Shown here: positions 1 through 64,000 of the stretch, piece by piece
Layout: each line of letters starts with the position of its first letter
Numbering within the stretch: position 1 is the first letter of the stretch
From: Tribonema minus
Taxonomy: Eukaryota > Sar > Xanthophyceae > Tribonematales > Tribonemataceae
Length of the DNA: 64,000 nt
NCBI GenBank assembly: GCA_017506865.1
Contig: JAFCMP010000153.1
Location: 1-64,000 of the forward strand
Direction of reading: 5' to 3'
Made by a program: the position numbers and the translations under genes
The notes under the pieces: model-generated
Told to the model about the DNA's origin: nothing
Seen by the model: only the letters and a program-made list of their open reading frames with translations
Database searches by the model: none

Positions 1-29
1 GCACAAATCACATTGTTACCAAAGTGCAA

Positions 30-305
30 CTTCAAATGCGCACCTTGCCAAGGTCGCTGGCCGTCTGCATGATGCCCGCTTCCAGCACGTAGTCCTCTCT
101 ACATCCCCCAAATATATACAGTTCGTGTATGTACCCAGATGTATGCTCAACAATACAATAAACCAGCATATAATAAAACCAGCAAGCATACATGCATACC
201 TTGACGAGGTCGCTGGCCGTCTGCATGATCCCCGCGTCCCAGCAGGTAGTCCGGCGGGCACGCAATGCGCACGCTCACGCCCAGCTCCGCCGCGCCAAGC
301 AGCCC
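30..305 (-). repeat. Two echo copies of the 3' edge of the OTC exon 654-394
   Basis: Reading the minus strand, about 305-203 and 100-44 repeat the end of the OTC exon ([15 protein letters not shown], then K and a donor). The exon itself ends at 394. The first copy has Val for Gly before the final Lys and an insertion after the Leu; the second reads [15 protein letters not shown]. Each copy keeps a GT after the AAG codon. They lie downstream of the real exon, inside the next intron. Confidence 0.85.
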
Positions 306-393
306 CTTGTCTACTAATGCACGACACTACACATGTTTGTATATGTATGCACAACAATACAAAACTACGGCAATAAACAGAATGCACACATAC

Positions 394-2003
394 CTTGCCG
401 AGGTCGCTGGCCGTCTGCATGATGCCCGCGTCCGGCAGGTAGTCCGGCGGGCACGCAATGCGCACGTTGACCCCCAGCTTCGCCGCGCCGAGCAGCAGGT
501 CGTGCAGCACGTTGTTGCCGTCGCCCACCCACGCGACGGTGCGCCCCGCGAGCTCCGCGCCGAACTGCTCCTGCAAGGTCATGATGTCGGCGAGGGTCTG
601 CAGCGGGTGGTGCAGGTTGCTGAGCGCGTTGATGACGGGGACGCCGGCCTCCGCCTAGGGTAAATAGGTAGGTAGGTAGGTAGAGGTTAGGGCTAGGGGT
701 AGACAAGGTCAGGGTTAGAGGTTAGGGCTAGGGTCATGATGTCGGCGAGCGTCTGCAGCGGATGGTGCAGGTCGCTGAGCGCGTTGATGACGGGGACGCC
801 GGCCTCTGCCTAACGGTAGGTATTGGGACAGCGGGTAGGTAGGTAGGGGAGGCGTTAGGGCTAGGATTTCATGTTGATCACGGGGATGCCTGCCTCCGCC
901 TGGGGTAGGTTGGTGTGGGCCACAGCGGATTTGGTAGTTAGGCAGGCAAAGGTTAGGGCTAGGGTTGAGCGTTGATCACAGGGACGCCGGCCTTCACCTG
1001 ATGTAGGTAGGTAGGTATGGGACATAGCAGATGGGTAGGTAGCTAGGGGAGGGAGTTAGGGATTGAGATGCAACAGGTCGCTGAGCTCATTGGTCACGGG
1101 GATGCAGCCTCTGCCTGGAGCACACCTGGGGGTAGGGGGGTAGACGTGGGGCAGCAGGTGGGTCGGTAGGAGAGGGGTCAGGGGGCCAGGGTTCAAGGTG
1201 CATGCAGGGTGCTGGGCCTCCAACGAGGTGGTGCACCTGCAGCGTCGCAGTGCGCGAACGCGTGCGCGAGCAAGATGCTTAAGTTTCACAGAAAAAAAAG
1301 TGAACTGCAGTAAATTCATTTGAGAATTCATTCACACAAATTAATTCATTCACCAGCACTCGCCCGGAGCGTGGCGACGTCGCGGTGCGCGAAGACGCGC
1401 GCGAGCACGATGCTGTTGACCTCCCCAGCCTGCGCGCCGTGTCCTTCAGGCTTTCGTTCAAACCCAATCGTATTGAGCTTGCTGAAGCCATGTGTGAACT
1501 CATTCGCACACATGAATTCATTCACGAGCACTCGCCGGAGAGTGGCGACGTCGCGGTGCGCAAAGTCGCGCGCGAGCACGATGCTGTTGAAGCGCCCCAG
1601 CACGCGCGCCGTGTCCTTTAAGCTCTCGTTCACACAAGTGAATTCAATCAGTTCGTTAATGAATTAGTTCATGAGCACACTTGCCTGAAGCGTGACGACG
1701 TCGCGGTGCGCGAACACGCGCGCGAGCACGATGCTGTTGAAGCGCCCCAGCACGCGCGCCGTGTCCTTCAAACTCTCGTTCACGCCCAACTGAATGTCCG
1801 AGGGACCCAGGAACAGCGCCTGGCCGCCGAGCATGCCCATTCCCGTCTCCGTGCTGACGCGCGTGCGCGTGGAGCGTTTCTGGAAGATCATGGCGACGGA
1901 TTTGCCGAGCAGCGGGAGCTCGCGCTCAATGCCGGAGGCGCCGCCCTTGAAGGCGGTCTTGAGCGCGATGGAGCAGGCGAGGACGTCCAGCAGCTCCTGC
2001 TTG
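394..2003 (-). CDS. OTC: Ornithine carbamoyltransferase, two internal exons (partial gene)
   Basis: Makes citrulline from ornithine and carbamoyl phosphate in arginine synthesis. Two exons are clear: 2003-1685 (about 106 codons) and 654-394 (87 codons). They join in phase 0. The first carries the carbamoyl-phosphate motif as KRSTRTR, followed by [13 protein letters not shown] and [10 protein letters not shown]. The second carries the HHPLQTLAD motif (HPxQ) and [11 protein letters not shown], which open the ornithine-binding half. The sequence resembles the OTC of animals and fungi. The exon ending at 1685 uses a GC donor (CAG then GCAAGT). The catalytic C-terminal exons lie left of the window. 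I could not find the N-terminal exons upstream of 2003. Both introns are full of degraded copies of the exon ends (listed separately). Family assignment is firm; gene extent is not. Confidence 0.9.
735..1115 (-). repeat. Four echo copies of the 5' edge of the OTC exon 654-394
   Basis: The minus strand repeats the exon start ([19 protein letters not shown]) at about 811-735, 905-862, 1000-960 and 1116-1070. The copy nearest the exon keeps [11 protein letters not shown] almost unchanged; the farther ones keep only about 10-14 codons. Between copies lie GGTAG and GTTAGGG-like microsatellite tracts (660-720, 820-870, 905-1060). Confidence 0.85.
1205..1640 (-). repeat. Three echo copies of the 3' edge of the OTC exon 2003-1685
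   Basis: The coding text around [16 protein letters not shown] recurs on the minus strand at about 1640-1530, 1460-1350 and 1290-1205, weakening with distance from the exon. The copied unit includes intron sequence: each junction is followed by a GCGAGT- or GCAAGT-like donor and an AATTCATTC-rich stretch. This shows that exon end and intron start were copied together. Confidence 0.85.
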
Positions 2004-2059
2004 CTGCGGGGGGGGGTGAATTCATGAATACATGGATTAATGCATGAATGAAAAATGAA

Positions 2060-2325
2060 ATTGACATGATGAGGTTGGAGCAGGCGAGGGCGCCCAGCAG
2101 CTTCTGCTTGCTGCGTGGGGGGGTGGATTCATGGACACACGGGTGAATGAATGAATGAATGAATGAATGAAAGATGACAGCCGCCGCCCTTGAAGGCAGT
2201 CTTGAGCGCGATGGAGCGGGTGTGCACGTCCAGCAGCTCTGGGAGGGGGTGGATTCATCGGCACATGGATAAATCAATGAATGAATGAAATGACGTCCAA
2301 CAGCTCCTGCTTGCTGCAGGGTCAT
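2060..2325 (-). repeat. Three echo copies of the 5' edge of the OTC exon 2003-1685
   Basis: The exon start ([11 protein letters not shown], with its CAG acceptor) is repeated on the minus strand near 2117-2070, 2245-2160 and 2325-2290. The middle copy extends into the ALKTAFKGG region. GAATGAAT microsatellites (2140-2170, 2270-2290) separate the copies. Confidence 0.8.
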
Positions 2326-2329
2326 ACAC

Positions 2330-4880
2330 GCGATGACTGAATGATCGCGTGATGCAAGAGAAGCATGAAAAGTACAAGAACATGACATGACATGACTCGA
2401 GGCTACTGATAATAAGCCTGACAGGAGATGAAGAGCACGCCAGCTGGGGTAAGGGTTGAGGTCAGGTTATGTAGGGGTAGGTTTAGCGACCCACGGCGCC
2501 AGCGTACCGCAAACATGCACTCTCAGAATGAGTACCTCTTGGGAGTGAGGAGCAGTGCCTGTTGGAAAGAGAGAGTACTCAAATACCCACAGAATGGTTC
2601 CCCCCTCAGAGAAAATTTAGTCCAGTGCCCGTGCACTTCAATACTTGTTGCAAAATTTAAGGAGGCATTCAAACACTTGTGCACGATACGAACTCTCCAA
2701 AGCAGTATTTGACGAGTACTACTTGTCCTGACAATACAAACATTGGATGAATATGAGGATTAAGGGAGTAAAACATTTGCGTAAATGATTTACTCAACAG
2801 CACCCATCACCACTGAAGCTGTTACTTCAAGTTCCTCCTTCCACCTGATCATTACTTCAAGTCATTCAATCAGGGTCCACTAGGCAAGACTAGAGGGATA
2901 TCAACGATGTGGAATACATGTTCGCCACCCACTTTGCTGCGGTGGCGGAGAGTTGCCTTCGTGCAAATTCATTCACATGAATTGACAAATTTGCAAATTC
3001 ATTCACATGAATTGACACAGATTGGATGCACATGGACGAATGACGCAGAAATCGGTGCATGTTAGCCACGGCAGCGCTCAGTGCGCATGGAAAGCAATAC
3101 TGCGCACGTGCTATAGTTTAGTGAAGCACAGAAACAAACAATCAAGTGTTTGACAGCACCGATGAGCCAAGATGCTCCCTGCTTGTGTTGATGCATCAGT
3201 GCGCATATATGGATGGAACGCTGGCAAAGAAAAAGTTGTGCTGAGCAGACCACAACTTGCACTTCATTCACAACGATTGAGGAGTGAAACTCTTAACATG
3301 AACCATGTGTAACAGGTGTTTTGGGAGTGCTGGCTTGAACCAGAATGTAACTTGCACTAAAGTAGGTCCTGTTCTGCGAGTGCTGGTTTGAACACCTGCC
3401 AATAGAATACACTTACACACATGGACGCATCTTGAATTGTGAAATCGAGAATTGTGTTGCATGTGGTGCATAATACGCTTATGCGAGTGCACATGAGCAG
3501 CCTCTCAACTTTTACATCTGCCTATTATTATGATGGCGTACAAATACCTATCGAGAACAGCACAGGCGACACAACCTTACGCTTGCTGCCATCGAGAATG
3601 TAGTGATAGAGCTGATTCTGGTGTTGTGCACTTCAAGCCCACTGGCCAAGGTACGAGCACCCAGCGTTTTTTATTAATTCTCGTATTCGTTGCTTGAGCA
3701 ATGACTGCCAATGCTTGTACGTCCACCGCGCAAATGCCAAAAAGCGTGAAACGCACCACTCGATACAACCCAGAGTACCACACCCAAAGCTTGTAGAGTG
3801 CTGCCAGCCATGCACAACGCGCTAGAGGGTCTGGAGTCGCAAACACATGTGGTGCTGACAGAGGCTGCCCATTACCACAAACGCAAATGCTCTTGTCTAA
3901 TGGATGGCGTCAGCGCACTCACTGCATCAGGCAGTCATCTCTTTTTCTGGCGTGAAAGGGGCGCAGATTATGCTGCACCGCGAACTTCATAGCTCGAAAG
4001 TGTGATTCCGTCAGTCAATTGCAAACTTTACGAGCAGCTGACATTGGGCCTTGGGGACATGTGGTGCCCACACATATTGTGCTGGGTTGTGGGAAAGGCG
4101 TTAATATGCACTTCGAGTGTGAATTGGCGAGCACCGCGCTGTCAACGTTTTGTTGAACGTCCGAGCACTCGGGCGGTGGTGAACTGAGGAAGGTCAGTTA
4201 TGCGTGTTTGACAACTAGATTTAAGCATGTAAGAGATTCGGTCAATCATATAGATACTGCGTAGCAGTCCACTTCAGCTGCAAGCAGTCTATATATCAGC
4301 AGCGGCACACGGTTGCTAATGCCGCCGTCAGCTGAGTTGTCGCCTGTGCCGACGCCTTACATTATGTTGTACCGACCGCAAATGTCTGCACTCACGCAGC
4401 CAGTCAGCGCGATGCAAGCAACGCGGCTCTCAGCTGCAGCTGCACGCGCAGCAGCTTCAAGATGATCTGAGATTACCGAGCTAATTTTGCCTCTCACACA
4501 TACAAGTGCAAACCGGGCTGCCCTGCACCACAAGGCTGACAGCGGCTAGCGAAAAAGCAAATGTGTTTCGTCTGCTGGTGGCACGCACCGCAAGCGCTGG
4601 CGACTTGCTTCAACAACTGTGCACGGCTCAAAAGCATCGAGATTGATCATACCTGAGGTCCTTTATGCTCATCAATGAGCGTCCGCTCAGGGCCGGCACT
4701 CCCCTCGTCGTCATGGCTGGGGCGTCAAAAACAGGAGCTTTTGCAGCAGACGCGCTTCCAGCTCCAGCAACGCCCGTGGGATGCTTGATCATGAGAGCTT
4801 GTTTCGCGGTGTGTCTGATTTGAGACGATCACGATCACGCGGCCATGAGCGAGTAAAGTCGGCTTGATGTCTGGCTTCGG
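2330..4880. other. No gene recognised
   Basis: About 2.5 kb of mid-GC sequence with no protein I recognise on either strand. It should contain the OTC 5' exons and promoter or the space between two divergent genes. A 28 bp unit (GCAAATTCATTCACATGAAT type) is tandemly duplicated near 2964-3018. Confidence 0.5.
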
Positions 4881-4889
4881 AAAACACCC

Positions 4890-4897
4890 TATTTAAA
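4890..4897 (+). promoter_or_regulatory. TATA-like box of the golgin gene
   Basis: TATTTAAA lies 37-44 bases upstream of the golgin start codon at 4934. This would put transcription start a few bases before the ATG, so the leader would be very short. Inference from sequence and spacing only. Confidence 0.4.
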
Positions 4898-4933
4898 GGA
4901 GCTCTCGCTGCGTGCTGCACCAGGAGCGACGTG

Positions 4934-7900
4934 ATGAGCAAATGGATCAATTACGCCACCAACTTGCTGGACAGCGTCGACAGCATTGCAAAAGAGAGTC
5001 TGATTCATCCAGGTGTGCACATCATGTCATGTGTCTTTCTCAACTGTTGACAAATGCCGAATTGATGTAGTTGCCGGATCATCTGCTCTCTAGGGCTTGC
5101 TGATGCTGTACAGGGTATCTTTGATGCTGTTTGTGCTCAGGAATCCCGCGCAGGCCATTGATGAATGATCATCAGAAATCAGCAAGAAATGAAACTTCAA
5201 ACGCAGTGTGCAGCGGCTGAAGGATCATGTTATCGAATTCGCTGCAGATGCAGTGGACTCTGCTGCAGAGCGCCGCAGGAGCAGACGCAGGGAGAGCGCG
5301 CAGCAGCCCAATGGCGGCGGTGATCACGATGCCAGCTCGCATGACCCAGCAGCGCAGCAGCAGCAGCAGCAGCACAGGCAGCAGCAGCAGCAACAGCAGG
5401 AGCAGCACTTCAGCTCTCGCCATCAGGACTCTCCCTCAACAACAGCAAGGGCGTTCACCGACCAGGCCATCGCGGAGGAGCCCGAACAGGCGCATCACGA
5501 CTACTCTCCGCGCCCCCTCAACGTCCCCCCTCACCGCCCCGACGAGCTGGAAGAGTTAGGGGGGGTCCCCCCTGTCTCCCCTGCAGCACCCGAGCCTTAC
5601 ACCTGGGCCCCAGACACGGCCGCTGCATTTTCAGCCGCCGCTCTAGGCACCACCGCTGGCGCGCACAGGCCCCATCACAATGCCATGGCCAGAACGCCCC
5701 CCAGCAACCCCCCTCCGATAGAGTACCCCAGCCCCCCGAATTCCGCCGCGCGGTACTCACCAGCCTTGCAGCCGCAGCAGCAGCAGCACCACCAGCAGCA
5801 CTACCAGCAGCAGCCGCAACGGCAGCAGCAATCGCCGGGTCACCTCGAGCAGCGGCCCGCAGCCTTCAGCAGCAGCGCGACAGACAGCCCGCGCGGCGCC
5901 GCGCCCGCTGCACCCAGCGCAGCAGCAGCAGCTGCGCAGCACGTCTCCGTGCAGCCCCCCCCCCTCCCCCGGCCCCCCGCCGCAGCTGCCCCCCCTGTCA
6001 GCGGCCCCAGGGGCGGCGACCGACCGCCGCACAGCGGTACGGCACCTGCAGCGTTTGGAGGCGATGGGCCACCACAAAGCGGGCCGAGAGATGCGGCGGC
6101 AGTGCAACCGCCGGCCAGCGGAAGCAGGGGCGGCGGTCTGGGGTTCGGGCTGCTCAAAAAGGTGGCCGGCGGGAAGGCGGCGGGGGGTGGGGACAACGCG
6201 GAGGAGAGGAAGCTGCGGCAGGAGGTGGAGGAGCTGAGCCTGGAGCTCGAGGTGAGATGTTGAGGTTGAGGTTGAGCGCTGCGGCAGTGGTGACGTGCCT
6301 GATGAAGTATCATTTTACAGCAGTCTGGCGTGCGTGAGTGTGTGCGTGTCACATGGGGAGCTGGGCGATACAGCGACGGTGCTGATATGTTGGCACGCGC
6401 TGCTGCATAGTACTTGATAGAAACAGTCGCTTTACGCCGTCACATGTCAACGTTGGTATGGATAGCGCCATGCTGCGCACTGCTGTTGTAATAGAGGTGG
6501 ACCAGAGGTGCACTGCAGGCAGCACATGGGCCGCACAAAGGGCGCACCTCGTGATCAGCTGATGCAGTTCCTGTTGTCACTCTGGTGCGTCAAGTCCACG
6601 CACTTTGCTTGCGCTGGGCTGCTGCTGCTGCCGTTGATGTCAAACCAGACAGAGGAGCTTGCTGATTGCAGCAATGTACTGGTGCATCAGTGCACGCCCG
6701 TCGGCATGTGCGGCTGTTGATTGTAGGGATGTTGTGAGGGAGCCCATTGTCACTGCATACCTTCAAGCTGTTGAAGCCCCCCGGCCTGCAGCGCTCGTGC
6801 TGTCTGTCTGGTTAAGCACTGGTTTGCTGCACGCCTGCACGTTCCCCACATCTGTTTGTGGTGGTGTAGGACACGGCAAGCCATCAGCATATGAAGCCTA
6901 CAGCTTCAATCAGCATTTTAAGCCCAAAACCTCGACGTCACCACTGTCAACTTCAATGTCAACTTCAACATCTTGACTGTTGCGTCATAGGTAGTGGAAG
7001 AGAAGCTGCGCCACCAGGAGCAGGAGCTGCGCAAGGCAGCCATCAGTTGTGCGCGAATAGTCAACTTCAACAACTCAACACGTCTGCATTTGAACTTCAA
7101 CAATGTTGGTCACCGATATCGCCTGTGCTGCGCAACAGGAGCTGGAAGAGCGGCTGCGCCACCAGGAGGAGGAGCTACGCGAAGCCGCGGAGAAGCTTGT
7201 GAGGGAGAGGGAAAAGGCGGCGGAGGTGGCACGCGAGCGCGCGCAGGAGGAGCAGCAGTTCATGGCCGCCATGGGTGCCAAGGTAGGTGTCATGTGCTAC
7301 ACGTGACACTTACACTTTCAGAAACTCAGGAGGAGAGGCAGTTCGTTCGTGGCCACCGTATTAAGCACTGCTCTCTTGGGGTATTTTGCACTTCAAAACG
7401 CTAAACGCGCATTATGCGTGTGAGTGTGACTGTGTGGGTTGGGGGGGGAGGGGGGGGTGAAGGTCTTGAGCGGTGAACATGAAGAGGACAGGACCTAATT
7501 AAGAGGCCGTGAACATGGCATTACTGTGTGTGGGTGCAGTGTGCCAGAAGGTCCTCCGCATGCGGCGGATGGGACAGCGCGCTGGCGGCGGCAGCAGCGG
7601 TGAGATGCGCGGATTGGAGGAAGCGGCAACGCTCCACGCTAGGTCAGGTGCTGCTGCCGCGGCAGCACGCGCAGCAACGCTAAGCAACACACCTACATGC
7701 ATGCACGCCCCGCTGCACGGTGCGCTCGATCGCTTGCATGCACGCAAGCGTGCCCATCTAACAGCCCCGAACACCGCCAACAACAGGACGAGGCGCTGGC
7801 CACGGAAGCAGCGGCGGCCGCAGCGGCGCGCGCGGCGGCGGCAGAGGCGGCGCAGCGCGCGGACGCCGCCGCGGCGGCAGAAGCAGCAGCGCTCCGCGCC

Positions 7901-10900
7901 GCAGCGGCGGCGGCGACGGGCGCGGACGAGGGGCGGCGCGAGGGGCTGGCCGCGGCGGCGGCAGCGCTCAGTCAGCTGAGCATTGTGGAGGAGAGGGCGG
8001 CGGAGGCGCGCGAGGCGGCGGCGCGCGCGGCGCGGGCTGCGCGGCAGCGGCAGGAGCAGCTCGAGGTGCGCGCGCAGTGTCTGTTGTGGGAGGTCTGCGG
8101 AGCTGTAAGCGTGCTGCTTTGAGCCTGTTGGTGATCTGGTAGAGGAAGGGAGGGGGCGGACGGTGGGGAGCGCGGTGCGGTCGGCGCGGCAGCGGCAGGA
8201 GCAGCTCGAGGTGCGCGCGCCGTTTCACGGGCGGTCTGCAGAGGCGTAGGCGTGCTGCTGTCAGCCTGTCCGTGACACGCTGGAGGAAGGCACGGTCTCT
8301 GGGGGGGTCCGCACACAGCTGTAGACGTGTTGTTGGGAGTGATATGGTAGAGGAAGGGGAGAGGGGGGGGGGAGAGTGCGGGGGGGGTGCAGGGCGCAGG
8401 GGCACCTGCAGCTGGTCTCTGCGCGTTTGAAGTTGGCAGCAGCGCTGCGTTCACGGAGAGAAGGGTTAGAGGCAGCAACGCTCACAGTTTGCACAACGCT
8501 CTTAAATTGCACAAGTACAGACAAAACATGTTCGTACGTGTTAGGCACATGATAATACGGCAGCGTACAGCCGCCGACCCTTGCCCCCATTATATATAAT
8601 ATATATAGCCCTCAACCAAACCAATGTCCTAACTCACCTCAGTCCTCTAGTCTGCAACAACGAAAAATCTTGCTGGTGTGCTCACCATGCAATTTCGGTT
8701 CTGCCATCAATTGGACTTTTTGTTGAATTGTCACGCGTGTACATAGCTGTTGGAATATGATGCATACATGAGCATCTGCGCTCTTAGTGTTGGACTATCA
8801 TACATTCCTGAGCAACTTTGCTCTTAGATGTTTCTGCCCTATTCTGGCAAGTTCTAGGAAGGCATGCCCCTGCCCCTGGGGATTTTTTTTCGCCGATACG
8901 GTCTGTACATCCTGCGAATGATCACTTTTCTACTTCCGCAAGCCGCCTCCAGCGCCTCTGCTTCCTCTGCTGCTATGCATGGGTAATGGTGTGCCCTGCC
9001 AGCGAGCTTCTCAAGTAGCTTTTCAATGAACAGTAATCACATTCTGGATGATCACAAAGTACTTGTGTGAGTCGATGCGACCGTCTGTTGCACTATGTAC
9101 AAGAACCAATCGCCTGCGCATCTCTGCTGACTGTTGCTTGCCAGATGGAGAACGCGCAGATGGGGCAGCAGCTGGCGGACATGCAGCGCGAGCTCGATGA
9201 GATGCGCGCGGACCTGCAGCAGCGCTCAGCGGTTCGAGGTACGCGCTGGCTGAGCGTTGTCACGCGCTGCACGCGCAAGCGGAATGTGTGATACGACTGG
9301 CTGTGAGCGTCATCGCACTGAAAGCAGTGCGTCTGCCATGGCGACGGAGAAGAACTCGTGGAGTTTGTGACAAGCTGATGAGAGCTGTGTTGAGCCATGA
9401 AAACCGTGTATACATACATATGTACCCAGATTTTACTTCGTCATCAAAACTGCCCTGCTCCCCCCCCCCCCTCCCCCCCCCCCCTGTGTCATTCGCCTGT
9501 TGCTCACGATTGCGCGTCCAGTCATCGCCTCCACCAGGTCGTCGACATGTTGATGATGCTCAACCAGACACCACGCACGCACGTCACGTCACCGCGCCGC
9601 AATACAGGGCCCCGCCAGGCGCAGACACACCCGATACCTTGTGCCATGTCCGCGCTGCGCCGAGTCATCACATCAGACGTGCGTTTCAACGTTCCAACCA
9701 TACCAATGATGGCAATCAAACACTTGGTCGATGTGATTCAATCATGCACACGCCCATGTATCAAGCAATGATCAAGCTTATTCAGCCGTGCGCATGCCAA
9801 TGTATCACACCATGATCAACGGAAACGAATCAGAAGATTGTAGAGCTGTAGGTGACAGGTGTGCTTAGCCGCAAGCGCCTTCCACCAATGACCGTGGTCG
9901 CTGCTGCTGCGGCAACCGGCCACGAGTCAATATGTGTCACTCAGCCGTGCGCATGCCAATGCGCCGCGGAACAGGGCCCGCCACCGCGGAGGCGCTCGCG
10001 GCGAGCGCGCGCATTCAGGAGCTGGCGACAGCGGCGGATGTGCAGCGTTCGGCGGCGCGCGCGGCGCAGCAGGAGGCGGGCGCGCTGCGGCGCGAGCTCG
10101 CGGCGGCACGCGCGGCGGCGGCGGAGGACCGCGCTGCGCTGGAGGCGCGCGCGAGCGCTGCCACCGCACATGCAGGTATGCATGTATGTATGCATGTATG
10201 TGGGGACTGCAGAGGGTGCCCTGGTTGGAGGTGTGTGCGCAAGCGTTGCCGCCGCACATGCAGGTATACATTCGTGTACACGAATTATCCACATGCTTTC
10301 AATTATGTAGATGGCGTGGGGCATCGCAAGAGTGTACCTCAGCTGGAGGCGCGCACGGATGAGCGCTGCCACATCACATGCAGGTATGCATGCACGTGGG
10401 TTCCCGCAACAACAAACCTGGAGGGCTGGCAATGCGCTGCCTGTACGCATTGCTGCAGAGGACCTCATGTTTCCCCTTTCCAAAATGCATTGATATGCAG
10501 AGTCGCTGGCGCAGGAGCTGGAGACGGCGCGGCGCAGCCCGCTGCTGGCACGCGTCCCCTCAGGGGGGAGCGTGCAGGGGGACGGCGGGGGGGGCGGGGG
10601 GGGCGAGGCGGCAGTGGCGGATGCCAGGATGCGCGCGCTTACTGAGCAGCTGCTGCGCAAGCAGAAGGTGGCAGACGAGCTCGCGTGCGAGAGGTGGGCA
10701 CCTTGAGTGATTGTATGTCGGTGTATGTACATGTGAGACGCGTATAGGTATAGAACTATGAATGTACAAGTTTACATGTACATCCATACTTACAAGGCAT
10801 TGATGTGTGCATGGAAGGTGGCGGGTGAGCTCGAGGGCGCGAGAGGTGAGCTGCTTTGCATGCGCTGTTAGGATATGAGGTATGGATGGTACTTTTTATT

Positions 10901-13344
10901 AATTCTCGCTCAGGGCGCGAAAAAGCCCAGATGATTGGCATCTAGCTGTAAGGAATCTACATGTCGTATGACAGTCTGAAAGTGTCGCAACGACAACCAC
11001 TCAAACGCCGCCGCCGCCAAATGGCATCTCGGGGTCCTCCCCTACGTCCTCCTCCATGTGCCCCCCCCCCATATGGTACCATTTATATGCAGTTCTGGTG
11101 GTCGGTGATGCCTATCAGGTGGGGTTGGTCCTCATGTTTGTACGTATGCGTGTTTGGTTATACGTGTGGGACGGAGGTGGGTAGGGGGCAAGGAGCTTGA
11201 GTTGTGTGCACATGCACGTTCCCTGCACAGCAGTGCACATCGCGCTCATGTGCTGCGATACGCAGCCATGTTGCAATGCGGCGGCCGCGGCGGCGCGGGG
11301 GACCGCAGTGAGCACTCAGCTCGTCGGCAGCTGCCGCGCAAGGCGATGATGATGCCCGCTGGCTGTGTCACCTCTTGAACTTTGTGTTGAAGTAGCTGCA
11401 TCAACCGTTTGCTAAGAGGCCCGGTACTACTTCAAGGAGAAGTGATAGGTTCGCACACACAGCTCACAGCTGTTTCTGTTGCGTATCACGGCGCCCGCAA
11501 TGGCAGGGCAGCGCTGCAGACGCGCCTGAATGCTTCCGAGATGTGCGCATTCACAGCAGAGTGGCATCGGTCGTCGGCCAATGTCGCCTGTTGTAGCGGC
11601 CCTGTTTCTGTATTTGCCTGGTTCAGTACTTCTTCCAGCAGGAGTGCCACATACATACCTCAATGTACATACCTCAAGTATGCCCACGTAGATTTTCTTG
11701 CACATGACGGCACCCCGCGGCGTCAGGGCACCTCAAATCTGTATACTTCAAAGTACGTAGCTCACAGCTTCTGTTGCGTATCGCGGCTCAGGGCGATGCC
11801 GCAGACGCGCCTGAAAGCCGCAGAGAAGCGCGCGCTGGCGGCGGAGCGGCGGCGCTCACACATATGTAACCTAATACCATCATCTCAGTGTGATAAGCGG
11901 CAACTAAAACAGGAACTGGACTCACGGCTCCTTGTGGTACATATCGCCGCACCCCGTGACCATCAGGGCGATGCTGCAGACGCGCCTCAAGGCCGCGGAG
12001 AAGCGCGCGCTGGCGGCGGAGCGGCGCCACTCCCCCGCCGATGTAGAGGGCCAGACAGGGGGGTCGTCGGATGCGGAGAACGGCGTGCGCACGCGCCGGC
12101 GCGTGGGGGAGGGCGGGCGTGCCATACAAATATCGGATCTGGCGCCCATCATCTCACGCAATCCCCAGGTACCCATGTACTGTAGTGTGAAGGAAGCATG
12201 GCCCTTGTTGATGAAGTTGTCAGAGAAGCAGTGCTGTGTTGGCAGAACGGCGTGCGCACGCGGCGGCGCGTGGGGGAGGGCAGGAGGGCCATTCAGATGT
12301 CGGATCTGGCGCCCATCACCTCGCGCAATCCCCAGGTGCTTGCAGTAGGTGATGCGTGGAAGCGGGGCGCTTGTCGTTGAAGTTCTCAAAGCTCAAGCAG
12401 CAGTCATCGTTGGCAACTCTTGGTTGTTGGAAACGTGCTCAAAGCCCAGATGATCACCGTGTATGTGTTGGAGGGGCACTTGGTCGTCTGGTTATGACGT
12501 GTTGTGGCACACAGTGCTCAGCCATGCTCAGTGTTATTTCGTGCAACGCCCCTCTCTGAGCATTGCTGCAACAACGCAATGTAGATCACGAGCTCATCCA
12601 ATTGGTGCATGCAGGGGCATGTAAAACATGCTGAAAAGTTACATCACGCAACTGTGGAAGCGTGGGTGGAAGGTTGTTTATTCTGATGTTGGCGGATTGG
12701 TGCTGGTCACCTTCCGCAGTTCTGAGACATGAGCGCAACACTAAAGCGTTGCTGCACTCAGCCCGCTGTTGTTGCTTGACACAACGTGGCGAAAGCCCAG
12801 TTTACATAGACTTCAAGTACATGATCTGAGGGTGGGGGCGCATTTCTGTACACATGTGCATCTATACATCTGCACTACTTGAGCATCAATTGTTGATGCA
12901 CCTGCATTTGTGCCCTCGTTTCGTGCAAGGAAATGCTGTGTCAGCGCTCAGGTCCAGCACCCAGGGGCGTAAGGCTGGCGTTGTCATGAGCAGCATGGAA
13001 ATTGCGTTGGCGAGTACCGACGTTGTCTCATTATTCATACTTGTGGCTGATCAGACAGTGGAAGATGCTCAGTGCGCGTGCATCAACACCCACCCCTAGC
13101 GTTACAGCGTTTTTGCTGTGTATACCTGTTTCAGGTTGCGCGGGCGGTGGACTCCATAGACCGGCTGAGCCTCACTGCGGGACGGTTCCTGAGGAACGTT
13201 CCGGCGGCGCGCGCGCTGTTCCTCATCTATCTGTTGCTTCTGCACACGTGGCTGTGCGTAGTTATATCCATGCGCTCGCAAACCATCGAGGAGTTGCATG
13301 CAGACACGGGCGCTGTCATTCCAAATCTGCCAGAGATGGGCTAG
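4934..13344 (+). CDS. Golgin-84-like Golgi coiled-coil membrane protein
   Basis: Golgin-84 family proteins tether transport vesicles to Golgi membranes. Exons: 4934-5012, 5214-6251, 7139-7282, 7787-8065, 9145-9238, 9975-10175, 10501-10693, 11967-12168, 13135-13344, about 813 aa. The N-terminus (MSKWINYATNLLDSVDSIA) fits the family's start. Exon 2 is low complexity (polyQ, Pro/Ala/Gly-rich). Exons 3-8 are Glu/Ala/Arg-rich coiled coil. The last exon has the family's ending: AVDSIDRLSLTAGRFLR, a membrane anchor (ALFLIYLLLLHTWLCVVI) and a short tail. All junctions from exon 2 on agree in phase with GT-AG borders. Exon 1 ends in phase 1 but exon 2 opens in phase 0, so a small exon or a different border is missing there. 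Intron echoes are listed separately. Confidence 0.85.
6991..7047 (+). repeat. Echo of golgin exon 3, 5' edge
   Basis: Reads VVEEKLRHQEQELRKAA, matching the start of the real exon at 7139 (ELEERLRHQEEELREAA). It is preceded by an AG and lies 92 bases upstream of the exon. Confidence 0.8.
8176..8225 (+). repeat. Echo of golgin exon 4, 3' edge
   Basis: Repeats the end of the exon that closes at 8065 (RQRQEQLE then GTGCGCGC). The copy keeps the donor and the first intron bases. The flanking intron (GTGCTGCT...GGAGGAAGG) is also repeated, near 8105, 8245 and 8330. Confidence 0.8.
8735..8830. repeat. Short tandem duplication inside a golgin intron
   Basis: A unit of about 55 bases (TGTTGGAATATGATGCATAC... 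GCTCTTAG) is repeated once with changes. The surrounding intron 8066-9144 otherwise shows nothing I recognise. Confidence 0.6.
9868..9940 (+). repeat. Dispersed repeat shared with 56341-56415
   Basis: See the partner entry. The copy lies just upstream of golgin exon 6. Confidence 0.75.
10220..10395 (+). repeat. Two echoes of golgin exon 6, 3' edge
   Basis: The exon end at 10175 (GCTGCCACCGCACATGCAG then GTATGCA) recurs near 10245-10270 (GCCGCACATGCAG, GTATACA) and 10345-10390 (GAGCGCTGCCACATCACATGCAG, GTATGCA). Both keep donor-like GTAT. Confidence 0.85.
10808..10850 (+). repeat. Echo of golgin exon 7, 3' edge
   Basis: GAAGGTGGCGGGTGAGCTCG and a following GCGAGAG plus GTGAG repeat the end of the exon that closes at 10693 (KVADELACER, then GTGGGC). 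Confidence 0.7.
11490..11870 (+). repeat. Two echoes of golgin exon 8, 5' edge
   Basis: The exon start at 11967 (AMLQTRLKAAEKRALAAERR) is repeated at about 11785-11865 (AMPQTRLKAAEKRALAAERR, nearly perfect, preceded by CAG) and about 11500-11575 (AALQTRLNASEMCAFTAE). Intron sequence before each copy is also shared (CTCACAGCT...TGTTGCGTATC). Confidence 0.9.
12246..12335 (+). repeat. Echo of golgin exon 8, 3' edge; possible alternative exon
   Basis: A nearly identical 90-base copy of the end of exon 8, running from NGVRTRRRVGEG to SDLAPITSRNPQ. It has an AG just before it and a GT just after, is exactly 30 codons, and is phase 0 on both sides. It could therefore be spliced in without breaking the frame. 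See findings. Confidence 0.85.
12336..13134. other. Last golgin intron, nothing recognised
   Basis: Sequence between the exon 8 echo and the membrane-anchor exon. I see no coding or repeat structure beyond scattered CTTCAAG and CTCAG motifs. Confidence 0.5.
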
Positions 13345-14046
13345 TATTGATTTTGTAGGGAAGTGTGCAGTTCTGTGAGCTCGCTCACTGAAGTATGTGT
13401 GTGTACTTTTATTATATGTGTGTACTTTCGTGACCCACTGGCTACCAATGAGAAACTGTGGTGATCAGCTATGTAGAAAGGTTGAGTGATTTGTTCTTTT
13501 CTTTCCATCGTGCTGCTCTGTTGTGGCCCAGCTGTGATGATGCTTTTCAATGCCACATGCACTCCTTGCATGAGATGTGCGGTGAAGGCGTTTGGAAACG
13601 CTTGTAGACCTGTATTCTATATGCACAGAAGCTGTATGCTCACCATGCCAGCAGTATGATGGCATTGAATTGGACTGTGGCAACGAATTGCAGTGCGTTT
13701 GCGCGCCCTAAGCAAGAATCAACCCCAAGGTAGTGTGTGCATCAACAGCTGTCACGTGCATGCGGATACGGTGCTTACACGTTCCGCACGTCACCAGCTT
13801 CGATTATGTTGCACGGCAGAATCCATTCTCACTCAGTCATCATCGCGCAGCCCATCGACAGTACTTGTGTTGATTTCATGAAATCCCCCACTTGGTGAAG
13901 GAGCCCCCCCCCCCCCCTCCCAAAGGCCAGTGTCGAAATACAGGGCTTTTTGCCAATGCTCATGTGGCCAGCAAGGCGACACCTCACCCACGGATTCCCG
14001 TGCAAGAGTCATCATTGTTCAACTTGAAGTGCAGACGTCAGGTGAC
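13345..14046. other. Intergenic, nothing recognised
   Basis: Between the golgin stop codon and the start of the Smr inverted repeat. It holds a C-rich run near 13906-13918 and no gene I can support. Confidence 0.5.
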
Positions 14047-14619
14047 GCTCAATGCAGCCAAGGTACCAGGAGGCTCTGGTCGAGGTGACCCTCCGGATCT
14101 TCTATGAGATCAACAGGCGACGGGAGATTGCCGGGCGTATCCGGCGGCAATGCGCCCGTGCTTTCGCCACGTACACAGAGGTGGAAGGCGAGGACCCCCC
14201 CCCTGGGCGTAATGCCCAACACCGACGACGTGTTCCTATTGGACCTCCACGCACTGGAGGTAGCAATGGTGGACATCCTCTTCACGTTGGTGTTGGAGGA
14301 TCTGCTGAGGAGCTGCGGCAGCCTCGTGTTCATCGTGGGCCAGGCTTTGCACAGTCGACCGCGCAAGCAGGGGAAGAAAGGGGTGCTGAGGGGCGCAGTT
14401 GTAGACAACAGGTCGGCAAGGGGTTATGGCATCAGCGCCTACACCCAGGAGAAGGGCGCTTTCGCCGTGTCTACCAAGGCAGCCTATGAGCGTGCCACTT
14501 CCACAGGTGTCAGCATTGAGAGCGCCCCTGTGGAGTCCGCAGAGCAGCAGGCCGAGGCCGACGTTGACGTAGAGTCAGATTCGGACATGGAAGACTCTGG
14601 CCTGTTTGGGTACGACTAG
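14047..14619 (+). pseudogene. Smr-domain protein, left arm of an inverted pair (decayed)
   Basis: Smr (small MutS-related) domains are found in nucleases and RNA/DNA-binding proteins. This copy has LLDLHALEV, a spacer, then IVGQALHS and a conserved LRGAVVDN stretch, followed by an acidic tail ending SGLFGYD. The LDLH and HS motifs are the domain's landmarks, although the usual GxG before HS is not kept. The 5' part (YQEALVEVTLRIFYEINRR) is in a different frame from the domain, so there is a frameshift between about 14110 and 14210. Homology to the other arm starts abruptly near 14047, so this copy is 5' truncated. Confidence 0.6.
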
Positions 14620-14965
14620 AGTCGTGTACAGGGGCTAAATGCCTTGTGTGGACTGACCTAGTTTCATCTCAGACTCGGACGCTGACCGCTCTGTATTTAG
14701 GACTCGTTGAGTTCGATGAGAGACCAAGAAGTGTAGGTCAGTCCACACAAGGCATGTAACCCTTGTATACATCTCTAGTCGTACTCAAACAGGCCAGAAT
14801 CTTCTGTGGACTGACCTACACTTCGTAGTCTCTCATCTTACTCAAACGGTCTAAATACACAGCGGTCAGCGTCCGAGTCTACGGAGCAACTAGATCAGTC
14901 CACACAAGGCATTTAGCCCCTGTACACAACTCTATAGTGCTATAGTCGTACTCAAACAGGCCAGA
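14615..14965. repeat. Centre of the Smr inverted repeat, with nested tail copies
   Basis: The tail of the left arm (GTACGACTAGAGTCGTGTAC...) appears again inverted at about 14735-14800 and again at about 14880-14965. A block containing CGGACGCTGACCGC and AGTGTAGGTCAGTCCACA is present in both orientations. The centre is thus a nest of at least three tail copies. Confidence 0.75.
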
Positions 14966-15851
14966 GTCTTCCGTGTCAGAGTCCGACTCTACATCAACGT
15001 CGGCCTCGGCCTCGGCCTGCTGCTCTACGGACTCCACAGGGGCGCTCTCAAAGCTGACACCTGAAGAAGTGGCCCGCTCGTAGGCTGCCTTGGTGAAGAC
15101 AGCGAAAGCGCCCTTCTCCTGGGTGTAGGCGCTGATGCCATAACCCCTTGCAGCCGCGTTGTCGACCACAGCGCCCCTCAGCATCCTTTTCTTTCCCCCC
15201 TGCTTGCACGGCCGACTGTGGGCACTGTAGCCTACAATGATTACCAGGCTACCGTAGCTCTTGAGCAGATCGTCAAGCACCAACGTGAACTTCTTGAAGA
15301 GTATCATGTGTCCACCGTTGCTATGTACCTGCAGTGCGTGGAGGTCCAATGCGATCATGTCGTCGGTGTTGTGCATCATACCCAGGGGGCGCCGAGGGGC
15401 CCTCGCTTCCCACCTCCCTGTAGGCAAAAGCACGAGTGCATCGCCGGATACGCCCAGCAATTCTCCTCGCCTGTTGATCTCATGAAAGATGCGAAGGGTT
15501 ACTATCATCAACGCCTCCTGATATGCCGCCTTGGCTGCACTCCAGGCTTTCAGCAACCGCTGCTGCAGCTCCCCAGCACCGCCTGCTCCTGCCGTGGACC
15601 GAGGGGTCTACATCGCCGGATCCAAAAATCTGATCTTGATGGATGTGTTGTTCATTGAATGACACAGCGCCCCCCCCCGCACTATGTGCACAGGCAGATG
15701 AATCCATTGGTAGTATAGCCGCATCAGCTCCAGAACCGCAGCCATGCCAGCTCGGTGTACACCTGATACGGAAGGCCGCCCCATAACACACTTTGTCAGG
15801 ATCTCTCTCGAACGCCGCCACAAACAAGGCTGTTGTTTCTTCCAGTTGCAT
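14879..15851 (-). pseudogene. Smr-domain protein, right arm of an inverted pair (longer copy)
   Basis: The open part (15556-14879, 225 codons) reads YQEALMIVTLRIFHEINRRG, then LDLHALQV, IIVGYSAHS, LRGAVVDNAAARGYG and an acidic, Glu/Asp-rich end. It is the better Smr copy. Upstream pieces (MQLEETTALFVAAFERDP at 15851; VHRAGMAAVLELMRLYY near 15760-15710) look like the same protein but in other frames, and an in-frame TAG occurs near 15612. The gene is therefore broken, or it is spliced in a way I cannot see. Confidence 0.6.
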
Positions 15852-16040
15852 AACATCTTTTTTATTCGGGGCTGCTTTTTATATTGACAGAGGAGTGCAG
15901 CGCAATGTGGGATGGCGAGAGAGAGAGAGGGGGGCAGAGGGAGCCAGGGAGGAGTCATGCAGTTCAACGGGGAGAGGGGGGGGAGTGCTGGCGTACAGCT
16001 CATTGCTTGTTCCTGATAGGAGAGTGGAGACTGCGGCGTG

Positions 16041-16640
16041 TTCGCTCGAGCGGGATCGTGAAAGCGAGCCAGCTACGGTCACCGTGCGGCTAACATCATG
16101 TAGTGCAGGCGTTTGCGTCAAGCAAGCGCCCTCTCGTGGTGGCCAATTGAGAGTCTTAGACCTGGCTTGCACCGCCTGCAGTGAGCGAAGCTCGCGCAGC
16201 AGCTCTCACGCTCCTACAAGGGCCTGCAAGGAGTTGCGTCAGCTGTGCCTCCCCGAACGCTGGCGACGAAGGGGGCGCTTGGACGGCAGCTGCGACAAGG
16301 TACAGATATGGCACGTGCTTGCGTAATTCTTGAATGAAGTTCAGGTTGAGGTTTGACCCGCCTATTTTGTACACTTTGTTGCTCGGCGCCTCGCAGGATC
16401 AGGATCGACAGGCGGAGTCCGGGGCGGACCTGGCGTGGCACGTGCTGCTGGTGTCATGAAGGAGTGGCGATGACTGCGTGTTCGCTCGAGCGGGATCGTG
16501 AAAGCGAGCCAGCTACGGTCACCGTGCGGCTAACATCATGTAGTGCAGGCTTTTGCGTCAAGCAAGCGCCATCTCGTGGTGGCCAATTGAGAGTCTTAGA
16601 CCTGGCTTGCACCGCCTGCAGTGAGCGAAGCTCGCGCAGC
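16041..16640 (+). repeat. 160 bp direct repeat carrying a splice acceptor
   Basis: 16041-16200 and 16481-16640 are identical except for about two bases. Both end in CTCGCGCAG plus C, a good 3' splice site, and each copy is followed by a different sequence that reads as an exon (16200-16299 and 16640-16738). Confidence 0.95.
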
Positions 16641-17428
16641 ATCCTCTTCTTCTTCTTGGGACCAGCACTGTACGCGTACGCGCCCTGTCGGCACCTCGAT
16701 CATCCGCGGAGCACCGCACCGGACGACTGCGCCATCAGGTACGATATACTGAGATTGCGACGTTGCGCCTGTGTCTCTTACACTTGCACTTGCCTTGTGC
16801 CTCTGCTGACCATATCTGTGCTGTGCTGACTTCTGTGACTGCCCTTCTTCGTTGTCTCAGGAGGGTTTGGACGTGGTGGATGTACTCGGCAAGCTGGCCT
16901 CTCCTCTGTTTGTCATCTCTTCTAAGGACTGGGGCTCTCTGGCTGCCTTGGCCCACAGCGGGAATGCGGCTGCCCGGTACGGGGGCAGGTCAGTGGCTGT
17001 GTTGTTGTGCTGGACGTGTCAAAACTGAAGTGCAGTTGTTCACGAATACTGAAGTGCAGTTGTTCACGTGATGCTTGTTTTTTTTGTGCAGGTGACGTTC
17101 ATCAGCTGTGTGTACGTGCGTGCGCGCACGTTGTGTTCGCGCGAGCGCGTGCTCACGTTTCGGTTTGCGACAGTGTGTGCTGGTCATATATAGTGGCCAG
17201 CCATTGCTTGCTCATCGCAAGCTGAAGCCCTCAAGTAGTGCCGTGCTCTGCTGTGTCAGCGAAGGACTCACTCTGGCACTTTTCAGACAACCACTTCTCA
17301 CTGTGTGCGTTTCTTGTGCTGCTCTTTCTTTTGCTTCCTCTGCTGCACATGCTCCCCCACCATCCTGGCAAGAATCAAGAGCAGCGGGGCTTGCTGAGGG
17401 CCCCACTGAAGTTTGCCAACTAGTGTAG
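16200..17428 (+). CDS. Unrecognised multi-exon gene
   Basis: Four segments with GT-AG borders agree in phase: 16200-16299 (ends RRRGRLDGSCDK), 16397-16450 (DQDRQAESGADLAWHVLL), 16640-16738 (HPLLLLLGTSTVRVRAL... LRHQ) and 16861-16988 (LDVVDVLGKLASPLFVISSK, then DWGSLAALAHSGNAAARYGG). A last exon starts at 17287. Read in phase it gives QPLLTVCVSCAALSF and stops at 17428; read one frame over it gives a strong membrane segment (LCAFLVLLFLLLPLLHML) and stops at 17423. I do not recognise the family. The 160 bp repeat supplies the acceptors of two different exons. Codon use in 16861-16988 looks genuine; the rest is less sure. Confidence 0.4.
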
Positions 17429-17540
17429 TATGCGCTCCGCTCAATACTGCATACCTGCTACGGTTCCATCCGAAGCGTAGCGAGTCGGCGCTGGGGCTGG
17501 CGCTTTATTGTAACTTCAAATTCTTCGGAGGGCTAAATGG

Positions 17541-18210
17541 TAGTGTTCTGAGCCGATGCCATCGGCCGGCTTTTCGGCTTTCCAGATATGGATCGGCCGG
17601 CTTTTTCGGCTTTTTCGGCTTAATCGGCTGTCATCGGCTTTTCGGCTATTTGGCCGGCTTTTCGCCACAACCGGCTTCTGTCAGGGTCTTTTTTTGCTGA
17701 TCACTCGTGCGAGCACTCTTGTCTCAATACTGGTTGGAACAGCACTGTAACTTGCAAACCAAGCAGACTGCTCAGCATCCTCAAGCACATTCCTGTGTTT
17801 GGCGAAAGCTGTTCAAATTGTGTTGATGCCTAACCGTGCTGCTCAACCACGCACCAATAACAGCAGAGTGACTGCCCACCACCGCAGAGAAGAGAACGTA
17901 TACTCTCTGCGCCATATCCGAAACCATTCCACTCGTCATGCTTTGCTTCTCAAGCTCAAGCGTGCTGGCACGACAACCCAACGTCAAGCTATGGATCCGT
18001 TGGTGTCGCAACAGTTAGCTTCGAAGTAGCTACCATCTGCAGCATTGCTTGCAGGCACACTGAGGCGCGAAAGGCCTCACAACTACTTGATTAGGCCTAA
18101 TAGGCACATAATAGAAAAAGCCGAAAAGCCGACTGAGCGATCGGCCGGCTTTTCGGCTTTCTGTTTTAGCCGAAGCCGATCGGCTTAGCCGACTTCGGCT
18201 CAGAACACTA
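17541..18210. mobile_element. Non-autonomous TIR element with GCCGA-rich ends
   Basis: Starts TAGTGTTCTGAGCCGA and ends with the reverse complement (TTCGGCTCAGAACACTA). Both subterminal regions are packed with GCCGA/TCGGC units such as GGCCGGCTTTTCGGCTTT (17555-17690, 18115-18200). Such ends are typical of hAT-type elements. I see only a possible 3-base duplication (TGG) at the borders, not the 8 bp expected for hAT. The interior encodes nothing I recognise. Confidence 0.7.
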
Positions 18211-19430
18211 TGGATTCCTGTTACAAGTCATGCAATGCATATTGATATCCTATCTCGTCTGCTGCTGCTGCTTCGTGTACAGCTTGCTTTCTCAGCGTTT
18301 TGCTGCTGAACAGTGTGGCATGTTGCTGCTCCTTGTGCGCTGCTTTGTCTCAACGTTAAGTGCTAATTGTGATCATTTGGATGCGCGTCTTGCTTGGTGA
18401 CTTTCAGAAGGATATGCAAGGGGGTTGGGGGGGTTGTGAAAACTGGTATAGAGATGCAGCTTCACATGTCTGCCATGCCTATTGTAGATATTCTCACCTC
18501 TTGCACATCCCTGCAGCATCAAAGTTATTGTGCACCAGCGATCGGCTCATTGCTGCTGCCCTTAGGCTGTTCATGACACGCGTTTGCTGATAAAACTCTC
18601 CTAGACTTGCTTGCAGCGAATTTTTGCATTGAAGCTCAATCATGCAAAGATTACCAACGCTTCACATGTTGGTGCTAACTGCTGCAGAATGAAACAACAA
18701 ATGCGCTCACTGTTTGCCGTGCCTGACATATGGCTACTCTGCACCATGTGCTGAGGCTCACATTATGCTCGATGCCATTGCCCAATGACCCATGCAGCAC
18801 AACTGTAGACGCTTATGCAATGTCGTGCTGTCAGTGCCAACATGGCGATGTGGATGCGCTTGAAATCCACTGTGGGGAGGACAAACTTGCAAGCAACTGA
18901 CTTACATATGTCGTCCGCATTCCATCAACGTACCTTTAATACGTACCTTATTTGATAGTCATTTTCTGGACATGAATGCAGCTCGTAGCGCCAGAGAAGT
19001 GGTGTCCGCTGTTTGTCTTTTGATCTAAGCGGGTAGCCATGACAGTGCGAATCACTGGTAAACAATATGAGCCACAACGTACCTCTACAAATGGAAGCTG
19101 CCGCACAGAAAGGCTGCTAGTGAGGGATCGCTCCCAGCAGCGAGCAAGTGCGAAAACTTCAACGAGAAAAGTGCGCGCAGCGCCTACTTCAATTTGCATA
19201 CTCTCCAGTCTGCACTGTCAATGACATGCATGTGTGCCAAAAAATCCAAAGCACTTGGTGCAGCACCTCCCTGGACACACTGGCAGCACACAGAGGCACG
19301 CAAACAGAGAATTTCTCAGCACGTCATGCGCTGGCTGGATACATTCAGGGGCGAACATACGGAAAAGAGTTATGCAAGTGCCTTTTGACTTGTACAAATT
19401 CATTTGTGTCCCCCGCCCCCCAGGGGCCTA
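18211..19430. other. Intergenic, nothing recognised
   Basis: Mid-GC sequence between the TIR element and the glutaredoxin stop codon. No exon-like segment on either strand. Confidence 0.5.
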
Positions 19431-19435
19431 CGCGT

Positions 19436-22400
19436 CTATTTCCCCTGCACCAGGCCGGCTTCTTTGAGCATTGTCTCAAGCTCGCCACTCTTGTGCATCT
19501 GCGTCATGATGTCACAGCCGCCCACAAACTCGCCGTTGAGGTATACCTGCAGTGCGGATGCAAGTGCAGCCAGGGCAAAATCAGCGCACTGAGAGCCTTG
19601 CCAGACACTCGTCATCACCACCTTTTGCGCATTGAGTGAGCATCGCGACAAGAAAAAGCTTGGCAGCACAACAGCACAAGTACTTGTCTGATTGCTCTGG
19701 GCTATGTTGCGGTGGCGCTGTGTGCCCAGCTTGCTGCGCACATGTGCAAGCAAGGCATAATTGTCACTGTGCCGCAAGGTAACAAACAGTCTGGGATACA
19801 AGTGACCTTGAACACACTGGTTGCGCCACGCCAGCAGCAATGAAAGATGTGCCGCATTTGCCAGTATGCGAGGCTTGCGCAGTGTAATGGAATTTCCGGA
19901 TCACTCTGACACTTGACGATACACTCGCCTCACGGTAGCGTGGAAGGCTTCGCGCTGAAACCACAAGCATGTGCGCGTATGCCACACTCTACGCTGAACG
20001 CTTCATCAACGGCGTCCTGGTGCAAGTTTGTACCTCGAGCTTCAAGTTGGTCAAACGCAACTTCAGTATATGCGTTTCTTGCCTGGGGAATGGTCGGCCA
20101 GTCGCTGAACTTCTTAACGCCTTCGCGGATGGCGGGGTAGTCGAGTATGTTGATGGAGGAGAAGTCCACCCCCTGGGCGTGAAGAATGCGCACCACCTGC
20201 ACAGCAGCAGCGCTCAGCACCCGGCACAAACAAAAACACTTGAGCGCATTGTTGCGAGCGTGCGGACAACGTGTGCGGCTTTGAGTATGTGTGCAGTGTG
20301 CTGATCACTTCAAGTTTGAGGATGTAGCCACGACCTGCACATGAAGAATGCACACGACCTGCACAGCAGCGCTCAGCGCCCATTTAAGATATGCTTGAGC
20401 GCATTTTCCTGAGCCAGCCGACAACGAGTATAGTTGTGCAGTGTGACTATCACTTCAACATTGAGGATGCAGCCAAGCCTTGCGCACGAAGAATGCGCCC
20501 CACCTGCACAGCAGCGCTCAGCATCAACAAACATGCGACAGCGCATTCTCTCCTGAACGAGAACAAAAGAAAGGATGGAAGATGCGTGTACAAAGCGTTT
20601 TACTTAACGGCGAGCGTGATAGCGCGCAGCAAGTGCCAGCCACTTCGCTGTGTGTAAAACCCTACAAATGGACGACGAAGCCATGGGCTTGACAGATAAT
20701 GCAGGGTGCACATCACCTGTGAGGCACTGCTCAGCATGCAGCACGATACACACACTCCAGAGAGACAGCCGTATACGCACTGAAACCGTTTCACATTGTG
20801 GTTCAACACGTGAAGAGGTTGAGGGCAACGATGCACAATCCGACTGTACACCTACATGGAACCTACAACCGACCCTCTCTGTGGCGCATGCTCAATTTGC
20901 CCAGTGCGCCCACTGCGCCAACACGCGTAAGAATTCTGCAAAGCGGGGGTCAAATGCAGAGGCCCTTCGCAAACCCTCGCATCATACCTGCATACTGAAG
21001 CCACATGCTGGCGCCGAGGGCGTGCCCTTCATATATACCATCAGCTTGTTGTCCCGGACCTGTAATTTAGCGACAACAGCATTGATAGGGATGGTGAGAT
21101 ACCATAATTGGCAAGCCCAATGTGTCAAACCAACGTTGAGTATACCATGTAAACGACGACCGCAGTCAGCGGGAACGAACTGCGAATAAATTGGGTTCCT
21201 CGCTGCAGCTGCTGCGCGCAGCGAAACTGAATGTACATGAGCACTGCTGCTGCTGAGGAGTACTGCTAGTCAAATCCGAGCGCTGCTGACCCCAGTGACT
21301 GCAGTCGATCGCAGATTGCTGTTAAAGTCTCAGCATCATGCTCGTATTCATGCTCCAAAAACCTGAGAACCACATCTTGAGGACATGCTCATTAACAATT
21401 GGAATTACAGATAGGGTCGAGTTGGGGTTTGCTGTCAAAGCAAAGCCAGCTGGCTTGACAGTGAGCCGATCGCGGCTTGCTAATGAGCTCACTGGCACAG
21501 GGCCTTCTGATGCAACTTGACTTGGACAATCCAAGCGTGGTCCTACACTGTTCCGTTTAACATCAGCAGATATAAAATGTACATGGGTACCAACGATTTG
21601 ATCACTGAAAAACCGACAGCAAGCGCAGAAACTAAAAATGCACTGCTGGAAGCTTCACTGTAAGAAGTTAGCTGAAAGCAGTAACGCGTGAGGTCTGCGG
21701 TGAGGATTAAGCTCAACATGAACACTGCTGCAAACGAAAACTTGGGTACTGGCAGTGACCTCAGAGGCAGTGACCTCAGAGGCAGCATGCTTGCCAGCAG
21801 CGTGATCTCAGAGGCAGCATGCTTGCCAGCAGCGTGATGGCAAGTGCCCGATGCCAGCAGTTACTGGCGCAGGTGATAGGTTTGCTATAGTACTGATAAG
21901 TCCAGTAATATTTGAGTTACTGTCTGTGGCGTTGGCCGAGTGGTACATGAGGACGAGTGTTGACCTCAATTGCCAGTCGTCCTCTGTCTGACTAACAACA
22001 CCCACTGCGGTCGCGATGCAAGCCTTGACAGCGGCTGCCAGAGTGCGTCATGCAAGGCACGTTTTGCTGGTTATGAAACCCATACACACGGCGCGTTCAG
22101 CGCCGTAAAACGCGCAAAATTGGTTTACTTCGCGTGAGCTAGGACAGAGACATCCACGGCCTGGTGTCATGCAATCACTGAGTACCAACTTCACGAATGG
22201 AACATGGCCTCAAAGGTGAACTTAGAACTGAACAGCCACAGCTGGTGGATCGCCGCCAGCCAAGCAGAGTAACGTGTGTGAGCGCATACCAATAACTGAT
22301 CTAAAGCAGACCTTGACTCTGACACTGATTGGGCCCCCGACGCGTTCTGACGGAGCGCAGTTGCAGTTGCAGGTATATCTATACCACCGGCCATCCAGTC

Positions 22401-22773
22401 AGGAGCACACCTGCTAGCTTCAGAACTCGTATATTACTCCAAGCAACACCACTACACTGAGTTGCCAGCTATGCAGGTCGACCAACACAAGCCGGAGAAA
22501 TCTTGCCTGCTGCGCGATCATGTCGTGGATCTCGGCGTCCCCCTCTGGCACCTCCTTCCGCTTGGGCTTAAAGTCGTCGTCCGAATCCTTGTCCTGCGAG
22601 CTAGCAGCAAATGACCTCGCCTGTCTCCACTGATGCTGCGCAGCGACTGCCACCGCAGGACGAATTCGCGCCGTACTGAATGCTCGTGTTGCTGCCACTG
22701 CTGACCGAGCTGCGGTCAGGCAGGGCCGACGCAGCTGAGAGCCGCTGCGGGAGAATGCGCGTACCGCCTGCAT
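19436..22773 (-). CDS. GRXS15: Mitochondrial CGFS monothiol glutaredoxin (GRX5/GRXS15 type)
   Basis: Carries [2Fe-2S] clusters in mitochondrial iron-sulfur assembly. Four exons, 22773-22507, 21059-20988, 20196-20083 and 19546-19436, join in phase 0 to 187 aa. Residues 1-60 are an Arg/Ala/Ser-rich mitochondrial presequence ([17 protein letters not shown]). [20 protein letters not shown] precedes the fold. The active site is K100-G-T-P...C108-G-F-S; WPTIPQ (146-151) and GGCD (160-163) are the glutathione- and cluster-binding motifs. Length is normal for the family. Exons 1 and 3 use GC donors (CAG then GCAAGA). Divergent from the BTB-TLDc gene at 23265. Identity is firm and the gene looks intact. 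Confidence 0.95.
20335..20740 (-). repeat. Echoes of glutaredoxin exon 3, 5' edge
   Basis: The junction of exon 3 (GCTGAGCGCTGCTGCTGTGCAG then GTGGTGCGCATTCTTC, split here at the acceptor) is repeated upstream of it on the minus strand at about 20383-20335, 20525-20480 and, more weakly, 20740-20700. Each copy keeps a CAG acceptor plus part of VVRILHA. Confidence 0.85.
21060..22506. other. Glutaredoxin intron 1
   Basis: No coding potential recognised. At 21760-21840 a short tandem array repeats GGCAGTGACCTCAGA and then GGCAGCATGCTTGCCAGCAG, each twice. Confidence 0.6.
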
Positions 22774-23264
22774 GTTGAGAGATTGCCTTTGTGCTCGCGT
22801 GTATACAGTAGCTAGCTAGCAGGCTTCAGGGCAGTCATGAAATTCACGATGATGAATTCACAGCGAGAGTTCAACAGAATAAACTTCATCTTCATCTTTA
22901 GATTGATGCGTTCTAGCTGAGCTAGCCCTACGTAGTGTATACAGTGACGCGGAAAGGTGTTCTAGGTTGGCGGTGCCTTGGGAAGGCTGTGACTTTCGCA
23001 GGAAGGCAAGGCAAGAAAAAAAGGTGAGAACTACAGAACTACAGAACTGCTAGCGCCATGGCTGAACCATAGAATGCGGCTAGTTAGGCCTTTGCCTCTG
23101 ATAACTATGCACTTTAGCTAGTGACCTAGTGCCTGTGATGATCGCGGCATCGAAGCAAGCTTCAGATAAGGCGTTGGCTCTTTCAGTAGCCGGTCGCACC
23201 CTAATGAACTCCACGCTGTGGATTGATGATTGCAACAGCTTCAGAGGTAGCAGGCTGCCGAAGG
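22774..23264. promoter_or_regulatory. Divergent intergenic region, glutaredoxin / BTB-TLDc 1
   Basis: 491 bases separate two start codons pointing away from each other, so it must hold both promoters. No TATA box stands out. Direct GCTAGCTAGC-like and AACTACAGAACTACAGAACT repeats are present. Confidence 0.4.
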
Positions 23265-26200
23265 ATGACACAGACCAGTGACGCCAATGCGGCAAGTTTG
23301 CCGCAGGGCTTAGAAGCAATGGAGCAGGAGATGATCGGAGCTGTGAAGTCAGTCTCACAGGTATGAAATTTGGACTGCGCTATACTACACATGATGTTTT
23401 GCACACTAAGCATGTCACACATTCGCAGGTGCGACAAGTTGTTCATCGCATTGGTGCTGTGTCTGTTTGCAAAACAGGGTGTTTCTCGTTATGTGGATTG
23501 CCTTGCCGTCAGCACCACTTGAAGTATCAGTTCAATTTACCCCAAAACGCTGTCACCGGTGGTATAGCTTGTATCAATGCCCACTTTCATAACCGCTGTA
23601 ATGTTATTGCACATGGGGGAATTTTTCACATGGCATCCATGACATGCCCTTTGAGTAAATGTACATTTCGAGGTGTTGGCTGCTTGAGGAAGGCATTGTT
23701 GTCCAAAGCACCGCAAATGCATGTGCTTGCCTTGGTTGATGAGTCACCTACGAGTGGCTCCACTGTTAACTGCTTCGACCAGTTGCGAAAGGGCAATCAC
23801 AGAGTCTTGTGCGATTCATGTTCAGCATAACCCACTCGAGTCTGGCCATTGCGATGTGTGTTTTCAACATCACGCTTTCTTGGTGTTGTGATGACTGACG
23901 CGGGTGTCTTGTTCAATGGTGAAAAAACTTGCTTGTCCTTCTTAAAGCTGGCATTTTGCACCTGCTCAGATGTGCATGGCTGCTGTACACAACAACACAC
24001 GGCATGTAGGTATAGGTATTCACCATCACTATAGTCTTCAGCACAACTTGAAGTCCTCACCAACATACCTATGCCCTTCATCACACCGACACGCTACGGA
24101 TTATTGCGCAGAAGCAACACGAGCTGCAGATGCGCAATGAGGCGTTGCAGACCGAAATGGAACAAGTATGCCTCGCCGAGAAGGTACGCGATCGACGCAG
24201 ACAAACTCTGTCAGTATGCGATTGACGAGTAGAGTGTTGTCAACTGTGCAGATTGAACTAGGCTTGTTGTCAAGCAGCTAGCCCCCTCGTGCATTTATGT
24301 GTGGATACGCAGGGGCTCTCGGAACTCCATGTGTCATCGAAGTATGATACAACTGTGTAAATCGTCAACTTGAAGCATGATCCTTTCAAAAGCCTGGAGT
24401 GTGTGAGCACTTACTGTCATGTGCATCAACGACTCAGAAGGGCTACTTGAAGTCCTTTCAAGTGCGTTTCATTTTGATGTTCAGGCGGACCCCTTCTTGA
24501 GCAAAGGCTGTCCTGAGACAATCCGTTGTTACGTGTACTGATATTTGCCTGTTAGCACACCATGTTTACACTCTTTAGTTGAGCGCAATACAATGTACGG
24601 AAGCGACATGGGAAGCCCCCTGGGGGCCGCTGCACCCACTTGAGGTTGCAGGCCTGCACACACATGTCCTGTAAATGATACTTCTACTTGGTTGCCGCCT
24701 TTCAGAGTGACGAAGCAATAAGTGAAGTGACAGCGGGAGTGTCAGTACCTGTTGGCATCAATCCAATGCTGTACAGCGCTCATAATAGTATTCATCATGT
24801 GCATACATCAGCACAAATGGGCCATTCGTGAAGCACATCGTGGTGATAATACAGAGTGCCAGACTGAGTGCCCCTGCTCTGTCGCTGCATAGTTTGGTGG
24901 CACAAGAGGTGCCATAGTTGAATTTGGTTCAACTTGAAGTTGCTCATCAAAGGCTACATGCAAGCTGCCTCTCTGTGCACCTGCAGACCATTCGTGTGCT
25001 TAGCACGGTGCTATTATGTTCTTCATTGTTGCTGTTCTGCAGGAGTACCAGCCCCCTTCGGTGCTGATCCTCAACGTTGGTGGAGCCAAGCTGCGCGTCA
25101 AGCGCAGCGCCCTGACGCACGTCGACGACAGCAAGCTCGCGTGGATGTTCAGCGGCCGGTGGGACCACGTGCTGCCACGCAACCACTCAGGCCGCAAATT
25201 CCTTGACCTGGACGTCAAGTGGTTCAGCCCAATCACTGACTTCCTTAGCAAGCTGAGCAGTGGTGCAGCAGCGGATGAAGTGCGCCTGCCAGTCTCGCAG
25301 CTGAGCGATGATGACAAGTTGGGCGTGCAGGCGTGCGCGGAGATGTTTGGGCTCTGTCACATCCTTGCACGGGAACTGAATCTGCGGCCGCTCCTTGTGC
25401 AGCAAGCACTTGCCAACTTGGCTCAGCATGTCGCATCGGTTGCTCACCTCGGACAAGAGAGCAAACGTGTGGTAGGCTGGTCCGCGCCATGGCAGCTATT
25501 GTACCAATCTTCTGTTCATGGCGCCACAGCACAGGAGTTCCACCGGCTGTGCGATTGCAAGCCCCACACGATCTGCCTGGCCATTGACAACGAGGGCAAT
25601 ATGTTTGGAGGTTACACATCGGTGGCTTGGACGTCATCTGACGGCTGGCAGGCGGACCCTGCTGCATTTCTATTCTACGAGGGGCGTGGTTCTGCTGCCC
25701 TGCAGTGCTACTCTCAGAAGGGGACCAGCCCTGAGCATTCCATCCGCCACCATAGCAGCTTATGGCCCACGTTTGGGGGCGGTCACGACTTGCGCTTCAA
25801 ATCCAGCAGCGCGGGGACGATTACGTACAGCAGCAGCTCTAAAACATACCACACCATGCCCATCAATGGCACCAGCGGCACTGTAATTGACCTCTTTGTC
25901 TGGCAGGTACCGCAGACTGGTGGCAGTGCTCCAGCTGCAACTGACGCTGACGACACCGTGTTGAATCAGCCTGCATGTAGGCTGAGCTACACCAGTGACA
26001 GCACACCACCAGTAGCATTCCGTGCGGACTTGTCCAGCTTGACTGGGCCCGCCACTGCCCTGAGCTTCCGCTTTGGCCTATGGCTCAAGGAGCAGCTGGA
26101 CATGTATGCCATCGAGCTGCGGGCGGTTAAGCATCGAACGGAGCTATTTGCATCGGAGAAAACGTTCATGCAGCAACTCATTGCAGCAATGTCACCAGAT

Positions 26201-27600
26201 GATGTGAATGGCCGCAAGCGAGCCTGGCTCGAAAAGGTGCGCACTCACAATTGTACACACTCAAGTTTGCTTTTATCATGAAATTGCGAGAAAGGTGGCG
26301 AGTAATGTACTTTACTGCTCAGCTGCGCACTAGTGCATGTCAGCATTATGCCGAAAGGGTGACTCTGCTATCAGCAACAATAAGATTTTGATGTATGTAT
26401 TCTCTGTGTATAGGGATAGGGCCGGCATCACACGTAGATTATGTCATATAGGCAACATCATTCAATGCAGAGTCAACGTATTGGCTTGTCCTGTACTTAT
26501 AGCTGCTCACTTGCATGTCTCAATAGCACACTGTGCGGCACACACAACATCAGATTCTTCGTTTGCGAGCTGTCACCAGCAATACTCAAAGGTATTTATC
26601 ATCTGATAGAGTCTGTGCACACACTCATTATTCAAGGTTATTATTGAGGTGGGGCATGTATTTTTATCACGCGCAGATCGCCCCTAGTTGCTGCTGCTGC
26701 TGCTGCTGCTGCTGCGATATTTGCCCTGCTGCAGCTGCTGCTCGACAAGTTGAGTGAATGAATCCCGGGTCCATGCCGCTGCGGAGACAGGCACTGAGCA
26801 TGACACAGTGCCATTCACCCCTCACTTGCATCAATGCATTGTGCACCACTTACTTGCACCACTCACTTCCATTAACATCCTGCATATGATGTTACGTTTT
26901 GCAGGCCTTCTACTTCAAATATTGCATGTGAACTTCAAGCATGAATCATAGTGTGAAGCACTTGAGACCACCTTATGTTCATGATGTAGTGTTTTGCACG
27001 ATTGTGTGCCCACAACTTTTGACACAAAATACGGCCGAACCTGACCCTAACCGCGAAGCATCAGCATATGATACCACTGCTCGACTCCCGCAATGTTCGC
27101 ATACAGCATCAGTCATGTTATCAGCATCTTGATCCACCATGCAGCATGCTTTTCGTTTGCCTCCTCAGGCTCGAGCTGGCGGCACCGACCCCCCTGCGAC
27201 CCCCAGCCCGCTCAAAGGCGTTCACCACGGCATCGTCTACATCACCTGCTGGGGCACTGGCCAGCTGTGCACCATGCGCGAGACCTTCACGCAGCTCGGC
27301 GATGAGACTCCGCTTGCCAAGAAGTACGCCTCCGACGTCTGGGCCGCCAACATTGAATCTGCGGCGCTGGATGAGGACGGCTGCGTTATCGAGGACCACA
27401 ACGCGGAGTGCTTCCAGAAGCTGGTGAACGTGATGCGGCTGCGCGCCATGGTGCGCAGGCCGGATTTCAGCAGCACCGTGGGCAGCAGCAAGCCAGCACC
27501 CATGCCCGCCCACCTGGCGCGTGCCATGGCCAGCATGCTGGAGTACCTCATGATTGACAGCGAGCAGTTCTTCGGCACTCTGGACTCTCCAGTAGCGTAG
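23265..27600 (+). CDS. BTB(T1)-TLDc-BTB protein, copy 1 (intact)
   Basis: Four exons, 23265-23360, 24112-24183, 25043-26236 and 27169-27600, join in phase 0 to 597 aa. Residues 1-56 are a short helical lead (GLEAMEQEMIGAVKS; LQMRNEALQTEMEQV). A KCTD/T1-type BTB domain starts at about 60 (SVLILNVGGAKLRVKRSALT). A TLDc domain spans about 200-370: LLYQSSVHG, FHRLCD, NMFGGYTSVAW, DPAAFLFY and FGGGHDL are its landmarks. The last exon has a second, diverged T1-like stretch (GIVYITCWGTGQLCTMRETF... ALDEDGCVIEDHNAECFQKL). BTB domains assemble multimers and often recruit cullin-3; TLDc domains occur in oxidative-stress proteins and V-ATPase regulators. The exact role is unknown. Confidence 0.88.
26679..26720. 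repeat. Trinucleotide tract (GCT)n in intron
   Basis: A run of TGC/GCT repeats interrupts the last intron of BTB-TLDc copy 1. Simple microsatellite. Confidence 0.8.
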
Positions 27601-29104
27601 GACACAGCAGTTCATACAGTGAATAAACACGTCATTTACCAGCAGCACGGGGCAAGGAGGTTCTTGCGTTACTAGTAGACGTAGACCCTGTTGTAGATTT
27701 TATTTGCATATTCACAACAAGTGTGCGTCTGTGATGATGTACATGGGACAAGGGGCAAGGGGCGACCGGGAGGTGAATCATTCATGGTGAGGCTATTTCG
27801 GAGGGCAGATGGACGCCGTAATATTATTGGCTACTATTATAACATCTTTCACGTGATGATCATGTCATTTCAAAACTTAACGTGCTGAGACTGTGCAACT
27901 GTTGTCGCAAGACATGGTACTTTGTAGCATTGTTTGCTTGGTTGATTGATCCAATTTTCTTGGCTGCTCTGCAGTGCAACTGCTGCCATCATGGCCCAAG
28001 CGAAATGCTGCACCAGGCATGCCCGGACTGTCTCACTGCCGAACTCCTCATCTGCGGCAGCACCGTGACAGTTGTTGATGTAAATTCTTGACTTGAACTG
28101 GTGCTGAGGTGGAGCGAGTGGTTGTCCGCGCGCAGATGGTTGAGGACCTCAATGTGAGGTGCATGCGCTGCTCGGGCGGTGTCGTCGCTACGCCTTGCCA
28201 CAGACATGTCTAGACATCATGTCGCAGCCGAGCCCTCCGCCTGCAGCGTGCACTGCAGAGGCTGCCCCAATGACGTCATGTGAAATGCTTGCCACTGGCT
28301 CGACCACCGCGCTGGAATTAATCTAGTTCAAGTCAGATATGTTGAGCGCTGCCAGCGTGTGTGCGGTGCTTGCCAGTGCATGAGCACTGCTGCTACGGTG
28401 GGTCCCATGGGGGCAGTGGCGCTGGGAAGTTGTTTGACAATGGGCCCCTTCCGGGCATCATGTCACGTTACCGCTGCTTTTCGCGTAAGAGCGCTGCTGC
28501 ACAAGCTGTACCAGTGCTCAGTCAGGTGATGGGGAAAGCGATCGTCAAGCGTGCAACAGGCGTGCGGTGATTGCGATGCATCTCAACCAGTAACCGGACC
28601 TACAGGCAGCTGCTGCCTGCATGCATGCAAGCATGCTGCAGAACAGGAGAGTGCAGAGGTGACCACTGCCCATTCACACAATGCCCCTTTCATGAATTCA
28701 TTTTGGCAGTTGTTGAAGTTGCTCTCCTGATGCGGGACAGTCGTGTTTTACATACCGATGACGGGCCTGAGCCCTTGATCGAAGAGCGCTGGGGAGCACG
28801 CCACATCCGTACCGCTGCGCGGTCCCATTTCTGGAAGTCGCAGCGAGGCGAGAGAAGAAAGGTGCAGCTTCAGAGCGCTTCTTCATTTGCATCGAATGCG
28901 AAGGCGTTGATCTGCACATGATGACAGCTGAGTCATTGTCGGTGATAGTCCAAGACGTGCGAATCACGTAGTGTAGATAAGCCGCTGCCTCGGATGTCTT
29001 GCCTTGCTTGCTTCGCCTTTGTTGAATCTCAAGGACAACGCTAATGAAGTGTTACATTTGCTGGATGGCTGAGCAATAGGTCCAAAGGCGGCAAGTGCTG
29101 AACG
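27601..29104. other. Intergenic between the two BTB-TLDc copies
   Basis: No gene recognised. It is the space between tandem paralogues, so copy 2 must have its promoter here. Confidence 0.5.
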
Positions 29105-31730
29105 ATGGCACAAGGCACTGGAGCAAATTTGCCACAGGATCTGCTAGCAAAGCAGGATGAGATGATAGGAGCTGTGAAGACAATCATTCAGGTGATTTTA
29201 GCCAGTTTCTTTTTGCGTGCGCAAATGCATGCCTTATATCGGGACGAACCATCCGCACGCCTAAGAGCATCTGTTAGCATACCATTGTGTTTCTTATCGT
29301 CTATTTACAATGAATGTTAGCACCACTTGATACCATGATGATATTTCTCAATTGTGGAATTTGCAATGGACGTCAGCCCTGCCTGAAGTATTGTTCAGCA
29401 GCTTGCTCGAAAACGTTGGGCTGTGATCAAATTGGATCACTTGATCGCAATACGGTCGCTGTCACGCCAATCCGCAAGGGGCATCTTCACAGTGGCCACC
29501 TTCGGTCCTGAGTAAATGTAGCAATTTTTCTCGCTGCACCATGGTGATGTTACCCAGCATGTTACATGCTTACTCTGTGAGTTATCTCCGCTCGCCATCC
29601 TCGATGGGGAGCTGGCAGATTGCAAGGTGCTCAGATGTGCATGGATGTTGCACGCGTCTTTGACATGCGTCCTCACTTGCGGTTTTGGTGTGACATGCCC
29701 TTGCACAAATCACACCCACTGCAGGTCATTGCTGAGAAGCGCCGTGAGCCGCAGAACTGCGCCGAGGCACTGGAGGCGGAAATGAAGCGCGCGTGCCTCG
29801 CCAAGAAGGTATGCGACTGGCGCAGCCAGATGCAGCTGTCAGTCAAATGTGCAGCACATCCCGCCAATCATGCATGCAATCAGCCTGTGTGAATCGCAGT
29901 ATGCTTCGGTCAAAGCAGCTGGCCCCTTCGTGCACATGTGCATATGCAACCACGTTTCCCATCCACAGCAGTTCCTTCGGTGTCAATTTCATTGGTCATG
30001 CTCAAGAGCATGATGCATGCCCCCATAACGAGGGGTTGTAAGTCTGGGCTTTGAACGTTTTCGATCCCCTTCACAATGTTCGGGACCTTTCCAAGCCTTG
30101 TACTGTTCACTGGATTAAGGTGCTGGCTGGCGTGGCACCTGCGATGAGTGGAATGCCTCTCTGATGGCAGCGGTGGGTGAGTCAGACCGTATGTAGTTAA
30201 TTATTCACATCACCACAAATAACCAAAAAATTTGTGGTACCAGGATGATTTGAAGCAGCACGTCAAACAGCCCCCAAAGCTGCTGTAAGAGTGGCTCCTG
30301 CTTGTAAGCAAAAGCTACATGAGTGTCGCCCTCATATGCAAAGCAGTGAAGCACCAGATCACAAAGCAAGGGAACTTCGTTGAACTCAGCAGCCTATAAT
30401 CTACCGCTAAAATGCAATGTACCGTCACTGTACAGCGCTCATCACATAGTCTTTTGCATGCATAAACATGAATGGGCTGTTCTACATGTCCTCAGCACGG
30501 TACTGCCATGCACTACACTGCTACTGTTCTGCAGGACTACGAGCCCCCTTCGCTCCTAGTGCTCAACGTCGGCGGAGCCAAGCTGCGCGTCAAGCGCAGC
30601 GCCCTGACGCACGTCAAGGACAGCAAGCTCGCGTGGATGTTCAACGGACGGTGGGACCACTGGCTACCACGCGACCACTCGGGTCACATATTTCTTGACG
30701 TGGACGTGAAGTGGTTCAGCCCGATCGCCGAGTACCTCAGCGAGCTGAGCCGGGGCACGGCAGCAAACGAAGCTTACCTGCCGATCATGCAGCTGAGCGA
30801 TGACGACAGGCTGGGCTTCCGCGCATGCGTGGAGCTCTTTGGGCTCCGTGACATCATGCCCAAACAGGCGTTCGACTCGCAAGCTCAGGTCCTTGCCTCG
30901 GTCGCCTGCTTCGGATTGGAGAGCGGGTTGAACTTAGCCTGGTCCGCCTTGTGGCAGCTGCTGTGCCAGTCGTCGGCTCACGACGCCACGACGCAAGAGT
31001 TCCACCGGCTGTACTACGGCAGACCCAACACTGTATGCCTCGCCATAGATGACGAAGGCAATGTGTTTGGCGGTTTCACATCCGAGGCCTGGATTGCCGG
31101 ATCTGGCACCTATAAGCCCGACCCTGCTGCGTTTCTATTCTGCAAAACGAGTGATTCGCCTACCACACGGTGCTACTCGCAGACCGGGAGTTACCCTCAG
31201 TGCGCCGTCTGCCACCACAGCAGCGTCGGGCCCTTGTTCGGGGGGGGGCACGACTTGCAGTTCATCTTCAGCAGCGCGGGGGCGGTTGCATACAGCAGCG
31301 CGGAGGCGATTACATACAGGAGCAGCGCCAGCGCCTACCATCCGATGCCCATCAGCGGCACCGACGGCACCGTGGTCGACTTCTTCGTATGGCAGGTGCC
31401 GCAGGCAGGCGCCACTGCTCCGCCCTCACTTACACCCAACTTCGATGCCGCAGTCCCACGCCAGCCCGCGTGCAGCCTGAGCTACAGCAGCGACGGCGCA
31501 CCACCGGTGGCCTTCCGCGCGACGTGTCCGGCTTGGCCGGCCCCGTCGCTGCGCTGAGCATCCACCTCAGCCTGTGGCTGAAGGAGCAGCTGGACGCGTG
31601 TGACAGCGAGGTTCAGGCTGTTGAGCGCCGTGCCAAGTTGTTTGCAGCGGAGAAGGCGTTCATGCAGCAGCTCACTGCAGCACGAGCTCCGCAGGATGTG
31701 GTCGGTCGCAAGCGCACCAGACCGGACGAG
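29105..31730 (+). pseudogene. BTB(T1)-TLDc protein, copy 2 (frameshifted, last exon missing)
   Basis: Same exon plan as copy 1: 29105-29191 (NLPQDLLAKQDEMIGAVKT), 29737-29808 and 30535-31730. BTB (LLVLNVGGAKLRVKRSALTH) and TLDc (LCQSSAHDATTQEFHRL; GNVFGGFTSEAW; DPAAFLFC; FGGGHDL) are clear and well preserved. A single base is missing at about 31520-31522 relative to copy 1, so the frame ends at a TGA near 31555; the rest (LWLKEQLDACDSEVQAV) continues one frame over. A donor follows 31730, but I find no counterpart of copy 1's second BTB exon downstream. There is also a short in-frame duplication around AYSSAEAITYRSS. It is either a recent pseudogene or a good gene with a sequencing error. Confidence 0.8.
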
Positions 31731-32420
31731 GTATGCACACGAGTCCTTTCGAAAATATATGACATGAGTTGACTGTGCATGTTGCCAGATGGCGCGATTG
31801 ACATGTGCAGCCTGAGCGCACTACGCACTGGCAGCTACTCGCTAGCGCATCTCAGTCGTGCACAAAACTTTTTATTTTACAACAACAACGGACATTTGCA
31901 GTGCTTACCTGACTCGTCATCCCATGCGAAGTTCACGTTGCCGTGTGAATTGCATGATTTGCGCGGCTCAGGTGTTTGTTGTATCAGGCCTGGGTACATC
32001 AATGCCGCGGGCAACCTCTGCTGGCGTTCTTGGTCATCAAATCACTGCAAAGTGATGGTCGCCTACGATATGTGCTGTACCATTGCATGCGATCACTTAC
32101 TTCTCAGTTGATACTTGGCCGCTGTATGTACTGGCAGTGGCAAGCGAGGTAGGTACAACAAAGCGGCGAAATGGTACAATCAGCAGCCGCAACAGTGCAC
32201 CCAGCATGCATGTTGTATGATTGTGTGATCTCTGTTGCTCGTATATTTTTGTGATGTCTGCGCTCAAGTCTTGTTTTATCCATCATGTAATGTCATGTAC
32301 CAGCGTACAAGCGTCCCCGCAGCCGCAACCGCAAACGCTACATAAGCCGACCGCATTCACAAAAGTGGCTTTGATGAATTGCTGGGCCCGTGGAACGTAC
32401 CCGACCATGGAGCACAGAGT
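31731..32420. other. Intergenic, nothing recognised
   Basis: Space between BTB-TLDc copy 2 and the 3' region of the convergent carotenoid desaturase gene. No exon seen. Confidence 0.5.
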
Positions 32421-32618
32421 CTATTGTGCACATGGCAAGGCAGGAGCACCGGCACGCAGCGATCGCTTATGGCACTCGGCTTGAATGGGTAGATGCTCTG
32501 TGCGCTCTACCCTCGCTCCCGCGCAAAACAGATCGGGGCGCCGCGCGGCGACGTCATCCGCCGCCAGCCGTGTGCCCCCATGAGAACGACTTGTGTACAC
32601 ACAGCAAGGCAGGAGCAC
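32421..32618 (-). repeat. Echo of the desaturase C-terminal exon, beyond its stop codon
   Basis: On the minus strand this repeats the end of the last exon (GARLAADDVAARRPDLF for GARLVADDVVARRPDLF) about 130 bases downstream of the real stop at 32679. It stays open to a stop at 32421. Confidence 0.85.
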
Positions 32619-32678
32619 GTATGCAGCGGTTGCCTGCTTTGCGGCTCGTGAAGTGAGTGAGGAGATGCTCCATGTCCT

Positions 32679-35600
32679 CTACTGTTGATCTCTTGCAAAC
32701 AGGTCGGGGCGCCGCGCAACAACGTCGTCCGCCACCAGCCGCGCCCCCGTGAGAACGAGTGGCAGACCGTTCCCCGGCCGCGTCGACGCGCCCACAAAGT
32801 ACAGATCATCAACATTTGGGTGTCGCGGCGAGGGCCTGAAAATCGCCAGCTGATTCAGGCTGTGCGCAAGGCCGAACGCGGCGCCGCGCTCGAGGCTGTA
32901 GCGCTGCTGCCAGTCACGCGGCGTGTACACGAGCTCGGCGCGGATGCTGTCGGCGAAGCCCGCCATTCCCGCCGCCTGAGAGGTGCGCAGGCGGCGGCAG
33001 CGGCGGCGGCGCACAGCAAGAGAGGGGCGTCAGGCAGCGGCACGGGCGGCGGTGCTTGAGCAAGAGGGTTCAGTGCGGATGCTGGCGGCAAAGCCCGACG
33101 TGCCTGCTATTGGTGTGCGGCAGCGGTGGCAGCAGCAGCGGCGGTGGCGGCGGCGGCGGCCGCGCGTGCGCAGAGAGAGAGGAAGTGGCTCATGTCTCAG
33201 GTGATGATGATCAATGGTCACCGATGCTAGCAGAGGCAATGCCCTTCATGCCCGCTGCCAGCGCGCATCAGGACAGAGGGAGCGATGATGCATGACAGCA
33301 GCGGCGGTGATGCCAAGCTTCTCTCACAGGCGAGCTGAGGGTCCAGAAATGGGAGCAGCTGTGACTGGAATAGAGGACAATGGCAGCGCTCAACACCATG
33401 CCGCTGCCTTGAATGTACGCAGTGCGCGCTTGAGCAATGCGCACTGCGTTTTGAGTGTTTTGGTGTCGCAGCCGGTGACGCCTGCAGGTGTGTCATGAGG
33501 ACCAAGGCAGAAGGCCACATGGCTCAACGTAGATGTGACGGACATGCGGCAGCAGTGCCTCTGGCTGGTGCCGCTGCACTCTCGCAGCGCCTGCTTAACG
33601 TATTTTGCCGCACACATTATTCTTTCCACGGCGAGTCATGCTGAACTTCACGCACCAATGTCCTACACCCCTCAAAGCAGCGCTCAGAAATCACTATTCT
33701 TTATCTACCTACCTTTCTCTGACAGCCTGTGCCATGAAGTTATTGACAACGAAGAGAATCCTTCGCATTGCGCCGCCCATGCTACCATTCGGTGCACAGT
33801 TCCTGACCACGCTTTTTCTGGATTTTTCAAACTTACCAGCGCGCTTGCTACTTTAAGTTGCAGTGCTGATTTTTCGGGGAAAATAGATTAGCGTGCGCGC
33901 CATGTTAAGTGCTGACTATGACTCAGACTCACCTCTTCAAACTGCTGCAGGACCCCCTTCCTGGCAGTTTCCATCCACTGTGCAACCTCCGCATCCCAGT
34001 CGCGCCCCCCTGCTTGCGTCCTGGAGTCCCCCCCCTCTGGGGTTGGGGGTAGCAGGGGGCAGGGCACCAGCACCATGATGGCATCATGCCCCTCTGGGCA
34101 GACAGAGGGGTCCGTGCGCGATGCCGCGGCGCAGTAGAAGTTGAAGCCGCCCGAGCCTGCGCAGTGGCGTGAATACACGTGTACAGTAAAAATTGAGGGT
34201 GCATATACAATGAATGTACACAGCTGGGGCACTTGAAGACACATCGTTCTGAATGTAAACTTCAATTCCAACCACAACTCGCTCCACTTCTTCTTGAAAG
34301 TCCTGTGCAAAGTGCTGGCACAGCCGGCACTCAGCAATTGCGAGACTACTCACCCTCCCGCTGCTGCCTGAAGACGCTGTCCCAGCTATCCGAGAAATCA
34401 GTGCTCAGAATTGTGAGATTGTCAGGCATTACCCTGACCCTCCACTTCTACTTACGAACCCCATTGAAAGTGCTGGCACAGCCGGCACTCAGCAAATGCG
34501 GAGACTACTCACCGATCCGCTGCTGCTTCAAGACCCTGTCCCAGCTGTCCGTGTAATCAGTGCTCAGGAACGTGAGATTATCAGTCGTGTCCCAATTTCA
34601 ACTCACCCCCTGCAAGTTCAACTATTGAATTTATCTGGCGTTGCGAGACTACTCACCCATCCGCTGCTGCTTGAAGACCCTGTCCCAGCTGCCCGCGTAG
34701 TCAGTGCTCAGGAACACTGTATGGTGCGCCAGCTGCGGCCACTGCCGGTCGCAGCCCCAGTAGAAGGCGACGACGCCTGAGGAATATTCCGCGTCTCCCA
34801 GGCCCTTTCTGCGGAACTGCTCCGGCAGCAGGTTGAGCTCCACGTACGGAAGGTCTGCAAGCGAGGATGGGTATAGAGTTTCCTTGGTATGGTATATTAG
34901 GCGTGTGTGTGTGTGTGCGGGAGGCGTGGGGGGGGGGGGGGGACGGGGGGGGCTGGGTGCCTTGTACAAATGAATGCGACATGTTTACTGTGTTTGTGTG
35001 TCATCAAAGCCAATGCTTGGTTGCAGACCCCAGCAGAACGTGACGCAAGTGACCGCTGCAACAGCTCCAGGAGCACTGCGACGCTTCAGACAAACAGTAT
35101 GTAAGTATCACCACCGAAGGGAATTGCGTACCTGCGTTGGCCACAATGACGTCGGACTGCAGCAGCTCCCCCCCTTGCAACTGCACCCCCTCCGCCTGAG
35201 ACGAGAGCATAGTGGGGGGTAGCGAAGCGAGGTGTCAGGGGGGAGGGCAGCGAGGTGAAAGTTAGGACTGGACGGCGCGGTGTGGTCCCATACCTACTTG
35301 CCTTCAGGATGTCTGCATCGGACATTGAGCCCATGTGGTTGCTACTTCGGCTGTTGACGTGCTTGTAAACAGATCTTCATGTTGCGGTGAACTAAATATT
35401 GTTGAGCAAGTACAATCAAATTTCTGCAGACTGCCCATTTTTTCAAGCGCAAAGACCATCGATACACAACATCAGGCACGAGGAGCGTAACTGCCAGAGG
35501 GTCAAGTTGATTTAGACACTGTACCTCATAGGCGTAGATCTTGCCTCCGACCAGAATCTCGTCCACTGCGCTGTTGAACTTGAACTTCACACCCAGCTCT

Positions 35601-38600
35601 CTGCAGATGGTCAGCAGGCCCTTGGCAACCTTGTGAAAGCCTCCAACAGGATAGTACACGCCCTCGTTGAGCTCAATCGCCTGTCATCGCGGGATAACAA
35701 GAGTACATGCAATCAAGTAAAGGTTTACTTTTAGGAACCTGCCGAGGTTAGGACCTGTGTTTAAGCTGCGCACTCGTGGGGCTGATAAGGCCTTGAACGC
35801 GAGTTCAATTCCTTCGGGAAGTACCTTGTGAACAGTGAAGACAATTGGCTTCAGCAACCTATAAAAAGATTTGTCTTCTCGCGGCGACTGCATCGCGCGC
35901 CATAATGGCACTTGCCTGTTGTGAGGCTCTTGAGCACGTCATGACGGGGTGTTGTTCTTCTTTTTGACGATCCACTACTAGCACAGCTCAACGAACTCAA
36001 GATTTTAATTACACAAACGCTGCAAGGAGTGCCAGGCAAACACGCGCAAGCCGCAGTTCATGACAACGCAGCAGCATTGATGTGCATACATCTTCAAACC
36101 AACACGCAGCAGCCCTTGAGCAGTGGAATTGGTGCTGTGCATCCCCGAACACTTGGTACGTTCAACAAGTGCATCATGGTGCACTTCTTTCAGCAAGCTT
36201 TTGTGGTGCGACACGAGCTGTCATGCACACCTGCTAAAAAAATGCAAAATGCAATTCATACATACATACTGCACAATTCAGCACCTTTGCAGGCTGTTCG
36301 AAACACTGGGTACCAGCAGCTCCGCAATCGACCTGATCAACTGTCATGATGACGAAGCACAGCTCTTCGCAGCGGCAGTGTGCCCCTGAGGAACAGCTAT
36401 GCAGTACTTGAAAGGGTGTACAACTGACTCATAGTGCTAGCAGTGCTTAACCTAGCACCTTGGGGTTAGAGTCAGTGTGCTTGCGTCTATGCTCGTACGC
36501 ATATACATAAAAGCCGCTGAAGCAGATGTACCTCCCACTGGCAGCGCCAGGATGCGCGCAGCACGGCCAACATTCCCACTGCCGGCAGCCCTACTGAAAG
36601 CCAATTTGAGTGGCGCATGCACACAAACGGCTCATTGTTCTAGCAGGGGTCTCCTCGGCCATGAGACCAGCGCACATTGACAGTTACATGCAGCAGCGCT
36701 CAGTAATAGTACCTGCAGCAGCGAGAACACCGCGGGTGCGCTGTAGGGCGTGAGGCCGACGTACAGGTCTTGGAAGGACAGCATGGCCTGTTGTAAATGG
36801 CGGTGCACGAGGAGCAGGGGACGCAGTAAGGATAAGTAGGCAGTGGAAAGTTAGAGATACTGCAATGAGGAGCCATAGTAACTGGAAAATACAGGTCTTG
36901 GAAGGACAGCATGGCTTGTCGCAAACAGCGGCGCATGGGGGTAAGGAGGCAGTGAGGGTGCAGAGTCATTGGCAAAGTACAGATCCTGCAATGAGGACAC
37001 ATAGCCTTTCGAAAGTGCAGGCCCTGGCAGGACAGCATCGCTGGTTGAAGAGGACTGTACATGGGAGCAGGTATGCAACAGTTGGGGTATGTGTTAGATG
37101 GCAGTGTATACATGCCCGGTGATGCGTCCACGACAAGGGTACTAAAAAGGTGTCATACGCTTTCACGTCATGTGAGCGTCTTGCCTTCATACAACAGTTG
37201 CGTCAACGCCTGTTGAGTAATCGACCTAGCCTTCGTCAACTGCCTACCGGTGCCACTGTGGTTTATATTTACTTCAAATCACATGCACATACTTTGAAGT
37301 AGATGAATTTGTCATAGTTTCTGCTTCAGCTTGCTTTCTCGTGCGTTGCCCTCAGCCGAGTTGGATGCTTCATGTTATCGCATCGGCGGCGCACAGCGAC
37401 TGTCAAATCGCTGTGAGGCAGCTGCTACATTGTCTACATCTAGAGCTACTTGAACAGAACGGGGGGGGGGGGGGGGGCATATGGCTGTGCTGCGGGATTT
37501 GCTCAGAATGTGCCGCCAGCAGCCCATGGGCGGATCAGCATGCGTGTGCTCACAATGCTGTGTGCAGGCCCTTTTTTTGATAAGAATCAGGATGCTGCGG
37601 GCACGTCTATGTGCTGCAATTGCCCTAAAAATGAAGTCTGAAAGTGCTGCAGGCGCCATTAGATTTTTAAACTGAAGAACAGCCAAATTTTGAAAGAACG
37701 CGACTCGGCAAGGCTGACTGTCACTCTTCAGATATCATCACTTTATGGATTGGTGATGATTGGTGTCGCCGACACGGGGTTGTTCAAGTCGCTGCAGCAT
37801 CACCTGCAGCTTGGGCGACTTGAAGCGCCGCTGCAGCTGCTTGTGGTGCGCCTCAAAGGGGCTGTTGAGCAGGCTCGCCAGCGCAAACTGAGGCATGCCG
37901 TTGAGGCTCAGCTGCTGAGCGATGAAGTTCGGCCAGCCGACGTCCAGGTTGCGCTGCGCGTACTCCATGTAGTCCGTGAAGGCCGCGTACGCGCCTGCGC
38001 AGCAGCGCTCAGCAGCGTGGCAGCAGTCAGCGCTCTACCACAGCTCAGCAGCGCAGCAGCAGTCAGCGCTCGACCACTGTGCGGCAACCAGCGCTCGACC
38101 ACTGCGCGGTAGTGCTCAGCAACACAGCAGCATGTCATGGCTCAACTGCTGCGCGGCAGTGCTCAGCAACACAACAGTATGTCAGCGCTCAACCACTGCG
38201 CAGCGGTGCTCAGCAATCGCAGCAACAGGCAAGCGCTCAATCACTTTCACGGCAGTGCTCAACAATGGCAGTAGCATTCAGCACTCAAACCACTGTGCGG
38301 CAGCGCTCAGCAATTGCACCAGCGCAGCGCTTGAGCACTGCGCTGCACTGCTCAGAAATCGCACAGCAGTCAGCGCTCAATCACGGTGCGGCAATGCTCA
38401 GCAATTGCAGCAGCAGGCAACCGCTCAATCACTTCACGGCAGTGCTCAACGCAGCGGCATTCAGCGCTCAGACCACTGCGTGGCAGCGCTCAGCGATTGC
38501 AGCAGCAGTCAGCGCTCAACCACTGCACGGCAGTGCTCAACAATTGCAGCAGCATGTCAGCGCTCAACCTCTGTGCGGCAGTGCTCAACAATCGCAGCAG

Positions 38601-41600
38601 CATGTCAGCGCCCAACCACTGCGCGGCAGTGCTCAACAATCGCAGCAGCAGTTAGCGCTTAACCACGGTGGCACAGCGCTCAGCCACAGTGGCGTACACG
38701 CTCATCACGTCGCTTCGCTGAGCGTGCCTCATGTAGTTGTGAAGGCCGTGCGGGCACCTGTTTGTGACAGCAATCTTCCACAAACGTGTAATGGCGGTTA
38801 TTTCAAGAAAATTCTGTCGTTCCAAAGAGAGCTGCCCAATGAAGACCAAAAATGACTGTCCAACAAACAGAGCTGCCTGATTACCACCATGAATCACTGC
38901 CCAACAACAGTGTGCAGCCCTTTTGTTCCAAACATCCCATCTGAAATGATGCTCAACGCGCCATCTCAGGCTCAGACAACGGTGGGTGTCTGGCACTCTG
39001 TCTGCTGCTGTGTGAGCGACAAAGCACACGGGCTGCTTGCAAGTAGAGCCATGCAGGCACAGCATCAGAGATCCGCCGCTGTGCTCGCCCAAGAGTGTGG
39101 CATGGCTCAGCAGTTGTGGCCTCAGCGCTCAGATCGATCACTGCGTCGGCAGTACACGCACATTGTCAGTTACTGGGACACCACAACACAGGGGGTCCAC
39201 AGGCGTTGTTCACGTCGAAGGTCGCAGACTGGTCTACCACGCAAGTGATCTCTGGGCTGGCAGATCGACACTGCACGGATGGCAATAGGACTAACGGCCA
39301 CACATAGTGAACAACTCAAGAGTCGCTGGTACAACGGCCTGCCAACTGCACAGCAGCACGCTGGGGTGAAGCTGATCATCTCGCGGGAACACTGCGCACA
39401 CACCCTTGGCGAACCCTTCTGCGCAAGAGTATGGAGGAGTCTCAAAACCCAGAGAAGCCAGTTTGACAAGTACTACTAGCCTGTGCAGTCAGACGTTCAT
39501 GCAACCTTGCGCTGTTGGCCATCATGATCGGGCCGTGCGTGAAGGACACACCACAACGTTTATTGCGGCATTGGTCGCGCGGTGACCTGATGCAAGGCGG
39601 TACTCGGATGCGTCGCACGAGGCCATCGGCGTGTCGTGTCCCGACACAGCGCTGCATACATGGGTGCCGCCGCAGAGATCAAGATTCGCGAGGAAGGCCT
39701 GGCTGACTGGCTGCTGTTTCATGCTGCTGCTGCCAGTGTCTGCCGTTGCAAGGATTGCACAAAGACGTGCAGCCCCCGGCGAGCTGATGACATCCATTGC
39801 AGCGGCTAGCATCGCCAAGCGACGGCACTGATGCAGTGAGCCCTGGAGCAGAGCATCCACAGCAAGGCTCGCCATGATGTCCATCTCTGAGGAGCGTGTT
39901 CCAGTGCCTCGATGATCACGCAAACAAAAAACTGATGACGGGCACATCATATTGTCATTAGCCAGCCATAGCGCCAGCCCCACAGTCCCTTACACCTCGT
40001 CGTAGTGGTGTCACCGCTGTCGCGCAATTGATAGTCGCTGTGTTCGATTACACTGTGTGTGCTGTCAAGCAGGCCACCGTAGTACAGCCAGCTAACACGG
40101 AACGAGAAAACAGTTGGTATGGCAGACAGAGCGCTGGTCGGAGGCAACCCACCGGTGGTAGAGCCGGCTGGGCAGGCGCCCGAGGCGGAAATCATGGACC
40201 CTTTAGTGCAGGGGCAGGATGCAGCGGCGCTAGCGGTAGCGAACGCCGTGGCGGCGGCTGCGCAGCAGGCTAGTGCCGCGGCAGCGCCGGTTCAGCCGGG
40301 TGCCCAGGCACCGGCGTTGGGGGGCGTTCCGCTGGCAGAGACAGCGAACGAGAGAGAGGCGGCTCGAGCTGCAGCTCATGCCGAGCAGCGGAAGTGGGCC
40401 CGCGCGGTCACAAGGACACAGCTGGTGCTCAGGGCAGGGCATCCGGCACAGTGGCAGACCGGGGCCACGTGGCCAGAGATAACGACGCGCATCGCACGCT
40501 TACCGCAAGACACGCTGGAGGAGGACTTGTCGGAGGCGTGTACACGCAATATTGTGATAGGGGACTGGGGCAACTTGGCGGAGCTGGCAGCGTCGCAGAG
40601 CAGGGTGGCTCCGCAAGGGGCGAAGTGGCAGGCGCGCCAGGGGAACGACATGACGCCCGAGCGGTTCTTCCTCGCCGTTAGCATCCTGTGCAGAGCGGTG
40701 TCGGATACACTGCAAGAAAAGCAGCAGTGGTCGAATCGTCTGGCTCCTCCGGGAGGCGGTCTGTGCGTGGCGCGCGACCTGAAGAATCTGAACGCGGAGC
40801 TCCAGCAATATAAGCAGGACTCCTTGGCGACGGCGGAGTGATCGGTACGCACGAGATCGTGCCGCACTTCCAGCAGTTGGTGGAGCGGCTCGTCAAGGAC
40901 TTGCGGGTCTTCAACAGCAAATTGCAGACAAGTCGGACGAGCTCGAGAAGCGGTTCAACACGATGCTGCATGGGGCCGATATGCTCAATGGCTTCCTAGC
41001 ACCAGGACTGCTGGAAGCAGGTGCGGTGAAGATGCCAGTGCTCAACTTGAGAGCATTGTACGACATGATCGCCAAGGGCTCACCGTTCATCATGCCCTTC
41101 AAGTCCAAGATTAGGCGGGCGATGGACCGCATGGAGTACAAGAAGGACGCGGATGTTGGCACTGCGCGGCATCGTGTAGAACCTCTCCTTGAGCTCATCT
41201 GACTCAGTCTGTAACTTGCTGTCGAACACCCCCAGGTCCTTGATGAGTCGCTTCACCAGCTGATGGAAGTGCAGCACGGTCTCGTGCGCGCCGATCACTC
41301 CGTCCTCGCCGAGCAAATCCTTCTTGTACTGCTGCGAGCCCATGTCAAGGGTCTTCAGATCGCGCACCACGCGCAGACCCTCTCCGGAAGGATCCAGACG
41401 ATCCGACTACAGATGCCTGTCCTGCAGTATCACCGACACCACTCTGCGTAGGATGCTGACGGCGAGGAAGAACCGCTTGGGCGTCAAGTCATTCCCCTGA
41501 CGCGCCCGCCACTTGTTTACTTGCTGAGCGACCCTGCTCTGCGACGCCGCCAGCTCTGCCAAGTTGCTCCAGTCCCTCATCACGATCATATTTCGCGTGT

Positions 41601-44600
41601 ACGCCTCGGACAGGTCCTCCTCCAGCGTGACTTGCAGTATCATAATGCCAGCAATACGCGTCGTGATTTCTGCCCACGTGGCCCCGGTCTGCCACTGTGC
41701 CGGACGGCCTGACCTGAGCACTTAGTCTAGCTGTGTGCTGGTCACAGCGCTGGCCCACTTCATCTGCTTTACTTGAGCAGCAGCTCAAGCCGCCTCTGTC
41801 TTGTTCGCTGCCTCTGCCAGCGGAACGCCCCCTATGTAATGCCGCTGCCTGCGCACCCGGCTGAACCCGGAGCTGCTGCGGCAATAGCCTGCTGCGCAGC
41901 CGCCGCCACGGCGTGCGCTACCGCTAGCGCTGCTGCATCCGGCCCTTGCACCACAGGGTCCAAGATTTCCGCCTCGGGCGCCTTCCCTGCAGGCCCTACT
42001 TCTGGTGGGTTGCCTCCAAGTAGCGCTTTGTCTGCCATGCTACCTGTTTTTTCGTTCCATGTCAGCTGGCCATACTACGGTGGCCTGCTTGGCAACGTGC
42101 AACAGTGTGATCAAACGCGGGGACACCAGTAGTGTGACAGCATTGGCATCACTGGAGTGGCGCCGACACCTATATGTCTGTGCAATCGCTTAGGAACCTG
42201 CATGTGCTGGACTGGACATGATGACTCACACTCGCAACACCATTTTTTTGGGCAAATTTCTAGCAGTGTTGATTTTTGTTCTGGGGGAAAAAAGGGAAAA
42301 AAAGGGGGGGAAGGAAAGAGGAAAACGAGGAGATTTCAGGTAAATTCACTGCCGCCACGCGGGCGTACTCGCCGCGTGCGGCATGGGCTTAGGCCTACAA
42401 CTTGTGTCCGTCTGGTGTGCAGAGTCATACAGGTATGCGGCAGAGCGCATGTGGCAGCAGCCGGAAGGGGAAAGCTGCAACATTGTGCAAAAGCAGTGCC
42501 TATCTTCAAGGTTCTACCACTATGATAGTATGGTGCCACATTTGTCCGCAATACTGAGAGTGCTGAGAGTCTATGGGTTCATAAAGCATTGGTATGAGAT
42601 GTGCATTTATAATGCACACTACACATGACCCATACAACAAGGGTGATTGATATTGCTGAAGCAGAAGCCTGCTCGACAATTATAGGGCAATTATTCATGC
42701 AACAATTTAAGTCGCACCCCCATGTCTGGTCCTTACCAGTAGCAAACCCGCACCGTTGCTCAGAGACCAGGCAACCACATGGTGTGGGTTCTGATAAATA
42801 CAACATGCTATGCAAAATCAGCATGTCGGTGCTGATAAATGAAGCATATGCTATGCAAAATCAGCACTTGCTGCTTAATAGCAAGTGCGACTTGCAAGCC
42901 AACATGCACCCGAAAAGCAAGCCAAGTAGCGCAGCAGTAAGTGTGCCGCTGCCCAAAACACAAAAAAAATGCGCGACGCGCAGCGCCTACTCAAGCCATT
43001 GGGCATGGTAGGCTGTGAAGAAGCTTACCTGCGCTGCAAACACGCCCATATGCTGCAAAGTGTAGGTGTACCACCGCTGCCAGCTGTATGCATTGCGTGT
43101 GCGCATTGCATACAAACGTCATGGGCGCCACTGCAGACGTGCGCGCCGCCGCATGAGACGTCGGTTCCGGCTTCACGTTGTGTGGTGAAATCCCTCATGC
43201 GCAACACACCCAGCTGTACAAAATGTGCAGCAGCGCTTGTGTTTACCGTCGTTAAAATCCACAAGCCACAACATGTAACATTCAGCTGCCACCTGCGCCC
43301 ATGGGCGGCACCGAGGCTGCATCAGCAGTCAGGACTATGCGCACTCTCGCTGGCTGCTTGAGGTGGCAGCGTGAGCGCGCGCCACCGCCACTTCTATGAG
43401 TAGCCATGCATGTACGAGCCGCTGCTGGCTCCAGTGAGCGGAGGTCTGCTGATGTCAGCCTGTGCGAGCTGCGCGCAGAGAGGGACACTTTCAATGTGCA
43501 GCTCCACAGCGTCGGAGACCAATGTCTGACGCTGGAGCAGGCGGACTACGTCCTCGAGCGGAACGACGTGGAGAGGTTGGAGTCGCTGATGGCGCGCCAG
43601 ACCGAGCTACAACTGGAGCTGAACAGCGTCGAGTACAGCATTCAGCAGCGCACGCGCGAGCGGAGCCGCGAAGCGACCTGCCGCGTGGCGGCAGGCGCCG
43701 CGCCGGAGGGCGGCGGCGGCGACGACGACTCAAACAGCGACGACAGCATGAACGGTGGTGGGGCGGGCGCCTGGCGCCCAAGGGGGTTCCCGGGGGATTC
43801 CCAGGGGGCGGAGGCGGAGGCGGCGGCGGCGCAGGAGAGGGTGGTGGCGGCGGAGGGGGCGGAGACGTTGGCGATTACCACGACTATGGAGGCCCACCTG
43901 CCGGGGCAGGTGGGGGAGGGGGGGGAGGCGGCGGCAGCTCGGACTCTAGCACGGACGACTCAGCGAGCACGGTAGGCTCACTCTCATCCGGTGCATCCGC
44001 TCTTGCGCACGCAGCAGCTGGCGACTGGGTCCTAGGACCTCTGGTAACCACAGGTTCTGGGTGGACTTCAACTCCAGCAAGAAGCCGCCTAACCTGTTCT
44101 GTCCTCCCCGTGACTACCAGAAGGACCCTGCATGGCCAATAGAGTTTTTCAAGACGACTCGTAGGCTACTTGAGCAGGCGTGCCACACTCAACTCGCACA
44201 ATACAACTCACGCAAGCGTGCGAGTCAAATAGAGAAGATCTACACTGAAGCTGACATGCAATTCGAGGTGGTCGTCGCTTATTCAACCTTCATCAGGGGG
44301 TGTTTCAGCACATACTAACCCGAACATGCCAAAATCGCTAGTGACAGAACATGGCCTTAGACAGTGCGCTGGAAACTGCCAAGGACAATGCTGCTAGGGG
44401 GATGCCAGACAACCTCTGCCTCAAGATCTTCAAGAAGACCTTGACGGATGTGGTGTATGTGGCTAACCCTGGACTCTTTGTAATGCAGGTGGAGCTACTG
44501 AGAGTTGAAGTTGGCGTCGCGCTGCGCGACACTCTGTCTCCTATCACAAGACTAATCCAGCAAGCAGAGGCTCACGTGCCTGCCGACGACAACTTGTACA

Positions 44601-47600
44601 AATGGAGAATGCATGTCCCCCTGCTGAACTTCTTTAAAGGCACGTGGACAGCACTGCAGCAGCTGTGTGACAGGATACTCCTCAACCCTGACTATAGGCT
44701 GCACACCAAGGGGCCGTGCCCCATCACACTAATGCAGATGGTGAACGCGGTGCAAAATGAAAGAGCGGCGCAGGCACACACCGCCGCGCCATACAACCCT
44801 CTAGACGATAGCAGGGGGGGCGGGGGGTACCCCCCCTGATAGTGAAGAGAGAGAGTAGTAGAGCGCCAGCTGGCGGCACGCCTGCGGGCAGGCCTGCTAT
44901 GCCCGCGGGCATCCCGAGCGAGAGGTTCCGGTCGACTCGCATCAATTATATGATGAAGGAAGGCCCCTTTCTCGCATTCCGCACCTCATTCACGATTTGC
45001 ATTAAGGTGATTGAGTACGGCCCCTTAGTGTGCAGCCTATACGCAGGGTTGTGCAGAATCCTGTCGCATAGAGGTTGCAGTGCTATCCACGTGCCCTTGA
45101 AGAAGTTCAGCAGGGGGACATGCATTCTCCACTTATACAAGTTGTCATCAGCGGGCACGTGTGCCTCTGCTTGCTGAATAAGTCTTGTTACGGGAGACAA
45201 AGTGTCGCGCAGCGCGACGTCAACTTCAACTCTTAGTAGCTCTACCTGCATGACAAAGAGTCCAGGGTTAGCCACATACACGACGTCTGTCAAAGTCTTC
45301 TCGAAGTTTTTTAAACAGAGGTTGTCAGGCATGCCCTTCGCAGCATTATCCTTTGCGACCTCGAGCGCGCTGTCCATGGCCATGCTCATTTCGCCTGCGA
45401 TCTTGGCCTGTTCCGGGGTGTGAAAGCTGAAGCACCCCCTAATGAATGTCGAGTAAGCAACGACCACCTCGTACTGCGTATCTGACTCTGTATACAGCTT
45501 CAGTGGTTGGCTATCGCACTTACGCATGTTATATTGTGCCAGCTGTGTTTGGCATGCCCGCTCTAGCAGCCTACGAGTTGCCTTGAAAAACTCAATTGGC
45601 CATGCAGGATCCTTGGTAATCCCTGGGGGGGGCGAGCAGGTTGGCGGGCTTCTTGGCGCTGTTCAAGGCCACCCACGGCCTGCCACTGCCAGAGGTCCTA
45701 GGGACCCAATCACCTACAGTAGTAACTGCTGCGTGAGCAAGAGCAGAGGCACCAGATGAGAGAGAGCCTATCGTGCTCGTCGAGTCGTCCGTAGTGGGGC
45801 CCAAGCTGCCCCCACCCCCTCCCCCCCCTGCCCCTGCAAGGGGGCCACCATAGTCGTGGTGGTCGCCAGCGCTACCGCCACCGCCACCTCCGCCCCTATG
45901 GAACTCGGAGTTGAGTAATTTGTTAGCTGCCTTGCAGAGCTCACGGAGTGTTTGGTGGTTACACAGTCGTCAGCAGTTACTGCACAGAGTCTCTCTGGTT
46001 CCTAGAATTGGTGGAAAGTTTCTTCTTGCTTCCAGAAGGACCTTAAGTAGCACTGAGTTTGCTGTTGGATTTGGTTCCAGTCTTTCTCTTCCCTAGGTGT
46101 CAGTGAGCATCTAGTGAATGGGTTCAGTGTTGCGACATTGAAGTCTGGCTCTGCCTTCTGCTTTTGCTGCTCTGGATGCAAGCATAGCTCAGCAACAGCC
46201 TGTTGGGACCAGGAGAAACTAACCTGCCTCAACAGTCCGACTGCTGCTGCAGAACCACAGAGGGTACCAGTGCTACTAGCTCATTGATGAGAGGCAGCAC
46301 GCATGCGCGCCGCCAGCTGTATAGGCAATGCCATGTGTGTTTGCATTACCGACGGCGCAGCGCAGGTTTTGCGCCGCCGATGAGTTCCATGAACGGCACA
46401 GGTCCAGCAACGCCGTTGAACGCCAGCTACGCGCCAGTATCAATCGGCAACACGCAGGAAAGTCACGAGCAGCTCTCAGACTGGCAACACATGCAAGCTG
46501 TCAAGTTCCTGGACGGCGCACAGGGATCATGATGGCAGGCGCCAGAGGAGCATGCCAACTATGATGCAACCGCGCTTGCGGGCCTGTGAAAATTTGGAAG
46601 CCAACAGCTCGCCTGAGACGCTTAACTTAGTGCAGGCGCACCACACTTTCAATCTAGCAGCAGCACGTCAACCGGTGGCTGTGCCTCCAGCAGGAGCACC
46701 TCACTGCGCAGCAGCTTCCCCTGCGCGTGCGCATGCTCATGTGACATTTTTCTGCATCTCCATTATTGCCAGCGCTTGATGTGCTCCCTAGCATCAACGC
46801 CGCACTCGGCGTCAGCGCCATCAGTGATGCCGCGCCGCCCAGCAACATCCACTTGAGCTGCTGCGCGCACCGCAAGACTGGAGCATCTACAATTGCAGCA
46901 AAAATCTGAATCTGCCAACATATGCTGCCTGTAAGAGGTGCCAGCAAGAACGCTAGCCCCTGCCGCCGCGCAAAGGCAATTGACGTCGTAGAAGTGGCAT
47001 ATCTGCCGCCAGGGCAGCCATGCGATGATTTCAGGGGCGTCGGAAGTTGCTCGACCCCCTTGCTGTTATCAATTCCGAGGCTGAAGTCTCTTCCTGCCCC
47101 TGCGAGCGCGTTGCACCGCAGTCTCACTCACTACAAGTTCATGCCAACGGCAGCCAAATTTTGCTCAAATTTTGTGTGCACTCATGTGTCCCATCATCTT
47201 TCTGCCCCAGTGGCACACGGCTGAACTGCCTCCATCTTTCGCTCTGTTTATCGGTGGCATGTCACATGCTGTTGGTTCTTTGGCCTTGCCAAGAACCAGT
47301 TCCCTAATAAGGTAAGTTGCCTGCGTTTAATGGCAGTGACACTCAAGTGTCCACTTGCCTCGTACATTGAGCCCTGGTTCATATTATGACATGCGCCACG
47401 TCGACAGAGTTCCTGACTTCAGCTCCAATCAGCCATTTTGAAGAGTTTTTTTTTTGTCACATTTCAACGTCACATGCGGACAGACATATGGACATACAGA
47501 CGGACATACTTTGACAGGTATGATACAAAAGCAGTGAGCTTTGGTGTTGAGGAACAGGGCCCACACTATGATATCAACAGAAATGAGACCGGGACTGAGG

Positions 47601-50600
47601 AATATGGATGCACGAAGCATTGAAACTTTCGGGGGCCATTCTGAGGCGCATATCATGCGCATCCACAATGACTTCAGTAGTCACTGCCGAGCGCACCAAC
47701 TTAAGCAGACAAATTTAAGAGGCATGGCACGTACCTCTAGACGACGTGACCGCGCTTGTAGTGCAACGCACGGGCGCCATGACCCTGCGTATTACTAATT
47801 CAGACTTCACGCCCCTGGACTTTCAAGTCAAGTAACACTTTAGAAAGTAGATGAACTACAACCCACGTGGCCATTGCGTTGGTTGATGACATATCTTGTC
47901 TATGTAGCTTTATGTTAATAATGCATCGCGGTACTGACGGCGCCTGTCTTGACTGCAGAGTACATGTGTCAAATGTGCGGTTGAAGTTGTGCTTGAGGTT
48001 TTCAGCCTCAGCGTGTGCCACCCCTACTACACCATCCACGAATTCCTTGTGTGCATTTGAAGTATGTCTTTCTACAACAGGTTTTTTTTAGTGCACCTGG
48101 TTCAATCGCCTCTATCTGACGCTCCATGTCGGCTGCATCATCGCTCAGCACAACGGACGTGCCGTCATCAAAGTAGACCTTCCCGCAGCGCCAGAGCGTG
48201 TGTGCATGGCGTCAGCATCAGCAGCAACAGCAGCAAAAGCAGCAGTAACATACAAGTAAGTAGATCTTCCAGTAGCGTCAAAACGTGCGCACGTCACCTG
48301 CACCTACAGCACAAGTACAACTTGAAGCTTGCAAGACCAGGCATGCATCGGTGGCGGGTCCAAAAGGGCAGCAATCAATGTTGATGGCGTCAGAGTTGAA
48401 GAAAGAATATAATATGGGCAGCGATCTATGTTGATGGCGTCGGTGTTGAAGAGAGAAGATGGTACGAGACCACCATGTGCATCACAGGAGTGTCGCAGCT
48501 GACAAAAGCAGCAGGTTGTCTAAAGTGACCAGCTCGTTAGGAGTGCAGCTGTTGCGCCGGAGGACCAGCCTCATACACGGGAGCGCATAGTGATTGATGC
48601 CACCTCTGGTAGACTAGTGACAGACGCAGCACGACAGCAAGTTGCGTGACACCCCTAATAACCAGCCATCTAAAGCGGCCATGTCCTTTGCCAACTGGCC
48701 CGTTTATTCTGCATCCCTCCAAAAGTCAGCCGACAGCTCACAATCCATTGTCGTATTTGCAGCATGCAAAACAGTCCCTGCGCATCACATATAAGCCCCA
48801 CTTCTGACCGAATTCCAACTCTCACCCTAACATTTGAGCATGGGCGTGCGTCAATCGAAATACCTACCTTGTACCGCTAGCAATCGGATACCTACCTACC
48901 TTGTACGCAGGCATGACGCGCCTGATGTTCACAAAGTCGCTCAGGTCGCGCCCCAGATCCCTGAAGGTCTCTCTGAAGGCGTCCGGCAGCAGCAGCAGCG
49001 ATGGGCCGGTCTCGAACCGATACCTGCCTGCGCACAGCGACAACCCAGGGACGCAAACGTACATAACGTGTGATCAAAGCTTGAGCGCAAGGCCCAGCGA
49101 ATCTTGGCGGTGGCAGTGACACGTGCGGCCAGACTCCTGCAGTGCTGTCAATAGTACCACGCGACAACAGGTGGAGACCATAACAGCAGGGCTTGGGTGG
49201 TCAATCTCGGGTGCGTGTGCGCTGCCAACACATGACCATGCTACCGTGTCAGTCAGAATGTGGGCGAGCCATCGAAACACAGCCTTCCTCAAACCAGCTG
49301 TGGCAAGGCGGCATGCATGCTGCTTGAGGTGGCTGCTGCGTGGCAGCGAGCAGCGCATGCTACTCTCCATTGCGATGCGTAGGCTGAGGAAGGCATGCTT
49401 CACAGCGTCGCGCTTGCGCCGCTGTTCCGCATCATGTGTCCGTCTGAAGCGCAGCCTGGAAATGGTTTACTGCAGTGTAGCCAATGTGCAGTTGTAACTT
49501 CGTTGTCCAAGCATGCGTCACCTGCGCGTTGTCGACCGCACTGACAGAACAAATGTGTACATAGAGGTATGATATTTACTGTGGGCTCAGTGACGTCAGC
49601 ACCTCATTGGCTGGTCCCAGGGCGCAATTCAAAATATTGTCAGACTGGCTGCCTTTGACGCCTGATAAGACTCCTATCCATAGTGACGGCACCACTGCCC
49701 TCATCTTATGCCAGAGAAAAGCTGCATGGTCACGGTCAACACCGTGCCTTGCCAACAGGTGCACGCTGCGGTCAGGACCCATACCCCTATGGCAATTACG
49801 CAGAACGCCATCCATGAATGATCCTGTAAACGAGTGTAGTCATGGCCGCTGCAGTTTATGGCGATCTGTTGCATGCCCAAACAATCACGCCCTGCATGTG
49901 GTATCGTGGCCAGGTGCCCTTGGCCAGGAACTGTGCGAAGCAGCTCTACAAGAATGTGTCTCCACAGCCACAACATGACTTTGTCACATGAATAAATCAA
50001 GACGATGTTTCAACATGCAGCACTTCAACGTACTCACCATCAAGAATCCGCTCGTTGACTCTCCCGCCCACGTCCTCCTCCCCATTCTTCTCTACCACCA
50101 GCACCCGTGCGCCCGCTTTTGCCAGCCGCGCTGCTACCGCCAGGCCTGCAAATTTGAGCAAAGAATTTCTCAGCATTAAAACCACAGCATTCAGCAGCAC
50201 ATCACGCTTGAGCTGGTTATTTCTTCTGGTCATGACGCTCAGCAGCATGAAAGTGACGCAGGTGCGCAGAATGTGTATCCTGATCCAACACACCATAGAG
50301 GTGTACCTGCATGGCAAGTCGGCACTGCTTTGATTCGAGAAAACCCATTGCTGCACAGCATCACCTGCGCAGCTACACTTCGCGGCACGAAACCGAAACT
50401 GCACAGTGCCACGCACACGAAGCTGTGGACACAACACAAGATCGAACTGGCATATAGCTTCCCGCAACGCGCATGTGGCACGCATCCAACTTAACACAAC
50501 CAGGAAAACTGGCTCGTTCCACAAACGGCTGCGCACACCTCTGCTCGCTCATGCATACCGCGAACGCATTCGATAAACACTGATGGTGCACTGGCTGAGA

Positions 50601-50897
50601 GCATGTAGGACATCAAGTGCCGCCTACAAGCGACCAACGGCTGCGCAGAGGAGGTACGTTGCGGCATCGAGATGACATCGGCAGACACGCGACAGGACAA
50701 GCACCTCCGATGCCCGCTCCAATCACGGTCACATCGGTAGATGTTTGCTCGTCATCCGACACGCCTGTCGATGCCCTGTTCCACGCAGCGCGACCGCTCC
50801 AACGCCGCGGTTGCGCAACGAAGCACGTGCAACTGCAAGCCAGCGACAAGCCCGCCACTGCTGCTGCCGTGGCGCGAAATCGCGCACGACGGCGCAT
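32679..50897 (-). CDS. CrtI-type carotenoid (phytoene) desaturase-like FAD oxidoreductase
   Basis: Eleven exons, all GT-AG and all in phase, give 571 aa: 50897-50705, 50145-50038, 49027-48900, 48178-48097, 37994-37804, 36787-36713, 35680-35525, 35195-35132, 34854-34657, 34156-33933, 32975-32679. Residues 1-45 look like a signal peptide (AAAVAGLSLACSCTC) followed by Phe26 and a basic, Ser/Arg-rich stretch, as in plastid proteins of red-lineage algae. VTVIGAGIGG (56-65) binds the FAD dinucleotide and RVLVVEKNG follows. Then come YRFETGPSLLLLPDAF, VYFDDGTSVVL, SFQDLYVGLTPYSAPAVFSL, GVYYPVGGFHKVAKGL and, near the end, LYFVGASTRPGNGLPLVLTG, the CrtI signature. This family desaturates or isomerises carotenes; which reaction is unknown. 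Exact family branch is uncertain, but the complete frame is not. Head to head with THOC6. Confidence 0.9.
33055..33300 (-). repeat. Two echoes of the desaturase exon 11, 5' edge
   Basis: The exon start (AAGMAGFADSIRAEL) is repeated at about 33112-33060 (IAGTSGFAASIRTE) and, weakly, at about 33285-33225 (GGCAGCGGGCATGAAGGGC then GCTAGCATC). Both are upstream of the exon in the direction of transcription. Confidence 0.75.
34335..34570 (-). repeat. Two echoes of the desaturase exon 9, 3' edge
   Basis: The exon end (YAGSWDRVFKQQRM then GTGAGTAGTCTC) recurs at about 34570-34495 and 34415-34340. Both copies keep the GGTGAGTAGTCTC donor block and the CTGAGCACTGA segment. The region between the first exon and its copies also repeats AAAGTGCTGGCACAGCCGGC (34305, 34467). 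Confidence 0.9.
36885..37050 (-). repeat. Echoes of the desaturase exon 6, 5' edge
   Basis: The exon start (AMLSFQDLYVG at 36787) is repeated at about 36920-36890 (AMLSFQDLYF) and 37045-37010 (AMLSCQGLHF), with a faint copy near 36990. Neighbouring intron text (AGTATTACT/GGAGCAGGGG blocks) is copied too. Confidence 0.85.
37440..37480. repeat. Poly-G tract in desaturase intron
   Basis: A run of about 17 G residues near 37460-37476. Similar G or C runs occur at 7441-7460, 9461-9484 and 34929-34950. Confidence 0.9.
37998..38690 (-). repeat. Minisatellite built from the splice-acceptor region of desaturase exon 5
   Basis: About 16 degenerate units of roughly 35-50 bases containing CAGCGCTCAACCACTGCG and GCGGCAGTGCTCAGCAA. 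On the minus (gene) strand the unit is TTGAGCGCTGACTGCTGC-like, which is the sequence just before the exon 5 acceptor at 37995. The array lies immediately upstream of that acceptor. Confidence 0.9.
38690..38762 (-). repeat. Echo of the desaturase exon 5, 5' edge, at the far side of the minisatellite
   Basis: The minus strand reads a degraded copy of the exon start (AYAAFTDYMEYAQRN): GGCCTTCACAACTACATGAGG then CACGCTCAGCG. The minisatellite therefore sits between the echo and the true exon. Confidence 0.7.
38763..40000 (+). other. Intron segment with possible retroelement remnants
   Basis: Short open stretches near 39279-39478 (WYNGLPTAQQHAGVKLIISR; FCARVWRSLKTQRSQFD) and 39588-39830 (YSDASHEAIGVSCPDTALH) look like real but decayed coding sequence. 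The second faintly recalls an RNase H core. I cannot assign a family. Confidence 0.25.
40020..41165 (+). pseudogene. Gag-like gene of unknown family, left arm of inverted pair
   Basis: Begins ATG at 40119 (MADRALVGGNPPVVEPAGQ), followed by an Ala-rich stretch and a helical domain (PAQWQTGATWPEITTRI; GNDMTPERFFLAVSIL). Compared with the opposite arm it has a one-base frameshift near 40825 and another near 40929, after which DELEKRFNTMLHGADMLNGF continues to about 41160. Homology to the other arm includes roughly 90 bases before the ATG (CAAGCAGGCCACCGTAGTA). I do not recognise the protein; composition and context suggest a transposon structural protein. Confidence 0.6.
41166..42150 (-). pseudogene. 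Gag-like gene of unknown family, right arm of inverted pair
   Basis: Starts ATG at 42038 (MADKALLGGNPPEVGPAGKA) and runs toward the left arm. PAQWQTGATWAEITTRI, GNDLTPKRFFLAVSIL and VIGAHETVLHFHQLVKRL match the left copy, but the frame is broken several times (around 41835, 41715 and 41405). It is cut off after SDELKERF near 41165, where it meets the end of the left arm with almost no spacer. Confidence 0.6.
43406..44839 (+). pseudogene. Second gene of unknown family, left arm of inverted pair
   Basis: Sections read as coding in three frames: 43406-43760 (LTLEQADYVLERNDVERLES, Glu-rich), a Gly-rich linker with SDSSTDDSASTVGSLSSGAS, then NLFCPPRDYQKDPAWPIEFF and, from 44351, MALDSALETAKDNAARGMPD and VYVANPGLFVMQVELLRVEV to a stop at 44839. 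An in-frame stop after CFSTY near 44320 is absent in the other arm. Unknown protein, mostly helical; possibly a transposon- or virus-derived structural gene. Confidence 0.55.
44946..45905 (-). pseudogene. Second gene of unknown family, right arm of inverted pair
   Basis: The open part, 45527-44946, reads YEVVVAYSTFIRGCFSFHTP, AMDSALEVAKDNAAKGMPDN and VYVANPGLFVMQVELLRVEV without interruption. Upstream pieces (GSLSSGASALAHAA; NLLAPPRDYQ) are out of frame, with a change near 45620. The arms match over about 43815-44760 and 44965-45900 with a spacer of about 200 bases. Confidence 0.55.
46200..48096. other. Remainder of the 10 kb desaturase intron
   Basis: Possible decayed coding sequence at 46383-46530 on the plus strand (MSSMNGTGPATPLNASYAPV; SDWQHMQAVKFLDGA). 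Beyond that I see no gene to 48096. Confidence 0.3.
49028..50037. other. Desaturase intron 2, nothing firm
   Basis: About 1 kb without recognised structure. Confidence 0.4.
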
Positions 50898-51139
50898 GCT
50901 GGAAATGCGGAATCCAACTTCAACAACTTGAAGATCTTTTCGTGGGGAAAAAAAAAAGCTCACTGAGCCTCACTCCCACATTCACTCGCAGCAGAGCAGC
51001 AGCAGAGTGGCAGTAGCGTGGTTAATGTCCTCGCCTCCTTGTTGTTGTTATTAGTCGTCGGCCACAGGGCAACAGCTGCAGCAGTTCAAGCAGAGCGCAC
51101 ATCATTACACCAGTTTGGTACTTTTAGCACCAGGGCGCC
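50898..51139. promoter_or_regulatory. Bidirectional promoter region, desaturase / THOC6
   Basis: 242 bases lie between two divergent start codons. It contains an A11 tract (50947-50957) and no clear TATA box. It must drive both genes. Confidence 0.45.
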
Positions 51140-54015
51140 ATGACATTGGATTGGCAGACTCAGGGTTCTCAACACCAGCGGGAGCCGGTGGCCTGGGTCA
51201 ATGCTGACGGCACGTCTTTCACGGAGCCTGCCGCGTTCGATGCAGCAGCGCAGGCAGAGGCACTAAACCGAATCCGAAGACGAGAGCACGCCATCGTCCT
51301 CAGTGCCGCCTTCTCCCCCGACGGCGCCTATCTGGTGGCCGCCAACGACGCTGGACGCGTCGCCATCTGGGAGCTGGCCCCGTACATGAGGGGCACCAGC
51401 TGGCTGCCGCACAGCACCAGCGACGACGATGACGGCGAGGGCGATGACGCCAACAACCAGTCGCTAGACATGACCCCGGACCTGTCGTTCCAGACGGGCG
51501 GCGGCGCCATCAACTGCCTGCGCTTCGTGACGGCGCTCGACGGCAACTGCCTGCTGCTGTGCGGCGCGGACACGGGCGCGCTGGCGTGGCACTGGCGCGT
51601 CCTGCTGGAGTGCGTGGAGACGGGGGAGTGCCCGCCGGAGGCGCACGTGACGCTGCGCGCGCCGCAGACCGCGGGGCACAGGGGCGCGAAGTTGCCGCTG
51701 CCTGAGGTATGTATATGTAAGCTTAGGTGTGTATGTGTAACGAGCTATGTGCTTGCCGGAGGCGCACATGATGCAGACCGCGGGGCACAGGGGCGCAAAG
51801 CTGCCGCTGCCTGAGGTATGTATACACAAGTTTATAAGTTTATTGTTTGTACATGTAACGAATTCTGTGCTTGCCGGAGGCGCACGTGACGCTGCGTGCG
51901 CCGCAGTCCGCAGCAGCAATTTGGCCGAACTATGGTAAGCGAGGGTCTGCTGCTGCGCATTCAGCATCACCCAGCGCACAGCTTGCGCGATGCTTGAGGG
52001 GAAGCTCTGTGACACATAGGTAGGTGTATGACCGCAACATATATACCTACCTTGTACGGGGCGCAAAGCTGCCGCTGCCTGAGGTATGTATGCTTGGTTT
52101 CACGTTGTGCATGTGTAGCAAATTCTGTGCTCGCCGGGGGCGCATGTGACGCTGCGCACGCCACAATTGACGCGCTACAGAGGGGCGGGCTACAGGGGGG
52201 CGAAGCTGCCTCTGCCTGAGGCATCTGAGGTATGTGGGTATAGAAAGCTAGAGATTCGGTGGATTGTGTGTCCGTCAAAGGTGCACGTGACCCTGCACGC
52301 GCCGCATCCGCGGGCAACGCTGCCGCTGCCTCAGGTGTGATGATCAGGCGTGTGCAACGCAAATTTCGTGGGAAGTGCACTTAACGCTGCTGAAGCTGTG
52401 GTCCGCGGGCGCGGCGAAGCTGTCCCCCGACCCCTGCAACCCACCGCCTGCCCCCCTCCCCCGGCTCAAACTTCAAACCGCACCCACCAACCCCCCCCCC
52501 ACGCGCCCAGGTCAACGCCCTCGCGGTCACGTACTGTGGGACGGAGGGCGTCGTCGGCGCGTGCGGCGACGCGCGCGCGTACAAGTGGGACCTGCGCACG
52601 GGCGGCGTCGTGCGCCCGTACGCGGGGCACGCCGCCTACCTGCTGAGCGCCGCCACCGCGCCCGCCGCGCAGCAGCTGCTCGTCACCGGCGCGAGCGACG
52701 GCGTCGTAGGCGTCTGGGACGAGCGCGCGCGCCCCGAGGTCGCGTTCCTGCACCCGCTGAGCGATGCCGCAGGCAGCAGCAGCAGTGCTCAACAGGGGGG
52801 AGGGGGTCTGCCGGCGGGCACGGCAGGGTGGGTCTCCGGGGTGCAGCTGGGGCCGGGGGGCAGCGGCTGGCTGGCGTGCGCGGGGGGTTACGGGGAAGGG
52901 GGGGGGGGCACGGCGGCGGGGGGGTTTCTGGCGATGTTTCATTTGCCGACGCAGAAGCTGACAAGCGCCCGCGCGCTGGCGGCGCCCGTGAACGCGATGG
53001 ACCTGTGCGACGACAGGTGAGCAGCGCTCCGCACAGGTGTACTTGGCGACTTGCGCGCAAGCAAACGCTGTCGGATTTGAGCTGGACGCTGCAGGTGGAA
53101 AAGGAGGTCCAGCAGGCATGCCGCAGCTAGTGTGGGTGAGGACCAGTTGCTGATGCCATCATCTGATGCCGCAGCGACAACGCGACAGTGCGCACGCGCG
53201 TACGTCTGGTGCATCTGTGGGCGCGATTGCACGCGGGGGAGCTGAGTGCGTTGGAGTTCATGGCAGGTTCGCATAGAGGAGCAGGGTGGCGTGCTTGGTA
53301 TGTGATCAGTGGGCGCCCGTGTTTTGGTGATGCCCCTGTGTGATGACAGGTCTCCGCGGCGTTAGTTCGCTTGTGAACCTGACCGCGCGACAGCATGCGG
53401 GGGTGTCCAAGTGCACTGCCATTCATTGGGACTGCCGTGAAGTTGAATATGTTGTGCGTGATGCGGCAGGCGTCGGTGGGTCGCCATGGTTTGTCAGCTC
53501 TCAGCTCATGTTTCCAGCACACGTGACCAGAAAGCGCCATGTAGATGCTAGGGGAAATTTTGCGGTGTGAACATGATGTCCATCCTAGGATTGAGGAACT
53601 TAGCTTGTAGTGTCACAAACCATCCACATTCTGCTTCACCGCCCCCTGCGCTGCTCTTTGCCACATGGAGACCCAGCAGCGAATGCACTTCAGGCACTAC
53701 GGAAAAGAAGATGCCTCATCCAATGGCTCTCATACTTCTATGGTTTGAAACTCTTGAAGTTGACTCTCCGCACCCCGTGCTGCTGCGCGCTGCCGCAGCA
53801 TCATCACCGTGGGCGACGAAGCGCGCGTCTCGCGCTGGGGCTGGTGCCACCTGGGCCACGAGAGCAGCACGCGCGTAACCGCCAAATCGGGTTTTGCGCT
53901 CGCAGTCAACAGGAGCGGGCCCTACGCCGGCGTGGTGGCAGCGGGGGGGCGGTCACCGGAAGTTGCCATCTGCATCGTGCCGGGGAGCGTCGCGTTCTCG
54001 CTGGCGTTCTACTGA
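51140..54015 (+). CDS. THOC6: THO complex subunit 6-like WD40 protein
   Basis: THOC6 is a beta-propeller subunit of THO/TREX, which couples transcription to mRNA export from the nucleus. Exons 51140-51706, 52511-53016 and 53799-54015 join in phase to 429 aa with GT-AG borders. WD-like blades: VLSAAFSPDGAYLVAANDAG with RVAIWEL, VVGACGDARAYKWDLRTGGV, LLVTGASDGVVGVWDERA, IITVGDEARVSRWGW. The order and the C-terminal ending (VAFSLAFY) follow human THOC6 closely, with extra acidic and Gly-rich loops. Intron 1 holds five echoes of the exon 1 end. It shares its promoter region with the desaturase. The assignment rests on recalled family pattern rather than a search. Confidence 0.82.
51740..52345 (+). 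repeat. Five echoes of THOC6 exon 1, 3' edge
   Basis: The exon end (PPEAHVTLRAPQTAGHRGAK, then LPLPE and GTATGT) recurs at about 51748-51822, 51872-51910, 52058-52090, 52130-52235 and 52278-52340. Most copies keep the AAGCTGCCGCTGCCTGAG end with GTATGTAT. Intron text (TGTGTATGTGTAACGA-like) is repeated between them. Confidence 0.92.
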
Positions 54016-54856
54016 CCTGGCATCAGCAGCATGATAATATTGTTTTTACTTGTGAATGTTGGCAGCTTGCGCCACTTTTGAGTGCTGCTGTTCTGCGCTT
54101 GAGTTAGTAAGCTTTGAGTTGAGGTGCGTGGTCCACCTTAGATGCCTAATTGCAACGTCTGGCACAAGCATTGCGTGGGGTGTGCTGCGTCTGCCTGTTA
54201 TTCGAGTGCTGCGCCCAGTGCTGCATTGGGCCAATGTGGCAGTAGGAGGCCAGCCCATCGGGCCTCGAACAGCATCATGTTCTTGTGGGTGTGTCCGCCT
54301 GCATTTAGGGGAATTGATGCTCTATGCATTGCTTGCAGGGGGCTATGGTAGTTGATCGGCTATCGCCAATCTCGCTGGCAGCTTTTCAAAGCAGTGACTA
54401 TGGCAATGTGTATCACAGGGTGCAATGATCACTGCCAGCTCTTACATAAGCATAACCAGACAAAGTCACAGCTACTCAAAACTGGCTTCGTTTACTGTTG
54501 ATCCTTTGCTGTCAGTCAAAACTCAATTGCACGCCGGCTTACAGTGTTTTCTTACGCTGTGACTCTTTTGTTGCCAGTGGAAGTCAGGTGGACATGCCAT
54601 GTCATTGCACCTGTGAGGAGCACGTCGGATTCAACAGAAGTAAAACTGCAACTTCAAGTTTGTCACGCCCCGAAAAAGAAAAAGCGCTAGTAGTTGCAGA
54701 CGCGACAGGTGCGGCGAAATGCCTCTCTGTCGGTGGTGACTCCTGTGGCACAGGTGATTTCGCAGCATCCTTGCGAGGCGACGCGAGGAGTACCGCGCGG
54801 AGCTTGCAGCGGGTGGTGTCCTGCTCTGCCCTCGCTAATTTACTTCTGCTGGCGTC
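54016..54856. other. Intergenic, nothing recognised
   Basis: Between THOC6 and the first exon of the beta-propeller gene. No exon or repeat stands out. Confidence 0.45.
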
Positions 54857-57800
54857 ATGAGTGGAGGCAGCGGCGCGCTAACATCATGGTTCCATGGGTG
54901 TAGCGCTGGCACGGATGTGTTCTCAGCGGCAGTACTGCTGCAGGGCAGCTTGGTGGCGGGAGGGTATACCAGTGGCGACTGCACAACTGGAGGTGCGCTA
55001 TCAAGATTAGGATTAGGATTGCTTTGTCAACGTCGCTATTTCATTTGCATAGTTTGAACTCCTAGCGCCTCTCCGCGCGCAGAGAGGCAGCTCAATACTC
55101 CACTCCTGGCGGCTTCTACAGGCTTGGTGTAGCGATCGTGTCCGGCGCTGTAAGTACACCCTGGTGTGTGACCCGTTGCGAGGTCTGGCCATACTCTCAA
55201 GCCAGGAACGCCACTGCTCACTGATCTGTGATCTAGTATGAACAAGCAGCAGGCGCCGACGCGCTTCATGTTCCAAGCTGGCTGCACCTGCAGGCTGTGT
55301 TGGTTGAAGACACTTGACAACTCCTTGTTGAACGCTGCTTTCTCAATCGATTCATGTGTGGGGCTCCTTTGGGGCTTCAGCCTTATACAATCGATGTCAC
55401 CTGCTGAATGACGCCTCAATCATGCATCTCAAAGAAGCAGCACAAGTTTTCACGAGGTACGTAGGTACAAGTGACCCCCACCCGTGCCACGGCGTATTCC
55501 AGAGTTGTTCTTAATATGGTCCTGTGGTACTCTGACGCTACATCACAGCTAGTACTTGGGGCACATTTATCGACTGGATCACAGCGAATTTTTTAAGGCG
55601 TCAATGATTTTCTCTTCACAAGCAGGGCCAGCTTTCCACAGAGTCTGGATGTCCCATGCTGTCGGACTACCTCCTGGGTGTGCAAGCTGCTCATCAGTTC
55701 ATCAGCTCCTACACACCTATCCACCTGCACACGGCACCTGCGCCTTGGTCACTCAGCTCACATTCACTTCAAGTGCTGCAGTTGAAGTTTGAGGGCCGCT
55801 GCGACCCTATGAGCGCTGTCAAGAGTCGGGGTGCCCTGCTGCGCGATGCTGGTATTGCGTTTGAAGGAAGTATTGTCCGGATACACGGGAGAGACCCTCG
55901 GCGTTGACACCAATGGCACTTTCCCTGATGCTAAGAGGTGGCAGCTGCACTACGTGTACTGCAGAGGCCCCATCAATTCTGGTGGCGGAAGACTTTCGAG
56001 GAATTGGTGTACATAGGTGTACCCACTCCAAGAGCTGTGATTCACTGTGGCCATCAAACAGCGTGAAATCACCCCTTGAGTGGACTACGCCCCTTTCGTG
56101 ACCAGTACTCAGGATTGGTGCACCCAGGGCCTAGAGCTGGTGGCATAGGACCTGGTGGCATTGGGCCCCCCAATTCTCGGTCTACCTGCGTATCCGGTCG
56201 TGTTGCACGCTGCTTGATAGCCACAGTGAATCCACAGCTCTCAGAGTGGGTACACCTACACCGGTTCCTCGCGTGTCTTCTGCCCGCAGAATCGATGGGG
56301 CATCCGCAGTATGTACAGTTTTGACTGGTGGATACGGTGGTACTGTTTGACTCGTGGCCAATTGCTGCAGCAGCGGCGACCGCGGTTATTGGTGGAAGGC
56401 ACTTGCGGCTAACCATCCCTTGTCACCTAGAGCTCTACGACCTTTTGATTCGTTTTCATGTACACATAGTGCAGCTGCCACCTCTCAGCGTGGGGGGAAC
56501 TGCCATCGGCGGTTCACGCCGAGGATCTCTCCCGTTTATCCGGACAACACCTTCAACGCAACACCAGCATCATGGCGCAGGGCAAGGGTCAGGGCTAAGG
56601 CTAGGGCGCAAACGTGAGCTCGCTTGCCGCTGTGCATGCGGCCCCTCGGGCTCGTCCGCAGCTGCAGCACTCGTCGGGGTCGTTGCGCCGCTGCGGCGCT
56701 GTCAGCGCGTGCGGCACTGCGACACGCGCGCAGCCGGTCGCCGTCCGTTGAGCGTCGACACCGCACGGCAACAGATTCGCCACCAGGTGGCAAATCTGCG
56801 GCGCACGGTGGACGTGCCACTTGCTCATCATCTGCACAGGCAGCACCTGCGTGCCGTCACTGCGCGTGGCGACACTCCAGCCGCCACTGCGCGTGTGACC
56901 GCCGCATCGTGACTGCCGCAGCTTCGCGCCGCCCCTCGTCACGTGCACACCTGTTGCGCAGTGACGCGCCAGTTGCTTCAGCGTGTAACTGTCGTGTCGT
57001 GGTCGCCCGCCGCCGCCTCTCGCGTACGCCCACTCCAGTCAGTGGCTGCGCCTCGTGAAACGGTTCGTCAGGCATGGCACTGCACAAGAGCCCTGAGCGC
57101 TGCTGCCGTGGGTCAGCGCACACCCTGAGTAGTGGTGACGCACTGCCTCTCGCTCATGAATATGGTGCGCGGTGCCTCAGCTTGCTGCGCTCATGAGCCG
57201 TGCGCACGCGCTCGGCGCCAGAAATTGGGGCCAGAGTGGGGCTGGGTTGGGGTTCGGGAAAGGCGTACGCCGAAGCGTGTGGCACGTTTAGGGTAGCAGA
57301 GCAGAGCTACTCCGCCGCACGAGCTGCTTGCGCGTGTTGTTCGCTCGGGTTGAGGCCAGGGGTCAGGTCAAGTCATTGAAGAAGACAGCAGTGCGCTGCG
57401 GGTTGTGGCATGCCAAACCCAAACCCAAACACCAATCTAGCCCTGGTTGTGTCTTTCTGTAGTACTTCATGTCTTCACTTCAACTCTGCAGTTGCCGCCG
57501 GTCACAGGCCAGCACAGTGCGCCAGGATGCTGTTCCTGTATCGCGTGCCACGCATGGCCACCAGCTTTGTGTACCTACTGCATCTCACTCACGGGCTGAT
57601 GTCTGGCACTCTAACTCATACTTCAACTATGTACTTATACTCTATCATTCGCAGTGCTGCCGCGCACGCCCGGCACGGAGCGCCAGGACGCCATCCTCTA
57701 CCGCATCCCGCTCTCCGCTGACTGCCCCTTCTTGACCCGACTGCCCCTCCTTCGCCCGTCTTCAACTCTGACTTCAACTTTGTACTTCAACTCTATGTAC

Positions 57801-60800
57801 GTCGCAGTGCCGCTGCGCGCGGCTGGCACGGAGCGCCAGGACGCCATCCTCTACCGTGTCCCGCTCTTCGCCGACTGCCCCTTCTGCCCCCTACTCAACT
57901 TTGACTTCATCTCTGCACTCCAACTCTATGTACATCGCAGTGCTGCTGCGCACGCCCGGCACGGAGCGCTTGGATGCCATTTTCTACCGCACTCTCCTCA
58001 CCACTGACTGCCCCTCCTTAGCCCGTCTGAGCCCTCTCAACTTCATTATGTACCTCATCTCTGTACTTCAACTCCATGTACTTCGCAGTGCCGCCGCGCG
58101 CGGGCGGCACGGAGCGCCAGAACGCCATCCTCTACCGTGTCCCGCTGAGCGCTGACGGCACGCTTTATGACTCTGACTTCAACTCTGTACTTCAACTCTA
58201 TCATGTGCAGTGCTGCCGCGCACGCCCGGCACGGAACGCCAGGGCGCCATCCTCTACCGCGTCCCGCTCACTGCAGACGCACTTCCTTACCTTCAACTTC
58301 AACTCTGCACCTCACCTCTATCCTTTTGCAGTGCTGCCGCGCACGCCCGGCACGGAGCGCCAGGGCGCCATCCTGTACTGCGTCCCGCTGGCCGCCGATG
58401 GCACGCCCTCTAATTACATCTTCAATTATGTACTTCAACTCTATCATGCGCACTGCCGCGCACGCCCGGCACGGAGCGCCAGGACACCATCATCTACCGC
58501 GTCCCGCTCACCTCCTTCTCGACTGCCCCTTCTCAACTCTGACTTCAACTCTGTACTTCGGCACGGAGCGCCAGGACGCCATCATCTACCGCGTCCCGCT
58601 CACCTCCTTCTCGACTGCCCCTTCTCAACTCTGACTTCAACTCTGTACTTCAACTCTATCATGCGCAGTGCTGCCACGCACGCCCGGCACGGAGCGCCAG
58701 GACGCCATCCTCTACCGCGTCCCGCTCGCCGCCGACGGCACGCCCGACAAGACCCAGGCGCAGCTCATTCAGATCACCGCCACGGGCAGCTCGGCCATCA
58801 CGGCGATCGCGCCGATCGCGGGGACGACCGACGTCGTGGTCTGCGGAACGGTCTCGGGAGGGTTCCGGGGCGGTTACGCGCCGACAGCGCCGGCTGCTGC
58901 CGCCGGGTTCGGCGGCAGCGACATGTTCGCGATGCGCTTCGACGCGGCGCTGCAGAAAGTGTGGTCGTGGCAGGTATGTATGTATTGTTTGTCGCTTCTG
59001 TCAGTATACAGGGTATGTAGGTCCTTCCGAAGTAGTAGGTTCACACGTGTTTGCGATGCGCTTCGGCGCGACGCTGCAGAAAGTGTGGTCGTGGCAGGTA
59101 TGTGATGTATCGTCGCTTCAGTACACAGGATCCTTTGTGGAGTAGTAGGTTCATGTTCTGCGATTTGATATAGTTACCCTTAGTACCCAACACCCCTAGT
59201 ACCTAGTACCCAATGGGTGCATTTTGATATAGCTACCCCTAGTACCCAATGGGTAGTACCATTAGGTACTAGGGGTAGTACCATTGGGTACTAGGGGTAA
59301 CTGTATCACGATTGTCATGGACGCGGATATGCAGATGTTGTCGACGTGGCAGGACTGGGTACATTGTGTCTGGAGGATACGGGGCATGCAGTTGCATCGG
59401 CAGGTATGTTGTTCTTGATCACGTGGGCTCTATAGCCAAGCCGGCCATGTTTGCTCGTGGACGCAGACGTAGAATCTGTGTATAAGTTGCTCTCGGTATA
59501 AATGTGCAGAGTTTATGTTCGCCTGACTAGGGTCATGCTTAGCGAGCATGTGGGGTGTGTAGGCACAAGCATTGGGGGTAGGTACACCATACTACGGTAG
59601 GCTCGTGGTCTCGATGCTACGGTAGGTTCGTGGCCGCGATGCGCATGGAGGCCCGGGCGAACAGCTACTGTGGTTCTGGCAGGCCGGCTGAATCATTCCG
59701 TGCTCTCGCCGCTTCGCGCAGCTCGGCTCCGCGTCGGACGAGTCCTGTGCGGGCGCCGCCACCAAAGACCGTGTTGCACATGCAGACAGTGAAACGCGAA
59801 TATATGGCGGAGCCAACACACGTCCATGTCCATGCTTCATCGGGAAATCGATCATTTGCCCGCCGCTGCACGCACCTCCGCTCTGCAGCGGACGAGTCCT
59901 GTGCGGGCGTCGCCACGAATGACTTTTTTGTACACGCCGCGACCCCTGAAACGCAAGTACCTCACGGAGCCAACACCTCCATTTCCACGGCCTCCACAAT
60001 TCATCGGGATGACTTCGCTGAATTCATGTCATGTGCCGCTTCGCGCAGCTCGGCTCCGCGGCGGACGAGTCCTGCGCGGGCGTCGCCACCAATGACTTCG
60101 GTTACGGCAGTCAGTGAAATGCGTATACCTACCTCGCTGAGCCAGCACCTCCATTCTCGCGATTTTTCACGATTTGAACAATCCATTCCGTGTGCTCGCT
60201 CGCCGTTCTTTGCGCAGCTCGGCTCGGCAGCGGACGAGTCCTGCGCGGGCGTCGCCACCAACGACTTTGCCGGCGCCGTCGTCGTGGGCGCCACGGGCGG
60301 CGCCCTCCTGCAGCCCCTCATCGGCCCCGTCGACATGGTCATGGTCAGCCTCAACATTGACAACGGCAACCAGCTCACCGCGCTGCAGGATAATCCGGAT
60401 CCGACTGGCGCGCGCAGCAGCCTGCCCGTGGCCGTCGCGGCGCGCCTGAGTGCTGATGTGGTCGTCGTGGGCAAGTCAGGTGAACTTTAATGTTGAAGTG
60501 ATTGATTAACACGTGCATGCAGGTTTTTTCCTAGGGGTGCCGGTGCGCGCAGCAGCCTGCCCGTTGCGGTCACGGCGCGGCTCAGCGCGGGCGTCGTCGT
60601 CGTCGTAGGTGAACTTCAATTTTGAAGTTCTTGAATGTTGGAGTTGGTGTTGTAGTCTGCGGGGTTTTCTGGGGCTATGGCCGGTGGCAAGTCAGGTATG
60701 GAGCCGTCTCAACCTCGGTGTGCTCAGCACCTCAACCGAATTCATGCTTCCGCACTTCACCTCGTTGACAGAGATCGCATCGCTCACCCCGGCACCATCC

Positions 60801-63800
60801 ATGGTTGCACTTCAACTTTAACTTCAGAGATAGGAGCGCTGTCGCCCTCGGTGGCGACCTCCATGAGCGACGTCGGCAACTCGCGCGACGTGTACGTGAG
60901 GCTGTACTCCTTCTCGCTCAACGTTGACGTTTCATTGCATTTCAACTTGAACTTCACACGTGAGGCTGTGCTCATTCTCGCCATTGATTGCACTTCAACT
61001 TGAACTTCACAGAGATCGGAGCGCTGTCACCGTCGGTGGCGACCTCCATGACCGACGCCGGCAACTCGCGCGACGTGTACGTGAGGCTGTACTCGTTCTC
61101 GCCGAACCCTCTGGAGGCGCCCGTGCTGGGGTGGACCGCGCCGGTCAGGTGCGTCACCGCTGTCAGAACTTCACATTTGAAGTTTGCACGCGCAGGAACC
61201 ACGTCAACTGCAATGCTGAGATTGAAGTGTGCGCGACGTGTATGTGAGGCTGTACTCGTTTTCGCCGAACCTGCTGGAGGCGCACGCGCTCGGGTGGACC
61301 GCGCCGGTCAGGTGCGTCACTGCTGTCAGAACTTCACATTTGAAGTTTGCTCGCACAGGAACCGTGTTGAGTGCAAGTGGTTGAAGTTTATGGCGCGCCG
61401 TCGCAGACCTCCGTGGATGGGCACCTCTGCGATGGTGGGACGCGTCAGTGGCTGAGGTGTCGTCGGCGCCGCTCATGTATTGAGGCCAATACACAGACAG
61501 CACTACTCAGATCGCCGATGACCAGGGTATATCATGCACTTTAATACTGAGCCTTCCTCCACCTGTGAGCTTCCCACTGAGCACTGCTGTTCGCATCGTG
61601 CGCGCAGCATCGACGCCGCGGACCCGGCGGCGTTCGCTGTCGACCTGGAATCCTTCTTTGAAGTTTACTTCAAATCCTCAAAACTTCGACTCCATGTTGG
61701 ACTTCCTACTGAGCTCTGCTGTCTCTCATGTGCAGCACGGACGCCGCGGACGACCCCGCGGTGCTCGCTGTCGACCAGGGATTTTACGACCTTTTGAACT
61801 TTTTTTGCAAACCTCAACTTCATGCATGTGGACTTCTTGCCTGAGCACTGCTGTGTTGTCAAATAATGCGCAGTACCGACGCCGCCGACGACCCTGCGGC
61901 GCTCGCCGTCGACCAGGACACGGGGCGCATTTACATAACGGGCAGCACGCGCGGCACATTCGACGGCAAGACCAAGCGCACCGCGGACTCCATCGACGCC
62001 TTCATCGCGGAGCTCGACGGATACTCGGGCACCCTGGACTGCGTGCGCCAGGTGCGCCTTGTTGGCAACGGTTCTGTACATTCTGAATGTAAACTTAATT
62101 CCTTCTTGTTGTGATGCTTGTTGTTATAAATAACTATTGGTTGGTTGCGGAGGTTGACGGGTACTCGGGGCACCCTGGACTGCGTGCGCCAGGTGCAGTA
62201 CATACCTACCCTGTTCGTACACACCTGCCCTGTTGGTGACATGCGTATAGTGATTGGTAAACTCACTGGCTTCTTGATGTGGCGTTGCGGTTATGGTGGT
62301 TGATTGCGAAGCTCGACGGATGCTCCGGCACCTGAATTGCGTGCGCCAGGTGCAGCTACATACCTACCCGTCGGTGGCATATGCACTATTTTATTTCATG
62401 TTCTAAGTTTGGTGAACTCAGTTGCCTTGTTGTTCTGGCGTCGCCGTTGTGGTGGTTAGCTGCGGGGCTCGACAAGTGCTCCACACCTTACACTGCGTGT
62501 GGCAGGTGCAGTACATACCTACCTACCCTGTTGGTGACATGTTCATGTTTTGAATCAAGTCGACACTTGCATTTGAGTAGTCGCTACTCTTGCTGCAGTG
62601 CCCCCCTCAAGTCAAGGTGTCAACTTTTTGCTGACGACATTGTGTCCGTCATGCGCTGTTGAAACGTACAAACTGGTAGTTGGAAACCAGTGTAGATTCA
62701 AAAATAGTGCTCAGCAAATATTAAAAAAATCCAAAAAAGGTGATCATCATTTATACCATGTTGTGTTTACTGCTCAAGCTTTGTCAAAAAAAATTTGGTA
62801 GTAATACCCATCTTAATCGACAACATCTTGAAGTGGTAATCAATGATTATTCGCTCTTGTGCCCTCAGGTCAAGGGGTCGGATCTTGATGATGACATGGT
62901 GGCCATTGCGCTGGACGCAGATAACGTTGTCATTGGTGGCGGCACCAAGGGCTCCATACCGCCATTCGGAAACCAGGTACGGGGCTTTGTTCATTTCCAT
63001 TTTTTTCCTAGAGTCCTTCGTTTTCCCCATCATTTTCGAGTCATTTTGTGTAGAATTGTTACCCTCAGAGCATCTGAGATATCGTATGTACCCTAGGTAT
63101 CAGCCGGCAGGAACAATTGCTCAGTCATGACTTAGACCCACGGGCGATTGAGCCAGGGCATTCATAGCGACGCACCACAGGTTACAGTACAGCCCATTTC
63201 GAGATTACTGTACCAGATTTGTTCGCCGGTTTGATATTTTGTAACAACGGCCTGTACAACAAGCGCAAACGTGCTCAATCCTGTGAAGGTCAGGTCTGCA
63301 GAGCTGTGGTGGTAGCGGTGGGCACGAGAGCTTTGACATCGCCAGCAGCACCAAGGGCTCAAACCAGCGGCGTCTGCGGCAACACGTCATCACATGTGTG
63401 GACCGTCATATCATGATACGAAGGCACGTCTACTGCATGCATACGCATGTGTGACTTGCGCTGAACGGCACGCATACACGCAATTAAGAGGTAGGACGCC
63501 AGCCTCTTGTCCGTCAACCGCACCAACGGCGGCTGCGGCAAGCAACCAACCACCGCAACCGCACTTATATTTACAACACAATCACACACTTACTATAATT
63601 CTATGATGATGGCTTTGCATTGTCTCTCATGTATGCTCGCCGCATCAATTGCAATGCTACAGGGCAAGTGGGACGCCATCCTCATGTCCTTCACACGCGC
63701 CAGCGGCGGCTGCGGCGACTACCCCGGCCGCACCTATACTCACGACGCCATCACACACAGCCTGCACTATGATCACGACTTTCATTGGTCTCTCATGTAT

Positions 63801-64000
63801 GCTCGACAAAAGTTTCAATGTATGCGCAAACGTTCAACGCACGTGCACCACTGCAGGGCAAGTGGGACGCCATCCTCATGTCGTTTGACCGCACCAGCGG
63901 CGGCTGCGGCGACTACCCCGACCGCGCACATATAATGATTGTTTTCTTTCATGAAGCATACATCTTTCATCTTTCAATCGCGCCATGCTACAGGGCAAGT
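54857..64000 (+). CDS. SBBP-like beta-propeller protein (partial, runs off the right end)
   Basis: Exons with matching phases: 54857-54992, 58669-58973, 60218-60479, 61013-61148, 61874-62051, 62869-62976, and probably one opening near 63995. The chain repeats a propeller-blade pattern: DVFSAAVLLQGSLVAGGYTS; DVVVCGTVSGGF; SDMFAMRFDAALQKVWSWQ followed by LGSAADESCAGVATNDFAGA; DAFIAELDGYSGTLDCVRQ; DDDMVAIALDADNVVIGGG. This fits SBBP-type repeats, usually seen in surface or secreted proteins, but I see no signal peptide. The ATG at 54857 is the first after an in-frame stop; earlier exons are possible. Almost every exon here is flanked by echoes. Confidence 0.75.
55870..56550. repeat. Imperfect inverted repeat inside the propeller gene's first intron
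   Basis: 55870-55965 (GTCCGGATACACGGGAGAGA ... GTGGCAGCTGCACTA) matches 56548-56455 in reverse. 56017-56065 (GTGTACCCACTCCAAGAGCT ... CATCAAACAGCGTG) matches 56260-56205 in reverse. The arms are 70-85% identical by eye around a centre near 56135. The minus strand of the right arm reads a Cys-rich stretch (CTYCG; RCRCTHSESCGF) that may be a decayed zinc-finger protein. Confidence 0.8.
56341..56415 (-). repeat. Dispersed repeat shared with 9868-9940
   Basis: Reverse complement contains TTAGCCGCAAGTGCCTTCCA, an ACCGCGGTCGC-like block and GGCCACGAGTCAA. The same order occurs at 9868-9940 inside a golgin intron. It marks a repeat family, and the copy here is part of the inverted repeat. Confidence 0.75.
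57655..58620 (+). repeat. Eight echoes of propeller exon 2, 5' edge
   Basis: The start of the exon at 58669 (LPRTPGTERQDAILYRVPLA) is repeated eight times upstream, near 57655, 57812, 57938, 58085, 58208, 58330, 58450 and 58556. Most copies carry a GCAG acceptor preceded by CTTCAACTCTATC- or CTTCAACTCCATG-like intron sequence. Identity rises toward the true exon. Spacing is roughly 100-155 bases. Confidence 0.95.
59045..59102 (+). repeat. Echo of propeller exon 2, 3' edge
   Basis: Repeats MRFDAALQKVWSWQ as MRFGATLQKVWSWQ, followed by GTATGT as in the real exon ending at 58973. Confidence 0.9.
59166..59309. mobile_element. Small hairpin (MITE-like) element
   Basis: TGATATAGTTACCC at the left and GGGTAACTGTATCA at the right are near-perfect reverse complements. 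The interior (CTAGTACCCAATGGGTAGTACC and similar, in pieces) also folds back on itself. About 144 bases, no coding sequence. Confidence 0.75.
59695..60100 (+). repeat. Three echoes of propeller exon 3, 5' edge
   Basis: The start of the exon at 60218 (LGSAADESCAGVATNDF) is repeated near 59705-59770, 59868-59930 and 60033-60098. The copies keep GCGCAGCTCGGCTC or a close variant, so two of the three retain the acceptor. Confidence 0.92.
60535..60610 (+). repeat. Echo of propeller exon 3, 3' edge
   Basis: Repeats GARSSLPVAVAARLSADVVV as GARSSLPVAVTARLSAGVVV, then a GTGAAC donor like that of the true exon at 60479. Confidence 0.9.
60825..61312 (+). repeat. Echoes on both sides of propeller exon 4
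   Basis: Upstream, 60826-60925 repeats the exon 4 start (IGALSPSVATSMSDVGNSRD) with an AG before it. Downstream, 61225-61312 repeats its end (YVRLYSFSPNPLEA region, then GCGCCGGTCAG and GTGCGTCAC). Confidence 0.92.
61600..61790 (+). repeat. Two echoes of propeller exon 5, 5' edge
   Basis: The exon start (STDAADDPAALAVDQD at 61874) is repeated at about 61603-61650 and 61730-61785, each preceded by GCAG. Confidence 0.9.
62145..62512 (+). repeat. Three echoes of propeller exon 5, 3' edge
   Basis: The exon end (ELDGYSGTLDCVRQ) recurs at about 62150-62192, 62310-62352 and 62465-62508, decaying with distance. GTGCAG...ACATACCTACC follows each one, so intron sequence was copied too. Confidence 0.88.
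62595..62645 (+). repeat. Echo of propeller exon 6, 5' edge
   Basis: CCCTCAAGTCAAGGTGTC and the following GACGACATTGTGTCC mirror the true start at 62869 (CCCTCAG, GTCAAGGGGTC, GATGACATGGTGGCC). Confidence 0.7.
63290..63368 (+). repeat. Weak echo of propeller exon 6, 3' edge
   Basis: Contains GTGGTGGTAGCGGTGGGCAC and AGCACCAAGGGCTC, resembling the GGGTKGS part of exon 6. Confidence 0.5.
63485..64000 (+). repeat. Echoes of the next propeller exon, reaching the window end
   Basis: Copies reading GKWDAILMSFTRASGGCGDYP occur near 63485-63545 (weak), 63660-63735 and 63853-63925. A further CTACAG and GGCAAGT begins at about 63989. Each strong copy has a CAG acceptor. The real exon is probably the last, beyond position 64000. 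Confidence 0.85.

What the first reader, a model, noticed from the sequence alone, without database searches (positions are those of the whole stretch)
1..64000. Exon-edge echoes: introns built from tandem copies of exon-intron junctions
In the OTC, golgin, glutaredoxin, CrtI, THOC6 and beta-propeller genes, the last or first 30-100 bases of many exons plus the adjoining intron recur as ordered, decaying copies inside the neighbouring intron. Copies of 5' edges are always upstream, copies of 3' edges always downstream, and the copy nearest the exon is usually the best. Well over 30 copies can be counted. Seen directly: the copies and their order. Inference: repeated local tandem duplication at splice junctions is how introns grow here, with selection keeping only the innermost junction. 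Intron creation by tandem duplication and introner elements are known, but a systematic process of this kind is not one I know of.
Basis: partly seen in the sequence, partly recalled or inferred. Interest (0 to 1): 0.92.

Follow-up and report, generated by a model that had tools for sequence, protein, structure and literature searches.

The report
Introns swollen by tandem junction copies
In this alga, short stretches of DNA of about 80 to 190 letters are often duplicated side by side, and where the stretch covers the border of an exon and an intron the intron grows and keeps a fading echo of the exon edge, which shows in the open how introns can lengthen.

Summary
The echoes are real. In five window genes, 21 of 42 exon edges have copies in the adjoining intron (49 hits, a few double-counted or weak; control maximum 32 in 1296 comparisons, cut-off 31.5). 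Glutaredoxin has 2 more copies; the CrtI region has none. It is genome-wide: 27 sequences (324 kb) hold 274 local direct repeat pairs against 11 inverted, none in one shuffled set, and 20 of 120 automatically called introns elsewhere carry edge copies (control 0 of 1200). Copies were found only locally. Best reading: frequent tandem duplication of 80-190 bp units in exons, introns and unannotated DNA, filtered by selection. Exonic units are mostly multiples of three (9 of 11), edge and intron units not (19 of 63). Edge units survive because the innermost junction can still be spliced, and stay recognisable because one copy is constrained. Targeting of junctions is not required outside the window, but the junction lies non-randomly near 0.4 of the unit, which suggests a splice-signal filter. 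One such event is published (potato RdRp); serial intron growth this way, over many genes, appears new in scale.

The parts
1685..2003 (-). OTC exon (carbamoyl-phosphate-binding part); 5' edge copied upstream at 2076-2110, 2179-2239, 2292-2313; 3' edge with a GC donor copied downstream at 1539-1633, 1368-1460, 1243-1279
394..654 (-). OTC exon (into the Asp/Orn-binding domain); 5' edge copied at 732-809, 873-899, 969-993, 1074-1114; 3' edge copied at 200-300, 44-95
655..1684 (-). OTC intron of 1030 bp, 83% covered by local direct repeats: three copies of the upstream exon's end, then four of the downstream exon's start
6995..7282 (+). golgin exon 7139-7282 with copy of its 5' edge at 6995-7035
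7765..8210 (+). golgin exon 7765-8065 with copy of its 3' edge and donor at 8149-8210
9975..10383 (+). golgin exon 9975-10175 with two copies of its 3' edge and donor (10218-10263, 10342-10383)
11504..12335 (+). golgin exon about 11967-12168; 5' edge copies at 11504-11548 and 11788-11857; 3' edge copy at 12244-12335
20150..20510 (-). glutaredoxin exon start (acceptor at about 20196) with two upstream copies of acceptor plus exon start (about 20358 and 20503)
51628..52334 (+). WD40 (THOC6-like) exon 51140-51706: 3' edge and donor, with five copies downstream
57655..59097 (+). 'beta-propeller' exon 58669-58973 with eight upstream copies of its 5' edge (57655 to 58607) and one copy of its 3' edge at 59045-59097
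59724..60603 (+). 'beta-propeller' exon about 60218-60474: three 5' edge copies (59724, 59880, 60051) and one 3' edge copy (60542-60603)
60828..61311 (+). 'beta-propeller' exon 61013-61148: 5' edge copy at 60828-60917 and 3' edge copy at 61231-61311
61611..62349 (+). 'beta-propeller' exon 61874-62051: 5' edge copies at 61611 and 61737; 3' edge copies at 62147 and 62300
63491..63925 (+). 'beta-propeller' exon start at 63857 with upstream copies at 63491-63556 and 63663-63731

Best explanation
This algal genome undergoes frequent tandem duplication of units of roughly 80-190 bp at many places. Inside reading frames mainly in-frame duplications persist. Inside introns and in unannotated DNA they drift and fade. 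Across an exon-intron border they persist when the junction next to the intact exon keeps a full splice signal, because splicing from the innermost donor or to the innermost acceptor leaves the mRNA unchanged. The displaced copy, an exon edge plus a splice site plus an intron flank, becomes intron and decays, and the intron has grown by one unit. Repeated rounds give the ordered echoes. Shown: the copies, the tandem nature of most, their local origin, the excess of direct over inverted repeats over the sampled sequences taken together, the unit sizes, the frame pattern, and the frameshifts in copies. Inferred: use of the innermost sites in splicing (no RNA data), neutrality of the copies, and the mutational cause, which I guess is repair of staggered breaks by fill-in and end joining, because the few young near-complete repeats overlap by only 0-3 bp at their joins.
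For: Direct to inverted local repeats 274:11, one shuffled set 0:0, 9.6% of 324 kb covered. Smallest unit offset median 135 bp, 80 of 96 arrays at most 190 bp. Edge copies at 21 of 42 curated window edges and in 20 of 120 automatically called introns elsewhere, controls 0 of 1200. The intron side is also homologous in 45 of 61 copies. Copies are local as far as the search sees: the 326-aa beta-propeller query hits only 5 exons of its own gene and 6 edge copies in 158 Mb; window 1-3000 and L010 5000-8500 hit themselves plus 3 and 1 weak short matches. Donor and acceptor edges are about equally affected, 28 and 33 copies. Copies drift: 30 of 34 indels shift the frame; differences by codon position 9.8, 6.6, 13.7%. 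Frame pattern: 9 of 11 exonic arrays are multiples of three against 12 of 42 edge and 7 of 21 intron-only arrays (Fisher p=0.002). Intron-only and exonic duplications exist (21 and 11 arrays; L035).
Against: The frame pattern is partly built into annotation, since a frameshifting duplication in an exon would not be called exonic. The junction lies at a non-uniform place in the unit (KS p=8e-7). In 16 of 61 copies no intron-side likeness above control was seen. Intron flanks have decayed more than a simple one-branch against two-branch model suggests (ungapped identity about 35-45% on average beyond 9 nt on the intron side). Annotated gene spans carry 74 arrays per 145 kb against 22 per 169 kb elsewhere, so the process may be linked to genes. 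The overlap of 0-3 bp rests on five young pairs chosen to fit within 12 bp; one other pair at similar identity has -2 and the 13 less alike pairs range from -12 to +11. No Ku domain was found, which weakens the end-joining guess, although short exons could hide it.
Confidence: 0.72

Rival explanations
1. Junction-targeted duplication: something at exon-intron borders (chromatin, transcription, splicing-linked breaks) makes duplications start there, so introns grow mainly at their ends.
For: Junction near 0.4 of the unit, exon-heavy units (>0.6) only 3 of 35. Arrays denser in annotated gene spans.
Against: Elsewhere 20 of 44 genic non-exonic arrays are intron-only, and 11 exonic and 14 unannotated arrays exist; the edge excess there is explained by an assumed two-fold detection advantage (p=0.28). 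Donor and acceptor sides are about equally affected. The position bias can come from selection for units that carry a full splice signal: all 17 acceptor units carry at least 54 bp of intron (computed from the table).
Confidence: 0.17
2. Intron creation by duplication of exonic AGGT segments (Rogers model): the introns themselves are duplicated exon.
For: Donor-edge copies often read AG|GT, so a copy could serve as both acceptor and donor.
Against: The copies carry intron flank as well as exon edge in 45 of 61 cases, and the introns concerned are longer than the unit; a pure exonic duplication would give introns exactly one unit long, made only of exon.
Confidence: 0.04
3. Introner-like or transposon-derived repeats inside introns.
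For: Introners are known from algae and other aquatic lineages (PMC9860276, passages read); a young dispersed 800-bp repeat exists in this genome.
Against: The three queries tested match only their own place, plus four weak short matches elsewhere, in 158 Mb; edges do not match introns of other genes beyond the control level.
Confidence: 0.02
4. The copies are functional: alternative or poison exons, or recursive splice sites used in stepwise removal.
For: In most junction-reaching copies the splice motif remains (donor +1 and +2 identical in 24 and 22 of 28, acceptor -2 and -1 in 29 and 28 of 33).
Against: This is about the conservation of the exon side, as expected if only the copy drifts; indels shift the frame in 30 of 34 cases. 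No RNA evidence is available.
Confidence: 0.05

Closest known systems
Tandem duplication across an intron-exon border in the potato RdRp gene (Ma, Lan, Niu 2016, PMC4974935; passages read)
   Same: One tandem duplication covers the end of an intron and the start of the next exon; splice signals are inherited from the parent border; the displaced exon piece becomes intron.
   Different: A single recent event, described as gain of a new intron. Here dozens of copies per 64 kb, both edges, serial copies, mainly growth of introns.
Small tandem duplications from staggered breaks (Schimmel et al. 2021, PMC8355091; passages read)
   Same: Short head-to-tail duplications; its text calls them the most common short insertions in the human genome and ties them to break repair by end joining.
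   Different: Described as short (<100 bp); here the median unit is 135 bp with a fall above 190 bp; the cause is not tested here.
Dual-specific AGGT splice sites and introns in tandem repeats (Duan et al. 2024, PMC10809524; passages read)
   Same: Tandem repeats with repeated AG|GT borders, with an evolutionary link to introns.
   Different: There the repeat is coding and the intron is a multiple of the unit; here the repeats are non-coding edge copies.
Introners (Gozashti et al. 2022, PMC9860276; passages read)
   Same: Intron evolution, in algae among others, driven by repeated DNA.
   Different: Introners are dispersed families; the copies tested here are local.

Membership tests
Short tandem duplication | Head-to-tail direct repeats, adjacent, same strand | tested here: met
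   274 direct against 11 inverted; 45 of 61 copies match on both sides of the junction
Short tandem duplication | Little homology at the join (end joining rather than recombination) | tested here: inconclusive
   19 near-complete pairs, chosen to fit within 12 bp: five young ones overlap 0-3 bp, one similar pair -2, the other 13 from -12 to +11
Intron gain by tandem duplication (Rogers/Hellsten) | New intron exactly one unit long, derived from exon only | tested here: not met
   Most units include intron flank and the introns are longer than one unit
Intron gain by tandem duplication (border-crossing, potato type) | Duplicate crosses the intron-exon border and the displaced exon piece becomes intron | tested here: met
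   on predicted exons; splicing itself not observed
Introner | Dispersed family of similar introns in many genes | tested here: not met
   three queries tested:
Recursive or alternative exon | Use of the copied sites in RNA | not testable with these tools
   no RNA reads

The most novel reading that the evidence does not exclude
Introns in this lineage are lengthened as a steady, genome-wide process by duplications of about 80-190 bp across their own borders, and only units carrying a complete splice signal survive (junction near 0.4 of the unit; 17 of 17 acceptor units with at least 54 bp of intron), so each intron holds a readable record of past duplications at its borders and of which splice signals were sufficient. 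A bolder form: border chromatin or transcription makes junctions true hot spots of duplication.
Probability: 0.35. Interest if true: 0.8.

Novelty: new variant of a known kind. Interest (0 to 1): 0.6.

Why it matters
Longer introns are usually put down to transposons (general knowledge). Here the steps are visible in one genome, at many introns and at graded divergence, from a process that needs no mobile element. It would let one date intron growth, measure which duplicated splice signals selection tolerates, and ask how the spliceosome ignores good-looking decoy sites next to the real ones. It also warns annotators: a gene finder trained here called many echoes as exons.

Tried and rejected
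Considered and rejected: introners or transposons (copies local in the three queries tested; the tool warns that a missing match does not prove rarity); assembly artefact (copies differ by about 10% in the exon part and by indels, though reads could not be inspected); exonic AGGT intron creation; one fixed period such as a nucleosome repeat (the unit spread of 80-190 bp is broad). Led nowhere: a search for an allele of L015 was swamped by a young repeat and did not list even its own place; 18S and DNA polymerase A searches did not complete; the species was not identified. The organism is a photosynthetic alga whose one tested light-harvesting protein is closest to fucoxanthin chlorophyll proteins in PDB (that the best ones are from diatoms is recalled). 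Tribonema minus was a guess from memory; a 23-nt T. minus primer taken from PMC7139823 had no exact match. No other eukaryote genome was available for comparison. A paralogue test of intron length failed because no paralogue of the beta-propeller gene was found. Weaknesses: gene models elsewhere come from a small home-made gene finder trained on the same sequence, which first put OTC on the wrong strand; exon copies called as exons were removed by rule, and exons under 30 bp and introns under 35 or over 4000 bp were dropped. L020 (73% GC) was left out from the gene finder on, but is included. L018 lies on the window's own contig, 6 kb beyond the window. In the first version of the frame count one array (L012 2515) stood in two classes, 10 of 12; I now give 9 of 11. 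The copies were limited to those ending within 8 bp (window) or 3 bp (elsewhere) of the edge.
Full report
WHAT WAS CHECKED. The window is the start of contig C153 of an unnamed 158-Mb, 554-contig assembly. Light-harvesting genes are abundant (92 exon-level matches), and the one tested is closest to fucoxanthin chlorophyll proteins in PDB, so I take it to be an ochrophyte-type alga; the species was not established.

THE COPIES ARE REAL. Self-BLAST of the window gave 73 direct and 5 inverted repeat pairs, 70 of the direct and 4 of the inverted with starts less than 3 kb apart. Read by eye, the OTC gene shows the last part of one exon with its GC donor repeated downstream, and the first part of the next exon with its AG repeated upstream. 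A search of up to 100 bp of each exon edge against the neighbouring intron, in five genes with hand-adjusted exons, found copies at 21 of 42 edges, 49 hits; the cut-off was 31.5 and the maximum of 1296 comparisons with introns of other genes was 32. Caveats: one place is counted for two edges, two hits lie far from the edge, one hit equals the control maximum, and outer edges have unknown neighbours. Glutaredoxin adds two copies. CrtI shows none, and the TLDc gene none.

THE PATTERN IS GENOME-WIDE. In 27 sequences (window plus 26 stretches of 10 kb from other places, one of them on the window's contig) there are 274 local direct pairs, 11 inverted, none of either in one dinucleotide-shuffled set; 9.6% of bases are covered. 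Density varies: L030 has none, L027 34%. They form 96 arrays (L020 left out); the smallest unit is 135 bp at the median, 80 of 96 are at most 190 bp, and few lie above. With a gene finder trained on these sequences, 20 of 120 introns outside the window carry edge copies, 28 copies in all, against 0 of 1200 control comparisons. Five light-harvesting gene loci, picked as suspects from 92 matches, showed no edge copies; one of them (L035) has two intron-only tandem repeats (its printout was cut in L036). So it is widespread, not universal.

THEY ARE LOCAL TANDEM DUPLICATIONS. The beta-propeller protein finds in the whole genome only five of its own exons and six edge copies; two DNA queries found themselves plus 3 and 1 weak short matches. 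Of 61 copies that reach the junction (42 window, 19 elsewhere; 28 donor, 33 acceptor), 45 are also alike on the intron side above the 95th percentile of 28 unrelated comparisons, 16 are not. Exon parts are 89.5% identical (3110 of 3476 bases).

COPIES DRIFT, THE REAL EDGE DOES NOT. In 47 copies of 12 window exons, 30 of 34 indels shift the frame, and differences by codon position are 9.8, 6.6 and 13.7%. This is what one expects if the copy is free at all positions and the exon mainly at silent ones. The intron side decays faster than the exon side, with a sharp step just past the splice motif. The motif itself stays about as alike as the exon, which a drifting copy facing a constrained original would give. 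The intron flank has decayed somewhat more than doubling of rate alone suggests; I leave that open. The copies were found by their exon side, which also favours well-kept exon parts.

IS IT AIMED AT JUNCTIONS? Arrays in annotated genes: 42 at edges, 21 intron-only, 11 exonic; 22 unannotated. Random placement would put 33% of the first two classes at edges. The excess is strong overall (p=3e-8), but outside the window (24 of 44, p=0.002) it disappears if edge units remain detectable twice as long (p=0.28), which constraint on one copy could give; the factor two is assumed. The exonic class follows the reading frame (9 of 11 unit lengths divisible by three), the others do not (19 of 63; p=0.002). 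This points to a general process with selection as filter, though annotation partly enforces it. One result speaks for a junction effect: among 35 nearest copies with unit 60-260 bp the junction lies at 0.41 of the unit on average, and exon-heavy units are rare (3 of 35 above 0.6; KS against a uniform spread above 0.18, p=8e-7). From that table all 17 acceptor units carry at least 54 bp of intron, enough for a branch site and pyrimidine tract (general knowledge), so a filter on splice signals explains acceptors well and donors less well.

ORDER. Among 13 edges with more than one copy the nearest is best by identity in 8, tied in 1, not best in 4, about 5 being expected at random. A trend, not a rule.

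HOW IT MOST LIKELY WORKS. A unit of about 80-190 bp is duplicated head to tail. Five young near-complete units overlap by 0-3 bp at the join, one similar pair by -2, and 13 less alike pairs by -12 to +11, all chosen to fit within 12 bp. This agrees with break repair by fill-in and end joining, a mechanism known for small tandem duplications (PMC8355091, passages read), but does not prove it. The Ku domain was not found in the genome, which does not exclude it because short exons hide domains, but leaves other end joining open. If the unit crosses a border, the innermost junction keeps the mRNA intact, and the intron becomes one unit longer.

KNOWN OR NEW. A border-crossing tandem duplication in potato RdRp is the same single step (PMC4974935, passages read). 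Ten searches of the open library were made. bore on this question; the titles and abstract starts they listed (16 of 16, 6 of 6, 20 of 36, 15 of 994, 15 of 63 and 15 of 32 papers) named no study of serial growth of introns by this route. The lists were capped and subscription papers are mostly missing. I call it a new variant of a known kind, new in scale and in the visible series of ages.

Noticed in passing
window 40004-42153 and 43843-45894: Two inverted pairs of about 0.9-1 kb at 81% and 78% identity, with open frames in the arms; none of the frames scanned in and beside them had a Pfam match. A third similar head-to-head pair of frames may lie at 14046-15607 (by eye).
   Followed up: partly
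L015:1211-2011: A repeat of about 800 bp listed at 39 places of the genome at 98-99% identity (capped): probably a young mobile element.
   Followed up: no
L020 (C35:400001-410000): A 73% GC stretch with long open frames, three of them scanned without a Pfam match, on a contig that elsewhere carries the young repeat (C35:862723): possible foreign or viral-like island, or a mis-join.
   Followed up: partly
window 25004-26281 and 30472-31557: Two paralogous frames with a BTB_2-like and a TLDc domain each, about 5 kb apart; no edge copies in the first.
   Followed up: no
sampled loci: The gene finder uses GC donors for about 14% of introns, unusually many if true; OTC has one whose copies keep GC.
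   Followed up: no
C144, C223, C278, C90/C179, C1/C79: Identical or near-identical gene hits on pairs or trios of contigs suggest that both haplotypes are partly assembled, which would allow a test for polymorphic duplications.
   Followed up: no
window 16022-16641: A 180-bp repeat pair at 96% identity, 440 bp apart, with no match reported in the spacer: not a simple tandem duplication.
   Followed up: no
whole genome: No Ku domain match was found, and only two short RuBisCO large-subunit matches, each with a stop, perhaps nuclear plastid relics.
   Followed up: no
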